Positions 1 to 64,000 of a DNA stretch of 64,000 bases are shown one piece after another; the stretch's first letter is position 1; each line of letters opens with the position of its first letter. Below the pieces are notes generated by a model, which was given only the letters and a program-made list of their open reading frames with translations, searched no databases and was not told where the DNA came from. This stretch comes from Oceaniglobus trochenteri (lineage in GTDB: Bacteria; Pseudomonadota; Alphaproteobacteria; Rhodobacterales; Rhodobacteraceae). The stretch spans positions 310,001 to 374,000 of the forward strand of contig NZ_JACNMM010000004.1 in NCBI RefSeq assembly GCF_020529025.1. Reading direction: 5' to 3'. The translations under genes and the position numbers were made by a program.

Positions 1-306
1 CAAGAGATTCACTGCGCCGAAAGTGTGGCCACCAACGTGGCTGAAGATCCTTTCGGGGCAAGATGATCGGCCTTCGGGCCAACCGATTGCCCGCGTGCCT
101 GAAAAGGCCGGGTGTAAAATGGGCGCCCCACGGGGTGTCGGAGCAAGAAACGCGATGACGCGCGACGCACAACGAGGACGAGGGGCAGAGGGTTCAAGAC
201 CCGGCTTTTCCACGTCCGCATGCCCGCCGATCGCCATCAACAGACAACATCCGCTGATGCCGCCTCCTTCACGGAGGGGCCCTGGCGCGGTGCGAGAACC
301 AGTAAC
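1..306 (+). other. non-coding leader region upstream of rne
   Basis: No convincing gene lies here. Reading frames on both strands are short and arginine/proline rich, typical of GC-rich shadow frames. The stretch probably holds the rne promoter and a long 5' untranslated leader. An A/T-rich TAAAAT at 115-120 is the only -10-like hexamer, and I could not pair it with a well-spaced -35. Long rne leaders that mediate autoregulation are known in other bacteria; whether this one does so is inference. Confidence 0.4.
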
Positions 307-2985
307 ATGCCAAAGAAGATGCTTATCGATGCCACCCACACCGAGGAAACCCGGGTCGTGGTGGTTGATGGAAACAAGGTCGAGGAATTCGATTTCGAAT
401 CGGAAAGCCGGCGCCAGCTTGCCGGCAACATCTACCTCGCCAAGGTAACACGGGTCGAACCGTCGCTTCAGGCGGCCTTTATCGACTATGGCGGAAACCG
501 TCACGGTTTCCTGGCCTTTTCGGAAATCCACCCCGATTACTACCAGATTCCGGTCGCCGACCGTCAGGCCCTTCTCGAGGAGGAGGCCGCCTATGCCAAA
601 TCCCTGGAAGAGGAAGAGGAAAAGCCCAAGCGCCGTAGCCGCACGCGCAGCCGGACCAAGACCAAGGCCGCCGATGCCGCCAGCGATGACGCTGTCGTGA
701 CCCAGGAAACCGACGAATCCCGCCCCATCAAGGGCATGGATGTCGTCGACCTGGACGCGGGCGACGATGACGAGGGCAGCTCGCCCATGGAACGGGTGGC
801 CGAAACGCCGGTCGAAACCCCCGACATCGACGATAGCGACGATGACGATGGCGCCGAAACCAACGCCGACCGTGACGACGACATCGAATCGGTCGCCGAT
901 GAGGATGTTTCGGAAGAAATCAGCCGTCCGCGCAAGCCCCGGGCGCGCAAGTACAAGATCCAGGAAGTGATCAAGGTGCGCCAGATCCTTCTGGTGCAGG
1001 TGGTCAAGGAAGAACGCGGCAACAAGGGCGCGGCGCTGACCACCTATCTGTCGCTGGCCGGGCGCTATTGCGTACTGATGCCCAACACCGCCCGTGGCGG
1101 TGGCATCTCGCGCAAGATCACCAATGCCGCCGACCGCAAGAAGCTCAAGGAAATCGCCAACGGTATCGACGTGCCCCAGGGCGCAGGGCTGATCATCCGC
1201 ACCGCCGGAAGCCAGCGCACCAAGACCGAGATCAAGCGCGACTATGAATACCTGCAACGGATGTGGGAACAGATCCGCGAACTGACGCTGAAATCCATCG
1301 CGCCGGCCAAGATCTATGAGGAAGGCGACCTGATCAAGCGGTCGATCCGCGATCTTTACAACCGCGACATCGACGAAGTCTGGGTCGAGGGTGTCGAGGG
1401 CTATCGCACGGCCAAGGACTTCATGAAGATGATCATGCCGTCCCACGCCAAGAACGTGAAACAGTACCAGGACCAGATGCCGCTTTTCGCCCGTCACCAG
1501 GTGGAAAGCTATCTTTCAGGCATGTTCAACCCGACGGTGCAGTTGAAATCAGGCGGTTACATCGTGATCGGCGTGACCGAGGCACTGGTGGCCATCGACG
1601 TGAACTCGGGGCGGGCCACCAAGGAAGGCAGCATCGAACAGACGGCGCTGAACACCAACCTCGAGGCCGCCGAAGAGGTGGCGCGCCAGCTGCGTCTGCG
1701 CGACCTTGCGGGCCTGATCGTGATCGATTTCATCGACATGGAAGAGCGCAAGAACAACACCGCCGTGGAAAAACGCTTCAAGGACAAGTTGAAGACCGAC
1801 CGCGCGCGCATCCAGGTGGGCCGCATTTCCGGCTTCGGCCTGATGGAAATGTCGCGCCAGCGTCTGCGCCCCGGCATGATCGAGGCGACGACCCAGCCCT
1901 GCCACGCCTGCCACGGCACCGGGTTGATCCGCAGCGACGACAACCTGGCGCTGAACATCCTGCGCCAGCTTGAGGAAGAAGGCGTGCGCAAGCGCAGCAA
2001 GGAAGTGCTGGTGAAGGTGCCGGTGGGCATCTGCAACTTCCTGATGAACCAGAAGCGCGAACACATCGCCAATATCGAGGCGCGCTATGGCATGTCGGTC
2101 CGGATCGAGGCCGACCCGACCCTCGTGTCGCCCGATTTCACCGTCGAGAAGTTCAAGACCGCCACGCGCGTCGTCGAACAGGTGATGCCGGTGGTGTCGG
2201 TCGATGCCTCGCACATGTCCGATGCCGTCGAAGAGGATGAACCGGGAGAGGCCGTCGTGCCCGAGGAGGCGCCCGCCGCCGCCGAGGCTGCGCCCGAACA
2301 GCAGGTGTCGGACGATGACGGGCAGCCCAAGAAGCGCCGCCGTCGGCGTCGCCGCCGCAAGTCGAACGGTGGCCAGAACGGCGACAACGGCAACGGCAAC
2401 GGCGACAACGGTCATGCCAACGACGACAACCAGGGCAAGGCCGCAGCCAGCGAAGCCGAGGCGCAGACCGCGCCCGAGCCTCAGCCTCAGCCTGAACCGG
2501 CCGAGGCGGAAGTGAGCGAACCCGCCGCTGCCGAAGAGGCCCAGCCCGAGGCCGAGGAGAAGCCCAAGAAGCGCCGCGCACCGCGCAAGCGCAAGACGGC
2601 TGCCGAAAAGGCCGCCGAGGCGGAAGCTGCCGCGGCGGGCGAGGATGCCCCCGTCGAAGCGGTGGTGCAGGAGGTGGCCGAGGAAAAGCCTGCCCCCAAG
2701 AAGCGCACCCGCAGCCGGGCCAAGCCCAAGCCGGTCGAGGAAACGGCACCCGAGGCCCCGGCATCCGCCGCGGAAACCCCGGCACAGGTGCCCGAACCGG
2801 TGGCCGAAACGCCAACCCCCGAGGCCGAGGCGCCCGTGGCCGTTGACAGCATGGCCGATGCCCCCGCTGCGGCGCCCGAACCGTCGCCCCAGCCCAAGGA
2901 CGAACGTGAACCGGCCCTGGCCGAGGAAAGCACCGAGGAAGAGTCCAAGCCGAAGCGGCGCGGCTGGTGGTCGCTGGGCCGCTAG
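307..2985 (+). CDS. rne: ribonuclease E/G family protein (RNase E)
   Basis: Endoribonuclease that initiates mRNA decay and processes rRNA and tRNA precursors; core of the degradosome. The start at 307 gives the typical MPKKMLIDATH N-terminus; an upstream in-frame start would add about 29 unconserved residues. The S1 RNA-binding domain begins near residue 35 and is interrupted by an acidic, low-complexity insertion at about 100-215, then resumes. The DNase I-like catalytic region carries DVNSG at 431-435 and a conserved IDF segment. The Zn-link cysteines C532 and C535 (CHAC) hold the dimer. The C-terminal 200 residues or so are disordered, with Arg-rich blocks and Glu/Ala/Pro repeats, the usual scaffold tail. 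The 892-residue length fits alphaproteobacterial RNase E. A strong terminator follows. Confidence 0.96.
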   Translation: MPKKMLIDATHTEETRVVVVDGNKVEEFDFESESRRQLAGNIYLAKVTRVEPSLQAAFIDYGGNRHGFLAFSEIHPDYYQIPVADRQALLEEEAAYAKSLEEEEEKPKRRSRTRSRTKTKAADAASDDAVVTQETDESRPIKGMDVVDLDAGDDDEGSSPMERVAETPVETPDIDDSDDDDGAETNADRDDDIESVADEDVSEEISRPRKPRARKYKIQEVIKVRQILLVQVVKEERGNKGAALTTYLSLAGRYCVLMPNTARGGGISRKITNAADRKKLKEIANGIDVPQGAGLIIRTAGSQRTKTEIKRDYEYLQRMWEQIRELTLKSIAPAKIYEEGDLIKRSIRDLYNRDIDEVWVEGVEGYRTAKDFMKMIMPSHAKNVKQYQDQMPLFARHQVESYLSGMFNPTVQLKSGGYIVIGVTEALVAIDVNSGRATKEGSIEQTALNTNLEAAEEVARQLRLRDLAGLIVIDFIDMEERKNNTAVEKRFKDKLKTDRARIQVGRISGFGLMEMSRQRLRPGMIEATTQPCHACHGTGLIRSDDNLALNILRQLEEEGVRKRSKEVLVKVPVGICNFLMNQKREHIANIEARYGMSVRIEADPTLVSPDFTVEKFKTATRVVEQVMPVVSVDASHMSDAVEEDEPGEAVVPEEAPAAAEAAPEQQVSDDDGQPKKRRRRRRRRKSNGGQNGDNGNGNGDNGHANDDNQGKAAASEAEAQTAPEPQPQPEPAEAEVSEPAAAEEAQPEAEEKPKKRRAPRKRKTAAEKAAEAEAAAAGEDAPVEAVVQEVAEEKPAPKKRTRSRAKPKPVEETAPEAPASAAETPAQVPEPVAETPTPEAEAPVAVDSMADAPAAAPEPSPQPKDEREPALAEESTEEESKPKRRGWWSLGR

Positions 2986-3013
2986 GCCGGATCACGACAG
3001 CGAACGAAACTGG

Positions 3014-3041
3014 AAACCGCGCCGCACTCCGGCGCGGTTTT
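3014..3041 (+). terminator. rho-independent terminator of rne
   Basis: Perfect 11-bp stem (AAACCGCGCCG at 3014-3024 pairing with 3030-3040), a five-base loop and a short T run, 28 bases after the rne stop codon. It also lies just past the 3' end of the convergent TusA-like gene. Confidence 0.8.
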
Positions 3042-3072
3042 CGATTCGGCCCTTCCCGGCCCGCAACCGCGC

Positions 3073-3303
3073 TCAGTGGCGGCGGATCAGGAACTCCAGC
3101 ACCGCGCCTTCGGTGCGCATCTCAAGCAGGGCATGGCCGGATTCGGCGCAGAAATGCGGCACATCCACCACCGCCGCCGGGTCATCGGCCTGCATGCGCA
3201 GAACCTGGCCCGGGCGCAGGGCCAGAAGCCGCTTGCGCGCCTTGAGAACGGGCAGGGGGCAGAGCAGCCCGAGGGTGTCGAGAATGTCGTCGGCTTCATC
3301 CAT
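3073..3303 (-). CDS. TusA/SirA-like sulfur-carrier family protein
   Basis: A 76-residue protein with the family signature LCPLPVLKAR, the CPxP motif with C15 as the likely persulfide-carrying cysteine. Family members shuttle sulfur to tRNA thiolation, molybdenum cofactor or energy-metabolism enzymes. The rest fits the small alpha/beta TusA fold and ends with a typical hydrophobic strand (VLEFLIRR). It stands alone, convergent with rne and divergent from ccdA, so the partner cannot be read from context. A molybdenum-hydroxylase cluster lies some 35 kb away, which makes cofactor sulfuration one possibility, but that is inference. Confidence 0.85.
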   Translation of the reverse strand: MDEADDILDTLGLLCPLPVLKARKRLLALRPGQVLRMQADDPAAVVDVPHFCAESGHALLEMRTEGAVLEFLIRRH

Positions 3304-3394
3304 GGTTCAAGGCTACTCCATTGTTTCATATTGTCCACGGGGATGTGACATCATCGCAGGTGACGCCGCCCGCGCCATGGCCTAAGCCGGTGCC

Positions 3395-4147
3395 ATGTTC
3401 GGAATCGAAATCATCGACGCGGGCCTGATCCCCGCCATGGCCGTCGCCCTGCTTGCCGGGCTGCTGTCCTTCCTCAGCCCCTGCGTGCTGCCCATCGTGC
3501 CACCCTATCTGGCCTATATGGGTGGCATAACCATGAACGAGATGAAGGAACAGACCGGCGCCCACAGGCGTGCCATCGTTTCGGCGCTGTTCTTCGTTCT
3601 GGGGCTGTCGACGGTGTTCCTGATCCTGGGTTTCACCGCCTCGGCCTTCGGCGCCTTCTTCCTTCAGAACCAAGAGATGTTCGCCAAGGTCTCGGGCGTC
3701 GTCGTCATCGTTTTCGGGCTGCATTTCCTGGGCATCTTCCGCATTCCGCTGCTCAACCGCGAGGCGCGGATGGATGCGGGCGACCGGGGCGGATCGGCCT
3801 TCGGGGCCTATGTGCTGGGCCTGGCCTTCGCCTTTGGCTGGACACCCTGCATCGGCCCGCAACTGGGCGCGATCTTGTCTCTCGCCGCCAGCGAGGCCAG
3901 TGTCGCGCGGGGCACCACGCTTCTGGGCATCTATGCCGCCGGGCTGGGCATCCCGTTCCTGCTGGCGGCGGTGTTCATCCAGCGTTCCATCGGCCTGATG
4001 AACCGGATCAAACCCTGGATGGGCGTGATCGAAAAGGGCATGGGCGTTCTGCTGATCCTTGTCGGGCTCGCGCTTCTGACCGGTGCCTTCAGCGCCTTCT
4101 CGTGGTGGTTGCTTGAAACCTTCCCGGCGCTGGCCACCCTGGGCTAG
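3395..4147 (+). CDS. ccdA: cytochrome c biogenesis protein CcdA (thiol transporter)
   Basis: Polytopic inner-membrane protein of 250 residues with six predicted hydrophobic segments. It carries reductant from cytoplasmic thioredoxin to periplasmic thiol proteins for cytochrome c maturation. The two redox cysteines sit in the conserved contexts LSPCVLP (C30) and WTPCIGP (C152). Length and pattern match CcdA rather than full-length DsbD: there are no periplasmic domains. The start follows the divergent TusA-like gene by about 90 bases and has no strong Shine-Dalgarno sequence, but the N-terminus is typical. Confidence 0.93.
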   Translation: MFGIEIIDAGLIPAMAVALLAGLLSFLSPCVLPIVPPYLAYMGGITMNEMKEQTGAHRRAIVSALFFVLGLSTVFLILGFTASAFGAFFLQNQEMFAKVSGVVVIVFGLHFLGIFRIPLLNREARMDAGDRGGSAFGAYVLGLAFAFGWTPCIGPQLGAILSLAASEASVARGTTLLGIYAAGLGIPFLLAAVFIQRSIGLMNRIKPWMGVIEKGMGVLLILVGLALLTGAFSAFSWWLLETFPALATLG

Positions 4148-4209
4148 GCAGGCTTATTTTCGCCCCACTGTCCTGCTAACCTGCGCCGTGACGCAACAGG
4201 ACGGCAGCC

Positions 4210-5463
4210 ATGGCCCAAGATCAAACGCCCGTCACCCGGCGGCGGGTGTTCTACATCCCCGGATACGACCCGATCCACCCCCGCCGCTACCGCGAACTCT
4301 ATCGCAAGGAAGGCGCGGCGCAGGCGGCAATCTCGGGCTATGAGATCGGGCTGAAGCCGCGCAAGGGCGCGCATTACGGCTGGGACGTGACCGCCCGCAT
4401 CGACGGTGCCAAGGTGCATTCCGTGGTCGAGGTTCTGGTCTGGTCCGATATCGTACGCCGGTCGATGAAGACGGGCATCCTTGCCACCTATGGCCAGTTG
4501 CTGCGCACCGCCCATATCTACATCGCCTCGGGTGCGCTGCGCCGCCTGATGTGGCTGCGCAAGGGGCCGGTGATCGCCGCGCTCTACCCGGTGGGGATGC
4601 TGCTGCTGCAATTGGCACTGGCGCTGGCGCTGATGGCGGGCCTGGCCACGATCATCGGTGCGCTCTTTTCGGCCCTTGGCAGCGTCGCCTGGCCAGCCGC
4701 ACCGATGTTTGCGACGCAAGCCGCGGCCTGGGCGGGCGGGGGTGCGGCCGCCATTGCCCTGCTGCGCTGGTTTCGCGCGAAAGACGGCAAGTTCTTCGCC
4801 TATTACCTGATGCACGACTATGCCTTCTCGGCCGCCACAAGGGGCGCCAACCCGCCCGAACTGGAACAGAGGATGGGCGAATTCACCACCACCCTGGCCC
4901 GTGCCATGGCCGATGACGTTGACGAGGTTCTGGTGGTCGGCCACTCCTCGGGGGCACATCTGACCGTCTCCATCCTCGCCGACCTGATCCGCCAGGGAAA
5001 GGTGCCCGCCAACGGCCCGGCCCTGTCGTTCCTGTCGCTGGGCCAGGTCATCCCCATGGTCAGCTTCCTGCCCGAGGCGCGGCGCCTGCGGGCCGATCTG
5101 CATTTCCTCTCGGCCCGGGATGACATCACCTGGGTCGATGTGACGGCCCCCGGCGATGGCTGTGCCTTCGCGCTCTGCGATCCGGTGGCGGTTTCGGGCG
5201 TGGCCCCCAAGGCGCAGAAATGGCCGCTGGTCTTTTCCGCCGCCTTCACCCAAAGCCTGAAACCCGAAACCTGGAAGGCCCTGCGCTGGCGGTTCTTTCG
5301 CCTGCATTTCCAATATCTCTGCGCCTTCGACGCCCCGCGCGACTATGACTATTTCCAGATCACCGCCGGGCCACTGACCCTGGGCGCCCGCTATGCCGGG
5401 CGCAAGCCCAGCAAGTCGCGCATCGACATCGCCGCCTCCTGCCACACCACGATGGCCGCATGA
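4210..5463 (+). CDS. membrane-associated alpha/beta-hydrolase-like protein
   Basis: A 417-residue protein of unrecognised specific function. The N-terminus has a hydrolase-like first strand (RRRVFYIPGYDP). Two long hydrophobic segments at about 115-140 and 150-180 form a membrane hairpin. The second half has a nucleophile elbow GHSSGAH with Ser246, plus a later SARDDITWVD segment that may supply the acid. The overall plan is a cytoplasmic serine hydrolase with an inserted transmembrane hairpin. The stop overlaps the start of the P450 gene by four bases (ATGA), so the two are translationally coupled and may act on the same membrane lipid or hydrophobic substrate; that link is inference. Confidence 0.7.
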   Translation: MAQDQTPVTRRRVFYIPGYDPIHPRRYRELYRKEGAAQAAISGYEIGLKPRKGAHYGWDVTARIDGAKVHSVVEVLVWSDIVRRSMKTGILATYGQLLRTAHIYIASGALRRLMWLRKGPVIAALYPVGMLLLQLALALALMAGLATIIGALFSALGSVAWPAAPMFATQAAAWAGGGAAAIALLRWFRAKDGKFFAYYLMHDYAFSAATRGANPPELEQRMGEFTTTLARAMADDVDEVLVVGHSSGAHLTVSILADLIRQGKVPANGPALSFLSLGQVIPMVSFLPEARRLRADLHFLSARDDITWVDVTAPGDGCAFALCDPVAVSGVAPKAQKWPLVFSAAFTQSLKPETWKALRWRFFRLHFQYLCAFDAPRDYDYFQITAGPLTLGARYAGRKPSKSRIDIAASCHTTMAA

Positions 5464-6824
5464 GCGCAGCGAAACAGCCGAACCCGCCCAAACCCGCCGC
5501 GCGGCCCGAAAAGGTCTCGCTCTGGCGTTACCTCTGGCTGTTCCGCCAGGACATCCTCTCGGCGCAACCGGCCAAGCTCTACCGCGCCTGGATGGCCGAA
5601 TTCCGCACGCCCTTCTTCCGCAGCTTCCTGGTGAACGACCCGGCCCTCGTGCGGCGGGTGCTGAACGAAAGGCCGATGGATTTCCCCAAGTCCGACCGCA
5701 TCGGCGAGGGTCTGCGCCCGCTCCTGGGCAACTCGGTCTTCCTGACCAACGGTGCGGCCTGGCAGAAGCAGCGCCGCATCATCGACCCCGCCTTCGAGGG
5801 CGGGCGCCTGCGCGATGCCTTTCCGGCAATGCTGGCCGCGGGGCAGGCGGCCAGTGCGCGCCTCACCGAAGGCGCCCGCGATATCGAACCCGAAACCAGC
5901 CACGCCGCGGCCGACGTGATCTTCCGCACGCTGTTCTCGATCCCGATCGACCACGAAATCGCGGCCGAGGTCTTCGACAAGTTCCGCCAGTACCAGCGCA
6001 GCCAGCCGATCCTGAACCTTGCCGCCTTCCTGCCGGTCCCGCGCTGGTTTCCGCGCTTTCACCGGCGCGGCACGAAACGGACCGCCCGCGCGATCCGCCG
6101 CCTGATCACCGACCTGACCAACCGCCGCATGGACGAAATCGCGGCAGGCACGGCCCCCGATGACCTGGCCACCAAGATCATGACGACCCGCGATCCCGAA
6201 ACCGGCGATACCTTCAGCGCCGCGGAAATGGTCGACCAGGTGGCGATCTTCTTTCTGGCGGGCCATGAAACCAGCGCCTCGGCCCTCGCCTGGGCGCTCT
6301 ACCTGCTGGCCACCCACCCCGAGGCACAGGAGAAGGTTGCGCAAGAGTCGCAAAGCTTCCTTGCCGATCCACAGTTCGCCCGCCTCTCGACCCTCAAGTT
6401 CACCCGCAATGTCTTCCGCGAGGCGCTGCGCCTCTATCCGCCGGTGCCGATGATGGTGCGCGAAACGGCCCAGCCCGAAGACCTGCGGGGCCGATCGGCC
6501 GAAAGGGGCGCGCAAATCGTGCTCAGCCCCTGGCACCTGCACCGCCATACGCGGCTCTGGGACAATCCCGATGGCTTCGATCCCGACCGTTTCGCCACCG
6601 AAAACGGCCGCAACTGCCTGCGCAATGCCTTCATCCCCTTCTCCAGCGGTCCGCGCGTCTGCACCGGCGCGGGCTTTGCCATGGTCGAAGGGCCGCTGCT
6701 TCTGGCGACACTGCTGGCCGACTGGAAGATCACACCGGAAGAGGGCCACAGCCCGGTGCCCGTGGCCCACCTCACCGTGCGCAGCCGCGACGGGATCCGT
6801 CTGGTCCTCGAACGCCGCCGCTGA
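5460..6824 (+). CDS. cytochrome P450
   Basis: Heme-thiolate monooxygenase of 454 residues. Visible signatures are the I-helix oxygen-binding motif AGHETS (267-272), the K-helix ExxR at E321-R324 (EALR) and the heme loop FSSGPRVCTGAG with axial Cys401. There is no N-terminal anchor, as expected for a soluble bacterial class I P450 that takes electrons from a ferredoxin; no ferredoxin or reductase gene is adjacent. It resembles the CYP4/CYP102-like fatty-acid hydroxylase branch by its ETSASAL and PRVCTG contexts, but the substrate is unknown. Translation is coupled to the preceding membrane hydrolase by an ATGA overlap. A dispersed intergenic motif begins at the base after the stop. Confidence 0.92.
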   Translation: MSAAKQPNPPKPAARPEKVSLWRYLWLFRQDILSAQPAKLYRAWMAEFRTPFFRSFLVNDPALVRRVLNERPMDFPKSDRIGEGLRPLLGNSVFLTNGAAWQKQRRIIDPAFEGGRLRDAFPAMLAAGQAASARLTEGARDIEPETSHAAADVIFRTLFSIPIDHEIAAEVFDKFRQYQRSQPILNLAAFLPVPRWFPRFHRRGTKRTARAIRRLITDLTNRRMDEIAAGTAPDDLATKIMTTRDPETGDTFSAAEMVDQVAIFFLAGHETSASALAWALYLLATHPEAQEKVAQESQSFLADPQFARLSTLKFTRNVFREALRLYPPVPMMVRETAQPEDLRGRSAERGAQIVLSPWHLHRHTRLWDNPDGFDPDRFATENGRNCLRNAFIPFSSGPRVCTGAGFAMVEGPLLLATLLADWKITPEEGHSPVPVAHLTVRSRDGIRLVLERRR

Positions 6825-6846
6825 CTCTTTCTTGCTTCAAATACTC
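6825..6846 (+). repeat. dispersed intergenic motif, type A, copy 1
   Basis: CTCTTTCTTGC, three variable bases, then AAATACTC. It starts at the first base after the P450 stop codon, in the gene's orientation. The same core recurs at 10543, 42466, 44959 (variant), 54189 and 63266. Confidence 0.75.
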
Positions 6847-6970
6847 ATCGACAGCGCAGCAGGGCGCCTTGGCCGGGAAACGGCACGCCAACCGCGCCAG
6901 GGGCGCTGCCAAAAACATGGAATGTGCCGCAGGCACACCTTCAGGTCAGATACCGCGTCGGGGCGGCCCG

Positions 6971-8164
6971 TCAATTGACGTAGGGCACCGGATCGACGCT
7001 GTCGAAGCCTTCCCGCACCTCGAAATGCAGCCCCGGCGCCGCGCCGCCGCGCACCTTGGCAATCTCCTGGCCGCGCTTGACGGTCTGGCCCTTCTGTACC
7101 GAAATCGATTCCACCCCGGCATAGACGGTCAGGATGTTGTCGGCATGACGCAGCACCAGGATCGGGATCTGGTCGGTGTCGCGGGTGATGGCCGCCACGG
7201 TGCCCGCGTCGGCGGCGCGCACCGGTGATCCGGCACTGGCGGAAATGTCGATCCCGTCGTTCTTGCCCTTCTTGAAGGTGCGGATGATCGGCCCGTTCAC
7301 CGGTAGAACGAAGCGCGCGGTGTCGCTGGCCTTGGTCTTTTCGGCGGCCAGCGCGGGCGAGGGCGGGGTTTCCTTCGGCTTCTCGGCGGTTGCCTTCTCG
7401 TCGGGCAGGGGCTGGGCCGCGCTTGGTGGCACGGGGGCCAGGCTGCCGCTGCCCGGCGGGCTTTGGGGGGGCGGTGCGGGCATGGACAGCGCCACGGGGA
7501 TCAGCAGGAACTGCCCCTCGCGGATCGCCAGATCGCCGCTCAGCCCGTTCCATTCGGCTAGCGCCTTGACCGGAATGCCGTATTGGCGGGCCACGGAATA
7601 GGCGGTCTCGCCGCGCTTGACCTTGTGACGGATCGGCTCCTGCCCTTCGGGGCCGGTGGTGGGGCGCGGCGCGGCGGGCTGGATCACCGAGCTGTCCAGC
7701 GGCGCGCTTGAAATCGTGTCATTGGCGATCGGCGTGCCGACGACAGGGGCCGGGGCGGGCAGGATCGGTCCACTGGTGCGCGCGCCCGTGGCGGGCGAAG
7801 GTTCGGCCACACGGCGCGGCAGGGCGACGATCTCACCCCGGCGCAGCGGAAGATCCTGCGGCATTCCGTTGTATCGCGCCAGTTCGTCGGCCGAAAGGCC
7901 GACCCTTGCGGCGATGGTGTTCACGGTATCGCCGCGCCGGGCCACCACCACCTGGTAGTTGGGGTAGGAAATCACGCCGCGGCTGTCGGGGCGGGGGCGA
8001 GCTTCGGTGCGCACGGCCAGCGCGGCATCCGAGGTGTCGAAGGCATTGCCCAGGTTGTCGCGCAGATCGAAGTCGAAGCCCGAATTGGCACAGGCCCCCA
8101 GCGTCATCAGCGCCGCGCCGCACAAAAGGGCACCAGGCCCGCGAAAGGTGGGAAATACTGCCAT
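6971..8164 (-). CDS. NlpD/DipM-like lipoprotein with two LysM and a degenerate LytM (M23) domain
   Basis: A 397-residue envelope protein. The N-terminus is a lipoprotein signal with lipobox LGAC. Two peptidoglycan-binding LysM repeats follow at about 75-120 and 180-228, joined by Pro/Ala-rich linkers. The C-terminal 105 residues are a LytM fold. The catalytic zinc site is eroded: the usual HxGxD reads NDGID, and the YAH position reads YAG, although LHFEVR is kept. Such proteins (NlpD, EnvC) activate amidases rather than cut peptidoglycan. It lies 112 bases downstream of pcm and surE, the classic surE-pcm-nlpD order, and is probably co-transcribed. An amidase-activator role in division is inferred from the family. 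Confidence 0.88.
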   Translation of the reverse strand: MAVFPTFRGPGALLCGAALMTLGACANSGFDFDLRDNLGNAFDTSDAALAVRTEARPRPDSRGVISYPNYQVVVARRGDTVNTIAARVGLSADELARYNGMPQDLPLRRGEIVALPRRVAEPSPATGARTSGPILPAPAPVVGTPIANDTISSAPLDSSVIQPAAPRPTTGPEGQEPIRHKVKRGETAYSVARQYGIPVKALAEWNGLSGDLAIREGQFLLIPVALSMPAPPPQSPPGSGSLAPVPPSAAQPLPDEKATAEKPKETPPSPALAAEKTKASDTARFVLPVNGPIIRTFKKGKNDGIDISASAGSPVRAADAGTVAAITRDTDQIPILVLRHADNILTVYAGVESISVQKGQTVKRGQEIAKVRGGAAPGLHFEVREGFDSVDPVPYVN

Positions 8165-8276
8165 CTGTCGTCCTCAACTCAATGGCGGCGCCTTCTGTGG
8201 GCGCGCGCCTTACCGCCAAAATCTCCGGGGTCGTTGCCCCGGCCAGTGCCATCCGTCTCGTTTCGTGCGCGCGGAG

Positions 8277-8921
8277 TCAACCGTCCTGTCCCAGGCCTTC
8301 CAGCAGGGGGACGAAGCGCACCGGGCGCAGTTCCTGGTAATCGAAGCCCGTTTCGTGCCGTGTGACCTTGATCAGGCTTTGCACCGTGTCGGACTGTCCG
8401 ACCGGCAGCACCATGATACCCCCAACGCGCAATTCCGCCAAGAGGGGGCCGGGCGGGTCTTCGGCGGCGGCGGTCACGAGGATGCGGTCGAAGGGCGCCT
8501 GTTCGGGCAATCCGTGGCTGCCGTCGGCGGCGAAGGCCGTGACATTGTTCAGCCCCAGCGATTCAAAGACCAGCCGCGCCTCGCGCACCAGGCGCTTGTG
8601 CCGGTCGACGGTGTAGACCCGGCGCGCCAGGTGGCTGAGGATCGCCGCCTGATAGCCCGAACCGGTTCCGATCTCGAGCACCTTGTCGCGTGGGCGGACA
8701 TCCAGCGCCTGGGTCATCAGTCCGACGACCGAGGGCTGGCTGATGGTCTGGCCGCAGGCGATGGGCAGGGGCATGTCGTCATAGGCGCGTTCGGCGAAAA
8801 TGCCGCGCACGAAGGCGCCGCGGTCCACCTTCTCCATGGCGTTCAGGACGCGGCTGTCGGTCAGCCCGCGCGACCGCAGGGCAAAAAGGAACTGCATCTT
8901 GCGTTCCGCGTCATATGTCAT
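8277..8921 (-). CDS. pcm: protein-L-isoaspartate O-methyltransferase
   Basis: A 214-residue SAM-dependent enzyme that methylates isoaspartyl residues to start repair of aged proteins. The family signatures [15 protein letters not shown] and [10 protein letters not shown] occupy residues 30-65, followed by SAM motif [13 protein letters not shown]. The start overlaps the surE stop by four bases (ATGA), so the two are coupled. The usual surE-pcm-nlpD neighbourhood supports the call. Confidence 0.95.
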
Positions 8922-9697
8922 TCGATCGCGGCTTTCAGATCGGCGATGCGATCATGGGCCGTCAGATCCGCGCGCATGGGCGTGATCGAGGTATAGCCTT
9001 CCAGGTTGTCATGGGAATCCGACCCCGGCGCGCTGGCTGTCTGTGCGCCGCCCTTGATCCAGAGGAACTTGCGCCCCGAGGGGGAATGGTGCGGCTGGGT
9101 CGAGAAATAGCTGTCGCGCCGGAAGCCCTGGGTCGAAACCCGCAGCCCCTTGACGGCGCTGCCCGGGACGGGCGGGAAATTGACGTTGTAAAACAGCCGG
9201 TAATCGGCATCGTCCCAGACGCCCTTGTCCAGCAGGGTGCGCAGGGTGGCGGCCCCGGTGCGCGCGGCGGCATCGAAGGGATCTTCCAGATCACGATTGC
9301 CCTCGCCGAAATACTGCGACAGCGCAATGGCCGGCAGACCCTGAAGCGCGGCTTCCATCGCGCCGCCGATGGTGCCGGAATAAAGCGTGTTCTCGGCGGC
9401 GTTGTTGCCACGGTTCACCCCCGAAAGAACAAGGTCGGGGCGTTGCGGCATCACGTCGTAGAGCGCCGCCAGCACGCAATCGGCGGGCGAGCCTTCGGCG
9501 GCCACCCGGCGCGGGCCCAGTTCGGCGATCATCATCGGGTGGGTGTAGCTGATGCAATGGCCGACGCCCGACTGTTCGAAGGCGGGGGCGACGGTCCAGA
9601 CCTCGCCCGTTGGCCCGGCCAGTTCATGGGCGATCTTTTCGAGTACCTTCAACCCCGGTGCATTGATGCCGTCGTCGTTGGTGATCAGAATTCGCAT
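8918..9697 (-). CDS. surE: 5'/3'-nucleotidase SurE
   Basis: Metal-dependent survival-protein phosphatase acting on nucleoside monophosphates. The start at 9697 gives [10 protein letters not shown], with the metal-binding aspartates D8 and D9; an upstream in-frame start would add 31 unconserved residues. The conserved SGVNRGNN and [10 protein letters not shown] segments are present. The 259-residue length is typical. It is the first gene of the surE-pcm pair (four-base overlap), with the NlpD-like gene downstream. Confidence 0.95.
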
Positions 9698-9817
9698 GCC
9701 TTGCCCCTTGTCCGTTGTGACTTCATTAGGGGACGGGGGCCTTTGCGGCAAGCGGGGGAGCGCCCCTTTCGGGCACCGGGGTGCCCTCAAGGTGCGCTGT
9801 TGCCACGGTTGCGCGGA

Positions 9818-10474
9818 TCAGGGCGCGAACTGCGTCAGGAGGCGGGCAGCTTCGTCACCGGGCGCGGCAAGCGCGGTGCGGTCTTCGCCCGGAAAGAAGC
9901 GGGCGCGCAGGGCGGTGGGCATCGGCTGTGGCGCAAGGATATGGACCCGGGGGCCGATGGTTTCGGTTTCGCGCTGCCAGCTTTGCGCAAGGGCGATCTG
10001 GGCCGCCTTGCTGGCGCCGTAGCTGGCGAAGAATTTCTGACCCATGCGCGGATCGTCGAAGAACAGCGCCTGCCCGGCAGGGGCGGCCAGCAGCAGCGGC
10101 GCCACCATGGGGATCAGCGTTGCCGTCGCCGTGGCATTGGTGGCCAGGGATTTTGCCCAGTCCTTGGCGTCGAGGTGGCTGGACGGGGTCAGGGGGGCGG
10201 CATGGATCGCCGTATGCGCCCAGAGATCGACGTGCCCCCAGCGGTCATGCACCGAGCGGCAGAGATGCGCCATGGCCCCGGCATCGTTGATGTCGAGGGG
10301 GGCGAGGGTGGCAGTGCCGCCCGCGGCCTGGATTTCGTCGTCCAGTTCCTCAAGCGCGCCGGTGGTGCGCGCCACGGCGATGATGTGGTGCGTTTCGGCC
10401 AGCGCCTTGGCCAGCGCGGCACCCAGGCCGCGCGAGGCGCCGGTGATGAGGGCAATTTTGGTCATGGATGTCAC
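9818..10474 (-). CDS. short-chain dehydrogenase/reductase
   Basis: A 218-residue classical SDR with the Rossmann dinucleotide motif TGASRGLG near residue 11 and the YxxxK catalytic pair in SYGASKAA. It probably uses NADP(H), judging by the Arg in the glycine loop; the substrate is unknown. The chain is slightly short for the family, ending soon after the LTQFAP tail. It lies downstream of purF on the same strand, separated by about 100 bases that hold a type A motif and a long hairpin, so it may be transcribed on its own or by read-through. Confidence 0.85.
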   Translation of the reverse strand: MTSMTKIALITGASRGLGAALAKALAETHHIIAVARTTGALEELDDEIQAAGGTATLAPLDINDAGAMAHLCRSVHDRWGHVDLWAHTAIHAAPLTPSSHLDAKDWAKSLATNATATATLIPMVAPLLLAAPAGQALFFDDPRMGQKFFASYGASKAAQIALAQSWQRETETIGPRVHILAPQPMPTALRARFFPGEDRTALAAPGDEAARLLTQFAP

Positions 10475-10505
10475 TTCAGGCGGTTGCGCGGGAGGCGGGT
10501 GAGGG

Positions 10506-10541
10506 CGCCCCGGTCGAAAATCGGGATTTTCGCCCGGGGCG
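10506..10541 (-). terminator. long imperfect hairpin between purF and the SDR gene
   Basis: CGCCCCGG (10506-10513) pairs with 10534-10541. After one mismatch, CGAAAAT (10515-10521) pairs with ATTTTCG (10526-10532), leaving a four-base loop. This 15-pair stem follows the type A motif downstream of purF. There is no clear T tract, so it could be a processing or stabilising hairpin rather than an intrinsic terminator. Confidence 0.5.
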
Positions 10542-10542
10542 T

Positions 10543-10564
10543 GAGTATTTTCGGCAAGAAAGAG
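10543..10564 (-). repeat. dispersed intergenic motif, type A, copy 2
   Basis: On the minus strand: CTCTTTCTTGC, CGA, AAATACTC. It begins about ten bases after the purF stop codon, in purF's orientation, and is followed by the 10506-10541 hairpin. Confidence 0.75.
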
Positions 10565-10573
10565 GGGCGGGCG

Positions 10574-12040
10574 TCATTCGGCCGCGAGGGTGAAGCCCTT
10601 GTCGATCATGTCGGAGGGGGCGACCGGGTATTGCCCCGAGAAACAGGCATCGCAATATTGCGGTGACTTCGGGTTGCGGCCCTTTTTTTCGCCCACGGCA
10701 CGGTAGAGCCCGTCAAGCGAGATGAACCGGAGGCTGTCGACCTTGAGGTGATCGCGCATCTGCTCGGCGCTCATGTGTGAGGCGAGGAGCTTTTCGCGCT
10801 CGGGGGTGTCGACGCCGTAAAAGCAGGGCCAGGCGGTGGGCGGAGAGGCGATGCGGAAATGCACCTCGGCCGCGCCGGCATCGAGGATCATCTCGCGGAT
10901 CTTGATGGAGGTGGTGCCGCGCACGACGGAATCGTCCACCAGGATCACCCGCTTGCCCTTGATCAGCGCGCGGTTGACGTTGAGCTTCAGGCGCACACCC
11001 ATGTTGCGGATCTGTTCGGTGGGTTCGATGAAGGTGCGGCCCATGTACTGGTTGCGGATGATCCCCATGGCGTAGGGAATGCCGCTTTCCTGGCTGTATC
11101 CGATGGCGGCGGGGGTGCCGGAATCGGGCACGGGGCAGACGAGATCGGCCTCGACCGGGGCTTCGCGCGCCAGTTCCACGCCGATGGCGCGGCGGGTTTC
11201 ATAGACGCTGCGTCCGCCCAGAATGCTGTCGGGGCGCGAGAAATAGACATGTTCGAAGATGCAGAACCGGGGTTTCTGGGGCGCGAAGGGGCGGTGGCTT
11301 TGCACCTTGCCGTCCTCGATCACCACCATCTCGCCGGGTTCGACTTCGCGTTCGAAGCGGGCGCCGATGATGTCGAGCGCGCAGGTCTCGCTGGACAGCA
11401 CCCAGCCGTCGCCAAGACTGCCCAGCACCAGCGGGCGCACGCCCAGCGGATCGCGCACGCCGATCAGCTTGGTCCGGGTCATGGCGACGATCGAGAAGGC
11501 GCCTTCGACCCGGCGCAGGGCGTCCTGCATCCGTTCGGGCACCTTGCGCTGAAGCGAGCGGGCCATCAGGTGGATGATGCATTCGCTGTCGCTGGCCGAC
11601 TGGAAGATCGAGCCGGCGCCGATCAGCTCGCGTCGCAGGGCGACGGCATTGGTGATATTGCCGTTATGGGCGATGGCGGCACCACCCATGGAGAATTCGC
11701 CGAAGAAGGGCTGCACGTCGCGAATCTGGGTGTTGCCCTTCGATCCGGCGGTGGAATAGCGCACATGCCCGATGGCCAGGGGGCCGGGCAGGGTGTCCAT
11801 CAGCGACTGCTTGGTGAAGTTGTCGCGCACGTATCCGAAACGGCGGGCGCTGTTGAAGCCCTGTTCGGCGTCGTGGCTGACGATGCCGCCGGCCTCCTGG
11901 CCGCGGTGCTGCAGGGCATGCAGGCCAAGCGCGACGAAATTGGCCGCGTCGGCCACCCCCGTCACACCGAAGACGCCGCATTCCTCCTTCAGCTTGTCAC
12001 TGTCGAAATCGAATGGGTGGGCAGGGGGCATGTCGGGCAT
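10574..12040 (-). CDS. purF: amidophosphoribosyltransferase
   Basis: First committed enzyme of purine synthesis: converts PRPP and glutamine to phosphoribosylamine. A propeptide of about 20 residues precedes the N-terminal nucleophile in EECGVFG (C21), as in the self-processed B. subtilis-type enzyme. The glutaminase domain spans about 21-250. The PRTase domain has the PRPP loop VILVDDSVVRGT near residue 365. The C-terminal YCDACFSG cysteines match the iron-sulfur-binding type. Its 488 residues are normal. cvpA, often beside purF, lies 2.9 kb away on the same strand. Confidence 0.96.
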   Translation of the reverse strand: MPDMPPAHPFDFDSDKLKEECGVFGVTGVADAANFVALGLHALQHRGQEAGGIVSHDAEQGFNSARRFGYVRDNFTKQSLMDTLPGPLAIGHVRYSTAGSKGNTQIRDVQPFFGEFSMGGAAIAHNGNITNAVALRRELIGAGSIFQSASDSECIIHLMARSLQRKVPERMQDALRRVEGAFSIVAMTRTKLIGVRDPLGVRPLVLGSLGDGWVLSSETCALDIIGARFEREVEPGEMVVIEDGKVQSHRPFAPQKPRFCIFEHVYFSRPDSILGGRSVYETRRAIGVELAREAPVEADLVCPVPDSGTPAAIGYSQESGIPYAMGIIRNQYMGRTFIEPTEQIRNMGVRLKLNVNRALIKGKRVILVDDSVVRGTTSIKIREMILDAGAAEVHFRIASPPTAWPCFYGVDTPEREKLLASHMSAEQMRDHLKVDSLRFISLDGLYRAVGEKKGRNPKSPQYCDACFSGQYPVAPSDMIDKGFTLAAE

Positions 12041-12140
12041 GGGCGCGCGCTCCGAATCCTTTGGGCTGTTGGGCCATCACATAGTGGGTCTGGCGGGCGG
12101 TGTCACCCAAGGATCACGTTTCGCCGCGTTGCAGTGCCCG

Positions 12141-12734
12141 CTAGGGCCTCAGCACTGGCCAAAGCGAGGCCACCAGAAGCACCGCCATCGTCCAGTTGAA
12201 GGCGCGCAGGCGGGCCGGATTGGTGAGGATGCGCCGCATCTGCCGCCCCGTGACCGTCCAGAGCGAGATCGCCGGCAGGTTTATGCCGCCAAAGACCAGG
12301 GCGACCAGCGCAATGGCCGTCAGGGTTTGCGAGGGGGCATAGGCCGAGGTCGCGGTCAGCGCCATGGCCCAGGCCTTGGGGTTTACCCACTGGAAGGCGG
12401 CGGCCTGCCAGAAGGTGATCGGCTGCCCCTCGGCGCGGGTCGGATCGGGCGGGGCGGCATGTGCGATCTTCCAGGCCAGATACAGCAGGAAGACGACCGA
12501 CAGCACCTTCAGCACCAGGTGCACCACGGGGAAGGCGCGAAACACCCCCTGCAACCCGACCCCGACCAGCAGGACCATGATGACGAATCCCAGTGCCACC
12601 CCCATCATGTGCGGCAGGGTGCGCCGCAGCCCGAAATTGGCCCCCGATGCCATGAGCATCAGGTTGTTGGGCCCCGGCGTGATGGACGAGACAAGGGCGA
12701 AGGCCGCAAGGGCGGGAAGAAGATCATTGGTCAT
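12141..12734 (-). CDS. LysE/RhtB-family amino-acid exporter
   Basis: A 197-residue inner-membrane protein with about six hydrophobic segments. The LysE signature near the N-terminus is SSITPGPNNLML. The start at 12734 gives MTNDLLPALAAF; upstream in-frame codons belong to the antisense of the neighbouring regulator. Family members export amino acids or homoserine lactones; the substrate cannot be assigned. It is divergent from an Lrp/AsnC regulator, and the 72-base gap contains a near-perfect palindrome, so control by that regulator is likely. Confidence 0.9.
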   Translation of the reverse strand: MTNDLLPALAAFALVSSITPGPNNLMLMASGANFGLRRTLPHMMGVALGFVIMVLLVGVGLQGVFRAFPVVHLVLKVLSVVFLLYLAWKIAHAAPPDPTRAEGQPITFWQAAAFQWVNPKAWAMALTATSAYAPSQTLTAIALVALVFGGINLPAISLWTVTGRQMRRILTNPARLRAFNWTMAVLLVASLWPVLRP

Positions 12735-12767
12735 CGCGCAATGATCTGCCAAAGCGGGCGCATTGAA

Positions 12768-12785
12768 ATTGCGAAATTCCGCAAT
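12768..12785. promoter_or_regulatory. candidate Lrp-type operator
   Basis: ATTGCGAAATTCCGCAAT is an 18-base palindrome with only one mismatched pair, centred in the divergent gap between the LysE exporter and the Lrp regulator. Lrp/AsnC proteins bind such A/T-centred palindromes. Autoregulation with ligand-dependent control of the exporter is inferred. Confidence 0.55.
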
Positions 12786-12806
12786 CTGGCCCATGATGCG
12801 CAACAG

Positions 12807-13259
12807 ATGACGAAGATTGACGCCATTAACGAACGGATATTGCAGGCCCTGTCGCGCAATGCCCGGCAAAGCAACATGGAACTGGCCGAACGGATCGGCC
12901 TGTCGCCCTCGGCCTGCCTGCGCCGGGTGCAGGAGCTTGAGCGCATCGGCGTGATCCGGGGTTATCGCGCGGTGCTGGACGGCGAAGCGGTCGGGCGCGG
13001 CTTTGTGGCTTACATGACCGTGGGGCTGAACGATCACACCAAGCGCAGCCAGGAGGCCTTCGAGAGGTCCATCGCCCAGGCGCCGCAGGTTGTCGAATGC
13101 CACAACATCACCGGCACCGTGGAATACCTGCTGCGCATCGAGGTGCGCGATCTTGCGGCCTACAAGTACTTTCACACCGATGTCCTGGGCACCTTGCCTC
13201 AGGTCAGCGCGATCACCACCTATGTCGTCATGGGCTCACCCAAGGACACGCGCGCCTGA
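12807..13259 (+). CDS. Lrp/AsnC-family transcriptional regulator
   Basis: A 150-residue regulator. It has an N-terminal AsnC-type helix-turn-helix (residues 4-60, with the hallmark LSPSACLRRVQELE) and a C-terminal RAM ligand-binding domain (about 70-145). The start at 12807 gives MTKIDAINERIL, the usual N-terminus; longer in-frame upstream sequence runs through the antisense of purF and lysE. Family members sense amino acids as octamers. Divergence from a LysE exporter with a palindrome between them suggests it controls that exporter. Confidence 0.93.
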   Translation: MTKIDAINERILQALSRNARQSNMELAERIGLSPSACLRRVQELERIGVIRGYRAVLDGEAVGRGFVAYMTVGLNDHTKRSQEAFERSIAQAPQVVECHNITGTVEYLLRIEVRDLAAYKYFHTDVLGTLPQVSAITTYVVMGSPKDTRA

Positions 13260-13338
13260 CATTGCCGTGAGGGGCCTTGGCCGGCGTGTGGCTTGCTGGC
13301 ATATGCAGCCCAAGGAAACAACGAAGACGAGGACCAGT

Positions 13339-13920
13339 ATGGCAGGCACACCCCCCACCCGACGCAGGATGCTGGCAACGGCCGCGGCTTTCATCGCGGC
13401 ACCGCAGATCATCCGCGCTCAGGATATCCAACCCGACGTGCGGGCCGATCCGACGGCGCGGCGCAATGCCTCGGCCTTCGTGACCCAGCGCTGGGAAGAC
13501 CACTTCGACCAGCTGGGCCGTGTCACCATCGTGGCCGACACCACCTCGCGCGCGCTGCACTATTGGGCGGCCGATGGCAGCGATTACCGGATGTACCCCA
13601 CGTCGGTGCCGCTGACCGAAGAGCTGACGCGCCTCGGCTATACCGAGGTGGTGCGCAAGAAGGTCGGCCCCACCTGGACGCCGACAGCTTCGATGCGCGA
13701 GCGTGATCCGACACTGCCCACCTTCATGCCCGCGGGCGAGGATAACCCCCTGGGCACCCATGCGCTCTATCTCAGCTGGCCTGCCTACCTGATCCACGGC
13801 ACCCACGATACCCGCAAGATCGGGCGCCGTTCGTCCTCGGGCTGCATCGGCCTGTACAACCGCCAGATCGCCGAACTGTTTGAACTCGTGCCGGTCGGCG
13901 CGCAGGTCCGCCTTATCTGA
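13339..13920 (+). CDS. L,D-transpeptidase (YkuD family)
   Basis: A 193-residue exported cell-wall enzyme that forms L,D-crosslinks or attaches proteins to peptidoglycan. The N-terminus TRRRMLATAAAF followed by a hydrophobic stretch is a Tat-like signal. The YkuD domain (about 60-193) has IHGT and the catalytic-cysteine segment SSGCIGLYN. The canonical motif is SHGCIRM, so both the His and the Arg flanking the cysteine are substituted; the Ser variant is common in alphaproteobacteria, the Gly less so. A second ATG at 13303 would add 12 residues. A bidirectional terminator follows. Confidence 0.88.
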   Translation: MAGTPPTRRRMLATAAAFIAAPQIIRAQDIQPDVRADPTARRNASAFVTQRWEDHFDQLGRVTIVADTTSRALHYWAADGSDYRMYPTSVPLTEELTRLGYTEVVRKKVGPTWTPTASMRERDPTLPTFMPAGEDNPLGTHALYLSWPAYLIHGTHDTRKIGRRSSSGCIGLYNRQIAELFELVPVGAQVRLI

Positions 13921-13941
13921 CGAACCCCATCTGACGAAAAG

Positions 13942-13979
13942 GAAACGGCGCGCCCATGTCGGGTGCGCCGTTTCTGTTT
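13942..13979. terminator. bidirectional terminator
   Basis: A continuous 14-pair stem (13942-13955 with 13961-13974, one G-T wobble) with a five-base loop, TGTTTT on the right and AAAA on the left. It sits between the convergent L,D-transpeptidase and host-attachment-like genes, so it can serve both strands. Confidence 0.85.
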
Positions 13980-14447
13980 TCAGGCGGCCAATTCGCCTTT
14001 CACCAGGGTTTCGATCTCATCGACCGAATGGTTGGTCAGGGTCTTCGGGATCTCACCGATGATCTTATCCTCGACCTCCTTGTGCAGGCTCTTGCGCAAC
14101 TCGCCCAGAACCTTCGGCGCGGCGACGATCACCAGGTGCTTGAATTCCCCCCGATGGGCCTGCCGATAAAGGATATCGGCCAAGTCATCCGCGAACCTAT
14201 CCTTGGCCAGTTGGTGCCAATCGGTATCCTGAAAGGCCGAGCGTGGCCCGGATGAGGCATTGCCGGGCCGGCCCTCCTGCATGCGCCCCGGACGGTTGGC
14301 GGACTGGTCAATGTCCTTGGGGTTGTCCTGCTCCTCGATCCGCCGAACCTGAAGATAGGGGTCTTCACCGTCGGTCACATTCTCAAGGAACAGCGCCTTC
14401 TCGCCGTCGGCGATCAGAACCCAGGCTCCGTTTTTCAATCGGGTCAT
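13980..14447 (-). CDS. host attachment protein-like (eRF1-fold, RF12-type) protein
   Basis: A 155-residue protein of the family annotated as host attachment protein after Agrobacterium AttH-like genes, related to the bacterial archaeo-eukaryotic release factor 1 domain. Visible features are an N-terminal ALFLEN strand, a charged central loop rich in Asn/Pro/Arg, and a C-terminal half with LVIVAAPKVLGELR and a LHKEV segment typical of these domains. The start at 14447 gives MTRLKNGAWVLIADG. It lies one base after the stop of a small charged protein, so the two form a unit. The biochemical role is unknown; the name does not imply a demonstrated function. Confidence 0.75.
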   Translation of the reverse strand: MTRLKNGAWVLIADGEKALFLENVTDGEDPYLQVRRIEEQDNPKDIDQSANRPGRMQEGRPGNASSGPRSAFQDTDWHQLAKDRFADDLADILYRQAHRGEFKHLVIVAAPKVLGELRKSLHKEVEDKIIGEIPKTLTNHSVDEIETLVKGELAA

Positions 14448-14448
14448 A

Positions 14449-14685
14449 CTATTTGTCCCCCGTGCCGTGGTGTCCGCCAAGGTTGCCGTCACCCTTTTCG
14501 TCGGATTTTGTGACGCGGGTCTTCCCGCCACCCTGTTCGGCGCGTTTCAACTCGTCGCGGGTGCCGACCTTGCGTTCCAGATTGCCCTGCGCGCGGCCCT
14601 GCTGGCCCGGCGTGGCGGTGTCGTCGATCAGCGCATCGGTGTCGCGGCTGCCATCGGTTGATCTCTTGCGTTCGGCCATTGTCAT
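14449..14685 (-). CDS. small highly charged hypothetical protein
   Basis: A 78-residue hydrophilic, probably disordered protein rich in Gly, Asp, Lys, Arg and Thr, with no hydrophobic core. A second Met at residue 3 is an alternative start. It ends one base before the start of the host-attachment-like gene, which supports it as a real coupled gene. I recognise no domain. The composition recalls small stress-associated hydrophilic proteins, but that is only a resemblance. Confidence 0.6.
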   Translation of the reverse strand: MTMAERKRSTDGSRDTDALIDDTATPGQQGRAQGNLERKVGTRDELKRAEQGGGKTRVTKSDEKGDGNLGGHHGTGDK

Positions 14686-14758
14686 GTCCTTTCACTTCAA
14701 CTGTGAAATCAACACGCGCCAAGGGCCGAAGTTCCCGAAGGAAGATCGCCGCCGCTCT

Positions 14759-14800
14759 CATCTTTGGTCTTAAAAATACCCCGCCGGAGGCTCCCGCAGG
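14759..14800 (+). repeat. dispersed intergenic motif, type B, copy 3
   Basis: CATCTTTGGTC, TTA, AAAATACC, then CCGCCGGAGGC and TCCCGCAGG. It lies between cvpA and the small charged gene, on the strand opposite to both. The trailing GCCGGAGGC block is shared with copies at 23801 and 54189. Confidence 0.75.
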
Positions 14801-14892
14801 ATCAGGTCGCGCTGCCCTGGGATCGGGCGCGCACCATTCGCAACGGGCGCCCGCAAGGAATGGACTGGCGCGCCCTGCGCGCCTCCGCCGGG

Positions 14893-15447
14893 TCAGGCGC
14901 CGCAGTCGCCCACCAGCTGCTCATAACGCGACACGATCCAGCCGGGCGCATCGCTGGGGATCTGTTCGTCGATGCTGGCCTGTGTGCGGGCAAAGATCTT
15001 TGCGGTGCGGCTGTTGTCGACCATGGGAATCGAATCCGTCGTCACCATGCGGTCGTAGACCACCATCGCCACCGCAACCAGAAGAACACCCCGCGCCACC
15101 CCGAAGAGAAAGCCGATGGCCTGGTCCACGCCGCCAAGGGCCGACCGCTGGACCGCCCCGGCAAAAAGCGGCGTGAAGATCGAGGCCAGCACCAGCGCCA
15201 CCGCGAAGACGGCGGCAAAGGCGGCGATGATCGACAATTCGCAACTGTCGCCCAGGAAATCGCCCAGAACTGGGATCTCCCGCACCAGGGGTTCGGCCTG
15301 GGGGGCGAAGATGAAGGCCAGGATGGCCGCCGCGATCCAGCCGACGATGGCCATCGCCTCGCGCACGAAACCGCGGGAATAGGCCAGGATGGCCGAAATC
15401 ACGATCACTGCCGCGACCACACCATCAATGATGGTAAAACCTTCCAT
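14893..15447 (-). CDS. cvpA: CvpA family inner-membrane protein
   Basis: A 184-residue membrane protein with four hydrophobic segments in the first 130 residues (typical N-terminus MEGFTIIDGVVAAVIV) and a soluble C-terminal tail. CvpA is needed for colicin V export and envelope-stress tolerance in enterics; its exact function is unsettled. I chose 15447 because it gives the conserved N-terminus after AGGAAAAGG. An in-frame ATG at 15492 overlapping the radA stop would add 15 polar residues. It is downstream of radA and near purF, the common cvpA-purF neighbourhood. Confidence 0.9.
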   Translation of the reverse strand: MEGFTIIDGVVAAVIVISAILAYSRGFVREAMAIVGWIAAAILAFIFAPQAEPLVREIPVLGDFLGDSCELSIIAAFAAVFAVALVLASIFTPLFAGAVQRSALGGVDQAIGFLFGVARGVLLVAVAMVVYDRMVTTDSIPMVDNSRTAKIFARTQASIDEQIPSDAPGWIVSRYEQLVGDCGA

Positions 15448-15488
15448 AACCGTCGCCTTTTCCTGTTGCAGCCCGCGGGCCGCCGATG

Positions 15489-16853
15489 TCATCCCGCGCC
15501 GAACAGATCACCCACAAGCCCGGTCAGATCGCCGTACTGTCGCAGGGACAGGCCGAACGTTCCAGAGGTCTTGCTGCGCTCGGGCGCAATCGCCGCCGTG
15601 AAACCAAGTTTTTGCGCCTCTTTCAACCTGTTTTCGGTCTGACCGACAGGGCGCAGGGCGCCCGACAGGCTGATTTCACCAAAAACCACCGATTGGGCGG
15701 GCAGGGCGGTGTCTTCCCGCGCGCTGAGCAGGGCCATGGCCACCGCCAGGTCGGCCGCCGGTTCGCTGACGCGAAGGCCGCCTGCCACGTTCAGATAGAC
15801 GTCAAGGCCGGTGAAGGGGATCGCACAGCGCGCCTCCAGCACCGCCAGAATCATCGCCAGCCGCCCACCGTCCCATCCGACGGTGCTGCGCCGGGGCTGG
15901 CTGTGGGGCGTGGGGGCCACCAGCGCCTGGAATTCACACAGCACCGGGCGCGTGCCTTCGATTCCGGCAAAGACCACCGACCCGGGCGCCGGGTTCTCGC
16001 GGTCGCTGAGAAACAGCGCGCTGGGGTTCGTCACCTCGGCCAGGCCATCGCCTGTCATCTCGAAAACGCCGATCTCGTCCGCCGGGCCAAAGCGGTTCTT
16101 CACCGCCCGCAGGATGCGAAACTGGTGGCCGCGTTCGCCCTCGAAATACAGTACGGTGTCGACCATGTGTTCCACCACGCGCGGCCCGGCGATCTGACCG
16201 TCCTTGGTGACGTGGCCCACCAGGATCACCGCCACCCCGTGGCGCTTGGCAAAGGTGGTCAGTTCATGGGCCGCCGCACGCACCTGGCTGACCGAACCGG
16301 GCGCCGATGACACCTGATCGCTCCACATGGTCTGGATCGAATCGATGATTGCAAGGGCCGGCTTTTCCGTCTCCAGCATGGTCAGGATGTCGCGCAGGTT
16401 GGTTTCCGTCGCCAGCTTGACGGGGGCCGAGGCAAGGCCAAGGCGTTGGGCGCGCATCCGCACCTGGGCGCTGGCCTCTTCGCCGCTGACATAGACCGAT
16501 TTCAGCCCGGCGTTGGCGAAACTGGCCGCCGCCTGCAACAGAAGCGTGGATTTGCCGATACCCGGATCGCCGCCCACCAGAATGGCCGAAGCCGGGACAA
16601 GCCCGCCCCCCAGCACCCGGTCCAGTTCGTCGATGCCCGACGACGTGCGCGGCGGCGGGGACTCGTCGCTGGCCAGATCGGACAGGACGATGCGGTTGCC
16701 CCGTTTCGACCCCAGCGATTGCGCGGCGGGGCCAGACGACAGGGGCACTTCCTCGACGATGGAGTTCCACGCGCCACAGGCATCGCAGCGGCCCGACCAT
16801 TTGGAATGGGCCGCACCGCAGGCGTTACAGGTATATCCGGGAGCTTTTGCCAT
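15489..16853 (-). CDS. radA: DNA repair protein RadA
   Basis: RecA-family ATPase that drives branch migration in recombinational repair. The start at 16853 gives MAKAPGYTCNACG. A zinc ribbon occupies residues 8-28 with cysteines in CNAC and CDAC. The Walker A is in GGDPGIGKST, followed by the RadA-specific VKNRFG motif near residue 255. The C-terminal Lon-protease-like domain spans about 280-454. Its 454 residues match the family. It is followed by cvpA and preceded by two membrane paralogs and alr. Confidence 0.96.
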   Translation of the reverse strand: MAKAPGYTCNACGAAHSKWSGRCDACGAWNSIVEEVPLSSGPAAQSLGSKRGNRIVLSDLASDESPPPRTSSGIDELDRVLGGGLVPASAILVGGDPGIGKSTLLLQAAASFANAGLKSVYVSGEEASAQVRMRAQRLGLASAPVKLATETNLRDILTMLETEKPALAIIDSIQTMWSDQVSSAPGSVSQVRAAAHELTTFAKRHGVAVILVGHVTKDGQIAGPRVVEHMVDTVLYFEGERGHQFRILRAVKNRFGPADEIGVFEMTGDGLAEVTNPSALFLSDRENPAPGSVVFAGIEGTRPVLCEFQALVAPTPHSQPRRSTVGWDGGRLAMILAVLEARCAIPFTGLDVYLNVAGGLRVSEPAADLAVAMALLSAREDTALPAQSVVFGEISLSGALRPVGQTENRLKEAQKLGFTAAIAPERSKTSGTFGLSLRQYGDLTGLVGDLFGAG

Positions 16854-16899
16854 GGCGTCTTTTGCCCCCAAAGGGCCGGGCGGCGCAAGGGTGCCATCA

Positions 16900-17661
16900 T
16901 CACTCGGCGGCGGTGGCCCGTGGATAGGGCAGGACGTTGCCGTGCTTGCGCCGTGCAAAGCCCAGTTTTTCCAGCGCCTCGCCGAATTCCTCGTCGAAGC
17001 GGGCCAGTTGGCTTTCCATCACGGCCTCTTCCACCTCGACGTTTTCGACCCAGCGGCGCAATTCATGGCCGATGGTATTGGCCTCGGCGATGCGGGTCTG
17101 GAACTGTTCGATCTCGGCCTGCCGTTCCCGCAGGAAACTGCGTGCGCGGTCCACCTTGTCGTCGGCATATATGCGGGCCAGTTCGGCGCTGGCGGTGCTC
17201 ATCAGAGCGGCGGTTTCCAGGATGTTCGGTTCAAGGTTCCCCAGGTCGGGGTGCTGGCGCAGGAAGGCCATGCGCTCTTTCACGGCGTCGAACTGTTCGT
17301 GCAGGCGGAAGACCCCTTCGCGGTCGGCGGCATGGCAAATGCGATAGGCGTCGGCCACGTCGCTCATGCAGATGGAAAAGTCGCGGTGGCTGCGCTCCAG
17401 CCGCATGACGCGCGAACCGCCCGGCACCATGCAGGCCAGCAGCACCAGCAACAGGGCAAGGCCGGATTGAACGTAGATTCCCGCCTCTTCGACCCGGTAT
17501 TCCCCAAAGGTGAGGGGCAGCGTCAGCCAGGGCAGGTAACCGGTCAGCGCGGCGGCGATGCTGGCGATGGCCGCCAGCGCCAGAAGGGTGATGCCGATCA
17601 TCGCCAGGCGTTGCACCAGGTTGGAGACCGTCTGGGCGAACCCTATCCTGCGCTGCGTCAT
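16900..17661 (-). CDS. two-TM coiled-coil membrane protein, paralog 1
   Basis: A 253-residue protein of unknown function. It has two hydrophobic segments (about 20-42 and 65-85), a short Arg-rich turn, then a long helical, probably coiled-coil cytoplasmic region to about 230. It is clearly homologous to the next gene upstream: both share the signature RSHRDF/QSHRDF, AYRxxHAADRxGxFR, HPDLGxLEP and ELARIY. Members of this family in Rhodobacteraceae are sometimes labelled DNA repair protein, apparently from the radA neighbourhood; nothing in the sequence supports a repair enzyme. It lies 46 bases upstream of radA and is probably co-transcribed with it. Confidence 0.75.
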   Translation of the reverse strand: MTQRRIGFAQTVSNLVQRLAMIGITLLALAAIASIAAALTGYLPWLTLPLTFGEYRVEEAGIYVQSGLALLLVLLACMVPGGSRVMRLERSHRDFSICMSDVADAYRICHAADREGVFRLHEQFDAVKERMAFLRQHPDLGNLEPNILETAALMSTASAELARIYADDKVDRARSFLRERQAEIEQFQTRIAEANTIGHELRRWVENVEVEEAVMESQLARFDEEFGEALEKLGFARRKHGNVLPYPRATAAE

Positions 17662-17777
17662 TCGAATGCTCCCCCAAAGCTGGATGAATGCGGCACCGTC
17701 TTTTCCAGTGCTTGCGATGATAAGCGGATTTCTGCCCAGTTCGTTCCAATCGTTGCGTTAATTCGTCGCGCTGTGTT

Positions 17778-18602
17778 CTATTTGTCGCGGCCCTGGGGCT
17801 GGGAGAGGGCCTGGAGGCGCTGTGCCTGTTCGCCGATGTGCCGGTTCAGCGGAATCACGGTTTCACCGCGCCTGGCGCGATCCTCGACCGAGGTTTCGAA
17901 GCCCAGTTGCGGCAGCAGCTCAAGAAGATCGGCTTCGAGCTTTCCGAGATGGCGGCGCACCAGCGCCTCTTCGGTCTGCACCTCCAGCAGCCAGTGGCGC
18001 AGCTGGTCGCAGGTGTCGCGGGCCATCTTGATCGTGTCGTCCATGCGTGCCGCTTCTTCCTGGCGGGCGCGCAGGAATTCGCGGGCGCGTTCCACCTTTT
18101 CGGTCGAATAGATGCGGGCCAGCTCGCGCGATTCGTGGCTCATCTGGGCGGCCACCTCCATCACGCCCGGTTCAAGTGCGCCAAGATCGGGGTGGTTGCG
18201 CAGGTGGTTGATGCGCTCGCGCACCGAATCGAACTCGGACGAGGCGCGGAACAGCCCGGCGCGGTCGGCGGCATGGCTGGTGCGATAGGCGCGGGCGACA
18301 TCCTCCATGTTCATGTGAAAGTCGCGGTGCGATTGTTCCAGCCGCAGGATTCGGCGGCTGGCGGGCAGGAAGAAGCACAGCCCGACGCAGAACAGCGTGA
18401 ACCCGACCTGAAGCGCGACACCGGCCCAGGGCAGGGTGACGCCGCCATAGCGCGCGTCGATCTCGAACCAGGGGGCGATCCCGGCAAGGGACATCAGCGT
18501 CAGCCCGCCCATCAACCCGGCCAGAACCGCCAGTGCCACCAGCGCGCCCGTCTGCGCCATCGTTCCCAACCCCATCACGGGGGGAGGTTTCAAACTGTCC
18601 AT
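17778..18602 (-). CDS. two-TM coiled-coil membrane protein, paralog 2
   Basis: A 274-residue paralog of the gene at 16900-17661, with the same plan: two hydrophobic segments (about 15-37 and 57-78), the signature QSHRDFHMNMEDVARAY and a long charged helical region. I chose the ATG at 18602; an upstream TTG in frame would add 20 residues. The tail (residues 235-274) is longer than in its neighbour. The tandem arrangement upstream of radA suggests duplication and possible hetero-oligomer formation. Function is unknown. A well-spaced promoter candidate lies about 80 bases upstream. Confidence 0.75.
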   Translation of the reverse strand: MDSLKPPPVMGLGTMAQTGALVALAVLAGLMGGLTLMSLAGIAPWFEIDARYGGVTLPWAGVALQVGFTLFCVGLCFFLPASRRILRLEQSHRDFHMNMEDVARAYRTSHAADRAGLFRASSEFDSVRERINHLRNHPDLGALEPGVMEVAAQMSHESRELARIYSTEKVERAREFLRARQEEAARMDDTIKMARDTCDQLRHWLLEVQTEEALVRRHLGKLEADLLELLPQLGFETSVEDRARRGETVIPLNRHIGEQAQRLQALSQPQGRDK

Positions 18603-18682
18603 ACCTTGTACACCCACTGCACCCTTCACCGCGATCTCGCGGGGCGGGGGGGAATGTGTCAAGGATCGGGCAGGGTTGGCGG

Positions 18683-18712
18683 GTTATAACCCCTTGTTGC
18701 GCATACAGTTAA
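18683..18712 (-). promoter_or_regulatory. candidate sigma-70 promoter with overlapping palindromes
   Basis: On the minus strand, TTAACT (18707-18712) and TATAAC (18683-18688) are separated by 18 bases, upstream of paralog 2. The -10 sits in the perfect palindrome GGGTTATAACCC (18681-18692). The -35 sits in an inverted repeat CAGTT-aacc-AACTG (18706-18719). Symmetry at both elements suggests a regulator, but no regulator is identified. Confidence 0.5.
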
Positions 18713-18794
18713 CCAACTGGCACGCGATTGTATTGGGGCGGGCGACAATTCGCGCCAAAGATGGCGCAAATGTGGCGAAACGGAATCGCCCGGA

Positions 18795-19841
18795 TCAGGC
18801 GCCCCCGGCGTAGCGGCGATGATACCGCGCCCCCAGCGAGGTGAGGATCTCATAGCCGATGGTGCCGGCCGCATCGGCCAGATCGTCGATGGTCTGAAGC
18901 GGACAGAGAATATCAAGGTGGTCGGGCACCCGCGTCAGGTGGGTGATGTCCACCGTCAGAAGGTCCATCGAAACCCGTCCTGCCAGGGGGCAGGGGGTGT
19001 CTTCGGAAAAGACCACGGCAACATTGCCAAGGGCGCGGATCAGCCCGTCGGCATAACCGGCGGCCAGGGTGGCGATGACAGTGTGTTCCTCGGCCGTCCA
19101 GCTGGCGCCATAGCCCACGGTTTCACCTGCCGCGACGTCGCGGGTCTGGATCACCGGAAGCGACAGGCGCACGACGGGCTCAGCCTCGCCAAAGGGGGCG
19201 CCGCCATAAAGCCCGACGCCGGGGCGGGTGACATCGAAGTGATAGTCGGGGCCAAGCAGGATGCCGCCCGTCGCCGAAAGCGACCGGGGCACGCCCAAGT
19301 CGTCGGTCATGTCGTGAAACACCGAAAGCTGCTCGGCGTTCATCCTGTCCTCGGGGTCGTCGGCGCAGGCAAGGTGGCTCATCACAAGGCGGGGTTTCTG
19401 GGCCATCACGATCGCGCGTGCGGCGCCCCATTCCGTCGGCTCAAGGCCAAGGCGGTTCATGCCGGTGTCAAGCTGCACGCCGAAGGCGTGGCCGGGCAGG
19501 GATTCGAAATGCCGGGTCATCTGTTCGATGCTGTTCAGCATGGGGATCAGCGACAGATCGTGCAGGATGTCGGCGTCGCCCGGCATGTGGCCGGAAAAGA
19601 CATGGATCGCCGGCTCGGTCCCGATTTCCTGGCGCAGGGCCGCGCCTTCCTCGGCGACGGCGACGAAGAACCGCTTTGCGCCCGCCCTTTGCAGCGCGCG
19701 CGCCACCTTGCCCGCGCCCAGGCCATAGCCATCGGCCTTGACCACGGCGCCGGTTTCAACCCCCGGCCCCGACAGCGCATCAAGCGCACGCCAGTTGGCC
19801 ACGAGGGCGTCGAGATCGATGTGAAGCGTTCCTGTTGCCAT
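18795..19841 (-). CDS. alr: alanine racemase
   Basis: PLP enzyme that interconverts L- and D-alanine for peptidoglycan. The PLP lysine is K35 in [10 protein letters not shown]. The second catalytic residue is expected in the GYGASWTAE segment (Tyr) near residue 240. The N-terminal TIM barrel and C-terminal beta domain fill 348 residues, a normal length. It sits in the roseobacter order dnaB - kinase - alr - paralogs - radA, all on the minus strand. Confidence 0.95.
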
Positions 19842-19910
19842 GCGCCGTTTGTGACCAAGCCCGCGGGCCGAGGCAAGGGGCCGAAGAGGGAAATTATTCG
19901 CCTCGGCGGC

Positions 19911-21242
19911 TCAGCGCCGCTGGCTGTCGGGCGCCGCGGTGGTGACAAGGGGCAGGTACATGGCGATTTCCGCGCCCGCGGCTGTATTGGCAATCTCCAA
20001 CCCGCCGCCGGACTGTTCGGAAAACCCCTTGACCATGGGCAGGCCAAGCCCCGATCCCTGACCGATGGACTTGGTGGTGAAGAAGGGTTCGGCCACCCGG
20101 TCGATCAGGTGGTCGGGGATGCCCGAGCCGGTGTCACGCACCGCGATTCGGGCGTAGGTGCCGGGGCGCAGCTCGTCGTCGGTGTCCGACAGGATCTCGG
20201 CCCGCGTGATGGCCACGGTGATCGTGCCGCGCCCCTCCATGGCGTCGCGGGCGTTGATCACCAGGTTCATCAGCGCGGTGTCCAGCGATGGGCGGTCGCA
20301 CAGGATAGGGGGCAGACCGGGCGCCAGTTCGTGGCGCAGGGTGATCGTGGCGGGCAGTATCCGCTGCATGGTGCGCCCGAAGGTTTCCAGCATGTTGCCC
20401 GCATCCACCGGCACCGGATTAAGCTGCGCGCGCCGCGAGAACGCCAGAAGCTGTGCCACAAGGCCCGCCGCCCGTTCGGCGGCACGATGGGCCTCGGTCA
20501 GGCTTTCGTCGGCCTCGGCCGCGTGGGGGGCCAACCTGGCAAGTTCGATGTTGCCCAGAACTACGGTCAGGATATTGTTGAAATCATGGGCAATTCCGGT
20601 GGTCAGCTGACCGATGGCCTGGATCTTGGCGCTTTGGCCTGCGCGCCGCTCGTTCTCCATCACCCGGGTGCGCAGCTTCAGCCCGTCGATATGGGCGTAG
20701 ACGTAGTATCCGGCGCTGCATATGGCGCCCAGCCCGATCAGCAGGGATTCACCGGTCATCCCCAACCCGGCGATCCAGTAGAACCCCATGAACAGGATCG
20801 ACAGCCCCACCACCGCCATGTCGGCCCTGGCAATGTTGGGATCGAAGGTGTGGCGCGTGAGGTTCAGCATCGACAGCCCGAACAGCGCACCGACCGCCAC
20901 GGCATTCACCGCCGGGTCGGGCAGCGTCCAGAGATAGAGGGGCATGAGCGCGAAGAAGCTGGTCGTGACGACGTAAAAGGCCACGGCCACCCGGTATTGC
21001 CGGCGCGTTCCGGGCGGGCGCTGCCGCTTCATGTAGGTGAAGTATCCGACGTTGATGGTCTCGAAAACCAGAAGCCACCAAAGGACGATCGTCAGCCCCG
21101 TCACCAGAACCAGCGTCAGCGAGACACTGACGACGATGGCGTTGCGCAGCAGGAATTCGTAGGAGCGGCCGACATCGGCATCGTGAATCCGGCGAAGCCG
21201 CAGCCATTGTTCGTCGACGCGGGCGGCATAGGATGTTGGCAC
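19911..21242 (-). CDS. membrane sensor histidine kinase
   Basis: A 443-residue kinase. A GTG start follows GGGATAAG. Six to seven hydrophobic segments lie between residues 30 and 185, with no recognisable periplasmic sensor domain. The dimerisation/phosphoacceptor motif is GIAHDFNNILT with H219. The ATPase domain has the N box LVINARDAM, the G1 box VRDTGSGIP, the F box and the G2 box GSGLGLPMVKG. The HDFNN form belongs to the HisKA-family hybrid-like kinases of alphaproteobacteria. No response-regulator gene is adjacent, so it is an orphan in this window and its signal is unknown. Confidence 0.9.
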   Translation of the reverse strand: MPTSYAARVDEQWLRLRRIHDADVGRSYEFLLRNAIVVSVSLTLVLVTGLTIVLWWLLVFETINVGYFTYMKRQRPPGTRRQYRVAVAFYVVTTSFFALMPLYLWTLPDPAVNAVAVGALFGLSMLNLTRHTFDPNIARADMAVVGLSILFMGFYWIAGLGMTGESLLIGLGAICSAGYYVYAHIDGLKLRTRVMENERRAGQSAKIQAIGQLTTGIAHDFNNILTVVLGNIELARLAPHAAEADESLTEAHRAAERAAGLVAQLLAFSRRAQLNPVPVDAGNMLETFGRTMQRILPATITLRHELAPGLPPILCDRPSLDTALMNLVINARDAMEGRGTITVAITRAEILSDTDDELRPGTYARIAVRDTGSGIPDHLIDRVAEPFFTTKSIGQGSGLGLPMVKGFSEQSGGGLEIANTAAGAEIAMYLPLVTTAAPDSQRR

Positions 21243-21409
21243 GGTCTTATCCCAATCAAATGCCGTCGCGCGGCAGGCCTTTTCGCCGTGCCTGGCCCGA
21301 AATGGGCCTGGCCCGATATTGTATCACAATCGGCCCGGTTCGCCGTTTCCCGGGCGCGATCAGGCCACCATTTCCGTGACCGGCGCAATGGGGGTTTTCC
21401 CGACCCCCG

Positions 21410-22912
21410 CTAGAACTCCGTGTCGCCCTGTTGTTGCCAGGGCTGAACCAGGTTGCCGAAGCGCGTGAACCGCCCTTCGAACGACAGGTCGACCGTGCCG
21501 ATGGGGCCGTGCCGCTGCTTGCCGATGATGACCTCGGCGCGTCCGTGCAGACGCTCCATCTCTTCCTGCCAGGCAGCGACCTTTTCCAGCTCGTGATCGC
21601 CGGGCTTCTCGCGTTCCTTGTAGTATTCCTCGCGGAACACGAACATCACGACGTCGGCGTCCTGCTCGATCGAACCCGATTCCCGCAGATCCGAAAGCTG
21701 CGGGCGCTTGTCGTCGCGGCTTTCCACCTGGCGCGACAGCTGCGACAGCGCCACCACCGGAATGTCCAGTTCCTTGGCGATGGCCTTGAGCCCCATGGTG
21801 ATCTCGGAAATCTCGTTCACCCGGTTCTCGCTGCGCCCGGTTCCGCGCACCAGTTGCAGATAGTCCACCATCAGCACGTCCAACCCATGGGTGCGCTTCA
21901 GCCTTCGCGCCCGGGCGGCCAGCTGGCTGATCGGCAGGGCAGGGGTGTCGTCGATGAACAGCGGACAGGCCTCGAGCGATTTGGCCGCCTCGACGAAGCG
22001 GCGGAACTCGGCCTCGTTCATGTCGCCCCGGCGAATCTGTTCGCTGGGCACCTCGCTGGCCTCCGAGAGGATACGCGCCGCCAACTGCTCGGCGCTCATT
22101 TCAAGGCTGTAGAAGCCCACGACGCCGCCATCCACCGCGCCTTCGCTGCCATCGGGCAGGCGGCCGCGCTTGTAGGCCTTGGCGATGTTGAAGGCGATGT
22201 TGGTGGCCAGCGATGTCTTGCCCATCGACGGCCGCCCGGCCAGGATCAGAAGGTCCGACTTGTGCAGCCCGCCCAACTTCTTGTCCATGTCCACAAGGCC
22301 GGTGGACACGCCCGACAGCCCGCCCTCGCGCTGATAGGCGGCGTTGGCGACATTCACCGCGTCGGTGACGGCCTTCAGAAAGCTCTGGAACCCCTGGCTG
22401 GCCTGGCCCGCCTCGCCAAGCTTGTAAAGCCGCTGCTCGGCCTCGACGATCTGCTCTTTCGGCTCGCTCGCCACGTCCACCTTGGCGGCCTTGGCGCTGA
22501 TGTCACGGCCCAGCTGGATCAGCTCGCGGCGGACCGAAAGATCATGGATCATCTGCGCATAGTCGCGTGCCGCGAATGATGAAATCGCCGCCCCCGCCAG
22601 CCGCATCAGGTAGGACGGCCCGCCCAGCTCCTTCAGGCCCGGATCGTCCTCCATGAACGCCTTCAGCGTGACCGGGCTGGCCAAAGCGTTCTTGGCGATG
22701 CGGGCCGCGGCAATCTCGTATATCCGCGCATGCACCGGATCGTAGAAATGGCTTTCGTTGACGATGCTGGCGATGCGGTCGAAAATGTCGTTGTTGGTCA
22801 GGATCGCGCCCAGCAGCTGCTGCTCGGCCTCGATGTTGTGGGGCAGAAGGTCGGGCGCCTCGCCGCCTTCCGCTGAAATTTCGCCACTGCGGATCGTTGC
22901 GATCTCGTTCAT
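21410..22912 (-). CDS. dnaB: replicative DNA helicase DnaB
   Basis: Hexameric helicase that unwinds DNA at the replication fork and recruits primase. The start at 22912 gives MNEIATIRSG; the in-frame upstream extension is not conserved. The N-terminal DnaB domain begins at LPHNIEAEQQLLGAIL. The RecA-like domain has Walker A in GRPSMGKTS at about 225-235, Walker B in VLMVDYLQLV and the QLSRQVE segment. It is 500 residues long with no intein. No oriC-like elements are visible nearby. Confidence 0.97.
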   Translation of the reverse strand: MNEIATIRSGEISAEGGEAPDLLPHNIEAEQQLLGAILTNNDIFDRIASIVNESHFYDPVHARIYEIAAARIAKNALASPVTLKAFMEDDPGLKELGGPSYLMRLAGAAISSFAARDYAQMIHDLSVRRELIQLGRDISAKAAKVDVASEPKEQIVEAEQRLYKLGEAGQASQGFQSFLKAVTDAVNVANAAYQREGGLSGVSTGLVDMDKKLGGLHKSDLLILAGRPSMGKTSLATNIAFNIAKAYKRGRLPDGSEGAVDGGVVGFYSLEMSAEQLAARILSEASEVPSEQIRRGDMNEAEFRRFVEAAKSLEACPLFIDDTPALPISQLAARARRLKRTHGLDVLMVDYLQLVRGTGRSENRVNEISEITMGLKAIAKELDIPVVALSQLSRQVESRDDKRPQLSDLRESGSIEQDADVVMFVFREEYYKEREKPGDHELEKVAAWQEEMERLHGRAEVIIGKQRHGPIGTVDLSFEGRFTRFGNLVQPWQQQGDTEF

Positions 22913-23112
22913 CTCTGCCCTCGTACCAATGCCTGCCTGACGTACCGGGGGTCTTAGGGCCTTCACCCGGTGGGGTGCAAATTGTATCTTTCTGTGGATA
23001 GTTTCCCGAGGCCCGGCGTCGCACCGCATCTTGCGACACGACGCCGAAGGTCGTCAACATCTGCCCGCAGCGTGCTGTGGCGAAGGAGGCTTTCCGCCGA
23101 TCAAACCCGACG

Positions 23113-23787
23113 TCAGCCGCGCGCGTCCTGCCAGGCGCGGGGGGCGCGCAGGAAGGATTCGACCTCGTCCAGTGTGTCGTCGTCAAAGGCCGCCCGCCGC
23201 CGCGCCTCGGCCAGGACGTCCCACCAGGTGCACAGGTGGTGCAACTGCACACCGTGCCCGCCCAGTGTTTCGATCGTGCCGGGGAAGATGCCGTAATAGA
23301 AGATCACGGCCGTATGCCCGCAGGTCGCGCCAGTGTCGCGAATCGCATCCACGAAGGACAGCTTGCTGCCCCCGTCGGTGGTCAGATCCTCCACCAGAAG
23401 CACCCGCTGGCCCTCGGTCATCACCCCCTCGATGCGGGCGTTGCGCCCGTATCCCTTGGGCTTCTTGCGCACATAGGTCATGGGCAGGGCCAGGCGTTCA
23501 GCCACCCAGGCACCAAAGGGAATGCCCGCCGTCTCACCGCCTGCGACATTGTCGAAGGCCTCGAACCCCGCCTCGCGCATGACCGTGACGGCCAGGAAAT
23601 CCATGCAGATGCTGCGGATTCGCGGATAAGACACCAACTTGCGGCAATCAATGTAGGTGGGCGAAGGCAGCCCCGAGGCCAGCTTGAAGGGCTCGGTCGC
23701 GTTGAAATGAACCGCCCCGATCTCAAGCAGCATCCCTGCCGTGAGCCGCGCAATCTCGTCCTTGGCCGGAAACCCGCTGGGTATCAT
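23113..23787 (-). CDS. pyrE: orotate phosphoribosyltransferase
   Basis: Joins orotate to PRPP to make OMP in pyrimidine synthesis. The PRPP-binding motif [12 protein letters not shown] lies at 129-140 and the KKPKGYGR loop at 108-115. Its 224 residues are typical of the alphaproteobacterial form. It lies downstream of pyrC on the same strand, about 80 bases away, with a type B motif in the gap whose right edge abuts the pyrE ribosome-binding region. Confidence 0.95.
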
Positions 23788-23800
23788 GAAGCCGCCCTTC

Positions 23801-23841
23801 CATCTTTGGTCAACAAATATCCCCGCCGGAGGCTCCGACGG
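23801..23841 (+). repeat. dispersed intergenic motif, type B, copy 4
   Basis: CATCTTTGGTC, AAC, AAATATCC, then CCGCCGGAGGC and TCCGACGG, on the strand opposite to pyrC and pyrE. Read on the minus strand, its GACCAAAGATG end lies 14 bases before the pyrE start codon, next to GGAAGGGCGG. Confidence 0.75.
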
Positions 23842-23866
23842 TGCATTCCGCGCCTCGGCCCCGCCG

Positions 23867-24904
23867 TCAGGCCACCACCCGCCAATGCAGGGGCATCATC
23901 GGATCGAACACCGTAACCGGTCCGTCCTCGGTGGCGATGGCCGCCGGATAACTGACCGGTTCGCCCTTTTCCAGTGTCACGCGATCTTCATTCACCGGCA
24001 GGCCGTAGAAGCCAGGACCATGGCGAGAGGCAAAGCCCTCAAGCCGCTCCAAAGCGCCCTCGGCCTCGAAAACCTCGGCCAGGATCGACAGGGTGTTGGT
24101 GGCGGTGAAACAACCGGCACAGCCGCAGGGCATCAGCTTGGCGCTGTCCAGGTGCGGTGCGCTGTCCGTCCCGAGGAAGAAGGCCGCCTCGCCAGAGGTG
24201 GCCGCAGTGACGAGGGCGCGGCGGTGCTCTTCGCGCTTGGCCACGGGCAGGCAATAATAATGGGGCCTGATCCCACCGGCCAGGATGTGGTTGCGGTTGA
24301 TCACCAGGTGGTGCGTCGTGATCGTGGCGGCCAGGTCGGACCCGCCCGCGCGAACGTAGTCCACGGCGTCGCGGGTCGTAACATGCTCCATCACCACGCG
24401 CAGGCCCGCAATCTCGCGGCGGATCGGGTCAAGCACGCGGTCGATGAACACTGCCTCGCGGTCGAAGATGTCCACGGTAGGGTCCGTCACCTCGCCATGG
24501 ACGCAAAGCGGTAGGCCGATCTCGGCCATGGTCTCCAGCACCGGCTTCACCCTGGTGAAATCGGACACGCCGCTGGCCGAATTGGTGGTCGCCCCGGCCG
24601 GGTAAAGCTTGACCGCGGTGATCAGCCCGCTTTCGGCGGCGGCACGCAGATCGGCGGCCTCGGTCTCTTCGGTCAGGTAAAGCGTCATCAGCGGCTGAAA
24701 ATCGGCCCCTTCGGGCATCGCGGCCAGGATGCGGTCGCGATAGGCCGTCGCCTGCGCGGCCGTCACCACGGGCGGCACCAGGTTGGGCATGATCAGCGCC
24801 CGGGCGAAATCACGGGTGGTTTCAGGCAGCACGGCCCGCATCATGGCGCCGTCGCGCAGATGCAGGTGCCAATCGTCGGGGCGGGGCAGGGTGATACGGG
24901 TCAT
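23867..24904 (-). CDS. pyrC: dihydroorotase, class II
   Basis: Zinc amidohydrolase that closes carbamoyl-aspartate to dihydroorotate. The metal-binding HxH is H13/H15 in [10 protein letters not shown]. Later conserved segments include [12 protein letters not shown] around the carboxylated lysine (near residue 100) and FLGTDSAPH near residue 245. The 345-residue length fits the PyrC class II type. It precedes pyrE, so two consecutive branches of UMP synthesis are clustered. Confidence 0.96.
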
Positions 24905-25121
24905 GGCCCGTTGGTTACCCCGTCGCGATGGCGGTTTCCAGTGGGCAAATCACGGCGCCATCGGGCGTGGGCCTTGGCGCGGGGGCATTTCCGGTTCTCC
25001 CCGCGTGGCCTTGCGTCTGCTGCATTGCGGCATTGCGCAATCGTGCCTCCCGTTTCCGGACGATCGGGCCTATTTGAAAGGCAACGGAAGATATTGAAAA
25101 GATGAAACGAGGAACCTGATC

Positions 25122-25367
25122 ATGGCAACCGCAACTTTCGAATCCCGCAACAATGCAGCTGCAGCATCCCAGGGCGGTGCCATCCGTTCGGGCCTGGCAT
25201 CGTGGTTCACGGCATTCGGCAAGGCAATCACCGTCAGCCGCGAATACAACCAGCGCCGCGCACGGATTGCCAACCTCAACGCGCTGTCCGATCGTGACCT
25301 GGCCGACATCGGCCTGTCGCGCGATCAGATCATCCACTACGTCTACAGCGATTTCCTGAAGGACTGA
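25122..25367 (+). CDS. DUF1127 domain small protein
   Basis: An 81-residue protein. The C-terminal 45 residues match the DUF1127 pattern: an Arg-rich helix (REYNQRRARIANLNAL), then LSDRDLADIGLSRDQI. Small DUF1127 proteins in alphaproteobacteria have been linked to RNA turnover and to phosphate or stress adaptation; a role in RNA binding is plausible from the basic helix but is not shown here. The start follows AGGAACCTGATC. It is monocistronic, divergent from pyrC across 217 bases and convergent with a small lipoprotein gene. Confidence 0.85.
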   Translation: MATATFESRNNAAAASQGGAIRSGLASWFTAFGKAITVSREYNQRRARIANLNALSDRDLADIGLSRDQIIHYVYSDFLKD

Positions 25368-25401
25368 GCAGTCAGGCGCCGGGCGCGCCCATTGCGATGC
25401 C

Positions 25402-25421
25402 CGGCACGGGTTTGCGTGCCG
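25402..25421. terminator. weak hairpin between convergent small genes
   Basis: A seven-pair stem CGGCACG (25402-25408) with CGTGCCG (25415-25421) and a six-base loop, in the gap between the DUF1127 gene and the small lipoprotein gene. No T tract follows on either strand, so termination here is uncertain. Confidence 0.3.
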
Positions 25422-25460
25422 AGCCGTCAATAGAGGAACGAGGCAAAGACCTGTTGGCGG

Positions 25461-25661
25461 TCAGTGAAGGCTGCCGACGATGGTGACGACGCCACCCTTG
25501 CGCTGCACGGTATATTGCGGCGCGGCTTCTTCGACCGGCGCGGCGGCTTCTACAGGGGCCGTCGGCTCGAACGCCGCCTTGGCGGTGGTCTGCTGTCCCT
25601 GATCCGTGGTTTCGACACAGGCGGCCAGCCCCAGAAGCATGGTCGGGAAGAGAATTTTCAT
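25461..25661 (-). CDS. small putative lipoprotein
   Basis: A 66-residue protein with a short signal and a lipobox (LLGLAAC), so C14 would be lipidated. The mature chain is Ala/Pro/Glu-rich and ends in a short QRKGGVVTIVGSLH segment. I chose the ATG at 25661; in-frame sequence upstream is not signal-like. I recognise no domain. The length and low complexity resemble the small entericidin-like or anchor lipoproteins common in this group, and function is unknown. Confidence 0.6.
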   Translation of the reverse strand: MKILFPTMLLGLAACVETTDQGQQTTAKAAFEPTAPVEAAAPVEEAAPQYTVQRKGGVVTIVGSLH

Positions 25662-25949
25662 GGTGTACTGCTCTTTTCTTGTTTGGTGATCGAAACCTAG
25701 CCGCACTTTCCCCATTAAACCAGAGAACAGATGCGCAGGCCAGCCATCGATTGCATCGAAGTTGAAGGATTACAACAACGCGGCGCGCCTGACACGGGGG
25801 GATGTTGTGTTGGGCAAGAGACTGCCCATTCCGGTCTTGGGCAGGAAGATCGCCGCCGACCGGGGTGATCCAGCGGCGGCGCGCAGGCGCGCCACGACAT
25901 GACCCCCACCATGCCCATCCGGGCAAGGCGGGGCCCGTTGGCGCCCTTG

Positions 25950-26894
25950 TCAGGCCGAGCGCGAGGCCGGAATGGCGATGCCCTGCTGCTTAAGGTCCGC
26001 CTCGATCTGTTCGAACCGCTTGGTGAACCTGTGGCGACCGGTCCGCTGTGCCACGTTGCGCACGGCCAGCGCCTCGAGCAACGGGCGCTTCTGTTCGATC
26101 AGGCGGCCGATCAGGCGGCGCAGCCAGGCGGGATCGTCGCGGCGCACGCGCAGGGCCGCGTAAAAGCCGGTGGCGTCCAGCTCGCCCTCCATGGCGCGTA
26201 CCACCATTTCTTCAAGCAGGCCCAGTTCGGTCAGGCCGGATTCGATGTCCGACCCCATGTTGCGGCAGGACAGGCGGCGCAGGTCACCGCCCGTGATGGC
26301 GCGGGCATGGGCGCGGTCCTGCGGTTGATTCGGATCGCTGAGCAGAAGCACGGAGGTTGCCGCCGCCAGGCTTTCGGCGCTGACGGGATAGCGGCTGGTG
26401 AAATCGATTTCCCCGGCGTCGGGGAAGCGCGGATCGTCGGGGGCATCGGCGCCCAGGCCCACCTGCGGGGCCAGCGCCATCACCCTTGCGCCCGGCGCGG
26501 TCAGCGCAAAGGCCAGCGCGGCATGCCCGCCCGAGCCCTGACCATAGAACAGCACGGTTTCGAACTGGTCCAGCAGGGTGCCGTCGACCAGGGCGTCGAA
26601 GAAATTGATCACCTCGGGCGCGCGGAACCATGTATCGCCCCGCGACACCAGCGTCAGGGTCGACCAATCCATGTCTTCCGCAAGGTCGTCAAAGCGCGAC
26701 ATACGGTCTGCCAGCTTGTCCTCGCCGCGTTCAGTTTCGAAGCTGACAAAAAGGGCGGGGCCGCGCCGCTGGAAGCGGATATAGTGGGAGGGGTTCAGCG
26801 CATAGGCGAATTCGTTCAGAGATCCGGCGTCCATCGAATCTTCGTCCAGATCGTCGTCGAACGCATCGTCGGCCATAATTTCCTGCGTTTTCAT
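25950..26894 (-). CDS. alpha/beta-hydrolase-like protein of unknown function
   Basis: A 314-residue cytoplasmic protein with an acidic N-terminus (DDAFDDDLDEDSMD). The middle has a nucleophile-elbow-like FYGQGSGGHAALAFAL, followed by a strand VMALAPQVGLG and later LLLSDPNQP, as expected for a hydrolase fold. No standard lipase or esterase subfamily signature was recognised. The C-terminal third is basic and helical. It follows the FkbM methyltransferase on the same strand after 124 bases, so it may end the minus-strand half of the glycan island or have its own promoter. Removal or transfer of acyl groups is a guess from the fold. Confidence 0.6.
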   Translation of the reverse strand: MKTQEIMADDAFDDDLDEDSMDAGSLNEFAYALNPSHYIRFQRRGPALFVSFETERGEDKLADRMSRFDDLAEDMDWSTLTLVSRGDTWFRAPEVINFFDALVDGTLLDQFETVLFYGQGSGGHAALAFALTAPGARVMALAPQVGLGADAPDDPRFPDAGEIDFTSRYPVSAESLAAATSVLLLSDPNQPQDRAHARAITGGDLRRLSCRNMGSDIESGLTELGLLEEMVVRAMEGELDATGFYAALRVRRDDPAWLRRLIGRLIEQKRPLLEALAVRNVAQRTGRHRFTKRFEQIEADLKQQGIAIPASRSA

Positions 26895-27018
26895 CGTTCT
26901 AACACCTTTCGAGCCAGTCGTCGCCCTCGTCCCTCGGGCACCGGTTTAACCAACAAATGGTCTCGTTTTGTGCTGAGAATAAGTCTTTTTCTGGCATGGG
27001 CCAGCAATTGTCGGTCTG

Positions 27019-27705
27019 TCAGATCCAGTCGAGGTTGACATGGCCGGGCGCGAAACGCTGCGTGATCTCGGCGCGCAGGGCGCGGAACCGGGGGCGCAGG
27101 TCCTTGAATTTCCGCTCGTGGGTTTCGGCGACAAGGCATCGGACGTGGGAAAACAGATCCTGCTCCAGCATGGTTTCGAGGATTTCCAGTTCCGCACCTT
27201 CGATGTCCATCTTGACGAAGGCCAGGGGGGCTTCGGGGCGGGCCAGATCGCGCAGGATGTCGAGGAACGAGAGGCATTGCACGTCGATCCCGCCTGTCGC
27301 GGCGATGGATCGCCCACCGCTCAGGATGGTGGATTTGACCGAGGCGCCTTCGGGGTTCTCGTCGAAATTCTCGGCCCGCATCAGCCGCACGGTGCCGGGC
27401 GCGGCGGCCACGGCGGCGTTGATGAGGCTGACGTTTTCGGTGTCGGCGAACCGGTCGGTGAGGCGGGCAAAGGCGAAGGGATCGGGCTCATAGGCGATGA
27501 CTTGCGCCGGGGTCGCGGCCAGTTGCGCGGTGACAACGCCCATGTTGGCGCCGCAATCCAGCACGGTATCGCCCGGGCGCAGCATGGCACAGATGCCGGC
27601 CATGAACCCCTCGGCCTCGGCCTTGCGCAGGTTGCGTTTCTGGCGGCGGATCAGCTTTTCGGCCTGCACCTCGGCGGGCGATTTCTGCGGTGTCTCGTCA
27701 GACAT
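27019..27705 (-). CDS. FkbM-family SAM methyltransferase
   Basis: A 228-residue protein with SAM motif I VLDCGANMGVVTAQLA and the FkbM hallmark VKMDIEGAELEIL. FkbM enzymes O-methylate hydroxyls of polyketides or sugars. The start at 27705 (MSDETPQK) overlaps the previous gene's stop by eight bases; longer in-frame upstream sequence is antisense-like. It is the last of four overlapping minus-strand genes with two glycosyltransferases and another methyltransferase, so sugar O-methylation is the likely job. Confidence 0.85.
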   Translation of the reverse strand: MSDETPQKSPAEVQAEKLIRRQKRNLRKAEAEGFMAGICAMLRPGDTVLDCGANMGVVTAQLAATPAQVIAYEPDPFAFARLTDRFADTENVSLINAAVAAAPGTVRLMRAENFDENPEGASVKSTILSGGRSIAATGGIDVQCLSFLDILRDLARPEAPLAFVKMDIEGAELEILETMLEQDLFSHVRCLVAETHERKFKDLRPRFRALRAEITQRFAPGHVNLDWI

Positions 27706-28393
27706 AATGGCCCTGTATGGGGGGGGAATAGGCTGGCGCGTCAAGGGGTTTGCGGCAGGCATAAAGCAGCATCTGCGGCCCTTCAAAAAACCTCTCGCCC
27801 CCGCGGGGCTGGCCGGTGGGGTCGGGGATGGTGACGACGGTGCGCGGGGTCTTGCGGCCCACCACCGATACCTCAAGCATCTCGCAGCCGCGGGCATGGT
27901 GCCAATAGCGCCAGGGCACATCCGGCCCGGTCTGGAAGAACCCGTGGCCGAACCACCCGTCGCAAGAGACATAGGACAGCATCAGCCCACCGGGGCGCAG
28001 CATGGCATAGCAGTTGTCCAGCGCCTGACCGATATAGAAGATATGTTCGGTCGTGCCGCCGTCGATCACGATGTCGAAGCGTTCATGGAGGGCGTCGGGG
28101 ACAGGGCGGTTCAGGTCGTGGATATGCTGCGCGCCCTCGGCGTCGGTGAAATCCATCGCCTCGATCGGGGGATAGCCAAGGGCGGCGAACAGGGTTTCGG
28201 TGAATCCGTCGTCCTGGGTGATCGTGTCTTCGCTTACCTTAAACCCCATGGTGTTCAGAAGTGCCACGAAGCGGGTCATGCGGCGCGGGGGCATGTGGAA
28301 TTTCTGCCGCCCCAGGATCACGCCGTTTCGCGCCCCCGCCGCATGGCGGGCATGGCGCGCCATGAACAAGCCGGGGATCAGCGAAATGCCCAT
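27698..28393 (-). CDS. class I methyltransferase-like protein
   Basis: A 231-residue protein with a partial Rossmann methyltransferase pattern: a region with FDIVIDGGTTEHIF that resembles motif II/post-I, then a CYAMLRPGGLMLSY strand-turn typical of motif III. Motif I is not clear, so the cofactor site may be unusual. It is sandwiched by overlaps: TGATG with the glycosyltransferase upstream and eight bases with the FkbM gene downstream. It probably modifies the same glycan. A C-terminal HYV tail is encoded in the overlap. Confidence 0.65.
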   Translation of the reverse strand: MGISLIPGLFMARHARHAAGARNGVILGRQKFHMPPRRMTRFVALLNTMGFKVSEDTITQDDGFTETLFAALGYPPIEAMDFTDAEGAQHIHDLNRPVPDALHERFDIVIDGGTTEHIFYIGQALDNCYAMLRPGGLMLSYVSCDGWFGHGFFQTGPDVPWRYWHHARGCEMLEVSVVGRKTPRTVVTIPDPTGQPRGGERFFEGPQMLLYACRKPLDAPAYSPPIQGHYV

Positions 28394-29280
28394 CAGGCCT
28401 GTTCCCGCCGGGCCTTGCGCACGTTGCCCTCGGTCAGGCGGCGCACGAAGGGAACGCCGGTTTTTTCCTGCAACATCGCCCGGGCGGTGCCCAGAAGCCC
28501 CGAGTCCTTCAGCACGCCGTTGTGGCGGTAATGAACGGTAAAGACCTCGCGATCCTCGGGAAGGGGTTCGCCGCGCAGCCGCCCGCCCATGATGAAGTGC
28601 TGTTCCTCGGGCAATTCGTTCCAGCGCAGGCCGGCGCGGGCGATGGCGACGGGCAGGCTCATCTGGTCAAGGTAGGGACGGCGGTTGTCCAGGGTGTCGA
28701 TACGGTCGATCCGCTGCGCGGTTTCGTGCCAGATATCGGGAAAGCGCAACCGGCCGTTTTCCGGAAAGACCACCAGACCGGCGCTGTAATAGGGCATGAC
28801 AGGCCCGACCGGGCGGCGCATGTATTCGACCCGCTCAACCGGAAGGGGCATGTCGAAGGCGCCGTAGATGGGGGGCCAGATTTCCTCGCCGCTCCAGGTT
28901 TTCGAGGCGGCGACCGAGGCCGAGACATGGCCCTGGCGGATCAGGTTCTCGGGGCTGTTGGGGCGCAGGAACAACACGTCGCTGTCCACGAAGGCGCTGA
29001 ATTCGCTGTCGCGCGGCTGCATCGCCGCGATGATCTTGTTGCCATGGGGATATTCGCTGTCCCACATGCCCCTGGTGCGCATCGGGCGGATTTCGGCGCC
29101 CATCATCTCGTGCGCCTTGAAGACGGCGGGGTGCAGTTCGTCCATCCGGTGTTCGGGGCAATAGCCGACCGCGCCCACATCGTCGCCGAACTGCAACCGG
29201 ATGCTGGCCAGCAGGGTGCAGGCGAAGATCTGGTATTCGGGCGGCTCGACGATATAGGCGAAGGTCAGGCGGTGGGTCAT
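28393..29280 (-). CDS. GT-A-type glycosyltransferase-like protein (paralog of 32067-32963)
   Basis: A 295-residue protein with a glycogenin/GT8-like layout. The metal and nucleotide-sugar site looks to be DSD in FVDSDVLFL near residue 92, preceded by the conserved YPHGNK segment and followed by MPYYSAGLVVF and PYLDQMSLPVA. These four segments recur in the product of 32067-32963, so the two are paralogs on opposite arms of the locus. The start at 29280 (MTHRLTFAYIVE) overlaps the upstream gene by four bases. No signal or membrane segment is seen; it should act in the cytoplasm. Donor and acceptor are unknown. Confidence 0.75.
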   Translation of the reverse strand: MTHRLTFAYIVEPPEYQIFACTLLASIRLQFGDDVGAVGYCPEHRMDELHPAVFKAHEMMGAEIRPMRTRGMWDSEYPHGNKIIAAMQPRDSEFSAFVDSDVLFLRPNSPENLIRQGHVSASVAASKTWSGEEIWPPIYGAFDMPLPVERVEYMRRPVGPVMPYYSAGLVVFPENGRLRFPDIWHETAQRIDRIDTLDNRRPYLDQMSLPVAIARAGLRWNELPEEQHFIMGGRLRGEPLPEDREVFTVHYRHNGVLKDSGLLGTARAMLQEKTGVPFVRRLTEGNVRKARREQA

Positions 29281-30080
29281 TCCAGCGCGTCCTTGGGGTT
29301 GACCCCGATCTGGTCGCACATCCGCGCCACGTAGGAATTCTTCAGCGGCGCGTGCTTGCGCCACCAGGGGCGGGTGCCGTTGGTGTAGAGGTGAACCGAA
29401 AGGGTGGCCTCGGTGAACCAGCCTTCGACATGGCCGTGCGGATCGAAGAACACGTCGTTCAACTGGAACGGCACGGGGTAAAGCACATCGGCCGTCATCG
29501 CGCGGTCGATGTCACCCGTGACCTTGGCGAAATGGGTGAAGGCCTGCGGGCCAAAGGCCGTACGTTCGGCGCGATAGATGCGGGCGGCGTGGGGCAGGTC
29601 TTCGGGCTGGCGGGCCAGGCGGCGCTTCTGGCGGTCGTTGAACCAGGGCGGGGCGGGGGGCAGGTTGTCATAGTAATCCAGCAGGGCATCCATCAGCGCG
29701 CCCCTTTGCGGAATCTTCACCACGCCGCAGTTCAGCGCGCCGCGCATCCCGTGCCCGGCATAGATGTGATCAAGGTCATCGGGAAAGGGGCGGTGGCAGA
29801 AGGCGTCGCAATCGATCCAGATCTCATCGGTCTTCTGGATCATCTTGTAGCGAAAGACGTTGGAGAGGAACGAGGCGCTGGTTTCGGCGACGATATCCAT
29901 GGGAATGTCCATGATCTCATCCGCGCGGCGCACCGTCACGCCCTCGGGCACGTTTTCCACGGTGTCGGTGCAATAAAGCGTGGTGGGATGGCCCTGGCGC
30001 ACATGCGACAGCAGGCACAACTGGTTGATGTATTGTAATCTTTCGCCAATCCAGAGCGATGCGACCGGTCGCCGTTCCAT
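29277..30080 (-). CDS. glycosyltransferase-like protein (capsular/Gly_transf_sug type)
   Basis: A 267-residue protein starting MERRPVASLWIGERL. Its N-terminal segment LQYINQLCLLSHVRQGHPTTLYCTD matches the sugar-binding DXD family related to capsular polysaccharide glycosyltransferases. The DCD in EIWIDCDAFCHRP near residue 108 is the likely DXD. The GALNCGVVKIP and VHLYTNG segments fit the same fold. It is first in the minus-strand arm, and its stop overlaps the next start by four bases. The 205-base gap upstream separates it from the divergent plus-strand arm. Confidence 0.75.
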   Translation of the reverse strand: MERRPVASLWIGERLQYINQLCLLSHVRQGHPTTLYCTDTVENVPEGVTVRRADEIMDIPMDIVAETSASFLSNVFRYKMIQKTDEIWIDCDAFCHRPFPDDLDHIYAGHGMRGALNCGVVKIPQRGALMDALLDYYDNLPPAPPWFNDRQKRRLARQPEDLPHAARIYRAERTAFGPQAFTHFAKVTGDIDRAMTADVLYPVPFQLNDVFFDPHGHVEGWFTEATLSVHLYTNGTRPWWRKHAPLKNSYVARMCDQIGVNPKDALE

Positions 30081-30194
30081 GCCTGCCCCTTTTATCCTCG
30101 GTATCCTGCGGCCCCGATCCCGGGGATCAGCACGGATTTTTTTACCATTTTCGACACAATGCCTTATGCGATTCGCCCTGTCCAGCACGGCCTG

Positions 30195-30224
30195 TTGTGC
30201 GCTGCTTCGGGGTTGGTCTATGGT
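30195..30224 (+). promoter_or_regulatory. weak candidate promoter for the plus-strand glycan arm
   Basis: TTGTGC at 30195-30200 and TATGGT at 30219-30224 are spaced 18 bases apart, about 60 bases before the GTG start at 30286. The match is partial, so this is only a candidate within the divergent 205-base gap. Confidence 0.25.
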
Positions 30225-30285
30225 CGGGAAAAGTGAATATTTCGCGTCAAACAGCGAAAAGTGCGGCAGGTGAAGGCATGAGAAG

Positions 30286-32070
30286 GTGAGCGTTTCGCAA
30301 CCCATCGCGGGCATTCCCGCCAGGAACGTCAGCCGCCACGGCACGCTGATGGCGGTGTCGATGATGAAGGACGAAGGCCCCTTCCTGCTGGAGTGGGTGG
30401 CCCATCACATGGCCGTCGGCTTTACCGATCTGCTGGTCTATACCAACGATTGCAGCGACGGCACCGACGACATGCTGATCCGGCTGGAACAGCTGGGCCT
30501 GGCCCATCACCGGCGCAACGACATCCCCAAGGGCGTGAAACCCCAGCCCTCGGCGATCAAATACGCCACGAAGGAACCCCTGGTGCAGGCTGCCGACTGG
30601 GTGCTGGTTTTCGACGCCGACGAATTCCTCTGCCTGCGCCATGGCGACGGAACACTTGATCCGATGCTGGACGAGATGGAGGCGCAGGGGGCCAACGGCA
30701 TGGTCATCACCTGGCGGATCTTCGGGTCGGGCGGGGTGGTGGATTGGTCGCGCGATTTCGTGACCGAACAATACCTGATGGCCGCGCCGCCCATGTGGAA
30801 CAAGGGCTGGGGCGTGAAGACCCTGTTCAAGTACGACCCGGCCCATTGGCGGCTGGGCATCCACCGTCCAAAACTGCTGAACAAGACCCTGGATACCGAG
30901 TTTCCGAATACCGTCAAATGGCTGAACGGGTCGGGGCGCGAGATGGAGGAGTATTTCAAGTTTCGCGGCTGGCGTTCGATCACCCGCACGGTGGGCTATG
31001 ACTGGGCGCAGATGAACCACTATGCCGTGAAAAGCATCGACAGCTATGCCATCCGCAAGTTCCGCGGCAACGTGAACAACAAGAAGAACAAGTACAACGA
31101 CGACTATTGGTCGCTTCAGGACCGCAACGAGGTGCGCGACGACACCATGCTGCGCTATTCCGCCCGGCGACGCGAGATTTTCGAGGCGCTTCTGCGCGAC
31201 CCGGAATTGAACCGCCTGCACCACGCCGCGCTCGAGAGGGCCGAGGCGCAGCTTTCCAGCTTCAAGAACACCCCGGAATATGCTGATTTCGTTGAGAACC
31301 TGAAGGCGGCAAGCGCCGTGCCCATCACCCAGGTCGAAGCCAAGCCCCCGAAGGAACGTGACGCCGCCGAGATCGCCAAACTGATGAGCGATGTGGAAAA
31401 GCGCGTGGGCGAAAAGGCGCAGGCGGAGAAGAAGAAGCCCCCGCAGGAGCGCAAGGTGCAACCTCTTGATATGCTGGTGCGCGGGCCTGTGGATGTCTCG
31501 GCGCGGGTGCCGCTGGACTGGCACGCCAACCACAGTGTCGAACTGCCGGCCGATCCGCGGCTGTTCACGCCGCCCGCGTTGATCGCCATTGCCGAGGGTA
31601 AATATGCCCGCAACCTGGCCCGCAACATCGGATCGCTGGTGCCCGAAGCTGGCCGCGTTCTGGAACTGGGCACCACGACCGGTTTCCTGGCGTTGCACCT
31701 GGCGAACACGCGCCCGGATGTGACGCTGACCCTGCAACAGCGCGACGCCGGCTGGCGCGCCGCCTTCGCGATGATCGCCGAACGCAACGGCGCCGATCTG
31801 ACAGTTTCGCCCGACCCGGTGAAGGATCTGGCGCCCTTTGCCCCCGATCTGCTGATTCTGGAAGATCCGAACCTGTCGGCGGATGATCTGGCCAGCCTCC
31901 TGAAGGGGCACTACCCCGCGACGGTGATCTTCGCGGGCCTGTTCTGGGGCAAGAGGCATGGCGAGCGGCGGGGGTATGAGAAGGCCCTGAAAGCGGCAGG
32001 ATTTGCCGAGCGTCTGCCGCTCGACCCGCTGCTGGCCGCCGGATATCGGCGCGCAGGGCCTGCGCCATGA
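30286..32070 (+). CDS. fusion of a DUF/GT2_4-type glycosyltransferase with a methyltransferase-like domain
   Basis: A 594-residue protein. The GTG start follows AGGTGAAGG by nine bases; a later ATG at 30349 would remove 21 residues. Residues about 22-290 match Glyco_tranf_2_4: MKDEGPFLLEWVAHH, TNDCSDGTDD and the metal site FDADEF. Residues 330-400 are a charged Lys/Glu linker. Residues about 410-594 look like a Rossmann methyltransferase, with motif I LELGTTTGFLAL and a strand DLLILEDP, but the later motifs are weak. The N-terminal domain is paralogous to the protein at 32960-33997, which lacks the second domain. It heads a three-gene plus-strand operon with ATGA overlaps. Confidence 0.78.
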   Translation: MSVSQPIAGIPARNVSRHGTLMAVSMMKDEGPFLLEWVAHHMAVGFTDLLVYTNDCSDGTDDMLIRLEQLGLAHHRRNDIPKGVKPQPSAIKYATKEPLVQAADWVLVFDADEFLCLRHGDGTLDPMLDEMEAQGANGMVITWRIFGSGGVVDWSRDFVTEQYLMAAPPMWNKGWGVKTLFKYDPAHWRLGIHRPKLLNKTLDTEFPNTVKWLNGSGREMEEYFKFRGWRSITRTVGYDWAQMNHYAVKSIDSYAIRKFRGNVNNKKNKYNDDYWSLQDRNEVRDDTMLRYSARRREIFEALLRDPELNRLHHAALERAEAQLSSFKNTPEYADFVENLKAASAVPITQVEAKPPKERDAAEIAKLMSDVEKRVGEKAQAEKKKPPQERKVQPLDMLVRGPVDVSARVPLDWHANHSVELPADPRLFTPPALIAIAEGKYARNLARNIGSLVPEAGRVLELGTTTGFLALHLANTRPDVTLTLQQRDAGWRAAFAMIAERNGADLTVSPDPVKDLAPFAPDLLILEDPNLSADDLASLLKGHYPATVIFAGLFWGKRHGERRGYEKALKAAGFAERLPLDPLLAAGYRRAGPAP

Positions 32071-32963
32071 CCGGCGATACCGCCTTCTTCTTCATCGCCG
32101 ATGGCGACCACCTGACCGCGCAGGCGATCCTGCTGGCCGCCAGCCTGCGGTTTCACAACGGCCCGGCGCCGCAGCTTCTGGCCTATCTGCCCGATGCCAC
32201 CCCCACCGATCTGCCGTCACCGGTGCGGGCGGCCTTCGAGGCGCTGGGAGTCGATGCGCTGCGCCTGGACACCGACCCGTCGATCTGGAAAACGCCCTAT
32301 CCCCATGGAAACAAGCTTTTTGCCTGCGCCGCCCCGCGCCAGGCCGAACGGCAGGTCTTTCTTGACAGCGACATGGTCTGTGTCGCGCCGCTGGATACCG
32401 GTGTCATCGGCAAGGATGCATTGGCGGTGGTGCCCGAGGGAACGCCGACCTGGGGCAAGGGCAACGACCGCTGGGATCGGGTCTATGCCCATTTCGGCCT
32501 GCCTCTGCCCCGCGACCGGGTGCGGCTGGTGCGGCGGCGGCGGATCGAATTTCTGCCCTATTTCAACGCCGGGATGGTAGGGTTTCACCGTGATTTCGGC
32601 GCCGCCGGTCGTGGTTTCGGCCAACTGTGGCTGGACACCGCGCGCGAGATCGACCGCGATGTCGCCGTGGCGCAGAAACGCCCCTGGCTGGATCAGGTGG
32701 CGCTCCCTGTCGCGCTGAAACGGTATGGGCTGGGGTATGACGTGCTGCCCGATGCTTGGAATTTCTCGATCTCGGACCGCGCCTTCGAACCAGAGGCCGC
32801 GCCCGCGCTGATCCATTACCATTCCTTCCGCTTCGCCGCCGAGTGGCCGCAGGTGCGCGCCGAACTGGCCCGCATGGCCCACACCCTTGGCCCCGCGCTG
32901 ATGGAGACCCTGGTGCCGCTCTTCGGGCAGCACTGGTTCCGCGCCCCGCAGCCCGCCCAATGA
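32067..32963 (+). CDS. GT-A-type glycosyltransferase-like protein (paralog of 28393-29280)
   Basis: A 298-residue cytoplasmic protein. The N-terminus TAFFFIADGDHLTAQAILLAASL is typical of GT8-like transferases. YPHGNK, the DSD site in VFLDSDMVCV near residue 95, LPYFNAGMVGF and PWLDQVALPVAL align with its paralog on the opposite strand. Both ends overlap neighbours by four bases (ATGA), so all three plus-strand genes are translationally coupled. It probably adds one residue to the same glycan; which sugar is unknown. Confidence 0.78.
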   Translation: MTGDTAFFFIADGDHLTAQAILLAASLRFHNGPAPQLLAYLPDATPTDLPSPVRAAFEALGVDALRLDTDPSIWKTPYPHGNKLFACAAPRQAERQVFLDSDMVCVAPLDTGVIGKDALAVVPEGTPTWGKGNDRWDRVYAHFGLPLPRDRVRLVRRRRIEFLPYFNAGMVGFHRDFGAAGRGFGQLWLDTAREIDRDVAVAQKRPWLDQVALPVALKRYGLGYDVLPDAWNFSISDRAFEPEAAPALIHYHSFRFAAEWPQVRAELARMAHTLGPALMETLVPLFGQHWFRAPQPAQ

Positions 32964-33997
32964 CGCGCCAGAGGGTTCTTGTCATCTCGACCATGCGCGA
33001 CGAGGGGCCACACCTTCTGGAATGGGTCGCCCATACCCGCGCGGCGGGGGCCGACGATATCCTGGTGTTTTCGAACGATTGCACCGATTGCACTGACGTG
33101 CTGCTGGATGCCTTGGCCGCCGGTGGTGCCCTGACCCATGTGCGCAATACCCCGCCCGAGGGGCGCACGCCGCAATGGTCGGCGCTGAAACAGGCCGCCG
33201 ATCATCCGCTGACCCGCGCCGCCGATTGGATCGCGGTGCTGGACTGTGACGAATTCATCAACCTGCGCGGCGCTCTTCGGTCGTTCCACGCCCTCATCGC
33301 TGCGGTTCCGGGTGCCGATGCCATCGTCCTGCCCTGGCGCTTGTTCGGGCATGCGGGACACCTTGCGCGGCCCGATGGCCTGACCATCGACAGCTATACC
33401 CGCGCGATTTCGCCAACGGCGCTTTACCCGCCCTTGTCGCGGTTCTTCAAGACACTCTACCGGCGCGAGGCGATGCAGAAACCCGGCGTCCACCGCCCGA
33501 AACAGCGCAAGGGCGCGGTGCCCGCCTGGGTCGATGGGTCGGGGCGGCCGCTCGATCGGGCCATGGCCGGGGATGACGGGCGTATCATGCTCTGGGGGGC
33601 GCCACTGGCCACCGACCTTGTGCAGTTGAACCATTACTCGGTCCGCTCGGTGCATGATTTCCTGCTGAAACGGGGCAGGGGCCTGCCCAACCACACCGAC
33701 AAGCCCGTTGACCTGACCTATTGGATTGAGCGGAACTTCAACTGCGAAGAGGATGCCAGCATCGCCCGGATGGCCCCCGCCACCCGCGCCGAACTTGCCC
33801 GCCTGTCGGCGCTGCCGGGCGTTGCGGCGGCGCAGGCGGCCAGTGACCGGCTTGGCCAGGCGGCGTTGCAGGCGGCCCTGGCACAGCCCGACACCGTAGC
33901 ACTGATGGGCCGGCTGGTTCTTGCGGCGGGCAGCACCCCGCCCGACGACGCCCTGGCACGCGAGTTGGTGAGGACCTTCCGCCGCGCCTCGGCCTAG
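32960..33997 (+). CDS. GT2_4-type glycosyltransferase-like protein
   Basis: A 345-residue protein starting MTRQRVLVISTMRDEGPHLL. It carries the Glyco_tranf_2_4 pattern TMRDEGPHLLEWVAHTRAAG, SNDCTDCTDVL and the DCDEF metal site in VLDCDEFIN near residue 97. It aligns with the N-terminal half of the fusion protein at 30286, including the PGVHRPK and LVQLNHYSVRS segments. No methyltransferase domain is present; the C-terminal 80 residues are Ala-rich and helical. It ends the plus-strand arm, ten bases from the convergent glutaryl-CoA dehydrogenase gene. Confidence 0.78.
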   Translation: MTRQRVLVISTMRDEGPHLLEWVAHTRAAGADDILVFSNDCTDCTDVLLDALAAGGALTHVRNTPPEGRTPQWSALKQAADHPLTRAADWIAVLDCDEFINLRGALRSFHALIAAVPGADAIVLPWRLFGHAGHLARPDGLTIDSYTRAISPTALYPPLSRFFKTLYRREAMQKPGVHRPKQRKGAVPAWVDGSGRPLDRAMAGDDGRIMLWGAPLATDLVQLNHYSVRSVHDFLLKRGRGLPNHTDKPVDLTYWIERNFNCEEDASIARMAPATRAELARLSALPGVAAAQAASDRLGQAALQAALAQPDTVALMGRLVLAAGSTPPDDALARELVRTFRRASA

Positions 33998-34007
33998 GGC
34001 AGGCGCT

Positions 34008-35228
34008 TCAGAAGAACGCCTGCAGCCCCGTCTGCGCCCGCCCCAGGATCAGGGCATGCACATCATGGGTGCCTTCATAGGTATTGACCGTCTCGAGGTT
34101 CACCATGTGCCGGATCACCTGGTATTCCTCGGAAATCCCGTTGCCGCCGTGCATGTCGCGGGCCGCCCGCGCAATATCCAGCGCCTTGCCGCAGTTGTTG
34201 CGCTTCATCATCGAAATCATTTCGGGCGCACCGCGCCCCTTGTCCATCAACCGCCCCAGTCGGAGCGAGCCCTGAAGGCCAAGGGAAATCTCGGTCTGCA
34301 TGTCCGCCAGTTTCTTCTGGAACAGTTGCGTCTGCGCCAGCGGCTTGCCGAACTGCTTGCGGTCCAGCCCGTATTGCCGCGCCGCATGCCAGCAGAATTC
34401 GGCCGCCCCCATGACGCCCCAGGAAATGCCATAGCGCGCCCGGTTCAGACAGCCGAACGGCCCCTTCAACCCCTCGACATGGGGCAGCAGCGCCTCTTCG
34501 CCCACCTCGACGCCGTCCATCACGATCTCGCCCGTGGTGCTGGCCCGCAACGACAGCTTGCCGCCGATCTTTGGCGCACTCAGCCCCGTCATTCCCTTTT
34601 CCAGGATGAAGCCGCGGATCTTGCCGCCGTGCGCCTCGGATTTCGCCCAGACGACGAAGACATCGGCGAAGGGGCTGTTGGAAATCCACATCTTCGCGCC
34701 GGAAATCACGTATCCCGCGCCGCTTTTCTTCGCCACGGTCTTCATGGCCGCCGGGTCCGATCCGGCGTCGGGTTCGGTCAGGCCGAAACAGCCGATCAAT
34801 TCGCCCGAACAGAGGCCGGGCAGGTATTTCCTGCGCTGCGCCTCGGTGCCATAGGCATTAATCGGATAGATCACCAGGCTGGACTGCACCGACATCATCG
34901 AGCGATAGCCGGAATCCACCCGCTCGACCTCGCGCGCGATCAGACCATAGGTGACATAGCTGGCGCCCAGCCCGCCGTATTCCTCGGGCAGGGTGGCGCC
35001 CAGAAGGCCCGCTTCGCCCATTTCGCGGAAGATCTCGGGCTCGGCCTTCTCCTCGCGATAGGCGGCGATCACGCGGGGTTGCAGCACGCCCTGGGCAAAA
35101 TCGCGCGCCGCGTCGCGCAGCATGCGTTCGTCCTCGTCCAGCTGATCCTCGATCAACAGCGCATCGTCCCAGGTGAACCGGGCCATGTCTGGCGCATCCT
35201 TGGCGGAAATCTCTCGTGTGGCGTTCAT
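34008..35228 (-). CDS. gcdH: glutaryl-CoA dehydrogenase
   Basis: FAD acyl-CoA dehydrogenase that oxidises and decarboxylates glutaryl-CoA to crotonyl-CoA in lysine and tryptophan breakdown. The 406-residue chain has [14 protein letters not shown] (FAD/substrate loop), [16 protein letters not shown] and the GCDH-specific C-terminus [15 protein letters not shown], whose Glu is the catalytic base. The Arg in the [10 protein letters not shown] segment is also conserved. It is transcribed alone, divergent from moxR. No other glutarate gene is nearby. Confidence 0.93.
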
Positions 35229-35356
35229 CGCGGACCCTCCTCAAGCGGACTGCCCGATCACATAGCCCCATCGCGCCACCTGCGCAATCTTTGCACAGGG
35301 GCGCTTGACGGGGCGGCGCCCAGATGCAGCAATGCCCGGGATCATCCGGAGGCCCC

Positions 35357-36265
35357 ATGAAGACCATCCCGCAGTCCATCGACGCCGTTCGAACGCTCCT
35401 TGCCGAGCAGGATTACGTCTGCGACCGCGCGTTGGCGGTGGTCACCTTCCTCGCGCTCAAACTGGGCCGGCCGCTGTTCCTTGAAGGCGAGGCCGGCGTG
35501 GGCAAGACCGAGATTGCCAAGGCCATCGCGGCGGGGCTGGGGCGGCGGCTGATCCGCCTGCAATGCTATGAGGGGCTGGACGCGGCAAGCGCCGTCTACG
35601 AATGGAACTTCGCCGAACAGATGATCGCCATCCGCACCGCCGAGGCAACAGGCGGCGCCGACCGCACTGCCCTGAAATCCGAACTCTTCTCCGAGGACTA
35701 CCTCATCGCTCGCCCGTTGCTTCAGGCCATGCGCCCGCAACCGGGCGGTGCACCGGTGCTGCTGATCGACGAACTCGACCGCACCGACGAACCGTTCGAG
35801 GCCTTCCTGCTCGAAGCGCTGTCCGACTTCGCCGTCACCATCCCCGAACTGGGCACCATCGCCGCGCCCGAACCGCCCATCGTCATCCTCACCTCGAACC
35901 GCACCCGCGAGGTGCACGATGCCCTCAAACGCCGCTGTCTCTATCACTGGGTCGACTACCCGACCTTCGACCGCGAGATCGAGATCCTCAAGGCCCGCGC
36001 CCCGGAAGCCGGCGAAACCCTCAGCCGCGAGGTGGTGGCCTTCATCGCCGCCCTGCGCACCGAAGACCTGTTCAAGAAGCCGGGCGTCGCCGAAACCATC
36101 GACTGGGCCAAGTGCCTGCTGGCGCTCGACGCGATGGAACTCTCGCCCGAGGTCATCGCCGACACCCTGGGCGCGATCCTGAAATACCAGGACGACATCC
36201 AGAAGATCCAGGGCAGCGAGGCGGCCCGCCTTCTGGCCTCGGTCCGCGCGGAACTCTCCCGGTGA
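35357..36265 (+). CDS. coxD: MoxR-family AAA+ ATPase (CoxD-like)
   Basis: A 302-residue AAA+ chaperone-like ATPase. Walker A is GEAGVGKT at 44-51, Walker B is in VLLIDELDRTD near residue 137, and the sensor 1 segment is LTSNRTREVHD. The start at 35357 follows GGAGG with good spacing. In cox clusters, CoxD with the VWA protein CoxE is needed to insert the copper-sulfur or molybdenum centre into the hydroxylase; here it precedes coxE by about 90 bases. I use coxD because of the context; the protein alone says only MoxR family. Confidence 0.85.
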   Translation: MKTIPQSIDAVRTLLAEQDYVCDRALAVVTFLALKLGRPLFLEGEAGVGKTEIAKAIAAGLGRRLIRLQCYEGLDAASAVYEWNFAEQMIAIRTAEATGGADRTALKSELFSEDYLIARPLLQAMRPQPGGAPVLLIDELDRTDEPFEAFLLEALSDFAVTIPELGTIAAPEPPIVILTSNRTREVHDALKRRCLYHWVDYPTFDREIEILKARAPEAGETLSREVVAFIAALRTEDLFKKPGVAETIDWAKCLLALDAMELSPEVIADTLGAILKYQDDIQKIQGSEAARLLASVRAELSR

Positions 36266-36268
36266 TCC

Positions 36269-36333
36269 CATCTTTGGTCGGAAAATATCCTCGGGGGGAG
36301 TCGCGCAGCGACGGGGGGCAGACAGCCCCCCAT
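36269..36333 (+). repeat. dispersed intergenic motif, type B, extended copy 5 with two hairpins
   Basis: CATCTTTGGTC, GGA, AAATATCC, a G-rich link, then hairpin 1 (GTCGC-GCA-GCGAC at 36300-36312) and hairpin 2 (GGGGGGC-AGACA-GCCCCCC at 36313-36331). It starts four bases after the moxR stop. A nearly identical 65-base element lies inverted at 60096-60160. Confidence 0.85.
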
Positions 36334-36358
36334 CCACGCCCGCCGCAGGCGCCGTGCC

Positions 36359-37618
36359 ATGGCTGAGCTTCCCGCCCTCGACCTGCCCGAAAACCCGAAA
36401 CTCGCCCACAACATCACCTGGTTCGCCCGCGCCCTGCGCAACGCCGGGCTGCCCATCGGGCCGGGGCGCATTGTCGATGCCATTCGCGCGGTGGCCGCCG
36501 CAGGCTTCACCGACCGGCAGGATTTCTACTGGACGCTGCACGCCTGTTTCGTCTCCCGTGCCGATCAGCGGGTGGTTTTCGATCAGATCTTCCGCCTCTA
36601 CTGGCGCGATCCGCGCTATCTCGACCACATGATTTCCCTGCTCAGCCCGGCCCTCCGCGGCACTCAGGAGGACCGCGCCGCCCGCCCGGCCGAAAAACGC
36701 GCCGCCGAGTCGCTTCTGGCAGGAATCGAGCGTGATCTGCCCCAGCCCGACCGCGACGAGGACGGCAGCGAGATCGAGATCGACGCCTCGGCCACCATGT
36801 CGGGCGAGGAACGCCTGCGCAGTCTCGATTTCGAACAGATGAGCAATGCCGAGATGGCCGAGGCACGCCGCCTGATTTCACGCCTCGCGCTGCCGGTGCC
36901 GCCCATCCTCGCGCGCCGCACCCGGGCCGATGTCCACGGTGCGCTGACCGACGGGCGCGCCACCCTGCGCCAGGCCATGCGCCGCGGGGGCGAGGTCACG
37001 CGCCTGGCCCGCCGGGCGCCGCGCATCCGCTGGCCGAACCTGGTGGCGATCTGCGATATTTCCGGCTCGATGAGCGCCTATTCCCGTGCGGTGCTGCATT
37101 TCCTGCATGCGGTCAGCAACCGACAGGGCGCCGGCTGGGCAAAGGTTCATGCCTTCACCTTCGGCACGCGGCTCACCAACATTACCCGCCACCTGCGCCA
37201 GCGCGATGTCGATGCCGCGCTTGCCGCGGCAGGGGCCGAGGCGCAGGATTGGGAGGGCGGCACAAGGATCGGCGCCTGCCTTCACGACTTCAACCGCGAC
37301 TGGTCGCGCCGGGTGCTGGGGCAGGGGGCGGTGGTGTTGCTGATCACCGACGGGCTTGATCGTGACGACCCCGATCTGCTGGCGGCCGAATGCCGGCGGC
37401 TGCACCTCTCGGCGCGCCGCCTGGTCTGGCTCAACCCGCTGTTGCGCTGGGACGGTTTCGCGCCCAGGGCCCGTGGCATCGCGGCCATGCTGCCCCATGT
37501 CGACAGCCTGCGCGCCGGGCACAGCATCGATTCGCTTGCCGCCCTGGCCCAGGCCCTGGCCCGCCCGGACGACATCGGCGAAATGGCGCGCATCCGGGCC
37601 CTTTTGCCAAGGATGTGA
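36359..37618 (+). CDS. coxE: VWA-domain protein CoxE
   Basis: A 419-residue protein with an N-terminal helical domain (LAHNITWFARALRNAGLPIGP, typical of CoxE) and a C-terminal von Willebrand A domain at about 225-400. The MIDAS metal site DISGS begins at D233; an acidic stretch with EIEIDAS separates the two parts. CoxE partners with the MoxR ATPase in maturation of the molybdenum hydroxylase. An extended type B motif fills the gap between coxD and coxE. Confidence 0.88.
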   Translation: MAELPALDLPENPKLAHNITWFARALRNAGLPIGPGRIVDAIRAVAAAGFTDRQDFYWTLHACFVSRADQRVVFDQIFRLYWRDPRYLDHMISLLSPALRGTQEDRAARPAEKRAAESLLAGIERDLPQPDRDEDGSEIEIDASATMSGEERLRSLDFEQMSNAEMAEARRLISRLALPVPPILARRTRADVHGALTDGRATLRQAMRRGGEVTRLARRAPRIRWPNLVAICDISGSMSAYSRAVLHFLHAVSNRQGAGWAKVHAFTFGTRLTNITRHLRQRDVDAALAAAGAEAQDWEGGTRIGACLHDFNRDWSRRVLGQGAVVLLITDGLDRDDPDLLAAECRRLHLSARRLVWLNPLLRWDGFAPRARGIAAMLPHVDSLRAGHSIDSLAALAQALARPDDIGEMARIRALLPRM

Positions 37619-37690
37619 TCGGCCCGGTTGAACCTTTGGTGTGCCACCGCGTTGGTGTGCGAATGTGAATGACATCGAAGGGAATTGGAC

Positions 37691-39424
37691 ATGCGCCAAT
37701 CACTGAGAGCGACGACAGCCATCCTTGCCAGCCTGGCCCTGACCGTGCCCACGGTCCTGCCGGCGCAGGATTCCACGGAACCCGCCATCGAATGCCCCGA
37801 AGGCGCCGAACAACCCTGCGAGGCCGTGAAAGATGCGGTCGAGGGCCTGTTGAACGGCACCGCCGAGGAACCGGCAGCCGATGAGGAAGCAGCCGGGGAA
37901 CCCGAAGCCGCGCCCGAAGAGGCCCCCGAGGCCGAGGTGGCGGAAGAAGCTGCTCCCGAAGCAGAGGCAGCGCCGGAAGCTGAGCCCGCGCCCGAAGCCG
38001 AAGCCGAAGCCGAGCCCGAGGCGGAAGCTGAACCCGAGGCCGAACCTGCGCCCGCCGCCGAAGCGGAGGTGAGCGAACAGCCCGCAACCGAAGAAGCCGC
38101 CCCCGCCGAGGAGAAGGCGACCGAGGAGGAAGCGGTCGAGGAACGCGAGGCCGCGCCCGAGGAGGTCACCGAGACCAAGACCGACGAAGAAGTCGTTCCC
38201 GAAGCCTCGGCCAAGCCGAAAGAGAAACCCGCGAAGGCTGACAAGGCCCAGAAGGGCGACAAAGGCCAGAAGGGCGACAAGGCCCCCAAGGCCAAGCCCG
38301 GCAAGAAGGCCAAGGAAGCCGAAGCCGCAGCCGCAGCCAAGGCCGAGGCTGAAACGGCAGCAGAGGTCGAGGCCGAAGTGCCCGCAGCCGCTGCTGCCGC
38401 GACAACCACCGATGCCGATGCCACAAGCGCGGAAACCACCACCGAAACCGTGACCGAGGAAACCGCGCGCTCTTCGGATCAGGATTTCGAAGGCAAGATC
38501 AACGCCGAAGCCGGTGCGGAAGCCAAGAGCGACGATGGCGGAGGCCTCTCGAAGTTCGAAAAGGCGCTTCTGGTGGGGGCCGGTGCACTGGCGGTCGGTG
38601 CGATCCTCAAGGGCAACCGCGAAGTGGTCAGCACCTCGCAGGACCGCCTTGTCGTCACCGGCAAGGACGGCGAACTGGAGGTGCTGAAGGATGACGACGC
38701 ACTTCTGCGTCAGCCTGGCAGCGAAATCCAGACCCGCACCTTCGACGACGGTTCGACCCGCACCGTCACCACCCGCGCCGATGGCAGCCAGGTGATCACC
38801 GTGCGTGACGCCGACCTGCGCGTGCTGCGCCGTGTGCTGGTGCGCACCGACGGGACCGAGGTTTCGCTGATCGACGATACGGTGAAATCCGAACCCGTCG
38901 ACGTGTCGACCCTGCCCGAAGCCGCGCCCGCCGTGCGTGCCGATACCGGGGCGGAAGACCTGCGCGCCGCGCTGGAACGTCAGGGTGCCTTCGATCGGCG
39001 CTTCTCGCTGTCGCAGATCCGCCAGATCAGCGAGGTGCGAAAGCTGGCCCCGGCCATCGAGGTGGACACGATCACCTTCGCCACGGGTTCGGCCGCGATC
39101 CAGCCGGAACAGGCCCGCAGCCTGACCGATCTTGGCCGCGCCATCGCCCGGATGATCGACCGCAACCCGAACGAGGTGTTCCTGGTCGAAGGCCATACCG
39201 ATGCCGTCGGGTCGGCCAGCACCAACCTGATCCTGTCCGACCGCAGGGCCGAATCCCTGGCGCTGGCACTCAGCGAATACTTCGACGTGCCGCCAGAAAA
39301 CCTCGTGGTGCAGGGCTATGGTGAAAGCGATCTGAAGGTTGCCACCGATGGCGCCGAACAGGCCAACCGCCGCGCCGGTGTGCGCCGGATCACCGGTCTG
39401 ATGCAGGTGGCCGGGCTGAACTGA
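37691..39424 (+). CDS. OmpA-family protein with long acidic low-complexity region
   Basis: A 577-residue envelope protein. I chose the ATG at 37691 (MRQSLRATTAILASL signal, AAGGGAA upstream). Residues about 50-200 are Glu/Ala/Pro repeats, then a Lys-rich stretch with QKGDKGQKGDK near 190-205, then Ala-rich sequence. A hydrophobic, glycine-rich segment lies at about 291-310. Residues 455-575 are an OmpA peptidoglycan-binding domain with VEGHTDAVGSASTN. There is no N-terminal barrel, so it is not a classical OmpA porin. It sits between coxE and xdhC with its own strong terminator, and nothing ties it to CO or molybdenum metabolism beyond position. Confidence 0.85.
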   Translation: MRQSLRATTAILASLALTVPTVLPAQDSTEPAIECPEGAEQPCEAVKDAVEGLLNGTAEEPAADEEAAGEPEAAPEEAPEAEVAEEAAPEAEAAPEAEPAPEAEAEAEPEAEAEPEAEPAPAAEAEVSEQPATEEAAPAEEKATEEEAVEEREAAPEEVTETKTDEEVVPEASAKPKEKPAKADKAQKGDKGQKGDKAPKAKPGKKAKEAEAAAAAKAEAETAAEVEAEVPAAAAAATTTDADATSAETTTETVTEETARSSDQDFEGKINAEAGAEAKSDDGGGLSKFEKALLVGAGALAVGAILKGNREVVSTSQDRLVVTGKDGELEVLKDDDALLRQPGSEIQTRTFDDGSTRTVTTRADGSQVITVRDADLRVLRRVLVRTDGTEVSLIDDTVKSEPVDVSTLPEAAPAVRADTGAEDLRAALERQGAFDRRFSLSQIRQISEVRKLAPAIEVDTITFATGSAAIQPEQARSLTDLGRAIARMIDRNPNEVFLVEGHTDAVGSASTNLILSDRRAESLALALSEYFDVPPENLVVQGYGESDLKVATDGAEQANRRAGVRRITGLMQVAGLN

Positions 39425-39448
39425 GCCCCAGCACCGTGACGGATGAAG

Positions 39449-39481
39449 GCCGCGCCCCTTGCCGGGGGCGCGGCTTTTTTC
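39449..39481 (+). terminator. rho-independent terminator after the OmpA-like gene
   Basis: A ten-pair GC stem (GCCGCGCCCC at 39449-39458 with 39465-39474), a six-base loop and a T run at 39475-39480. It separates the OmpA-like gene from xdhC, so the maturation genes downstream need their own start of transcription. Confidence 0.9.
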
Positions 39482-39554
39482 TTGGCTCTGCCCCGGCTGG
39501 ACACCCGACGCGGGCTGGCACATGATCGGGCCATTCGCAAAGAAGGATCGCACG

Positions 39555-40526
39555 ATGAACCCCGGATTTGACGACATCCCCGAAACCGCGCTGAAGTGGC
39601 ACCGCGCCGGAACCGGCGCCGCCCTGGCCACGGTCATCGAAACCTGGGGCTCGGCCCCGCGCCCGGTGGGAAGCCAACTGGCGATCTCGGGCGCGGGCGA
39701 CATCGCGGGCAGCGTGTCGGGCGGCTGTGTCGAAGGGGCCGTCGTGGTCGAGGCGCTGGAAGCGGTGGAGGAGGGCGGCGCGCGCATCCTCGATTTCGGG
39801 GTCAGCGATGACGAGGCCTTTGCCGTGGGTCTGGCCTGCGGCGGGCGCATCCGGGTTCTGGTGGAACCGGTGGGCCGCGATCTGCCCGAAGACCTGCTCG
39901 CCGACCTTGTGAAACGGCGCGCCGCGCGCGAACAGGTGGGCTATGTCGTCAACACCGCCGACTGGTCGCGCCGCCTGGTCGGGCGCGCCGCTTTTCCCGA
40001 CCGGTTCCGGCTGGATCGCTCGGGCTTTGAAGAGGATGGCGACACCTTCGTCGGCATCCATAACCCGCCTCTGCGCATGGTGGTGGTGGGGGGCGTTCAC
40101 ATCGCCCAGCCCCTGATGCAGATGGCGCGGATGGTGGGCTATGACGCCGTGCTGGTGGACCCGCGCGAGGCTTTTGCCTCTCCGGCGCGCTTTCCGGGCG
40201 AAACCCTGATCCACGACTGGCCCGATGCCGCCCTCGCGGCCCATGGGCTTGATCCGCGCACCGCTGTCGTCACCCTGACCCATGATCCGAAGCTCGACGA
40301 TCCGGCCATCGTGACCGCCCTGAAATCCGAGGTGTTCTATATCGGCTCGCTCGGCTCGAAGCGGACCCATGGAAAACGGGTCGACCGCCTGCGCGAGCAG
40401 GGCTTTGACGATGACGCCATTGCCCGCATCCACGCGCCCGTGGGGCTGGACATCGGCGCGCGCAGCCCCGCCGAGATCGCCGTGGCGGTCCTGGCCGAGA
40501 TCACCCAACGCCTGCGGCAAGGCTGA
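39555..40526 (+). CDS. XdhC/CoxF-family protein
   Basis: A 323-residue member of the XdhC family. These proteins bind molybdenum cofactor, aid its sulfuration and insert it into hydroxylases. The N-terminal GSVSGGCVEGAV motif (near residue 55) and the C-terminal Rossmann segment MVVVGGVHIAQPLM with YIGSLGSKRTHGKR are characteristic. The start at 39555 follows AGAAGGATCG; an ATG at 39522 would add 11 residues. Its stop overlaps the next gene's start (TGATG). It serves the CoxL holoenzyme by context. Confidence 0.88.
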   Translation: MNPGFDDIPETALKWHRAGTGAALATVIETWGSAPRPVGSQLAISGAGDIAGSVSGGCVEGAVVVEALEAVEEGGARILDFGVSDDEAFAVGLACGGRIRVLVEPVGRDLPEDLLADLVKRRAAREQVGYVVNTADWSRRLVGRAAFPDRFRLDRSGFEEDGDTFVGIHNPPLRMVVVGGVHIAQPLMQMARMVGYDAVLVDPREAFASPARFPGETLIHDWPDAALAAHGLDPRTAVVTLTHDPKLDDPAIVTALKSEVFYIGSLGSKRTHGKRVDRLREQGFDDDAIARIHAPVGLDIGARSPAEIAVAVLAEITQRLRQG

Positions 40527-41509
40527 TGCGGTTCGCTGCCGTTCCGCTTGACCGGGCCGAAGGCGCGATCCTGGCCCATTCCGTCGATCTGCCCAAGGGC
40601 CGGCTGCGCAAGGGGCGGTGGCTGGATGGCGACGACATCGCCCACCTGCGCGACGCGGGGATCGAAACCGTCACCGTCGCGCAGCTGGACGACACCGACG
40701 TGCACGAGGATACCGCCGCCGCCCGCCTTGCCGCGGCCCTGATCGAGGGCGGCAGGGCGCTGCGTGTCTCGAAGGCCGCGACGGGGCGGGTGAACCTCTA
40801 TGCCAAGGCGGGCGGGGTTGTGCAGATCGACACCGGGGCGATCGACGCCATCAACCGGCTGGACCCGGCGATCACCGTGGCCACGCTGCCGCCCTTCCAC
40901 TGGGCCGACGAGGGCATGATGATCGCCACCATCAAGATCATTCCCTATGCCGTAGAGGGTGGCGCGCTGGCGCGGGCCGAGGCGCTGGCGGGCGGCGCGC
41001 TGTCGCTGGCGACCACGGCATTGCGCAAGGCCGCCTTCATCGAAACCACGGGCGGCAAGGATCTGGGCGAGAAGGGCGCGCGTGCCATCGCCGACCGCCT
41101 GACGGCGCTGGGCGTTGCCATGGCCCAACCTGTCCGCGTGCCCCATGACGAGGCCCCCCTGGCCGAGGCCATCGGCAACGCGCAGGGCGACGTGATCCTG
41201 ATCCTGACCGCCACCGCCACCTCGGACGCGGCCGATGTGGCACCCGCCGCGCTGCGCCGGGCCGGGGGACGGGTGCATCACTATGGAATGCCGGTCGATC
41301 CGGGAAACCTGCTGTTTCTGGGCGATCTGGCGGGGCGTCCGGTGATCGGCCTGCCGGGCTGTGTCCGCTCGCCCGCGTTGAACGGGGCGGACTGGGTTCT
41401 GCAAAGGGTTGTCTGCGGGCTGTCGGTGACGGGCGACGATATCATGGGCATGGGGGTAGGTGGCCTGCTGAAGGAAATCCCGACCCGCCCCCGCCCGCGC
41501 GAGGGGTGA
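40526..41509 (+). CDS. molybdopterin-binding (MoCF/MoeA-like) protein
   Basis: A 327-residue protein whose second half (about 165-300) is a MoCF_biosynth domain: IETTGGKDLGEKGARAIADR, ILILTATATSDAADV and GMPVDPGNLLFLG match the molybdopterin-binding segments. The N-terminal half resembles MoeA-like domains in outline but lacks their signature. Homologs are often fused to a MobA nucleotidyltransferase domain; this one is not. It overlaps xdhC (TGATG) and precedes coxS by 110 bases. The likely role is handling of molybdenum cofactor for CoxL. Confidence 0.82.
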   Translation: MRFAAVPLDRAEGAILAHSVDLPKGRLRKGRWLDGDDIAHLRDAGIETVTVAQLDDTDVHEDTAAARLAAALIEGGRALRVSKAATGRVNLYAKAGGVVQIDTGAIDAINRLDPAITVATLPPFHWADEGMMIATIKIIPYAVEGGALARAEALAGGALSLATTALRKAAFIETTGGKDLGEKGARAIADRLTALGVAMAQPVRVPHDEAPLAEAIGNAQGDVILILTATATSDAADVAPAALRRAGGRVHHYGMPVDPGNLLFLGDLAGRPVIGLPGCVRSPALNGADWVLQRVVCGLSVTGDDIMGMGVGGLLKEIPTRPRPREG

Positions 41510-41620
41510 TCGGGGCGCCTTGGCGGTGCCTGGCGGCCCGCTCTGTCAAGCGAAAAGAGTGGTTCTCAATCGCCATGACCCGTGCTTAACTCTGGCCAAG
41601 CAAGATCAGGGAGAACTGCG

Positions 41621-42106
<486 letters not shown>

Positions 42107-42110
42107 ACCC

Positions 42111-42443
42111 ATGCCCGCGCCCTTCTTCGAACTGGGGTCCGACGATCTGGCCGCGACGCGCGATTTCTTCGTCGCCGCCCTTGGGTGGGACTGGCAGGGC
42201 GAGCTGGGGCAGGGGTGGTTCGAGTCCGGCGAGGGCCAGATCGGGCTGCACAAGGAAGAGGTGCCTGCGATGGCCGTGTTCCTGCCGGTGCGCGATCTGG
42301 ACGCGACGCTGGACAAGGTGCGCATTTCCGGCGGGGTGCAGCATGGCGGGATCGTGGAGGAGCCGGGCTTTGGCCGCTTTGCCCAATGCAGCGATCCGCG
42401 CGGCCTTCGGTTCGGACTGATGGAACCTGCCGCAAAGGGCTAG
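42111..42443 (+). CDS. VOC (glyoxalase/bleomycin-resistance) family protein
   Basis: A 110-residue single VOC module with the pattern FFELGSDDLAATRDFFVAALG at its start and an RFAQCSDPRGLRFGL segment at its end. VOC proteins use a metal site, but the ligands cannot be assigned here. It begins four bases after the coxS stop, so it is co-transcribed with the hydroxylase subunits. A link to their substrate is inference. Confidence 0.8.
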   Translation: MPAPFFELGSDDLAATRDFFVAALGWDWQGELGQGWFESGEGQIGLHKEEVPAMAVFLPVRDLDATLDKVRISGGVQHGGIVEEPGFGRFAQCSDPRGLRFGLMEPAAKG

Positions 42444-42465
42444 GCGGGGTGCAGATGCCGGATTT

Positions 42466-42487
42466 GAGTATTTTTGGCAAGAAAGAG
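42466..42487 (-). repeat. dispersed intergenic motif, type A, copy 6
   Basis: On the minus strand: CTCTTTCTTGC, CAA, AAATACTC, opposite to the genes. It lies in the 114-base gap between the VOC gene and coxL, 70 bases before the coxL start. Confidence 0.75.
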
Positions 42488-42557
42488 CAGGGGCCGCGCA
42501 GATGGCCCCGGCGGGTGTGAAAGGGGGGCGACCCCCGGCTTTCTGGGAGGAAAAGCG

Positions 42558-44918
42558 ATGCCGAAGGATCATGGAATTGGCGCCAGCCCGAAACGGCGCG
42601 AGGATGTGCGGTTTCTGACGGGCGACGGGCGCTATACCGACGACATCAACATTGCCGGACAGGCGCATGTCTATTTCCTGCGTTCGGACGTGGCGCATGG
42701 GCGCATCCGCTCGGTCGATACCTCGGAGGCGGCCGAAATGCCGGGCGTCGTGCGCATCTTCACCGGCGAGGATTTCGCAGCCATCGGCGGGCTGCCCTGT
42801 GGTTGGTGCGTGACCGACCGCGAAGGCAACCCCATGCAGGAACCCAAGCACCCGGTCCTGGCCCATGAAAAGGTGCGCCACGTGGGCGATCCGATCTGCG
42901 CCGTGGTGGCCGACACCCTGTCCCAGGCCCGCGACGCCGCCGAGGCAATCGTCGTGGACATCGAGGAACTGCCCGCCGTGATCGACATGAAGAAGGCGGT
43001 GCAGGAGGGCGCCACCAAGGTGCATGACGACCTGACCAGCAACCTTTGCTATGACTGGGGGTTTGTCGAGGACAACCGCGCGGCAGTAGACGAAGCGATC
43101 AAGTCGGCCCACCATGTCACCACCCTGGAACTGGTGAACAACCGCCTAGTGGCCAACCCCATGGAACCGCGCGTCGCCGTGGGCCAGTGGGAAAAGGGCA
43201 CGGGCGATTACACGCTCTATACCACCTCGCAGAACCCCCATGTGATCCGCCTGCTGATGGGGGCCTTCGTGCTGGGCATACCGGAACACAAGCTGCGGGT
43301 CGTGGCGCCCGATGTGGGCGGCGGGTTCGGCACCAAGATCTTCCACTATGCCGAAGAGGCGTTTTGCACCTGGGCCGCCAAGGAATGCCGCCGCCCCGTG
43401 AAATGGACCGCTTCGCGTTCCGAAGCCTTCATGAGCGACGCCCACGGGCGCGACCATGTGACCAAGATCGAACTGGCCATGGATGCGGACGGCATGTTCA
43501 CCGCCCTGCGCACCGAAACCTATGCGAACATGGGCGCCTATCTGTCGACCTTCGCGCCCTCGGTGCCCACTTGGCTGCACGGCACGCTGATGGCGGGGAA
43601 TTATAAAACGCCGCTGATCTATGTGAACGTCAAGGCGGTCTTCACCAACACCGTGCCCGTGGACGCCTATCGCGGCGCCGGGCGGCCCGAGGCGACCTAT
43701 CAGCTGGAGCGGGTGATCGACAAGGCGGCACGCGAAACCGGGCGCGATCCGATCGAGCTGCGCCGTCAGAACTTCATCACCGAGTTTCCCTATGCCACCC
43801 CGGTCGCGGTGGAATACGATACCGGCGATTACCACGCCACCATGGACAAGTTGATCGAGATCGCCGACATCAAGGGCTTCGAGAAGCGTCGCGCAGCGAG
43901 CGCCGAGAAGGGGATGCTGCGCGGTCTTGGCGTGAACTGCTATATCGAGGCCTGCGGCATCGCGCCCTCGAACCTCGTGGGCCAGTTGGGCGCACGCGCC
44001 GGGCTTTACGAAAGCGCGACCGTCCGGGTGAACGCCACTGGCGGGTTGGTGGTGATGACCGGCAGCCATTCCCACGGGCAAGGCCATGAAACCTCTTTCC
44101 CGCAGGTGGTGGCCGACATGATCGGCATCCCCGAGGACATGGTCGAGATCGTCCACGGCGACACCGCCAACACGCCCATGGGCATGGGCACCTACGGCTC
44201 GCGTTCCCTGGCCGTGGGGGGCAGCGCCATGGTGCGGGCGACGGAAAAGATCATCGCCAAGGCCAAGAAGATCGCCGCGCATATCATGGAGGCCAGCGAT
44301 CAGGACATCGAGTTGAAGGACGGCCAGTTCACCGTTGCGGGCACCGACAAGTCGCTGGCCTGGGGTGATGTGACCCTGGCGGCCTATGTGCCGCACAACT
44401 ATCCGCTGAAGGACATGGAACCGGGGCTGGAGGAGACGGCGTTCTACGACCCCAACAACTTTACCTATCCATCCGGCGCCTATTGCTGCGAGGTCGAGGT
44501 CGATCCCGACACCGGGCGCGTGACCGTCGAGCGGTTCGCCGCGGCGGATGATTTCGGCAATATCGTCAACCCGATGATCGTCGATGGGCAGGTGCATGGC
44601 GGCATTGCCCAGGGGATCGGGCAGGCGCTGCTGGAAAGCTGCATCTACGACGAGAACGGCCAACTGACCTCGGCCAGCTACATGGACTATGCCATGCCGC
44701 GTGCCGACAACATGCCCATGTTCACCGTCGATCATTCCTGCCAGACCCCCTGTACCCATAATCCGCTGGGCGTGAAGGGCTGTGGCGAGGCGGGGGCCAT
44801 CGGCTCGCCCCCGGCGGTGGTGAATGCCGTGGTGGATGCGCTGCAAAGGGCGGGCAAGGATGTTACCCATATCGACATGCCGCTGTCGCCCGCGCGGGTC
44901 TGGGCGGCGATGCAGTGA
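42558..44918 (+). CDS. coxL: form II molybdenum hydroxylase large subunit (CoxL-like)
   Basis: A 786-residue molybdopterin-cytosine-dinucleotide catalytic subunit. The start at 42558 follows GGGAGG. The active-site loop is AYRGAGR at 370-376, the form II signature; form I enzymes with proven high-affinity CO oxidation have AYRCSFR. The molybdopterin motifs GGGFGTK (near residue 255) and GQGHETSFPQVV are present. The late GCGEAGAIG contains the conserved base Glu. Subunit order S-L-M also fits form II. It may oxidise CO weakly or another substrate; the substrate of form II enzymes is unsettled. Confidence 0.93.
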   Translation: MPKDHGIGASPKRREDVRFLTGDGRYTDDINIAGQAHVYFLRSDVAHGRIRSVDTSEAAEMPGVVRIFTGEDFAAIGGLPCGWCVTDREGNPMQEPKHPVLAHEKVRHVGDPICAVVADTLSQARDAAEAIVVDIEELPAVIDMKKAVQEGATKVHDDLTSNLCYDWGFVEDNRAAVDEAIKSAHHVTTLELVNNRLVANPMEPRVAVGQWEKGTGDYTLYTTSQNPHVIRLLMGAFVLGIPEHKLRVVAPDVGGGFGTKIFHYAEEAFCTWAAKECRRPVKWTASRSEAFMSDAHGRDHVTKIELAMDADGMFTALRTETYANMGAYLSTFAPSVPTWLHGTLMAGNYKTPLIYVNVKAVFTNTVPVDAYRGAGRPEATYQLERVIDKAARETGRDPIELRRQNFITEFPYATPVAVEYDTGDYHATMDKLIEIADIKGFEKRRAASAEKGMLRGLGVNCYIEACGIAPSNLVGQLGARAGLYESATVRVNATGGLVVMTGSHSHGQGHETSFPQVVADMIGIPEDMVEIVHGDTANTPMGMGTYGSRSLAVGGSAMVRATEKIIAKAKKIAAHIMEASDQDIELKDGQFTVAGTDKSLAWGDVTLAAYVPHNYPLKDMEPGLEETAFYDPNNFTYPSGAYCCEVEVDPDTGRVTVERFAAADDFGNIVNPMIVDGQVHGGIAQGIGQALLESCIYDENGQLTSASYMDYAMPRADNMPMFTVDHSCQTPCTHNPLGVKGCGEAGAIGSPPAVVNAVVDALQRAGKDVTHIDMPLSPARVWAAMQ

Positions 44919-44958
44919 GGACAATCCGGCGTCCTGCCTGTGGCGGGCGTCGGAAATT

Positions 44959-44977
44959 GAGTATTTGGACAAAGAAG
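44959..44977 (-). repeat. dispersed intergenic motif, hybrid copy 7
   Basis: On the minus strand: CTTCTTTGTCC, then AAATACTC. It combines the type B left arm (TCTTTGTC) with the type A right arm and lies opposite to the genes, between coxL and coxM, 40 bases before coxM. Confidence 0.6.
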
Positions 44978-45017
44978 AAGCCAGGGGTTTTGCCCCGTCC
45001 GGCACGAGGAGAACGAC

Positions 45018-45803
45018 ATGTATGCATTCGAGATGGAGCGCCCCACGACGGTGGACGAGGCGGTTGCCGCGCTGAAGGACGAGGACGCGCAGGCGCTGGG
45101 CGGCGGGCAGACCCTGATCCCGACGCTGAAAGCCCGGCTGGCCATGCCCGGCAAGCTGGTGTCGCTGACCGGGATCGACGCGATCAAGGGAATTTCGAAG
45201 GACGATGCCGGTCGGCTGTGCATCGGCGGGGGGACCGTGCACCGGGCCATCGCCGAGCAGGGCGATTTTCCGGGCCTTGCCGGTCTGGCGGCGCGGATCG
45301 GCGATCCGGCGGTGCGCAACCGCGGCACGATTGGCGGTTCGGTCGCCAACAATGATCCCTCGGCCTGCTATCCGGCCGCGCTTCTGGCGACCGGTGCGAC
45401 GATTGTGACCGACCGGCGCGAGATTGCCGCCGACGATTTCTTTCAGGGCATGTTCACCACCGCGCTGGAGGAAGGCGAGATCGTCACCGAGGTGAAGTTG
45501 CCGATTCCGGAGAAATCGAACTATCAGAAGTTCGCGCAGCCGGCATCGCGTTTTCCGCTGGTGGGGGTCTTTGTCGCCAAAGGAGCGGATGGGGTTGGCG
45601 TGGGGGTCACCGGGGCCTCGGAAGGCGGTGTGTTCCGTTGGCGCGAGGCGGAAGAGGCGCTTTCGGGCAATTTCAGCGCCGATGCCCTGGGCGATCTTGC
45701 CGCGTCCGCCGATGGATTGATCGGGGACATGCACGGCAGTGCCGCCTATCGCGCCCATCTGATCAAGGTGCTGACCGGGCGGGCCGTTTCGGCCGCCGCC
45801 TGA
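45018..45803 (+). CDS. coxM: molybdenum hydroxylase FAD-binding medium subunit, CoxM-like
   Basis: A 261-residue FAD subunit that accepts electrons from CoxS. The FAD-binding motifs are GGGQTLIP (residues 28-35) and RGTIGGSVANNDP. The C-terminal CO_deh_flav_C domain follows from about residue 165. The start follows GGAGAACGAC. It is last in the coxS-VOC-coxL-coxM set and is convergent with the fasciclin gene. Confidence 0.93.
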   Translation: MYAFEMERPTTVDEAVAALKDEDAQALGGGQTLIPTLKARLAMPGKLVSLTGIDAIKGISKDDAGRLCIGGGTVHRAIAEQGDFPGLAGLAARIGDPAVRNRGTIGGSVANNDPSACYPAALLATGATIVTDRREIAADDFFQGMFTTALEEGEIVTEVKLPIPEKSNYQKFAQPASRFPLVGVFVAKGADGVGVGVTGASEGGVFRWREAEEALSGNFSADALGDLAASADGLIGDMHGSAAYRAHLIKVLTGRAVSAAA

Positions 45804-45816
45804 CCGTCGCTACATG

Positions 45817-45847
45817 AAAAAGACCGCCCACCGAAAGGCGGGCGGTC
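45817..45847 (-). terminator. terminator of the fasciclin gene
   Basis: An eight-pair stem (GACCGCCC at 45822-45829 with 45840-45847), one mismatch, two more pairs and a GAAA loop. Five A's on the left give a T tract on the minus strand, 23 bases past the fasciclin stop. It also follows coxM, without a T run on that side. Confidence 0.8.
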
Positions 45848-45869
45848 CAGTTGGTGCTGCGGTGCCCTT

Positions 45870-46985
45870 TTACTTGGGCAGCAGCACACCTTCGATCACG
45901 TGGATCACGCCGTTTGACTGGTTCACATCGGCAATCGTGACTTCGTACGCGTTCCCGCTTTCATCGAAGATATATACGGCGCCCGAGGGCGTGACCTTGG
46001 CCGAGAGGGCATCGCCCGAGACGGCCTGGAAGTGGTAGAAACCGTCGCGCGATTTCTTCGCCTGGGCCACGATGTCCTGGGCCGACCATTTGCCTGAAAC
46101 CACGTGGGCGGTCAGGATCTTGGTCAGCATGTCCTTGTTTTCGGGCTTGAGCAGGGTTTCGACGGTGCCGGCGGGCAGGGCGTCGAAGGCGGCGTTGGTG
46201 GGGGCGAAGACGGTGAAGGGGCCTTCACCTTTCAGGGTTTCCACCAGGCCTGCGGCCTTGACGGCGGCGACGAGCGTTGTGTGATCGGCCGAGTTCACGG
46301 CGTTGTCGATGATGTCCTTGTCGGCGAACATCGGTGCGCCGCCCACCATGGGGTTGTCACCCTCGGCCATCTTTTCATCGGCCATTTCGATCGTGGTCTC
46401 CATCGCGTCGGCCTTCTTTTCGCCGGGCAGAAGCACCTTGTCGATCACGTGGATCACGCCGTTCGACTGTTTCACGTCCGCGATCGTCACCGTGGCCACG
46501 CCACCGGTTTCGTCGGTCAGGGTGATGATGTCGCCATCGTATTTCGCCTGAAGCGTGCAGCCGCCAAGAGTGGGAACCGGGTGGTTGCCGCCGTCATCGT
46601 CGATCATCCCGCGGATGGCATCGGACATGGCATTGGCGCCGACGACATGGCAGGTCAGGATCTTGGTCAGCATGTCCTTGTTTTCAGGCTTGAGCAGGGT
46701 TTCGACGGTGCCGTCGGGCAGGGCGTCGAAGGCGGCGTTGGTGGGGGCGAAAACGGTGAAGGGGCCTTCGCCCATCAGGGTTTCCACCAGGCCGGCGGCC
46801 TTGACCGCGGCCACCAGGGTGGTGTGATCGGCCGAGTTCAGGGCATTTTCGACGATGTTCTTGTCGGCGAACATCGCGGCGCCGCCCACCATGGGGTTGC
46901 CGGTTTCGGCGTGGCTATCGGCAAATGCGGGGGCTGCAGCCAGGGTGGCAATCAGCGTGGTGGTCTTAAGGATCGAGCGCAACAT
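45870..46985 (-). CDS. secreted protein with two fasciclin (FAS1) domains
   Basis: A 371-residue exported adhesion-type protein. The signal peptide MLRSILKTTTLIATLAAAPAFA ends near residue 22. Two FAS1 domains follow, each with the H1 motif GPFTVFAPTNAAF and the H2 motif NGVIHVI before VLLP. The first ~80 residues of the two domains are almost identical at DNA level, while the second halves differ, including the IVAQAKKSRDG insert in domain 2. GGAGG lies eight bases upstream. FAS1 proteins bind matrices or other surfaces; the ligand is unknown. Confidence 0.92.
   Translation of the reverse strand: MLRSILKTTTLIATLAAAPAFADSHAETGNPMVGGAAMFADKNIVENALNSADHTTLVAAVKAAGLVETLMGEGPFTVFAPTNAAFDALPDGTVETLLKPENKDMLTKILTCHVVGANAMSDAIRGMIDDDGGNHPVPTLGGCTLQAKYDGDIITLTDETGGVATVTIADVKQSNGVIHVIDKVLLPGEKKADAMETTIEMADEKMAEGDNPMVGGAPMFADKDIIDNAVNSADHTTLVAAVKAAGLVETLKGEGPFTVFAPTNAAFDALPAGTVETLLKPENKDMLTKILTAHVVSGKWSAQDIVAQAKKSRDGFYHFQAVSGDALSAKVTPSGAVYIFDESGNAYEVTIADVNQSNGVIHVIEGVLLPK
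46111..46355 (-). repeat. fasciclin domain internal repeat, copy in domain 2
   Basis: A 245-base segment encoding NPMVGG through DMLTKIL of the second FAS1 domain. It aligns without gaps to 46654-46898 and differs at only scattered positions, most of them in its 3' coding third. Confidence 0.85.
46654..46898 (-). repeat. fasciclin domain internal repeat, copy in domain 1
   Basis: Partner of 46111-46355; same length and reading frame. The spacing between copies (543 bases, 181 codons) equals one FAS1 repeat unit. Confidence 0.85.
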
Positions 46986-47102
46986 GGGGTTCCTCCGGGT
47001 ATGGCAGCCTGTCTGCCTTCTGGTCGAAACCACGGAACCTGTGCGCCAAGAGTTTCGCGGGGCACGAAAATAATCCGGCCCCGCCATGGGCGGGCGATGA
47101 GC

Positions 47103-49136
47103 TCAGCCGCGCCGCCTGCGCCGACGCCCGCCTTCGCTGCCGTCGCCGCTGGTGTTGAACGACAGGTCGGGCAGGGCGACGATCCGGTTCAGCTCGGGGA
47201 AGGGATCGGTGGCATGGGGCAGCGAGTTGGCGTTGACGAAATGCTCCTGGAACTTCGGCGCGATCGCCGTTTCCACCTTGGTGATCCGGTGCACCGTCGA
47301 TTCGATCTCGGCCCGGGCGGCGCGGTTCAGCAGGGCGATGCGCGCGCCGGTGCCCGCCGCGTTGCCCGCGCTGCGGACGTGCTCGAGCGGGGCGTCGGGG
47401 ATCATGCCCAGAACCATGGCGTGTTTCGGGCTGATGTGGGCGCCGAAGGCCCCGGCGAGCACGACACGTTCCACCTTGTCGACGCCGAATTCGTCCATCA
47501 GCAACCGCGCGCCGGCGTAAAGTGCGGACTTGGCCAGCTGGATCGCGCGAATGTCGCCCTGGGTCACCGTGATCCGGCGGCCGTCGGAAGATTCGTGCAG
47601 CAGGTAGGAGTGGGTGCGCCCTTCGGGAACCATCCGGGCCGATCCGGTCTGTTCGGCCGAACCGTTCAGGCCGCGCGCGTCCACAAGGCCCGCCATGCGC
47701 ATTTCGGCAATCGCCTCTATGATGCCCGAACCGCAGATGCCGGTGATGCCGGTGGCCCTTGTCGCCTCGTCGAACCCCGGTCCGTCGGACCACAGATCGC
47801 AGCCGATGACCCGGAAGCGGGGTTCCTTGCTGACCGGGTCGATTTCCACCCTTTCGATGGCGCCGGGGGCGGCGCGCTGGCCGCTGGAAATCTGCGCGCC
47901 CTCGAAGGCCGGGCCGGTGGGCGAGGAACAGGCCAACACCCTTTCGCGGTTGCCCAGCAGGATTTCGGCGTTGGTGCCCACGTCGACGATCAGGGTCAGC
48001 GCATCCTGCTTGCCCGGTTCCTCGGACAGGGCAACGGCGGCTGAATCGGCCCCCACATGCCCGGCGATGCAGGGCAGGATATAGACCGAGGCGGCCGGAT
48101 GCAGCGCGGCAAGGTCAAGGTCGGAGCCGTCAAGCGCGAGCGAATCCGAGGTGGCCAGCGCGAAGGGCGCCTGGCCCAGTTCCACCGGGTCGATCCCCAG
48201 CAGAAGGTGGTGCATCACCGGGTTGCAGACGATCACCGTCTCGACGATCATCGCCGGATCGGCCCCTGCCTCGGCCGCGATCTCTCCGGCCAGGGCGTTG
48301 ATGGCGTCGCGCACGGCGCGGGTCATCTCCAGATCGCCACCGGGGTTCATCATCACATAGCTGACCCGGCTCATCAGGTCTTCGCCAAAGCGGATCTGCG
48401 GGTTCATCCGCCCGCCCGCCGCCAGGACGGCGCCGGTGCGCAGATCGCACAGATGCGCGGCGATGGTGGTTGACCCCAGATCGACCGCCAGCCCGTAAAG
48501 CCCACCCTCGTAAAGGCCCGGCCAGATGTCGGTGATCCGTGGCGCGGCGTCGTCGTGGCCCTGGTAAAGCGCGACGGTCACCTGCCAGTTGCCCGCGCGC
48601 AGGGTCGGTTGCAGCTTGCGCAGCAGCGGCAGGCTGGCGCTGACCGGGCCGGTCTGCCATTGCGCTTCAAGCGCTTCGGACAGTCTTTGCAGATCGCCCG
48701 AGGGTTCGTGCATGTCAGGCTCGGCAACCTCGACGAAATAGAGACGGGTTGCCGGGTCCATGCGGATGTCGCGGGCCGTCACCTCCTTGCGGACCACCTG
48801 CTTGTGGACCTGGCTTTCGGGGGGCACGTCGATCACCACGTCGCCCTGAACCGTCGCCTGGCATCCCAGGCGCCGCCCCTTGGGCAGGCCGCGGATGGAA
48901 TCATAGCGTTCCTCGACGCTGTTCCATTCGGACAGGGCATCGGGGGCCACCGTGACCCCGTGCTTGGAGAACTGGCCATAGCCGGGCGACACCTGGCACT
49001 TGCTGCAGATCCCGCGCCCGCCGCAGACCGAATCCAGGTCGACGCCCAGCTGGCGCGCGGCGGTCAGGATGGGGGTGCCGGTGGGAAAACGGCCGCGTTT
49101 GCCCGAAGGCGTGAAGATGACAAGGGGGTCGGTCAT
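47103..49136 (-). CDS. RACo/RamA-type corrinoid reductive activator
   Basis: A 677-residue ATP-dependent protein that reduces inactive Co(II) corrinoid back to Co(I). The N-terminal [2Fe-2S] domain has C38, C44, C47 and C92 (VCGGRGICSKC and RLGCQ). A linker follows, then an ASKHA ATPase with LAVDLGSTTIAAHL near residue 215 and VDVGTNAEILLG, then the DUF4445 region with GNAAGTGARIAL. The C-terminus is a short Arg-rich tail (GGRRRRRRG). Its operon holds folate and HAD genes, so it probably rescues a corrinoid methyltransferase, most likely methionine synthase. The corrinoid protein itself is not in the window. Confidence 0.88.
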   Translation of the reverse strand: MTDPLVIFTPSGKRGRFPTGTPILTAARQLGVDLDSVCGGRGICSKCQVSPGYGQFSKHGVTVAPDALSEWNSVEERYDSIRGLPKGRRLGCQATVQGDVVIDVPPESQVHKQVVRKEVTARDIRMDPATRLYFVEVAEPDMHEPSGDLQRLSEALEAQWQTGPVSASLPLLRKLQPTLRAGNWQVTVALYQGHDDAAPRITDIWPGLYEGGLYGLAVDLGSTTIAAHLCDLRTGAVLAAGGRMNPQIRFGEDLMSRVSYVMMNPGGDLEMTRAVRDAINALAGEIAAEAGADPAMIVETVIVCNPVMHHLLLGIDPVELGQAPFALATSDSLALDGSDLDLAALHPAASVYILPCIAGHVGADSAAVALSEEPGKQDALTLIVDVGTNAEILLGNRERVLACSSPTGPAFEGAQISSGQRAAPGAIERVEIDPVSKEPRFRVIGCDLWSDGPGFDEATRATGITGICGSGIIEAIAEMRMAGLVDARGLNGSAEQTGSARMVPEGRTHSYLLHESSDGRRITVTQGDIRAIQLAKSALYAGARLLMDEFGVDKVERVVLAGAFGAHISPKHAMVLGMIPDAPLEHVRSAGNAAGTGARIALLNRAARAEIESTVHRITKVETAIAPKFQEHFVNANSLPHATDPFPELNRIVALPDLSFNTSGDGSEGGRRRRRRG

Positions 49137-49146
49137 GGGGTTTCTT

Positions 49147-49833
49147 TCACAACGGTGAGGCGATCAGCGATGGCCCGAAGACCCAGACCGCCAGTGGCAC
49201 GGGCAGAACGACGACCGCAAGGGTCAGCGCCATGGCCCGCAGGCCGAACAGCCCGCTCAGCCCGGCGACAAGGCAGATCCCGCCACCGCCGCCGATCAGG
49301 GCATTGCCGGGAATGTTCAACAGCACGGCCAGCGTCACATAGCGGCAGCGCACGGCCAGCCCGCCCAGCCGACGGGGCAGGTTCTGGCGCAGCAGGGCAA
49401 GGCGGCGGGGCCGCGACAGCGGCGCCACCCGGTCGATCAGCGCGCAGGCCCGCACCAGCCTGAGATCGAGGAAGAAGCGGCGCAGCAGGTGCAGTGGCAG
49501 GAACCGCCCCGCCAGATAGGCCATCAAAAGCCCGGCGAGGGTGAAGACATAGACCGCCGGCGCCATCTGCGCGCCGCCCAGCCACATCAGCATCAGGGCA
49601 AGTTCGACGCCCGGCACGAAGGGTACCGCGATCAGCAGCGCATAGAGAACCAGCGCCGAGAGCACCAGCGCCAGGCGCAGGCCGCCCTGATGCTCTTGCG
49701 GGACAAGGGCCAGAACATCGCCGGCCAGGCCCATGGCCATGTGGATGCCCCAGGCCAGAAGCGCCAGCACCAGCACCCGCAACGCGATGCGGCGCAGCGA
49801 GACGGGAAGGGGCGGTGGTGTCGGTCTGCTCAC
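49147..49833 (-). CDS. VTT/SNARE-associated-like membrane protein
   Basis: A 228-residue membrane protein with about five hydrophobic segments. PFVPGVELALMLMWLGG and GLLMAYLAGRFLP resemble the VTT/DedA/TVP38 core, and GNALIGGGGGI fits its second loop. I chose the GTG at 49833 because AAGGAG sits eight bases upstream; an earlier GTG at 49872 would add 13 residues. It is embedded between the folate-binding methyltransferase and the corrinoid activator, 10 bases from the latter, yet a transport role in that pathway is unknown. Confidence 0.65.
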   Translation of the reverse strand: MSRPTPPPLPVSLRRIALRVLVLALLAWGIHMAMGLAGDVLALVPQEHQGGLRLALVLSALVLYALLIAVPFVPGVELALMLMWLGGAQMAPAVYVFTLAGLLMAYLAGRFLPLHLLRRFFLDLRLVRACALIDRVAPLSRPRRLALLRQNLPRRLGGLAVRCRYVTLAVLLNIPGNALIGGGGGICLVAGLSGLFGLRAMALTLAVVVLPVPLAVWVFGPSLIASPL

Positions 49834-49929
49834 GCTTGCGGCTCCTTGGCGCGGGGGTGCGCACCAAGGCACAGTTGAGCGTCAAAGCAGCGCGATGACA
49901 ACCGATCAGCCGGGGCATGGCGACAACCG

Positions 49930-50907
49930 TTACCTGCGGCGGCGTCGGCCACCGCGCCCCGCGCCCGAATCCGACGATGCCTTGCTGGCTTCGGCAAAGG
50001 ATGCGCCTTCGTTCACCGCATCCATGATCCGGGTGAAGGCGATCCACTGGGCGCCGTTGGGGTCGTGGTTCATCAGGAAGTTGGCAGCGCGGATCGCCTC
50101 CATCTCCTGCGGGCGCATGGGGTTCATGATGGCGCTGGTCATGCCCGCGGTGATCGCCATGGGCAGGAAGGCGCCGTTGATCCCGTGACGGTGGGGCAGG
50201 CCGAAGGAAATGTTCGACGCACCGCAGGTGGTGTTCACGCCCAATTCATTGCGCAACCGGCGCACCAGTTCCCAGACCTGCTGACCGGCCGAGGCCATGG
50301 CCCCGATGGGCATCACCAGCGGATCGACCACGATGTCATGGGCCGGAATGCCGAAATCGGCGGCGCGTTCGACGATCTTCTTTGCCACGGCAAAGCGCAC
50401 GTCGGGGTCTTCGGAAATGCCGGTGTCGTCGTTGGAAATCGCCACCACGGGCACGTTGTATTTCTTGACCAGCGGCAGCACCAGTTCCAGGCGTTCCTCT
50501 TCGCCGGTGACCGAGTTCAGAAGCGGGCGGCCCTCGGCCACCTCAAGCCCGTTCTGAAGTGCGCCGGGCACCGAGGAATCAATGCACAGCGGCACATCGG
50601 TCAGGGCCTGGATCCGCGTGATCAGCTCGCGCATCAGGGGGGGTTCGACAAAGTTGTTGTCGGCATAGCGCGGATCTTCGGCCATCTTGTTGGTGAAGAC
50701 GGCGCCCGAGTTCACGTCAAGCACCATGGCGCCGCAGGCCACCTGCTCCAGCGCGTCCTTTTCGACGGTGGTGAAATCCCCCGCCTCAAGTTCTGCGGCC
50801 AGCTTCTTGCGGCCCGTGGGGTTGATGCGTTCGCCGATCACGCAGAACGGTTCGTCAAAGCCGATGACCACGGTTTTCGTTTTGGATTCGATGACGGTTC
50901 TGGTCAT
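49930..50907 (-). CDS. methyltetrahydrofolate-binding methyltransferase (pterin-binding, MetH/MeTr-like)
   Basis: A 325-residue TIM-barrel protein of the pterin-binding family. FCVIGERINPTGRKKLAAEL near residue 20 is the MetH folate-domain signature, and DVNSG, PLCIDSS, LLNSVTGEEER and ISNDDTG continue the barrel. It should pass the methyl of 5-methyltetrahydrofolate to a corrinoid. The C-terminus is an Arg-rich tail (GRGGRRRRR) after a Ser/Ala linker, like the tail of the activator at 47103. Its start overlaps the HAD gene's stop by four bases. A MetH-type homocysteine domain is absent. Confidence 0.88.
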   Translation of the reverse strand: MTRTVIESKTKTVVIGFDEPFCVIGERINPTGRKKLAAELEAGDFTTVEKDALEQVACGAMVLDVNSGAVFTNKMAEDPRYADNNFVEPPLMRELITRIQALTDVPLCIDSSVPGALQNGLEVAEGRPLLNSVTGEEERLELVLPLVKKYNVPVVAISNDDTGISEDPDVRFAVAKKIVERAADFGIPAHDIVVDPLVMPIGAMASAGQQVWELVRRLRNELGVNTTCGASNISFGLPHRHGINGAFLPMAITAGMTSAIMNPMRPQEMEAIRAANFLMNHDPNGAQWIAFTRIMDAVNEGASFAEASKASSDSGAGRGGRRRRR

Positions 50908-51557
50908 GCGGAGGCTCCTGTCAGGCGGTCCAGGTAGGTGTGGAGCGCGGTGTCGTTGTAATCGTCGATGGTGTCATTCGCCCCGGCGCCAAGCAGCGTG
51001 TCGGTCCCCAGGCTGGAACGGACCCCGAAGGTGTAAAGCCCGGCGCCCTTCGCCGCGCTGATGCCGCTGGGGCTGTCCTCCAGCGCGAAGGCATGGGCGG
51101 CCTCGGCGCCAAGATTGGCCAGCCCGGTAAGATAGGGCAGGGGGTCGGGCTTGCCCCGGGCGCATTCGTCGCCGATGACCACGGTGTCGAAGGCATCGGC
51201 CAGGCCCACGGCCTTCAGCACGGCGATGGCGTTCAGCCGCGGCGCGTTCGTCACCACGCCCAGCTTCACGCCCCGCGCCCGGGCTTTGTCCAGAAAGGCG
51301 GGCAGGCCGGGGATGATCTTCACCTCGTCCAGGCGTTCGCGATACATGGCTTCCTTGTGGTCGGCCATGGCGTGGGGGTCTTCATCGGGCAGAAGCTGCG
51401 CGAAGATATCGACGTTCAGCCGCCCGTGAAGATGCGAAACGTAATAGGACGCGTCGATCGTCTGGCCGTAATCGGCCATCAGGTCGACGAAGACCGCCGC
51501 ATGCACGGGGTCGGAATGCACCATGGTGCCGTCAAGGTCGAATAGAATTGCCTGCAT
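50904..51557 (-). CDS. HAD-superfamily phosphatase (subfamily IA)
   Basis: A 217-residue haloacid dehalogenase-fold hydrolase. The catalytic motif I is FDLDGTMVHSD (D8, D10), with VTNAP, the GKPDPLPYL lysine motif and EDSPSGISAA. The helical cap lies at about 16-80, as in phosphoglycolate phosphatase and beta-phosphoglucomutase. The substrate is unknown. It sits between the reductase-like and folate-binding genes and overlaps the latter by four bases, so it may remove a phosphorylated by-product of the same pathway; that is inference. Confidence 0.85.
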   Translation of the reverse strand: MQAILFDLDGTMVHSDPVHAAVFVDLMADYGQTIDASYYVSHLHGRLNVDIFAQLLPDEDPHAMADHKEAMYRERLDEVKIIPGLPAFLDKARARGVKLGVVTNAPRLNAIAVLKAVGLADAFDTVVIGDECARGKPDPLPYLTGLANLGAEAAHAFALEDSPSGISAAKGAGLYTFGVRSSLGTDTLLGAGANDTIDDYNDTALHTYLDRLTGASA

Positions 51558-51566
51558 GTGTCTGAC

Positions 51567-52487
51567 TCAGCCTGCCATTGCGGCCGGAACGCCCGAGGCG
51601 CCGGCATTGTCCATGGCCCAGGTGGCATTGGCCTTGATCCCGCCCAGCGGGAAGAAATGCACCTGTTCGATATTGAAACCGGGATTGGCGGCCTTGTGGG
51701 CTGCCAGATCAGCGACGAAATCTGTCGGCTCATAGGGCAGCAGCAGCTTGGTCACATCCATTGCCCGCTTTTGCAAGACCCGCAGCGAAGGCCCGACCCC
51801 GCAGGCGATGGCGAACTTGATCAGCGTCTGAAGCTTCGCGGGCCCGGCCACCCCGATATGGATCGGCAGCGTGACACCCGCCGCGCGCATGGCATCGGCC
51901 CAGGCGATCACCGGCGCGGCTTCGAAGCAGAACTGCGTGGTCAGCGCCATCTGCGCGTCGGTGGTTTCGCTGAACCGCTGTTTCCAGCGCAGGGCGTCTT
52001 CGACGTTCTTCATGCCGCCGTCGGGGTCGATGTCGCGGTTGCCCTCGGGGTGGCCGGCCACATGCAGGCGCTTGAACCCGTCGAAGGCGCCCGATTCCAG
52101 CAATTGCATGGAGCAGTGATAATCCCCCACCGGCGCGGCCACGCCACCCGCCAGCAGCAGCGCCTGATCCACCCCCGCTTCGCCGCGATAACGCGCGACC
52201 CAGTCGGCAAGGGTGGCGCGGTCGCGGATGATGCGCGCGGGGAAATGCGGCATCACCGCGTATCCGTCATCGGCCAGGCGGCGCGCCGTGGCCACCATGT
52301 CGTCGATCGGGGTTCCGTCGATATGGGCGATATAGACGCGGGTGCCCCGGGGCAGAAGGGCGCGGAAATCCTCGACCGACCTGGCGGTGCGCGGCATCAC
52401 CTCGATGGAGTAACCTTTCAGGAACGGCTCCAGGTCCCCGGACCGGGGGGCGGTGGCAGTCTTGCGGCGAAAGTTCAAAAGCGCCAT
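51567..52487 (-). CDS. methylenetetrahydrofolate reductase-like protein
   Basis: A 306-residue TIM-barrel flavoprotein of the MetF family; it should reduce methylene- to methyltetrahydrofolate. The start at 52487 gives MALLNFRRKTATA. SIEVMPRTARSVED near residue 27 replaces the canonical FEFFPPKT. RVYIAHID, VMPHFPAR, LLLAGG, HVAGHPEGNRD and TTQFCFEA are recognisable MetF-barrel segments. It is divergent from classical MetF, in line with the MetF-like variants seen next to corrinoid activators. It is nine bases from the HAD gene. Confidence 0.82.
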   Translation of the reverse strand: MALLNFRRKTATAPRSGDLEPFLKGYSIEVMPRTARSVEDFRALLPRGTRVYIAHIDGTPIDDMVATARRLADDGYAVMPHFPARIIRDRATLADWVARYRGEAGVDQALLLAGGVAAPVGDYHCSMQLLESGAFDGFKRLHVAGHPEGNRDIDPDGGMKNVEDALRWKQRFSETTDAQMALTTQFCFEAAPVIAWADAMRAAGVTLPIHIGVAGPAKLQTLIKFAIACGVGPSLRVLQKRAMDVTKLLLPYEPTDFVADLAAHKAANPGFNIEQVHFFPLGGIKANATWAMDNAGASGVPAAMAG

Positions 52488-52513
52488 CGTGGCCTCCCAT
52501 ATCCGGCGGGGCA

Positions 52514-52810
52514 TCAGGCCCGGCCGTGGTTTTCGATCAGTTGCAGGATCCTGTCCTTGTCGTATTCGGCTTCGATGCGGGCCGCCTCGTTCTTTGCGAC
52601 CTCTGCATCGTCACCTTCGACACTGTAGGGTTCGGCCTTGCGCCATTCGGCAAGATAGGCGTCGGTTTCGGCGGCGCCCGATTTCATCGCGGCGCGGTCG
52701 ATGGCCTGTTCGAACCGTTCGGCCAGCGGCCGCTTGGTGGCCCGCCGGCCCTTGCCGACGATGACCTGCGCCGGAATATCGCGCCAATATACGATCGTGA
52801 CGTCCGCCAT
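52514..52810 (-). CDS. virulence-factor-family small protein
   Basis: A 98-residue protein of the family that databases call virulence factor (Virulence_fact). Its N-terminus VTIVYWRDIPAQVIVGKGRR and FEQAIDRAAMKSG segment are characteristic. Despite the name, members occur next to MetF-like reductases in alphaproteobacteria, as here, where it is the first gene of the operon, 26 bases ahead. A role as a reductase partner is inferred from context. It is divergent from the Ppx/GppA gene across 234 bases, in which I saw no riboswitch. Confidence 0.8.
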   Translation of the reverse strand: MADVTIVYWRDIPAQVIVGKGRRATKRPLAERFEQAIDRAAMKSGAAETDAYLAEWRKAEPYSVEGDDAEVAKNEAARIEAEYDKDRILQLIENHGRA

Positions 52811-53044
52811 GGATAATGCTCCCTCACCCTTGCCCCTCATACGCGTCGCGGCCTGCCTGTCAGGGGCGGTTTTCGACCTCTGGTGCCTGTTCCGCGACGC
52901 CTTTCTTCTACGCCCGGCGGCGGCGGGGGGCCACCGGGCGCAGGGCGCAAAATTCTCACGATGATTATGAGCCGGGCGCGCAGCCGCCTTGCGCCGGGGC
53001 GCGCCCCGTTCTAGGCTGCGGGCAACCAAATGGAGGGCGACGCA

Positions 53045-54160
53045 ATGGCGCCCGAGCGTCCCAAAGGTGCGGGCGCGTTCCCGATCCCGGTCGAGCCACC
53101 CGGCACCTTGAAATCCGATCCCGCCGCGCTCTACGCGGCGCTGGATCTCGGCACGAACAGTTGCCGCATGCTGATTGCCCAACCCAAGGGCACCCAGTTT
53201 CATGTCGTGGACAGCTTTTCGAAGTCGGTGCAGCTTGGCCTCGGGCTCGAGGCATCGGGGCGGCTGTCGCGCAGCTCGATGGCGCGCACGGTACAGGCGC
53301 TGCGAATCTGCGCCAAGAAGCTGAAGAAGCACCGCGTGGAACGGATGCGCCTTGTCGCGACCGAGGCCTGCCGGCGCGCCACCAACGGCGCGCAGTTCAT
53401 GGCCATGGTCAAACGCGAAACCGGCCTGGCGCTTGAAATCATCGAACCCGAGGAAGAGGCGCGCCTGGCCGTCATCTCCTGCGCGCCCCTGGTCAGCACC
53501 AAGACCGAACAGTTGATGGTGGTGGATATCGGCGGCGGCAGCACCGAACTGGTCTGGATCGACCTCACCCGCGTGCCGCGCATCGAACGGCCCAAGGCGA
53601 TCATGCGCCTGCACTCGGGGTTCCTGCCCGACCAGGCCTCGCCTTTCGCGGCGGCCCGGGTCGTCGACTGGATCAGCGTGCCGCTGGGGGTCGCCACCCT
53701 GCGTGACCAGTTCGACGACGTGAAGAACGACGCCGCCCGCTTCGCATTGATGAGCTGGTTCTTCGAAGAGAACCTGGCCGATTTCGCGCCCTACGCCAAG
53801 GAACAGGCGGTCGATAAATTCCAGATCATCGGCACCTCGGGCACCGTCACCACCGTGGCGGCCAGCCACCTGGGGTTGCGCCGCTATGATCGCAACCGCG
53901 TGGACGGGCTGCGCATGACGTCCGAGCAGATCGACAAGGTGATCCGCGAATACCTGGCCCTCGGGCCCGAGGGGCGGCGCACCGATCCGCGCATCGGGCG
54001 CGATCGCCACACGCTCATCATGTCGGGCGCGGCGATTCTCCAGGCGCTGCTGCGGGTCTGGCCCACCAACCGGCTTTCCGTGGCCGACAGGGGCCTGCGC
54101 GAGGGGCTGCTTTATTCGCAGATGTCGGCAGATGGCGTGCTTGAGGACGGGCCATACTGA
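53045..54160 (+). CDS. Ppx/GppA-family exopolyphosphatase
   Basis: A 371-residue ASKHA-fold phosphatase that hydrolyses polyphosphate and/or pppGpp. The N-terminal phosphate-1 motif is LDLGTNSCRMLIA near residue 30, and DIGGGSTELVW follows near residue 165. I chose the ATG at 53045 because GGAGGG lies seven bases upstream; the ATG at 53030 lacks one. The two activities cannot be separated by sequence, so no symbol is given. A type A motif with a type B-like tail follows the stop. Confidence 0.9.
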   Translation: MAPERPKGAGAFPIPVEPPGTLKSDPAALYAALDLGTNSCRMLIAQPKGTQFHVVDSFSKSVQLGLGLEASGRLSRSSMARTVQALRICAKKLKKHRVERMRLVATEACRRATNGAQFMAMVKRETGLALEIIEPEEEARLAVISCAPLVSTKTEQLMVVDIGGGSTELVWIDLTRVPRIERPKAIMRLHSGFLPDQASPFAAARVVDWISVPLGVATLRDQFDDVKNDAARFALMSWFFEENLADFAPYAKEQAVDKFQIIGTSGTVTTVAASHLGLRRYDRNRVDGLRMTSEQIDKVIREYLALGPEGRRTDPRIGRDRHTLIMSGAAILQALLRVWPTNRLSVADRGLREGLLYSQMSADGVLEDGPY

Positions 54161-54188
54161 CCCTCGCGACCCTTGGGCGCCCTGTCTT

Positions 54189-54231
54189 CTCTTTCTTGCC
54201 CGAAATACTCCCGCCGGAGGCGTCCCGCAGG
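54189..54231 (+). repeat. dispersed intergenic motif, type A with GCCGGAGGC tail, copy 8
   Basis: CTCTTTCTTGC, CCG, AAATACTC, then CCGCCGGAGGC and GTCCCGCAGG. It lies 28 bases after the Ppx stop, in gene orientation. The tail after the type A core is the one found in type B copies, which shows the two types are one family. Confidence 0.8.
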
Positions 54232-54418
54232 TGCGGCCCGCGCCCCGGCCCTTGGCGGAATGACGCCGGGGCATTCTGCGGATTTCCGCTAACGGCATGA
54301 AACAGCCGATTAATTTTTCGTGAACGGGCAGGGGGGAACATTCGGCGCTCCCATGTCCTATGTACACAGCGGCGGCGCAGAAGACGTTGCCCGATATTCA
54401 CGAACCTGGAGCAGAGAC

Positions 54419-55012
54419 ATGAAATTCCTTACCACAACGGCCATCGCCGCACTCGTCAGCGCCCCCGCCCTGGCCGGCGGCATGAACGCCCCCGAACCCG
54501 AAGCCGTCATCCCCGCGCCCGCACCCGTGATCGCCCCCGCGTTTTCGGGCGGTGACTGGACCGGCGGCTATGTCGGTGCCAACCTCGCCTATGGCGGCGC
54601 CAACCAGGATGTCGACGGCAACGGCGCCGTGGGCGGTGTGCAGGCCGGTTACCTCTACGACTTCGGTCAGTTCGTCCTGGGTGGCGAGCTGGGCCTGAAT
54701 GCCGCGGACGTCGAATTTGACGGTGGCGCAGGCAATGCCGACACGCTGCACACGCTGAAGCTGAAGGGCGGCTATGACGTTGGCCGCACCCTGATCTACG
54801 GCACCGTGGGCGCGGCGCAGTCCAGCGGCACCTACCTTGGCACCGATTACGACGAAACCGGTTACCTGCTGGGTGCGGGCGTCGATTACATGCTCACCGA
54901 CAGCGTCAGCCTTGGCGGTGAAGTGAACCACAGCCGTTTCGAAGACATCAACGGTACCGGTGACGACATCGGTATCACCACTGTCGGCGCCAACGTCAAC
55001 TACCGCTTCTGA
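54419..55012 (+). CDS. outer-membrane beta-barrel protein
   Basis: A 197-residue exported protein. The signal peptide ends at ALAG near residue 20. A Pro/Ala-rich spacer is followed by FSGGDWTGGYVGANLAYG and alternating hydrophobic strands, ending NVNYRF with a terminal Phe, the outer-membrane assembly signal. It fits the eight-stranded OmpA/OmpX-like porin_OmpL family of Rhodobacteraceae. It has its own promoter region (258 bases upstream) and is monocistronic. It is convergent with the TPM gene, 23 bases away. Confidence 0.88.
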   Translation: MKFLTTTAIAALVSAPALAGGMNAPEPEAVIPAPAPVIAPAFSGGDWTGGYVGANLAYGGANQDVDGNGAVGGVQAGYLYDFGQFVLGGELGLNAADVEFDGGAGNADTLHTLKLKGGYDVGRTLIYGTVGAAQSSGTYLGTDYDETGYLLGAGVDYMLTDSVSLGGEVNHSRFEDINGTGDDIGITTVGANVNYRF

Positions 55013-55035
55013 TCGGGCAGGGCCCGGGGCGCGGA

Positions 55036-55872
55036 TTACCAGCGCCCCGAGGCACCGCCACCCGATGAACTGCCACCGCCGAACGATCCCGAATCCGGTG
55101 AATCCTTGATTGCCGCGATGACATAGGTCGAACGGTCGTGATGGCCACAGGCCGGGCAGCGCAGATCGCGCTGCCCGGTTCCGTTTGTGTGATCGCCCGG
55201 TTCCACCAGAATGTCGCGGCTGGCGCGCAAGCCGCGCCGCCCGCAGTTGGGGCAGCGGCGAAAGCGGGTCAGCACATCGCGGATCTGGCGGCGCATCCCG
55301 ATGCCCAGGATCAGCGCGAAAAGTCCCCCGAACAGGATCAGCGGGTTGTAACCGCCCTGGCCCACCGGTTCCTGCCCCGCCGCATGGGGGAGCACGACCT
55401 GCTCGATTGTCTGGGTGGTGCCGGTCAGGATGCCGCGCAGATAGTTGTCGGCCTGAAACGACGGCAGGAAATAGTCGTCGATTACCAGCCGCGCCTGCCA
55501 ATCCCAGTCCGACGAATAGCCCGAGCCGAGCGCGATCCGCATTTCGCGGTCCTCGCGGGCGACCAGCACCAGCACACCGTCGTTGCGGCGCGAATCTCCG
55601 ACCCCCCAGGCATTGAACAGCCCGGTGGCAAATTCTTCGATGGTGTCGCTCTGGCCGTAATCGGCACGGCGCAGGATGGTGACGACGGTCATCTCGATAT
55701 CGTGTTCGTCGCGCAGGCCCTCAAGCTGGCGGGCCAGGGCGGCTTCGTCTTCCTCGGGCAGAAGATCCGCGAAGTCGTTGACATAGGGGCTTGCCGGTTC
55801 GGGGTAGACCTGGGCGTGAAGCGGCGCGACAAGCAGCGTCAGCGCAAGAAGCGCGGCGGGCAGGCGGGACAT
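55036..55872 (-). CDS. TPM-domain protein with zinc ribbon
   Basis: A 278-residue envelope protein. Signal peptide (MSRLPAALLALTLLVAPLHA), then a TPM (phosphatase-like) domain at about 30-150 with VNDFADLLPEEDE and RNDGVLVLVARED. A transmembrane segment follows at about 175-195, then a cytoplasmic zinc ribbon with CPNCG and CPACG. The Gly/Ser-rich tail GGGSSSGGGASGRW is typical of YgcG-like proteins. Homologs have weak phosphatase activity; the role is unknown. The 10 extra residues before the chosen start are not signal-like. Confidence 0.88.
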   Translation of the reverse strand: MSRLPAALLALTLLVAPLHAQVYPEPASPYVNDFADLLPEEDEAALARQLEGLRDEHDIEMTVVTILRRADYGQSDTIEEFATGLFNAWGVGDSRRNDGVLVLVAREDREMRIALGSGYSSDWDWQARLVIDDYFLPSFQADNYLRGILTGTTQTIEQVVLPHAAGQEPVGQGGYNPLILFGGLFALILGIGMRRQIRDVLTRFRRCPNCGRRGLRASRDILVEPGDHTNGTGQRDLRCPACGHHDRSTYVIAAIKDSPDSGSFGGGSSSGGGASGRW

Positions 55873-55912
55873 GGCATGGCTCCTTGAAATCAGCGCGGTC
55901 ATGCCACGGTTT

Positions 55913-56728
55913 TCAGGCGCCGCGCAACAGATCGTCGACGGCGCCGCCGGGCATTCCCTTGCCGAGGGGCGAAAAATCCCCGTCCTCGAACATGGCGCGG
56001 GCGCTGTCGTGAATCGCGCGGTGCGTCACCCGCGCAAGCGCCGACCCGAGCGAGACGCGCGCCACCCCCATCGCGGCGAATTCCGCCAGCGACAGGGCGG
56101 CAAAGGGCCCGGCGGCCAGCGCATTCACCGGCAGGCTGGTGGCGGCGACCACGGCGCGCAGATCCGCGGGGGTGCCGGGCATGGGCACATAGATGCCATC
56201 GGCGCCCGCTTCTTCGAAACCGCGCACCCGCTTTAGCGCCTCGGGCAGGGCGTAGTGGCCTGTCATCACACCGTCGGCCCGCGCCATCAGCACGAAATCG
56301 CGCCCCAGCGCCCGCGCTGCGGCGGCACCGGCGCGGATGCGTTCCACGGCAAGGTCGCGATCATAGGCCGATGAACCGCCCAGCGACACATCCTCGATGC
56401 AGATGCCGGCAAGGCCGATCTTTCCCGCCATGCGGACGGTTTCGGCCACGGTGTCGGGGTCATCGCCCCAGCCGTTCTCGAAATCGCCCGAAACGGGGAC
56501 CGTCACGGCAGCCATCATATCCTGCGCGTGGGCCATGGCCTCGTCGCGGGTGACCTGGCCATCGGGACGGCCCAGAGTAAAGGCATGGGCCGCCGACGAG
56601 GTGGCGATGGCCCGCGCCCCGAGGGCCACCAGCATCCGCGCACTGCCCGCATCCCAGGCATTGGCCAGGATGAAGGGCGCGCCGGGGCGGTGCAGGGCAT
56701 GGAAGGTGGCGGTGGGGGCATCGCTCAT
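55913..56728 (-). CDS. isocitrate lyase/PEP mutase superfamily protein
   Basis: A 271-residue TIM-barrel enzyme of the PEP mutase/ICL superfamily: NAWDAGSARMLVALGARAIATSS near residue 23, GDFENGWGDDP, GICIEDV and RADG match. The catalytic KKCGH loop of isocitrate and methylisocitrate lyases is absent at the expected place, where KIGLAGICIEDV follows directly. A lyase activity that uses that cysteine is therefore unlikely; oxaloacetate-decarboxylase or PEP-mutase-like chemistry is possible. It overlaps the aminotransferase gene upstream by four bases, so the two may act in one pathway. Confidence 0.8.
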   Translation of the reverse strand: MSDAPTATFHALHRPGAPFILANAWDAGSARMLVALGARAIATSSAAHAFTLGRPDGQVTRDEAMAHAQDMMAAVTVPVSGDFENGWGDDPDTVAETVRMAGKIGLAGICIEDVSLGGSSAYDRDLAVERIRAGAAAARALGRDFVLMARADGVMTGHYALPEALKRVRGFEEAGADGIYVPMPGTPADLRAVVAATSLPVNALAAGPFAALSLAEFAAMGVARVSLGSALARVTHRAIHDSARAMFEDGDFSPLGKGMPGGAVDDLLRGA

Positions 56729-57894
56729 GTCAGGCCTTTCGCGAAATCCGCAAGGGTTGTCAGGGCATCGGCAAAGGCATCGTCATCAACGGTCATCGCC
56801 ACGCGCAGATGGCCTGCCGCGCAACTGCCGAAGCTTTCGCCGGGCATCACGGCGACACTGTGCCGTTCCAGCAGGCGCAGGGCGAAATCCACACCGCTCA
56901 GCCCCGTCGCGCGAATGTCGAGCATCAGGTACATGGCGCCCTGCGAGGGCAGGGCGCGCACCACGTCCTGCCCGGCCAGAACCTGCGCGGCGATGGCGCG
57001 GCGGCGGGCGAAGGGGGCGGCGATGCGGTCTTCCAGGTCGCGGCCCTGTTCCAGCGCAAAGCAGGCGGCATCCTGGATGAATCCGGGCACGCCATAGGTG
57101 GTGTTGACGGCCAGGTCAGCGATCCGCGCGATGGCGCCGGGCGGCCCGACGATCCAGCCGATGCGGCTGCCGGTCATGGCGTGGCTCTTGCTCATCGAGC
57201 CGACGACCAGGGTTCGATCGGCCATGCCGGGCAGGGCGCGGGGCGACAGGTGTTCGCCCTCCCAGACCTGGGTGTCGTAAACCTCGTCACTGATCAGCCA
57301 GAGGTCACGCGCCTGCACGACATCGCAGATGCCCTGAAGCGTGGCGTGGTCGTATATCGTGCCGGTGGGGTTGTTGGGCGTATTGATCAGAAGCGACCGG
57401 GCGCCATCGGCCTGACCGTCGATCTGCGTCGCCGTGGGGCGGAAGGCGCGGGCCGAGTCGGTTTCCACCGCCACCGGGTCAAGCCCCAGCGCGCGCAGGG
57501 TGCCGGGATAGGTGGTGTAATAGGGGTTGATGAACAGCGCCCGATCCCCCGGATCGCAGGCCGCCAGGTGCGCGGCAAACAGCGCCGATTGCCCGCCCGG
57601 TGTGATCAGCACGTTCTGCGGGCCGGTCGCCACGCCGGTGCGCGCCTGCACCCGGGCGGCCACGGCGGCGCGCAGGGCTTCGGTGCCGGGCACGGCGGCA
57701 TAACCGGTATGCCCGCCCCGCGCCGAAGCCTCCATCGCCGCCAGAATCGTCGGGTCGGTGCGGATGTCGTGTTCGCCGATGGTCAGTTCGGTCACCGGCC
57801 GGCCCGCGGCGATCATCGCGCGGGCGCGGTAGAACACGCTCCAGCCGTCGTCGCCGTCGGTCAGGATACCGGTGATACGTCGTGACAGCTGCAT
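56725..57894 (-). CDS. PLP-dependent aminotransferase, class I/II
   Basis: A 389-residue fold-type I aminotransferase. INTPNNPTG near residue 172, SDEVYDTQVW and the PLP-lysine segment VVGSMSKSHAMTGSRIGW (Lys near residue 240) are present, as is a conserved Arg near the end in AGHLRVAM. The substrate pair is unknown; the closest pattern is the aspartate/aromatic-type family. It is coupled to the PEP-mutase-like gene by an ATGA overlap. Confidence 0.9.
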   Translation of the reverse strand: MQLSRRITGILTDGDDGWSVFYRARAMIAAGRPVTELTIGEHDIRTDPTILAAMEASARGGHTGYAAVPGTEALRAAVAARVQARTGVATGPQNVLITPGGQSALFAAHLAACDPGDRALFINPYYTTYPGTLRALGLDPVAVETDSARAFRPTATQIDGQADGARSLLINTPNNPTGTIYDHATLQGICDVVQARDLWLISDEVYDTQVWEGEHLSPRALPGMADRTLVVGSMSKSHAMTGSRIGWIVGPPGAIARIADLAVNTTYGVPGFIQDAACFALEQGRDLEDRIAAPFARRRAIAAQVLAGQDVVRALPSQGAMYLMLDIRATGLSGVDFALRLLERHSVAVMPGESFGSCAAGHLRVAMTVDDDAFADALTTLADFAKGLT

Positions 57895-57994
57895 GAATCC
57901 TCCGGCGTTGCTGCGCCGGAGTGGGACATTGCCGCGCGCGGTTTGTCAAACCTCGGGCGCCGGGCAGGGGGCGGAAATTTCGTGATGCGTCATG

Positions 57995-58354
57995 TCACGA
58001 AGGGTGATGGGGCGCCTTGTCCAGCGCGGCCTGCACCTTCTTGGGCAGCCCCGCGCGGATCAGATCGTAGGAGGTTTCGACCCGGTGGCGCAATTCGTCC
58101 TCGGCCAGGCCCTCCCATGTCAGCAGGACCCAGGAGCGGTGGATATAGGGCGCCTTCACGGCTAGCCCCACCTCGATCAGCATCTGCGCGGTTTCCGTGT
58201 CGGCGCATTTCACCGACACGCCTAGATCCTGTGCGCCCACCAGCGCGAACATCTTGTCGCCGACCTTCCAGGCGTCGTGGCCCCCGCCCCAGGGGTCGGA
58301 GCATGTGGCGCCGGGCAGCGCCTTGCAGATGCGGGTGAGGTTGGAGCGGTCCAT
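57995..58354 (-). CDS. MmcQ/YjbR family protein
   Basis: A 119-residue protein of the YjbR fold (cyanobacterial/Gram-positive MmcQ-like, DNA-binding-like). DPWGGGHDAWKVGDKMFAL near residue 20 and YIHRSWVLLTWEG are the family pattern. The start at 58354 gives MDRSNLTRICKAL and normal length; upstream in-frame starts extend into antisense. It is divergent from cysS, separated by about 225 bases. Function is unknown. Confidence 0.8.
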   Translation of the reverse strand: MDRSNLTRICKALPGATCSDPWGGGHDAWKVGDKMFALVGAQDLGVSVKCADTETAQMLIEVGLAVKAPYIHRSWVLLTWEGLAEDELRHRVETSYDLIRAGLPKKVQAALDKAPHHPS

Positions 58355-58579
58355 GCCGGGCAGGGTGCCAGCGGTTGCCTTGCCTGGCAACGAAAAGCGC
58401 GCACCTTGCCGCGCCTTCGGGGTGGTGGTAGACATGCCGCCATGACCAAGAACGCACATATCGCCCGCTGTATTACCCGCTGACATATCCGCGCGGGCCG
58501 GTCTTTCTGTTTTCAATCACATCCGATGTTGCTAAGCCCGCGGCAACGCAGCACCACTGCGCACCACGAGGGACGGCAC

Positions 58580-60019
58580 ATGACCGAGATACGCCTGCAC
58601 AACAGCAAGACACGCCGCCGCGAGACGTTCACGCCGATCGACCCCGAAAACGTGCGGATGTATGTCTGCGGCCCCACCGTCTATGACCGGGCGCACATGG
58701 GCAACGCGCGCCCCGTCATCGTTTTCGACGTGCTGTTCCGCCTGCTGCGCCAGATCTACGGCGCGGCCCATGTCACCTATGTGCGCAACATCACCGACGT
58801 GGACGACAAGATCAACGCCCGCGCCAAACAGACCGGGCGCAGCATCGGCGAGATCACCGACGAAACCGCCCGCTGGTATCTTGACGACATGGCGGCGCTG
58901 GGCAACCTGACCCCGACCCATACCCCCCGCGCCACCGGCTATGTCGCGCAGATGATCGCGATGATCGAGGGGCTGATCGCCTCGGGCCACGCCTACGAGG
59001 CCGAGGGGCATGTCCTGTTCTCGGTCGAAAGCTATGCCGACTACGGCGCGCTTTCGGGGCGCAGCGTGGACGACATGATCGCCGGTGCCCGGGTCGAGGT
59101 GGCCCCCTACAAGCGCGATCCGATGGATTTCGTCATGTGGAAGCCCTCGCCTGAGGATCTGCCCGGATGGGACAGCCCCTGGGGGCGGGGCCGTCCGGGT
59201 TGGCATATAGAATGCTCGGCCATGGCGGATGACCTGTTGGGGCAGGATTTCGACATTCACGGTGGGGGCAATGACCTGATGTTCCCGCACCACGAGAACG
59301 AGATCGCCCAAAGCCGCTGTGCCCATCCGGGCAGCGATTTCGCCCGCATCTGGATGCACAACGAGATGCTGCTGGTGGAGGGGAAGAAGATGAGCAAGTC
59401 GCTCGGGAACTTCTTCACCGTGCGCGACCTGCTGGAGCGGGGCATTCCCGGCCCGGTGATCCGGCTGGTGTTCCTGTCGACCCATTACGGCAAGCCCATG
59501 GACTGGACCGACGCCAAGCGCGCCGAAGCCGAGGCGACCCTGCGCCGCTGGGCCGCGGTGCTGCACCAGCACGGCTATTGCGCGCGGATGGTGGCGGCGC
59601 TGAAGGCCTCGGGCGACTGGCGCCCCGATGCCGAGTTTCTGGGCGTGCTGGCCAACGACCTGAATACCCCCGGCGCCCTGGCCCGTCTGCATGTGCTGGC
59701 CAAGGGGCACACGGCCCCCGCCCTGGCGGGGCTGGCCCATGGGCTGGAGCTTTTGGGGCTGGTGTCGGACTGGGACGCGCTGGGCGATCTGGCGGGGGTT
59801 GCGCCTTCGGACAGGGCCTATCCGGCCTGGGTGGAGGGTGTCGTCGAGAGGCTGCTGATGCAGCGCCAGGCGGCGCGCGCGGCAAAGGACTGGGCCGAGG
59901 CCGACCGGTTGCGCGACCTGCTGAACGCGGCAGGCGTGCAGGTGAGCGACGTGGGCGGGCAGGCCACATGGGTGCCCGGGCCCGGATTTGACGCTACGGT
60001 GCTGGAGGGGATGCAGTGA
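58580..60019 (+). CDS. cysS: cysteinyl-tRNA synthetase
   Basis: Class I aminoacyl-tRNA synthetase of 479 residues. The N-terminal zinc/cysteine site is [16 protein letters not shown], with the HIGH-equivalent HMGN. The zinc ligands include C in WHIECSAM. The KMSKS loop reads [11 protein letters not shown] near residue 275. The start at 58580 gives [13 protein letters not shown] after AGGGACGG; the longer frame starts lack support. An inverted extended type B motif follows. Confidence 0.95.
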
Positions 60020-60095
60020 ACCTCTGCGACCAGTCGCCCGAGTGCGCCCGCCATAGTGCCCAAAGGAATGGCGCGCCCTTCGGCGCGCGGGGAAA

Positions 60096-60160
60096 GGGGG
60101 GCTGTCTGCCCCCCGTCGGCTGCGCCGACTCCCCCCGAGGATATTTGACGACCAAAGATG
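60096..60160 (-). repeat. dispersed intergenic motif, type B, extended copy 9 with two hairpins
   Basis: On the minus strand it reads CATCTTTGGTC, GTC, AAATATCC, then hairpin 1 (GTCGGC-GCA-GCCGAC, plus-strand 60115-60129) and hairpin 2 (GGGGGGC-AGACA-GCCCCCC, 60096-60114). It matches 36269-36333 almost base for base. Hairpin 1 has one extra G-C pair, with both sides changed together. It ends 10 bases before the cimA start. Confidence 0.85.
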
Positions 60161-60170
60161 GGGGGCGGGG

Positions 60171-61787
60171 GTGACAGAGCGGCTTTACCTTTACGACACC
60201 ACGCTGCGCGACGGTCAGCAGACCCAGGGCGTGCAGTTCTCGACGCCCGAGAAGCTGCGCATTGCAGCGATGCTGGATGCCATGGGCGTGGATTACATCG
60301 AAGGCGGCTGGCCCGGGGCGAACCCGACGGATTCGGCCTTCTTTGACGAAGCACCCCGCATGCGCGCCAAGTTCACCGCCTTTGGCATGACCAAGCGATC
60401 GGGGCGGTCGGCCGGCAACGACGATGTTCTGGCGGCGGTTCTGAATGCCGGCACGCCGGCCGTTTGCCTGGTGGGCAAGACCCACGAGTTTCACGTCACC
60501 ACCGCGCTGGGCATACCGCTGGCCGAGAATGTCGAGAACATCGCAGCCTCGGTTGCACACCTGGTGGGGGAAGGGCGCGAAGCGCTGTTCGATGCCGAGC
60601 ATTTCTTTGACGGCTATGCTGCCAACCCCGGCTATGCGTTGGAGTGTCTGCGCGCCGCCCATGATGCCGGGGCGCGGTGGATCGTGCTGTGTGACACCAA
60701 CGGCGGCACACTGCCAGCCGAGATCGGGCGGATCGTGACCGAGGTAATCGCCGCCGGCATTCCCGGCGATCGGCTGGGCATCCATACCCACGACGACACG
60801 GGCAATGCCGTGGCGGGGACCCTTGCGGCGGTGGATGCGGGGGTGCGCCAGGTGCAGGGCACGCTGAACGGGCTGGGTGAGCGGTGCGGCAATGCCAACC
60901 TGACCAGCCTGATTCCCACCCTCCTGTTGAAGGAACCCTACCGCTCGAACTTCGACATCGGGGTGAGTGAGGACGCGCTGGCCGGGTTGACGCGGGGCGC
61001 GCGGATGCTGGACGACATCCTGAACCGGGTGCCACAGCGCTCGGCCCCCTATGTCGGCGCCTCGGCCTTTGCCCACAAGGCCGGGCTGCACGCCAGCGCG
61101 ATCCTGAAAGACCCCACCACCTATGAGCATATCGACCCGGGCCTTGTGGGCAACGCCCGCATCGTCCCGATGAGCAACCAGGCCGGGCAGTCGAACCTGC
61201 GCGCCCGGCTGGCCGACATGGGGATCGAGGTGGCGCCGGGCGATCCGGCCCTGGGGCGCATCCTGGACGACGTGAAGGCCCGCGAGGACCAGGGGTTTTC
61301 CTATGACAGCGCCCAGGCCAGCTTTGAGCTGATCGCGCGGGCCGCCCTTGGCCAATTGCCCAGCTTCTTCGAGGTGAAGCGCTATCGCGTCAGCGTCGAG
61401 CGGCGCAAGAACAAGTACGACACCATGGTCACGCTGTCGGAAGCGGTGGTGGTGGTGAAGGTGGGCGATCAGAAGATGCTGTCGGTCAGCGAAAGCATGG
61501 ACGAGACGGGCAGCGACCGTGGCCCGGTCAACGCGCTCTCCAAGGCGCTGGCCAAGGATCTGGGCCCCTATCAGGGCTATATCGACGACATGCGCCTGGT
61601 GGACTTCAAGGTGCGCATCACCCAGGGCGGGACCGAGGCCGTGACCCGCGTGATCATCGACAGCGAAGACAGCAAGGGGCGGCGCTGGTCGACGGTGGGG
61701 GTATCACCCAACATCGTCGATGCGTCCTTCCAGGCGCTGCTGGATGCCGTGAACTGGAAACTGGTGCGCGACGGAGCCCGGGCATGA
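60171..61787 (+). CDS. cimA: citramalate synthase
   Basis: A 538-residue HMGL-like enzyme that condenses pyruvate and acetyl-CoA to (R)-citramalate, a threonine-free route to isoleucine. The GTG start follows GGGGGCGGGG and gives MTERLYLYDTTLRDGQQTQG with the catalytic RDG. EGGWPGANPTD near residue 45 and HTHDDTGNAVA are conserved. A C-terminal LeuA dimerisation domain runs from about 390. The length and motifs fit CimA rather than 2-isopropylmalate synthase, though the two families are close. Its stop overlaps the next gene by four bases. Confidence 0.9.
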   Translation: MTERLYLYDTTLRDGQQTQGVQFSTPEKLRIAAMLDAMGVDYIEGGWPGANPTDSAFFDEAPRMRAKFTAFGMTKRSGRSAGNDDVLAAVLNAGTPAVCLVGKTHEFHVTTALGIPLAENVENIAASVAHLVGEGREALFDAEHFFDGYAANPGYALECLRAAHDAGARWIVLCDTNGGTLPAEIGRIVTEVIAAGIPGDRLGIHTHDDTGNAVAGTLAAVDAGVRQVQGTLNGLGERCGNANLTSLIPTLLLKEPYRSNFDIGVSEDALAGLTRGARMLDDILNRVPQRSAPYVGASAFAHKAGLHASAILKDPTTYEHIDPGLVGNARIVPMSNQAGQSNLRARLADMGIEVAPGDPALGRILDDVKAREDQGFSYDSAQASFELIARAALGQLPSFFEVKRYRVSVERRKNKYDTMVTLSEAVVVVKVGDQKMLSVSESMDETGSDRGPVNALSKALAKDLGPYQGYIDDMRLVDFKVRITQGGTEAVTRVIIDSEDSKGRRWSTVGVSPNIVDASFQALLDAVNWKLVRDGARA

Positions 61788-62491
61788 CACCCTTCTTCCA
61801 GTTACACAGCGGGCTGATGCGCGAAGGCCCCGGCACGCCGGACGACGTGCGATGGGCGCTGGATGTGGCAAAGACGCCGCTGCGCGCGCGCATCTGCGAT
61901 GCGGCCTGCGGTCCGGGGGCGGATGCGGTGACGCTGGCGGCCTCGCGCCCGGCGGGATCGGTCCATGCCATCGACAAGATGCGCCATTTCGTAGTGGCCG
62001 CCCGGTCGCGTCTGTCGCAGTTCCCGGCGCGGGTGACGGTGGAACAGGGCGACATGACCGAGATTTCCGGCCCCTACGATCTGATCTGGTGCGCCGGGGC
62101 GCTTTACTTTGTCGGCGTGACCGAGGGGCTGAACGCCTGGACAAGGGCGCTGGCGCCGGGGGGGCGGGTGGCCTTCTCCGAACCCTGCCTGCTGGGCAAG
62201 CCCTCGGGCGCGGTGGCCGAGTTCTGGGCCGAATACCCCGAGATCACCGATTACGACGGGATCGTCGTACGGGTGCGCAAGGCCGGATACCGGGTGCTGC
62301 ACCACCGGATGATCGTCGGCGCCGGATGGGAGGCCTATTACCGCCCCATGCAGGCACGCATCGACCTGCTGCGCCCCACCGCGAGCCCCGACCTGATCGA
62401 GGTGCTGGACGAAGGCCAGCGCGAGATCGACCTCTGGCGCAGCGCCCCCGACGAGATCGCCTATGCCCTGCTGGTGGTCGAGCCCGCATGA
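61784..62491 (+). CDS. class I SAM-dependent methyltransferase
   Basis: A 235-residue methyltransferase with SAM motif I CDAACGPGADAVTLAA near residue 40, a VEQGDMTEI segment and a LAPGGRVAFSE post-motif. The N-terminus FFQLHSGLMREGPG suggests a small-molecule methyltransferase of the UbiE-like type. It overlaps cimA and the next gene by ATGA, so all three are coupled. The substrate is unknown. Confidence 0.82.
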   Translation: MTPFFQLHSGLMREGPGTPDDVRWALDVAKTPLRARICDAACGPGADAVTLAASRPAGSVHAIDKMRHFVVAARSRLSQFPARVTVEQGDMTEISGPYDLIWCAGALYFVGVTEGLNAWTRALAPGGRVAFSEPCLLGKPSGAVAEFWAEYPEITDYDGIVVRVRKAGYRVLHHRMIVGAGWEAYYRPMQARIDLLRPTASPDLIEVLDEGQREIDLWRSAPDEIAYALLVVEPA

Positions 62492-63246
62492 GCGTGCAGG
62501 CCTGCGCCGAGATCGTCCTGAAGGGCGATCCTGACCGGTTTCTTGCGGTCATGGCAGCGCCGCCCGCGGCGCGCCAGGTGCTGTTTCCGCTCTATGCCTT
62601 CAACGTCGAGGTGGCCCGCGCCCCCCAGGTGACGAAGGAACCGATGATTGCGCAGATGCGCCTGCAATGGTGGCGCGACGCCCTGGCCGAGATCGCGGCC
62701 GGGGGCATCGTGCGGCGACACGAGGTCGTGGTGCCCCTGGCCGGCGTGATCGATGCCGAGGGCGCGGCGCGGCTGGGGCGCCTGATCGACGCGCGCGAAC
62801 ACGACCTCGGCGATGAGCCTTTCGCGCAGCGTGGCGACCTGGAACGCTATCTTGGCGACACCGGCGGCACGCTCATGGCGGTGGCGACCCGCGCCCTGGG
62901 CGGCCAGGATGAAGAGCGCGCCCATCTGATCGGCCAGGCCGGGGCGGCGGCGAACTATCTTCTGGCGGTGCCGGCCCTGATCGCCCAGGGGGGGCAGCCC
63001 CTGCCGGGTGAGACCTTGTCTTGCATCCGTGACCTCGCGGGCGAACATCTGGCCTTGCTGGCCGGGGCCAAGGCACGGCCGGTGGCCTCGAAGGCGTTGC
63101 GCCGGGCGGCACTTTCGGCCTGGCGGGCGCGGGGCATCCTGACGCGCGCGCGGCGTGATCCCCAGGCGGTGCTGGACGGCAGGCTTTCGGAATCCGAATT
63201 CGCCCGCCGCGCCAGCCTGCTGAAGGCGCAGATCACCGGGATCTGA
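62488..63246 (+). CDS. squalene/phytoene synthase family protein (NDUFAF6-like)
   Basis: A 252-residue protein of the trans-isoprenyl diphosphate synthase fold, with VLFPLYAFNVEVARAPQVT and MRLQWWRDALAEI, which match complex I assembly factor NDUFAF6. The two DxxxD diphosphate-binding motifs of squalene and phytoene synthases are not preserved: FNVEVAR stands in place of the first. It is therefore probably a non-catalytic assembly factor, by analogy with mitochondrial NDUFAF6. It overlaps the methyltransferase gene (ATGA). Confidence 0.75.
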   Translation: MSVQACAEIVLKGDPDRFLAVMAAPPAARQVLFPLYAFNVEVARAPQVTKEPMIAQMRLQWWRDALAEIAAGGIVRRHEVVVPLAGVIDAEGAARLGRLIDAREHDLGDEPFAQRGDLERYLGDTGGTLMAVATRALGGQDEERAHLIGQAGAAANYLLAVPALIAQGGQPLPGETLSCIRDLAGEHLALLAGAKARPVASKALRRAALSAWRARGILTRARRDPQAVLDGRLSESEFARRASLLKAQITGI

Positions 63247-63265
63247 AGGGCAGGCGCGGGCCCCT

Positions 63266-63287
63266 CTCTTTCTTGCTGAAAATACTC
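63266..63287 (+). repeat. dispersed intergenic motif, type A, copy 10
   Basis: CTCTTTCTTGC, TGA, AAATACTC, 20 bases after the stop of the NDUFAF6-like gene, in its orientation. It lies between that gene and the convergent MFS gene. Confidence 0.75.
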
Positions 63288-63325
63288 ACAATCCCGCCGC
63301 CCGCAGCGGGGCGGGCGGTTCGGGG

Positions 63326-64000
63326 TCAGGCGGTGCGCCCGCGTCCACGCAGCACCAGCCACAGAAGCGACCCACCCGCCAGCACGAGGAAGGGCACCAT
63401 GGCATAGTTCACCGCGCTCCACCCGGCCTGGGGCGTGCCGCCCGAACAATTCATCAGCCCGCCCGAGGCCAGGCTGGCCACGGTGACGCAGCCAAAGACG
63501 ATCATGTCGTTCATGCCCTGCACGCGGCCCCGTTCGGCCGGGGAATGGGCGCCAGCCAGCATGGTGGTGGCGCCGATGAAGCCGAAGTTCCACCCGATGC
63601 CCAGCAGGATCAGCGCGACGAAGAAATTCTCGAGCGCGACGCCCGACAGCCCCACGATTCCGGCGCCCGCAAGGATGACAAGGCCGATGCCGACGATCTT
63701 CTCGACACCGAACCGGGCAATCAGGTGGCCGGTGAAGAACGAGGGGATGAACATGGCCAGCACATGGGCCGAGACGACGTCGGCGGCGTTGTTCTTGTCG
63801 AACCCGCAGCCGACCACGGCCAGCGGTGTCGAGGTCATCACCAGGTTCATCAGGGCATAGGACACCATGGCACAGATGATCGCCACGGCGATGCGCGGGG
63901 TGGTCAGAAGTTGCCAGCGGCTGCGGCCCAGATCCTCGCCCGCCTTCGGCACGGGCGGGCGGGCGATCTTCAGCCCCAGGAACAGAAGCGAGCCAACGGC
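63326..64000 (-). CDS. MFS transporter (partial; 5' end outside the window)
   Basis: The C-terminal 224 residues of a major facilitator protein; the frame runs on to the window edge with hydrophobic coding sequence (SLLFLGLKIA). Six or more transmembrane segments are visible, with LIARFGVEKIVGIG (a motif A-like loop) and ERGRVQGMNDMI between them. A charged loop PKAGEDLGRSRWQLL precedes the second half, as expected for the central MFS loop. The substrate is unknown. It is convergent with the NDUFAF6-like gene. Confidence 0.85.
   Translation of the reverse strand, partial: AVGSLLFLGLKIARPPVPKAGEDLGRSRWQLLTTPRIAVAIICAMVSYALMNLVMTSTPLAVVGCGFDKNNAADVVSAHVLAMFIPSFFTGHLIARFGVEKIVGIGLVILAGAGIVGLSGVALENFFVALILLGIGWNFGFIGATTMLAGAHSPAERGRVQGMNDMIVFGCVTVASLASGGLMNCSGGTPQAGWSAVNYAMVPFLVLAGGSLLWLVLRGRGRTA

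What the first reader, a model, noticed from the sequence alone, without database searches (positions are those of the whole stretch)
6825..63287. A dispersed intergenic motif family with at least ten copies
Short motifs recur only between genes: type A (CTCTTTCTTGC, 3 bases, AAATACTC) at 6825, 10543, 42466, 54189 and 63266; type B (CATCTTTGGTC, 3 bases, AAATATCC or a close form) at 14759, 23801, 36269 and 60096; and a hybrid at 44959. Some of both types share a CGCCGGAGGC tail, so they are one family. Five copies follow a stop codon in gene orientation; the other five lie in the opposite orientation between co-directional genes. This is too regular for chance and is not a transposon. Possible roles are RNA processing, 3'-end formation or a protein-binding site.
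Basis: seen in the sequence. Interest (0 to 1): 0.72.

Follow-up and report, generated by a model that had tools for sequence, protein, structure and literature searches.

The report
Species-specific bipartite tags at gene ends
Bacteria of one large family carry many copies of a short two-part DNA tag just behind their genes, spelled nearly alike within a genome but usually differently in other species, which points to an unknown cell factor that reads the tag and evolves together with it.

Summary
The motif family is real and far larger than ten copies. The own genome (4.59 Mb) holds 110 type-A and 85 type-B sites (up to 2 mismatches) and 21 exact type-C sites (the "hybrid"); read-backwards controls give 0. 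Layout: 11-mer, free spacer of 2-4 bases, then AAATACTC or AAATATCC, often beside a GC-rich flank. In 904 kb, 75 of 75 A/B sites are intergenic, 71 beside a gene 3' end.

New: (1) Related genomes keep the layout but mostly have other 11-mer "dialects"; some are shared by sister species. (2) At 5 syntenic gaps the element keeps place and orientation, mostly in the local dialect. (3) The spacer varies while 19 flanking bases are nearly fixed, so copying or gene conversion fits poorly; a sequence-reading trans factor fits. (4) The flank pattern is nearly confined to the window's family in a class-wide sample.

Best reading: a 3'-end (terminator-type) module read by an unidentified co-evolving factor. 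Mechanism confidence is modest: terminator tests were mixed or negative. No RAYT transposase, no Rfam family; no description in the listings of ten literature searches.

The parts
6825..6846 (+). type A core CTCTTTCTTGC-TTC-AAATACTC, directly behind the stop codon of a P450 gene, convergent gap
   Evidence: G003 has a core in its own spelling at the same place
10543..10564 (-). type A core, 9 nt behind the stop of the minus-strand gene 10574-12040; a long inverted repeat lies on its AAATACTC side
14759..14781 (+). type B core with 4-base spacer and AAATACCC, followed by CGCCGGAGGC
23801..23822 (+). type B core between two minus-strand genes
   Evidence: G002 has CATCTTTGGTC with an altered right half at the same place
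23823..23833 (+). right flank R1, CCGCCGGAGGC
36269..36290 (+). type B core, 3 nt behind the stop of gene 35357-36265
36291..36331 (+). right flank R3: G-run, GTCGC-GCA-GCGAC, G-run ... C-run
42466..42487 (-). type A core between two plus-strand genes, AAATACTC side towards the upstream gene's stop
44959..44980 (-). type C core (plus strand reads GAGTATTT-GGA-CAAAGAAGAAG); the same spelling occurs 74, 39 and 55 times in G002, G004 and G005
   Evidence: G001 has a core in its own spelling at the same place
54189..54210 (+). type A core behind a Ppx/GppA gene
54211..54221 (+). right flank R1, CCGCCGGAGGC
60096..60138 (+). right flank R3 of the next core: GGGGGGCTGTCTGCCCCCC, GTCGGC-TGC-GCCGAC, TCCCCCCGA
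   Evidence: similar arms in G001, G003 and G005 at the same gap, not in G002
60139..60160 (-). type B core between the cysteinyl-tRNA synthetase gene (58580-60019) and the HMGL-like gene 60171-61787
63266..63287 (+). type A core in the convergent gap 63247-63325

Best explanation
The element is a module placed at gene 3' ends. Read towards the 11-mer it runs: GC-rich flank that can often form a hairpin, G-R-R-TATTT, 2-4 free bases, purine-rich 11-mer. Shown: the layout, the placement, the fixed 11 + 8 bases with a free spacer, the dialects, and the persistence of some sites while the spelling changes. Inferred: one trans-acting factor per class (GAGTATTT or GGATATTT) reads both halves; its taste for the 11-mer drifts, and selection keeps the copies of a genome in step with it. 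Also inferred: binding at the short U-stretch helps form or protect the 3' end of the transcript that arrives through the flank, and shields the neighbouring gene from antisense read-through. No step of this mechanism has been tested at the bench.
For: Placement: 75 A/B sites in 904 kb: 37 convergent, 34 co-directional, 4 divergent, 0 inside genes; expected by intergenic length 12.1/43.0/19.9, chi-square p 5e-15. Distance to the stop codon is often 0-40 nt on the 11-mer side and 20-60 nt on the flank side. Directionality: in that sample all 7 close pairs (within 150 nt, A, B and C) are 11-mer to 11-mer; co-directional sites 23:11 in favour of the flank side facing the upstream stop, p 0.058. 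The flank side folds with mean -11.5 to -13.0 kcal/mol by gene class (42 sites), 546 intergenic controls -7.6. Reader: information 1.3-2.0 bits at fixed positions, 0.2-0.7 at the spacer (that alignment was chosen by regex, but anchored on AAATACTC alone 57 of 70, and on AAATATCC alone 28 of 38, have a cognate 11-mer with up to 2 mismatches; of 5 genome-wide CTCTTTCTTGC without A at +15, 4 are variant elements). Dialects: 282 sites, 19 genomes: best 10-mer identity 9.39 of 10 within genome and class, 6.75 between genomes in one class, 6.71 between classes of one genome; the highest of 200 label shuffles is 7.26. Site persistence: 136 syntenic gap comparisons: element in both 7, in G000 only 13, in the other only 2, in neither 114; Fisher p 1.6e-5; 7 of 7 in the same orientation by my reading of the printed gaps.
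Against: Canonical terminators are no rarer in gaps with the element: convergent 11 of 34 with, 16 of 48 without; co-directional 12 of 38 with, 55 of 309 without. Against shuffles of their own letters the flanks are hardly structured, and the two sides do not differ (mean z -0.54 on the flank side, -0.51 on the 11-mer side), so the low energies may only reflect base composition. 11 of 34 co-directional sites have the opposite orientation, and outside the 904 kb at least two close pairs face the other way (G000:C7:20909/20989; G000:C24:347699/347767). The U-stretch is short. No reader protein was found. 23 of 61 family genera lack the one flank pattern searched; G015, G424 and the two-site G026 class A are not homogeneous. 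The 7 shared comparisons come from 5 gaps, and elements in the relatives were recognised by those genomes' own spellings, so a site in a foreign spelling would have been missed. The 8-base half was part of most search patterns, so its conservation across the family is not independently shown; G002 has a changed one.
Confidence: 0.35

Rival explanations
1. DNA watermark: a double-stranded recognition site like the DNA uptake sequences of Neisseriaceae. A receptor prefers DNA with the local dialect, and biased uptake and recombination keep the genome in that dialect. Gene ends are just the permissive place.
For: Dialects, two dialects in one genome and inverted pairs are described for DUS (PMC3630211, passages seen); the same features are seen here. 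Orientation to genes is nearly free.
Against: About 216 copies in 4.59 Mb, against 2,245-5,918 per genome for the counts in the passages of PMC3630211 seen. 0 of 75 copies inside genes, while intragenic DUS are common. In 200 kb of the R. pomeroyi megaplasmid only 3 elements of the one dialect known, all in its first 50 kb.
Confidence: 0.2
2. Binding site of a nucleoid or chromosome-organising protein kept at convergent gene ends, where transcription-driven supercoils meet.
For: Convergent-gap bias (34 of 82 convergent gaps of 20-600 nt hold an element, 38 of 347 co-directional, 4 of 118 divergent); strict two-part core; nearly orientation-free; canonical terminators share the gaps.
Against: Does not by itself explain the closeness to stop codons. 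Such proteins are usually conserved in specificity within a genus (recalled), but the dialect changes within this one.
Confidence: 0.2
3. REP/REPIN-like non-autonomous mobile repeats without a known transposase, enriched at gene ends because insertions are tolerated there.
For: Intergenic, beside inverted repeats, inverted pairs, species-specific, several classes per genome.
Against: No Y1_Tnp in the 8 genomes searched, control rang in 5 of 14. Copies share neither spacer nor most of their flanks. Some syntenic sites persist.
Confidence: 0.12
4. Ordinary intrinsic terminators whose tails were homogenised by gene conversion.
For: Gene-end placement; GC-rich flank followed by a short U-stretch.
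Against: Conversion would hardly homogenise 11 and 8 bases while skipping the 3 between (24 different trinucleotides in 65 copies). Canonical terminators are not displaced.
Confidence: 0.06

Closest known systems
DNA uptake sequence (DUS) dialects of Neisseriaceae (PMC3630211, passages seen)
   Same: short repeats with a genome-wide spelling that differs between lineages; two dialects can co-exist; inverted pairs tied to terminators
   Different: here a two-part core of 19 fixed bases with a free spacer, a GC-rich flank, intergenic only in the sample, 21-110 copies per dialect in the own genome; uptake untested
REP / BIME / REPIN elements with RAYT transposases (recalled)
   Same: intergenic, near gene 3' ends, inverted repeats, inverted pairs, species-specific
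   Different: no RAYT found in 8 genomes; the conserved part is not the palindrome; spacer and flanks differ between copies
Spaced motif GCTTAT(N)5AAGCG of Acidovorax ebreus (PMC5217627, passages seen)
   Same: 114 copies, 107 intergenic, 44 convergent / 4 divergent / 59 co-oriented, close to gene ends
   Different: another layout in a genome of another genus; no dialects in the passages seen; the word beginning 'rhodobact' does not occur in that paper's main text
Intrinsic (Rho-independent) terminators
   Same: gene 3' ends; GC-rich flank followed by a T-containing stretch
   Different: a genome-wide 11-mer after the T stretch; flanks hardly more structured than shuffles; canonical terminators occur in the same gaps

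Membership tests
REP/REPIN-RAYT | RAYT (Y1_Tnp, PF01797) gene in the genome | tested here: not met
   0 of 8 genomes, control rang in 5 of 14
REP/REPIN-RAYT | the conserved sequence itself is a palindrome | tested here: not met
   the core is not palindromic; the flank is of several types
DNA uptake sequence | a genome-wide spelling, dialects between lineages | tested here: met
   with two or three dialects per genome and a few mixed genomes
DNA uptake sequence | very high copy number, also inside genes | tested here: not met
   21-110 copies per dialect in the own genome; 0 of 75 inside genes in 904 kb
DNA uptake sequence | promotes uptake or transformation | not testable with these tools
   needs an assay
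Intrinsic terminator | located behind gene 3' ends | tested here: met
   71 of 75 sites next to at least one gene 3' end
Intrinsic terminator | stable GC hairpin directly before a T tract | tested here: inconclusive
   flank side -11.5 to -13.0 against -7.6 kcal/mol in intergenic controls, but mean z -0.54 against its own shuffles, the other side -0.51
Intrinsic terminator | takes the place of canonical terminators in its gap | tested here: not met
   convergent gaps 11 of 34 with the element, 16 of 48 without; co-directional 12 of 38 and 55 of 309
Known structured RNA (Rfam 15) | match at gathering score | tested here: not met
   0 matches in the window

The most novel reading that the evidence does not exclude
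A family-wide recognition code for gene ends: each genome has two or three unidentified sequence-reading factors (one per right-half class or dialect), with a slowly changing taste for GAGTATTT/GGATATTT and a fast-changing taste for the 11-mer. They mark hundreds of gene 3' ends for termination, 3'-end protection or DNA recognition, and the whole genome follows when a factor changes its taste.
Probability: 0.35. Interest if true: 0.85.

Novelty: new variant of a known kind. Interest (0 to 1): 0.7.

Why it matters
It would be a genome-wide cis code in a large bacterial family, with a clean prediction: a co-evolving reader whose specificity can be read off the genomes. It offers a natural experiment on how a trans factor and its many sites change together, and bears on how gene ends are made in GC-rich alphaproteobacteria.

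Tried and rejected
REP/RAYT origin: disfavoured for lack of the transposase in 8 genomes and because copies share no spacer. Guide-RNA gene carrying the type-A 11-mer: the genome-wide 11-mers without A at +15 are 4 variant elements and one stray; not tested for B or C. Simple roadblock for the gene on the 11-mer side: unlikely, since the stop codon is often only 0-10 nt away and a stalled polymerase would leave the stop codon out of the RNA (inference). Pentatricopeptide reader: 0 of 11 genomes, but the control rang nowhere, so not informative. Canonical-terminator exclusion: not seen. Close-species empty-site test: could not be run; Thioclava stretches of about 40 kb (98.7-99.0% alike) hold no recognisable element, and G010 has no other genus member held. 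Phage records: no match to the window's B element with its flank. My first gene finder mixed strands and was retrained; trained on a 50 kb Ruegeria stretch alone the retrained one recovered only 11 of 53 annotated stops, so placement rests on gene calls trained on the large own-genome set; 20 window gene products were checked (19 matched Pfam), the other own-genome calls were not. Gene calls in the relatives were trained on smaller sets and used only where blastp orthology, adjacency and orientation agreed. Literature: 10 searches, each seen only as a listing of the top 1-20 papers (one search had 3,112 hits), in a library without most subscription journals. Passages seen of the Rhodobacter sphaeroides RNase E and PNPase papers (PMC6238624; PMC7866481) report AU-rich or UCGA patterns, or no motif; passages of PMC8632094 describe other Rhodobacterales motifs; in PMC12306157 the word beginning 'rhodobact' does not occur.
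Full report
Observation. The motif is present at the stated places with two corrections: the fourth type-B core is at 60139-60160 on the minus strand (60096 is the start of its flank), and 14759 has a 4-base spacer. Dinucleotide shuffles of the window give no match. The own genome, 4,588,933 bases in 33 contigs, has 110 type-A sites at up to 2 mismatches (80 exact), 85 type-B sites (77 exact) and 21 exact type-C sites; the same patterns read backwards give 0.

Anatomy. The core is an 11-mer, a spacer and an 8-mer: CTCTTTCTTGC/AAATACTC (A), CATCTTTGGTC/AAATATCC (B), (C)TTCTTCTTTG/AAATACTC (C). The spacer is mostly 3 bases (AAATACTC sites: 50 of 57 with 3, 3 with 2, 4 with 4; AAATATCC sites: 22 of 28 with 3, 6 with 4). 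Among 65 A/B copies with a 3-base spacer, 24 trinucleotides occur, while the other positions are nearly invariant. That alignment was chosen by regex; without it, 57 of 70 AAATACTC and 28 of 38 AAATATCC octamers in 904 kb carry a cognate 11-mer, 56 of 57 and 27 of 28 of them intergenic, whereas the remaining octamers lie mostly in genes (12 of 13 and 7 of 10). CTCTTTCTTGC without A at +15 occurs 5 times in the genome, the control 3 times; 4 of the 5 are variant elements. On the 8-mer side a GC-rich flank follows: GCCGNAGGC (15 of 47 A, 10 of 28 B, 5 of 11 C), AATCC (14 A, 3 C), G-runs (3 A, 16 B, 2 C), other (15 A, 2 B, 1 C). That side folds more strongly than 546 intergenic controls in every gene context (42 sites), but against shuffles of itself it is hardly structured (mean z -0.54), no more than the other side (-0.51), so composition may explain it.

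Placement. With gene calls trained on the large own-genome set (19 of 20 window products tested have a Pfam family), 75 of 75 A/B sites in 904 kb are intergenic: 37 in convergent, 34 in co-directional and 4 in divergent gaps; expected from intergenic length 12.1, 43.0 and 19.9 (chi-square p 5e-15). An earlier run on 464 kb had put one site inside an over-called ORF. Of 34 co-directional sites 23 have the flank side towards the upstream stop and 11 the opposite (p 0.058). In the sample all 7 close pairs face each other with the 11-mers, five of them 13-17 nt apart, the others 30 and 117; elsewhere in the genome at least two close pairs face the other way (G000:C7:20909/20989, G000:C24:347699/347767). 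Canonical hairpin-plus-T terminators occur no less often with the element than without: convergent 11 of 34 and 16 of 48, co-directional 12 of 38 and 55 of 309.

Dialects. A merged pattern over 61 genomes matched 15, with private 11-mers in several relatives; some genomes had single matches that look like chance, and the control rang once. A pattern of flank plus GRRTATTT, which does not look at the 11-mer, matches all 6 genomes held of the genus and 38 of 61 genera of the family, controls 0. In 282 listed sites from 19 genomes the 11-mer region agrees 9.39 of 10 within a genome and class, 6.75 between genomes in a class, 6.71 between the two classes of one genome, 6.56 otherwise; the highest of 200 label shuffles is 7.26. 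G015, G424 and the two-site class A of G026 are the least homogeneous. Class C spelling is found 74, 39 and 55 times in G002, G004 and G005, 21 times in G000 and not at all in G001 and G003, so dialects can be shared by sister species or lost, and one genome can hold three. In 385 alphaproteobacterial genomes 4 of the 5 in the window's family and 1 of 380 others (a single hit) have a shortened form.

Evolution. Across 136 syntenic gap comparisons with pieces of G001, G002, G003 and G005 the element is in both 7 times, only in G000 13 times, only in the other twice, in neither 114 times (Fisher p 1.6e-5). The shared cases come from 5 gaps and all 7 keep orientation. In 6 of them (G001 three times, G003 twice, G005 once) the 11-mer is that genome's own spelling; in the seventh (G002) the 11-mer equals that of G000 and the right half differs. 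Elements in relatives were recognised by their own spellings, so this part is partly by construction. The gap behind the cysteinyl-tRNA synthetase gene is the clearest: four species, four spellings, similar flank arms; G002 lacks it. Gene conversion or transposition would carry the spacer along; it is free. Hence a factor that reads the two halves but not the spacer, with selection or uptake bias, is the simplest account (inference). The 11-mer goes with the class of the 8-mer half in a genome, so one factor probably reads both halves (inference).

Mechanism and rivals. I commit to a 3'-end module assisted by a co-evolving factor (0.35). A DNA-uptake-like watermark (0.2) explains dialects and inverted pairs equally well but not the low copy number and the absence from genes. 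A nucleoid or architectural site (0.2) explains the convergent bias. REP-like mobility (0.12) lacks a transposase and shared copies. Gene-converted terminators (0.06) fit the spacer poorly.

Known or new. No Rfam family matches. Ten literature searches, seen as listings, showed no description in the held library, which lacks most subscription journals, so an older description cannot be excluded. The nearest printed analogues seen are DUS dialects (PMC3630211, passages) and the Acidovorax ebreus spaced motif (PMC5217627, passages). I rate it a new variant of a known kind (dispersed, dialect-bearing intergenic elements), with a real chance that its reader is new.

Noticed in passing
L295-L356 (viral contigs): 62 viral contigs carry the flank pattern; 14 of them are 13.6-14.8 kb long with the element about 1.3-2.1 kb from one end, which looks like gene-transfer-agent clusters with an element behind them (interpretation recalled, genes not checked).
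   Followed up: no
L269, L358-L360 (NC_006569, 1-200000): In 200 kb of the Ruegeria pomeroyi megaplasmid the one host dialect known occurs 3 times at 2 loci, all in the first 50 kb that carries miaB, metK, trmB and aroA; none in the following 150 kb.
   Followed up: partly
G003:C37:88334-88411, and L221: Inverted pairs in G003 and in Oceaniglobus ichthyenteri combine two slightly different 11-mers (ACAGAAATG and ACGAAAATG) in the two arms, as if the arms were kept from being perfect palindromes.
   Followed up: no
window 46099-46367 and 46642-46910: Two 269-base copies, 90% alike, 543 bases apart inside the called gene 45870-46985: an internal duplication.
   Followed up: no
window 37855-38400: Dense degenerate repeats in the called gene 37691-39424, coding a low-complexity stretch.
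   Followed up: no
G000:C6:60954, G000:C13:547763: Two copies keep the flank and GGATATTT but have a different 11-mer, possible decaying sites.
   Followed up: no
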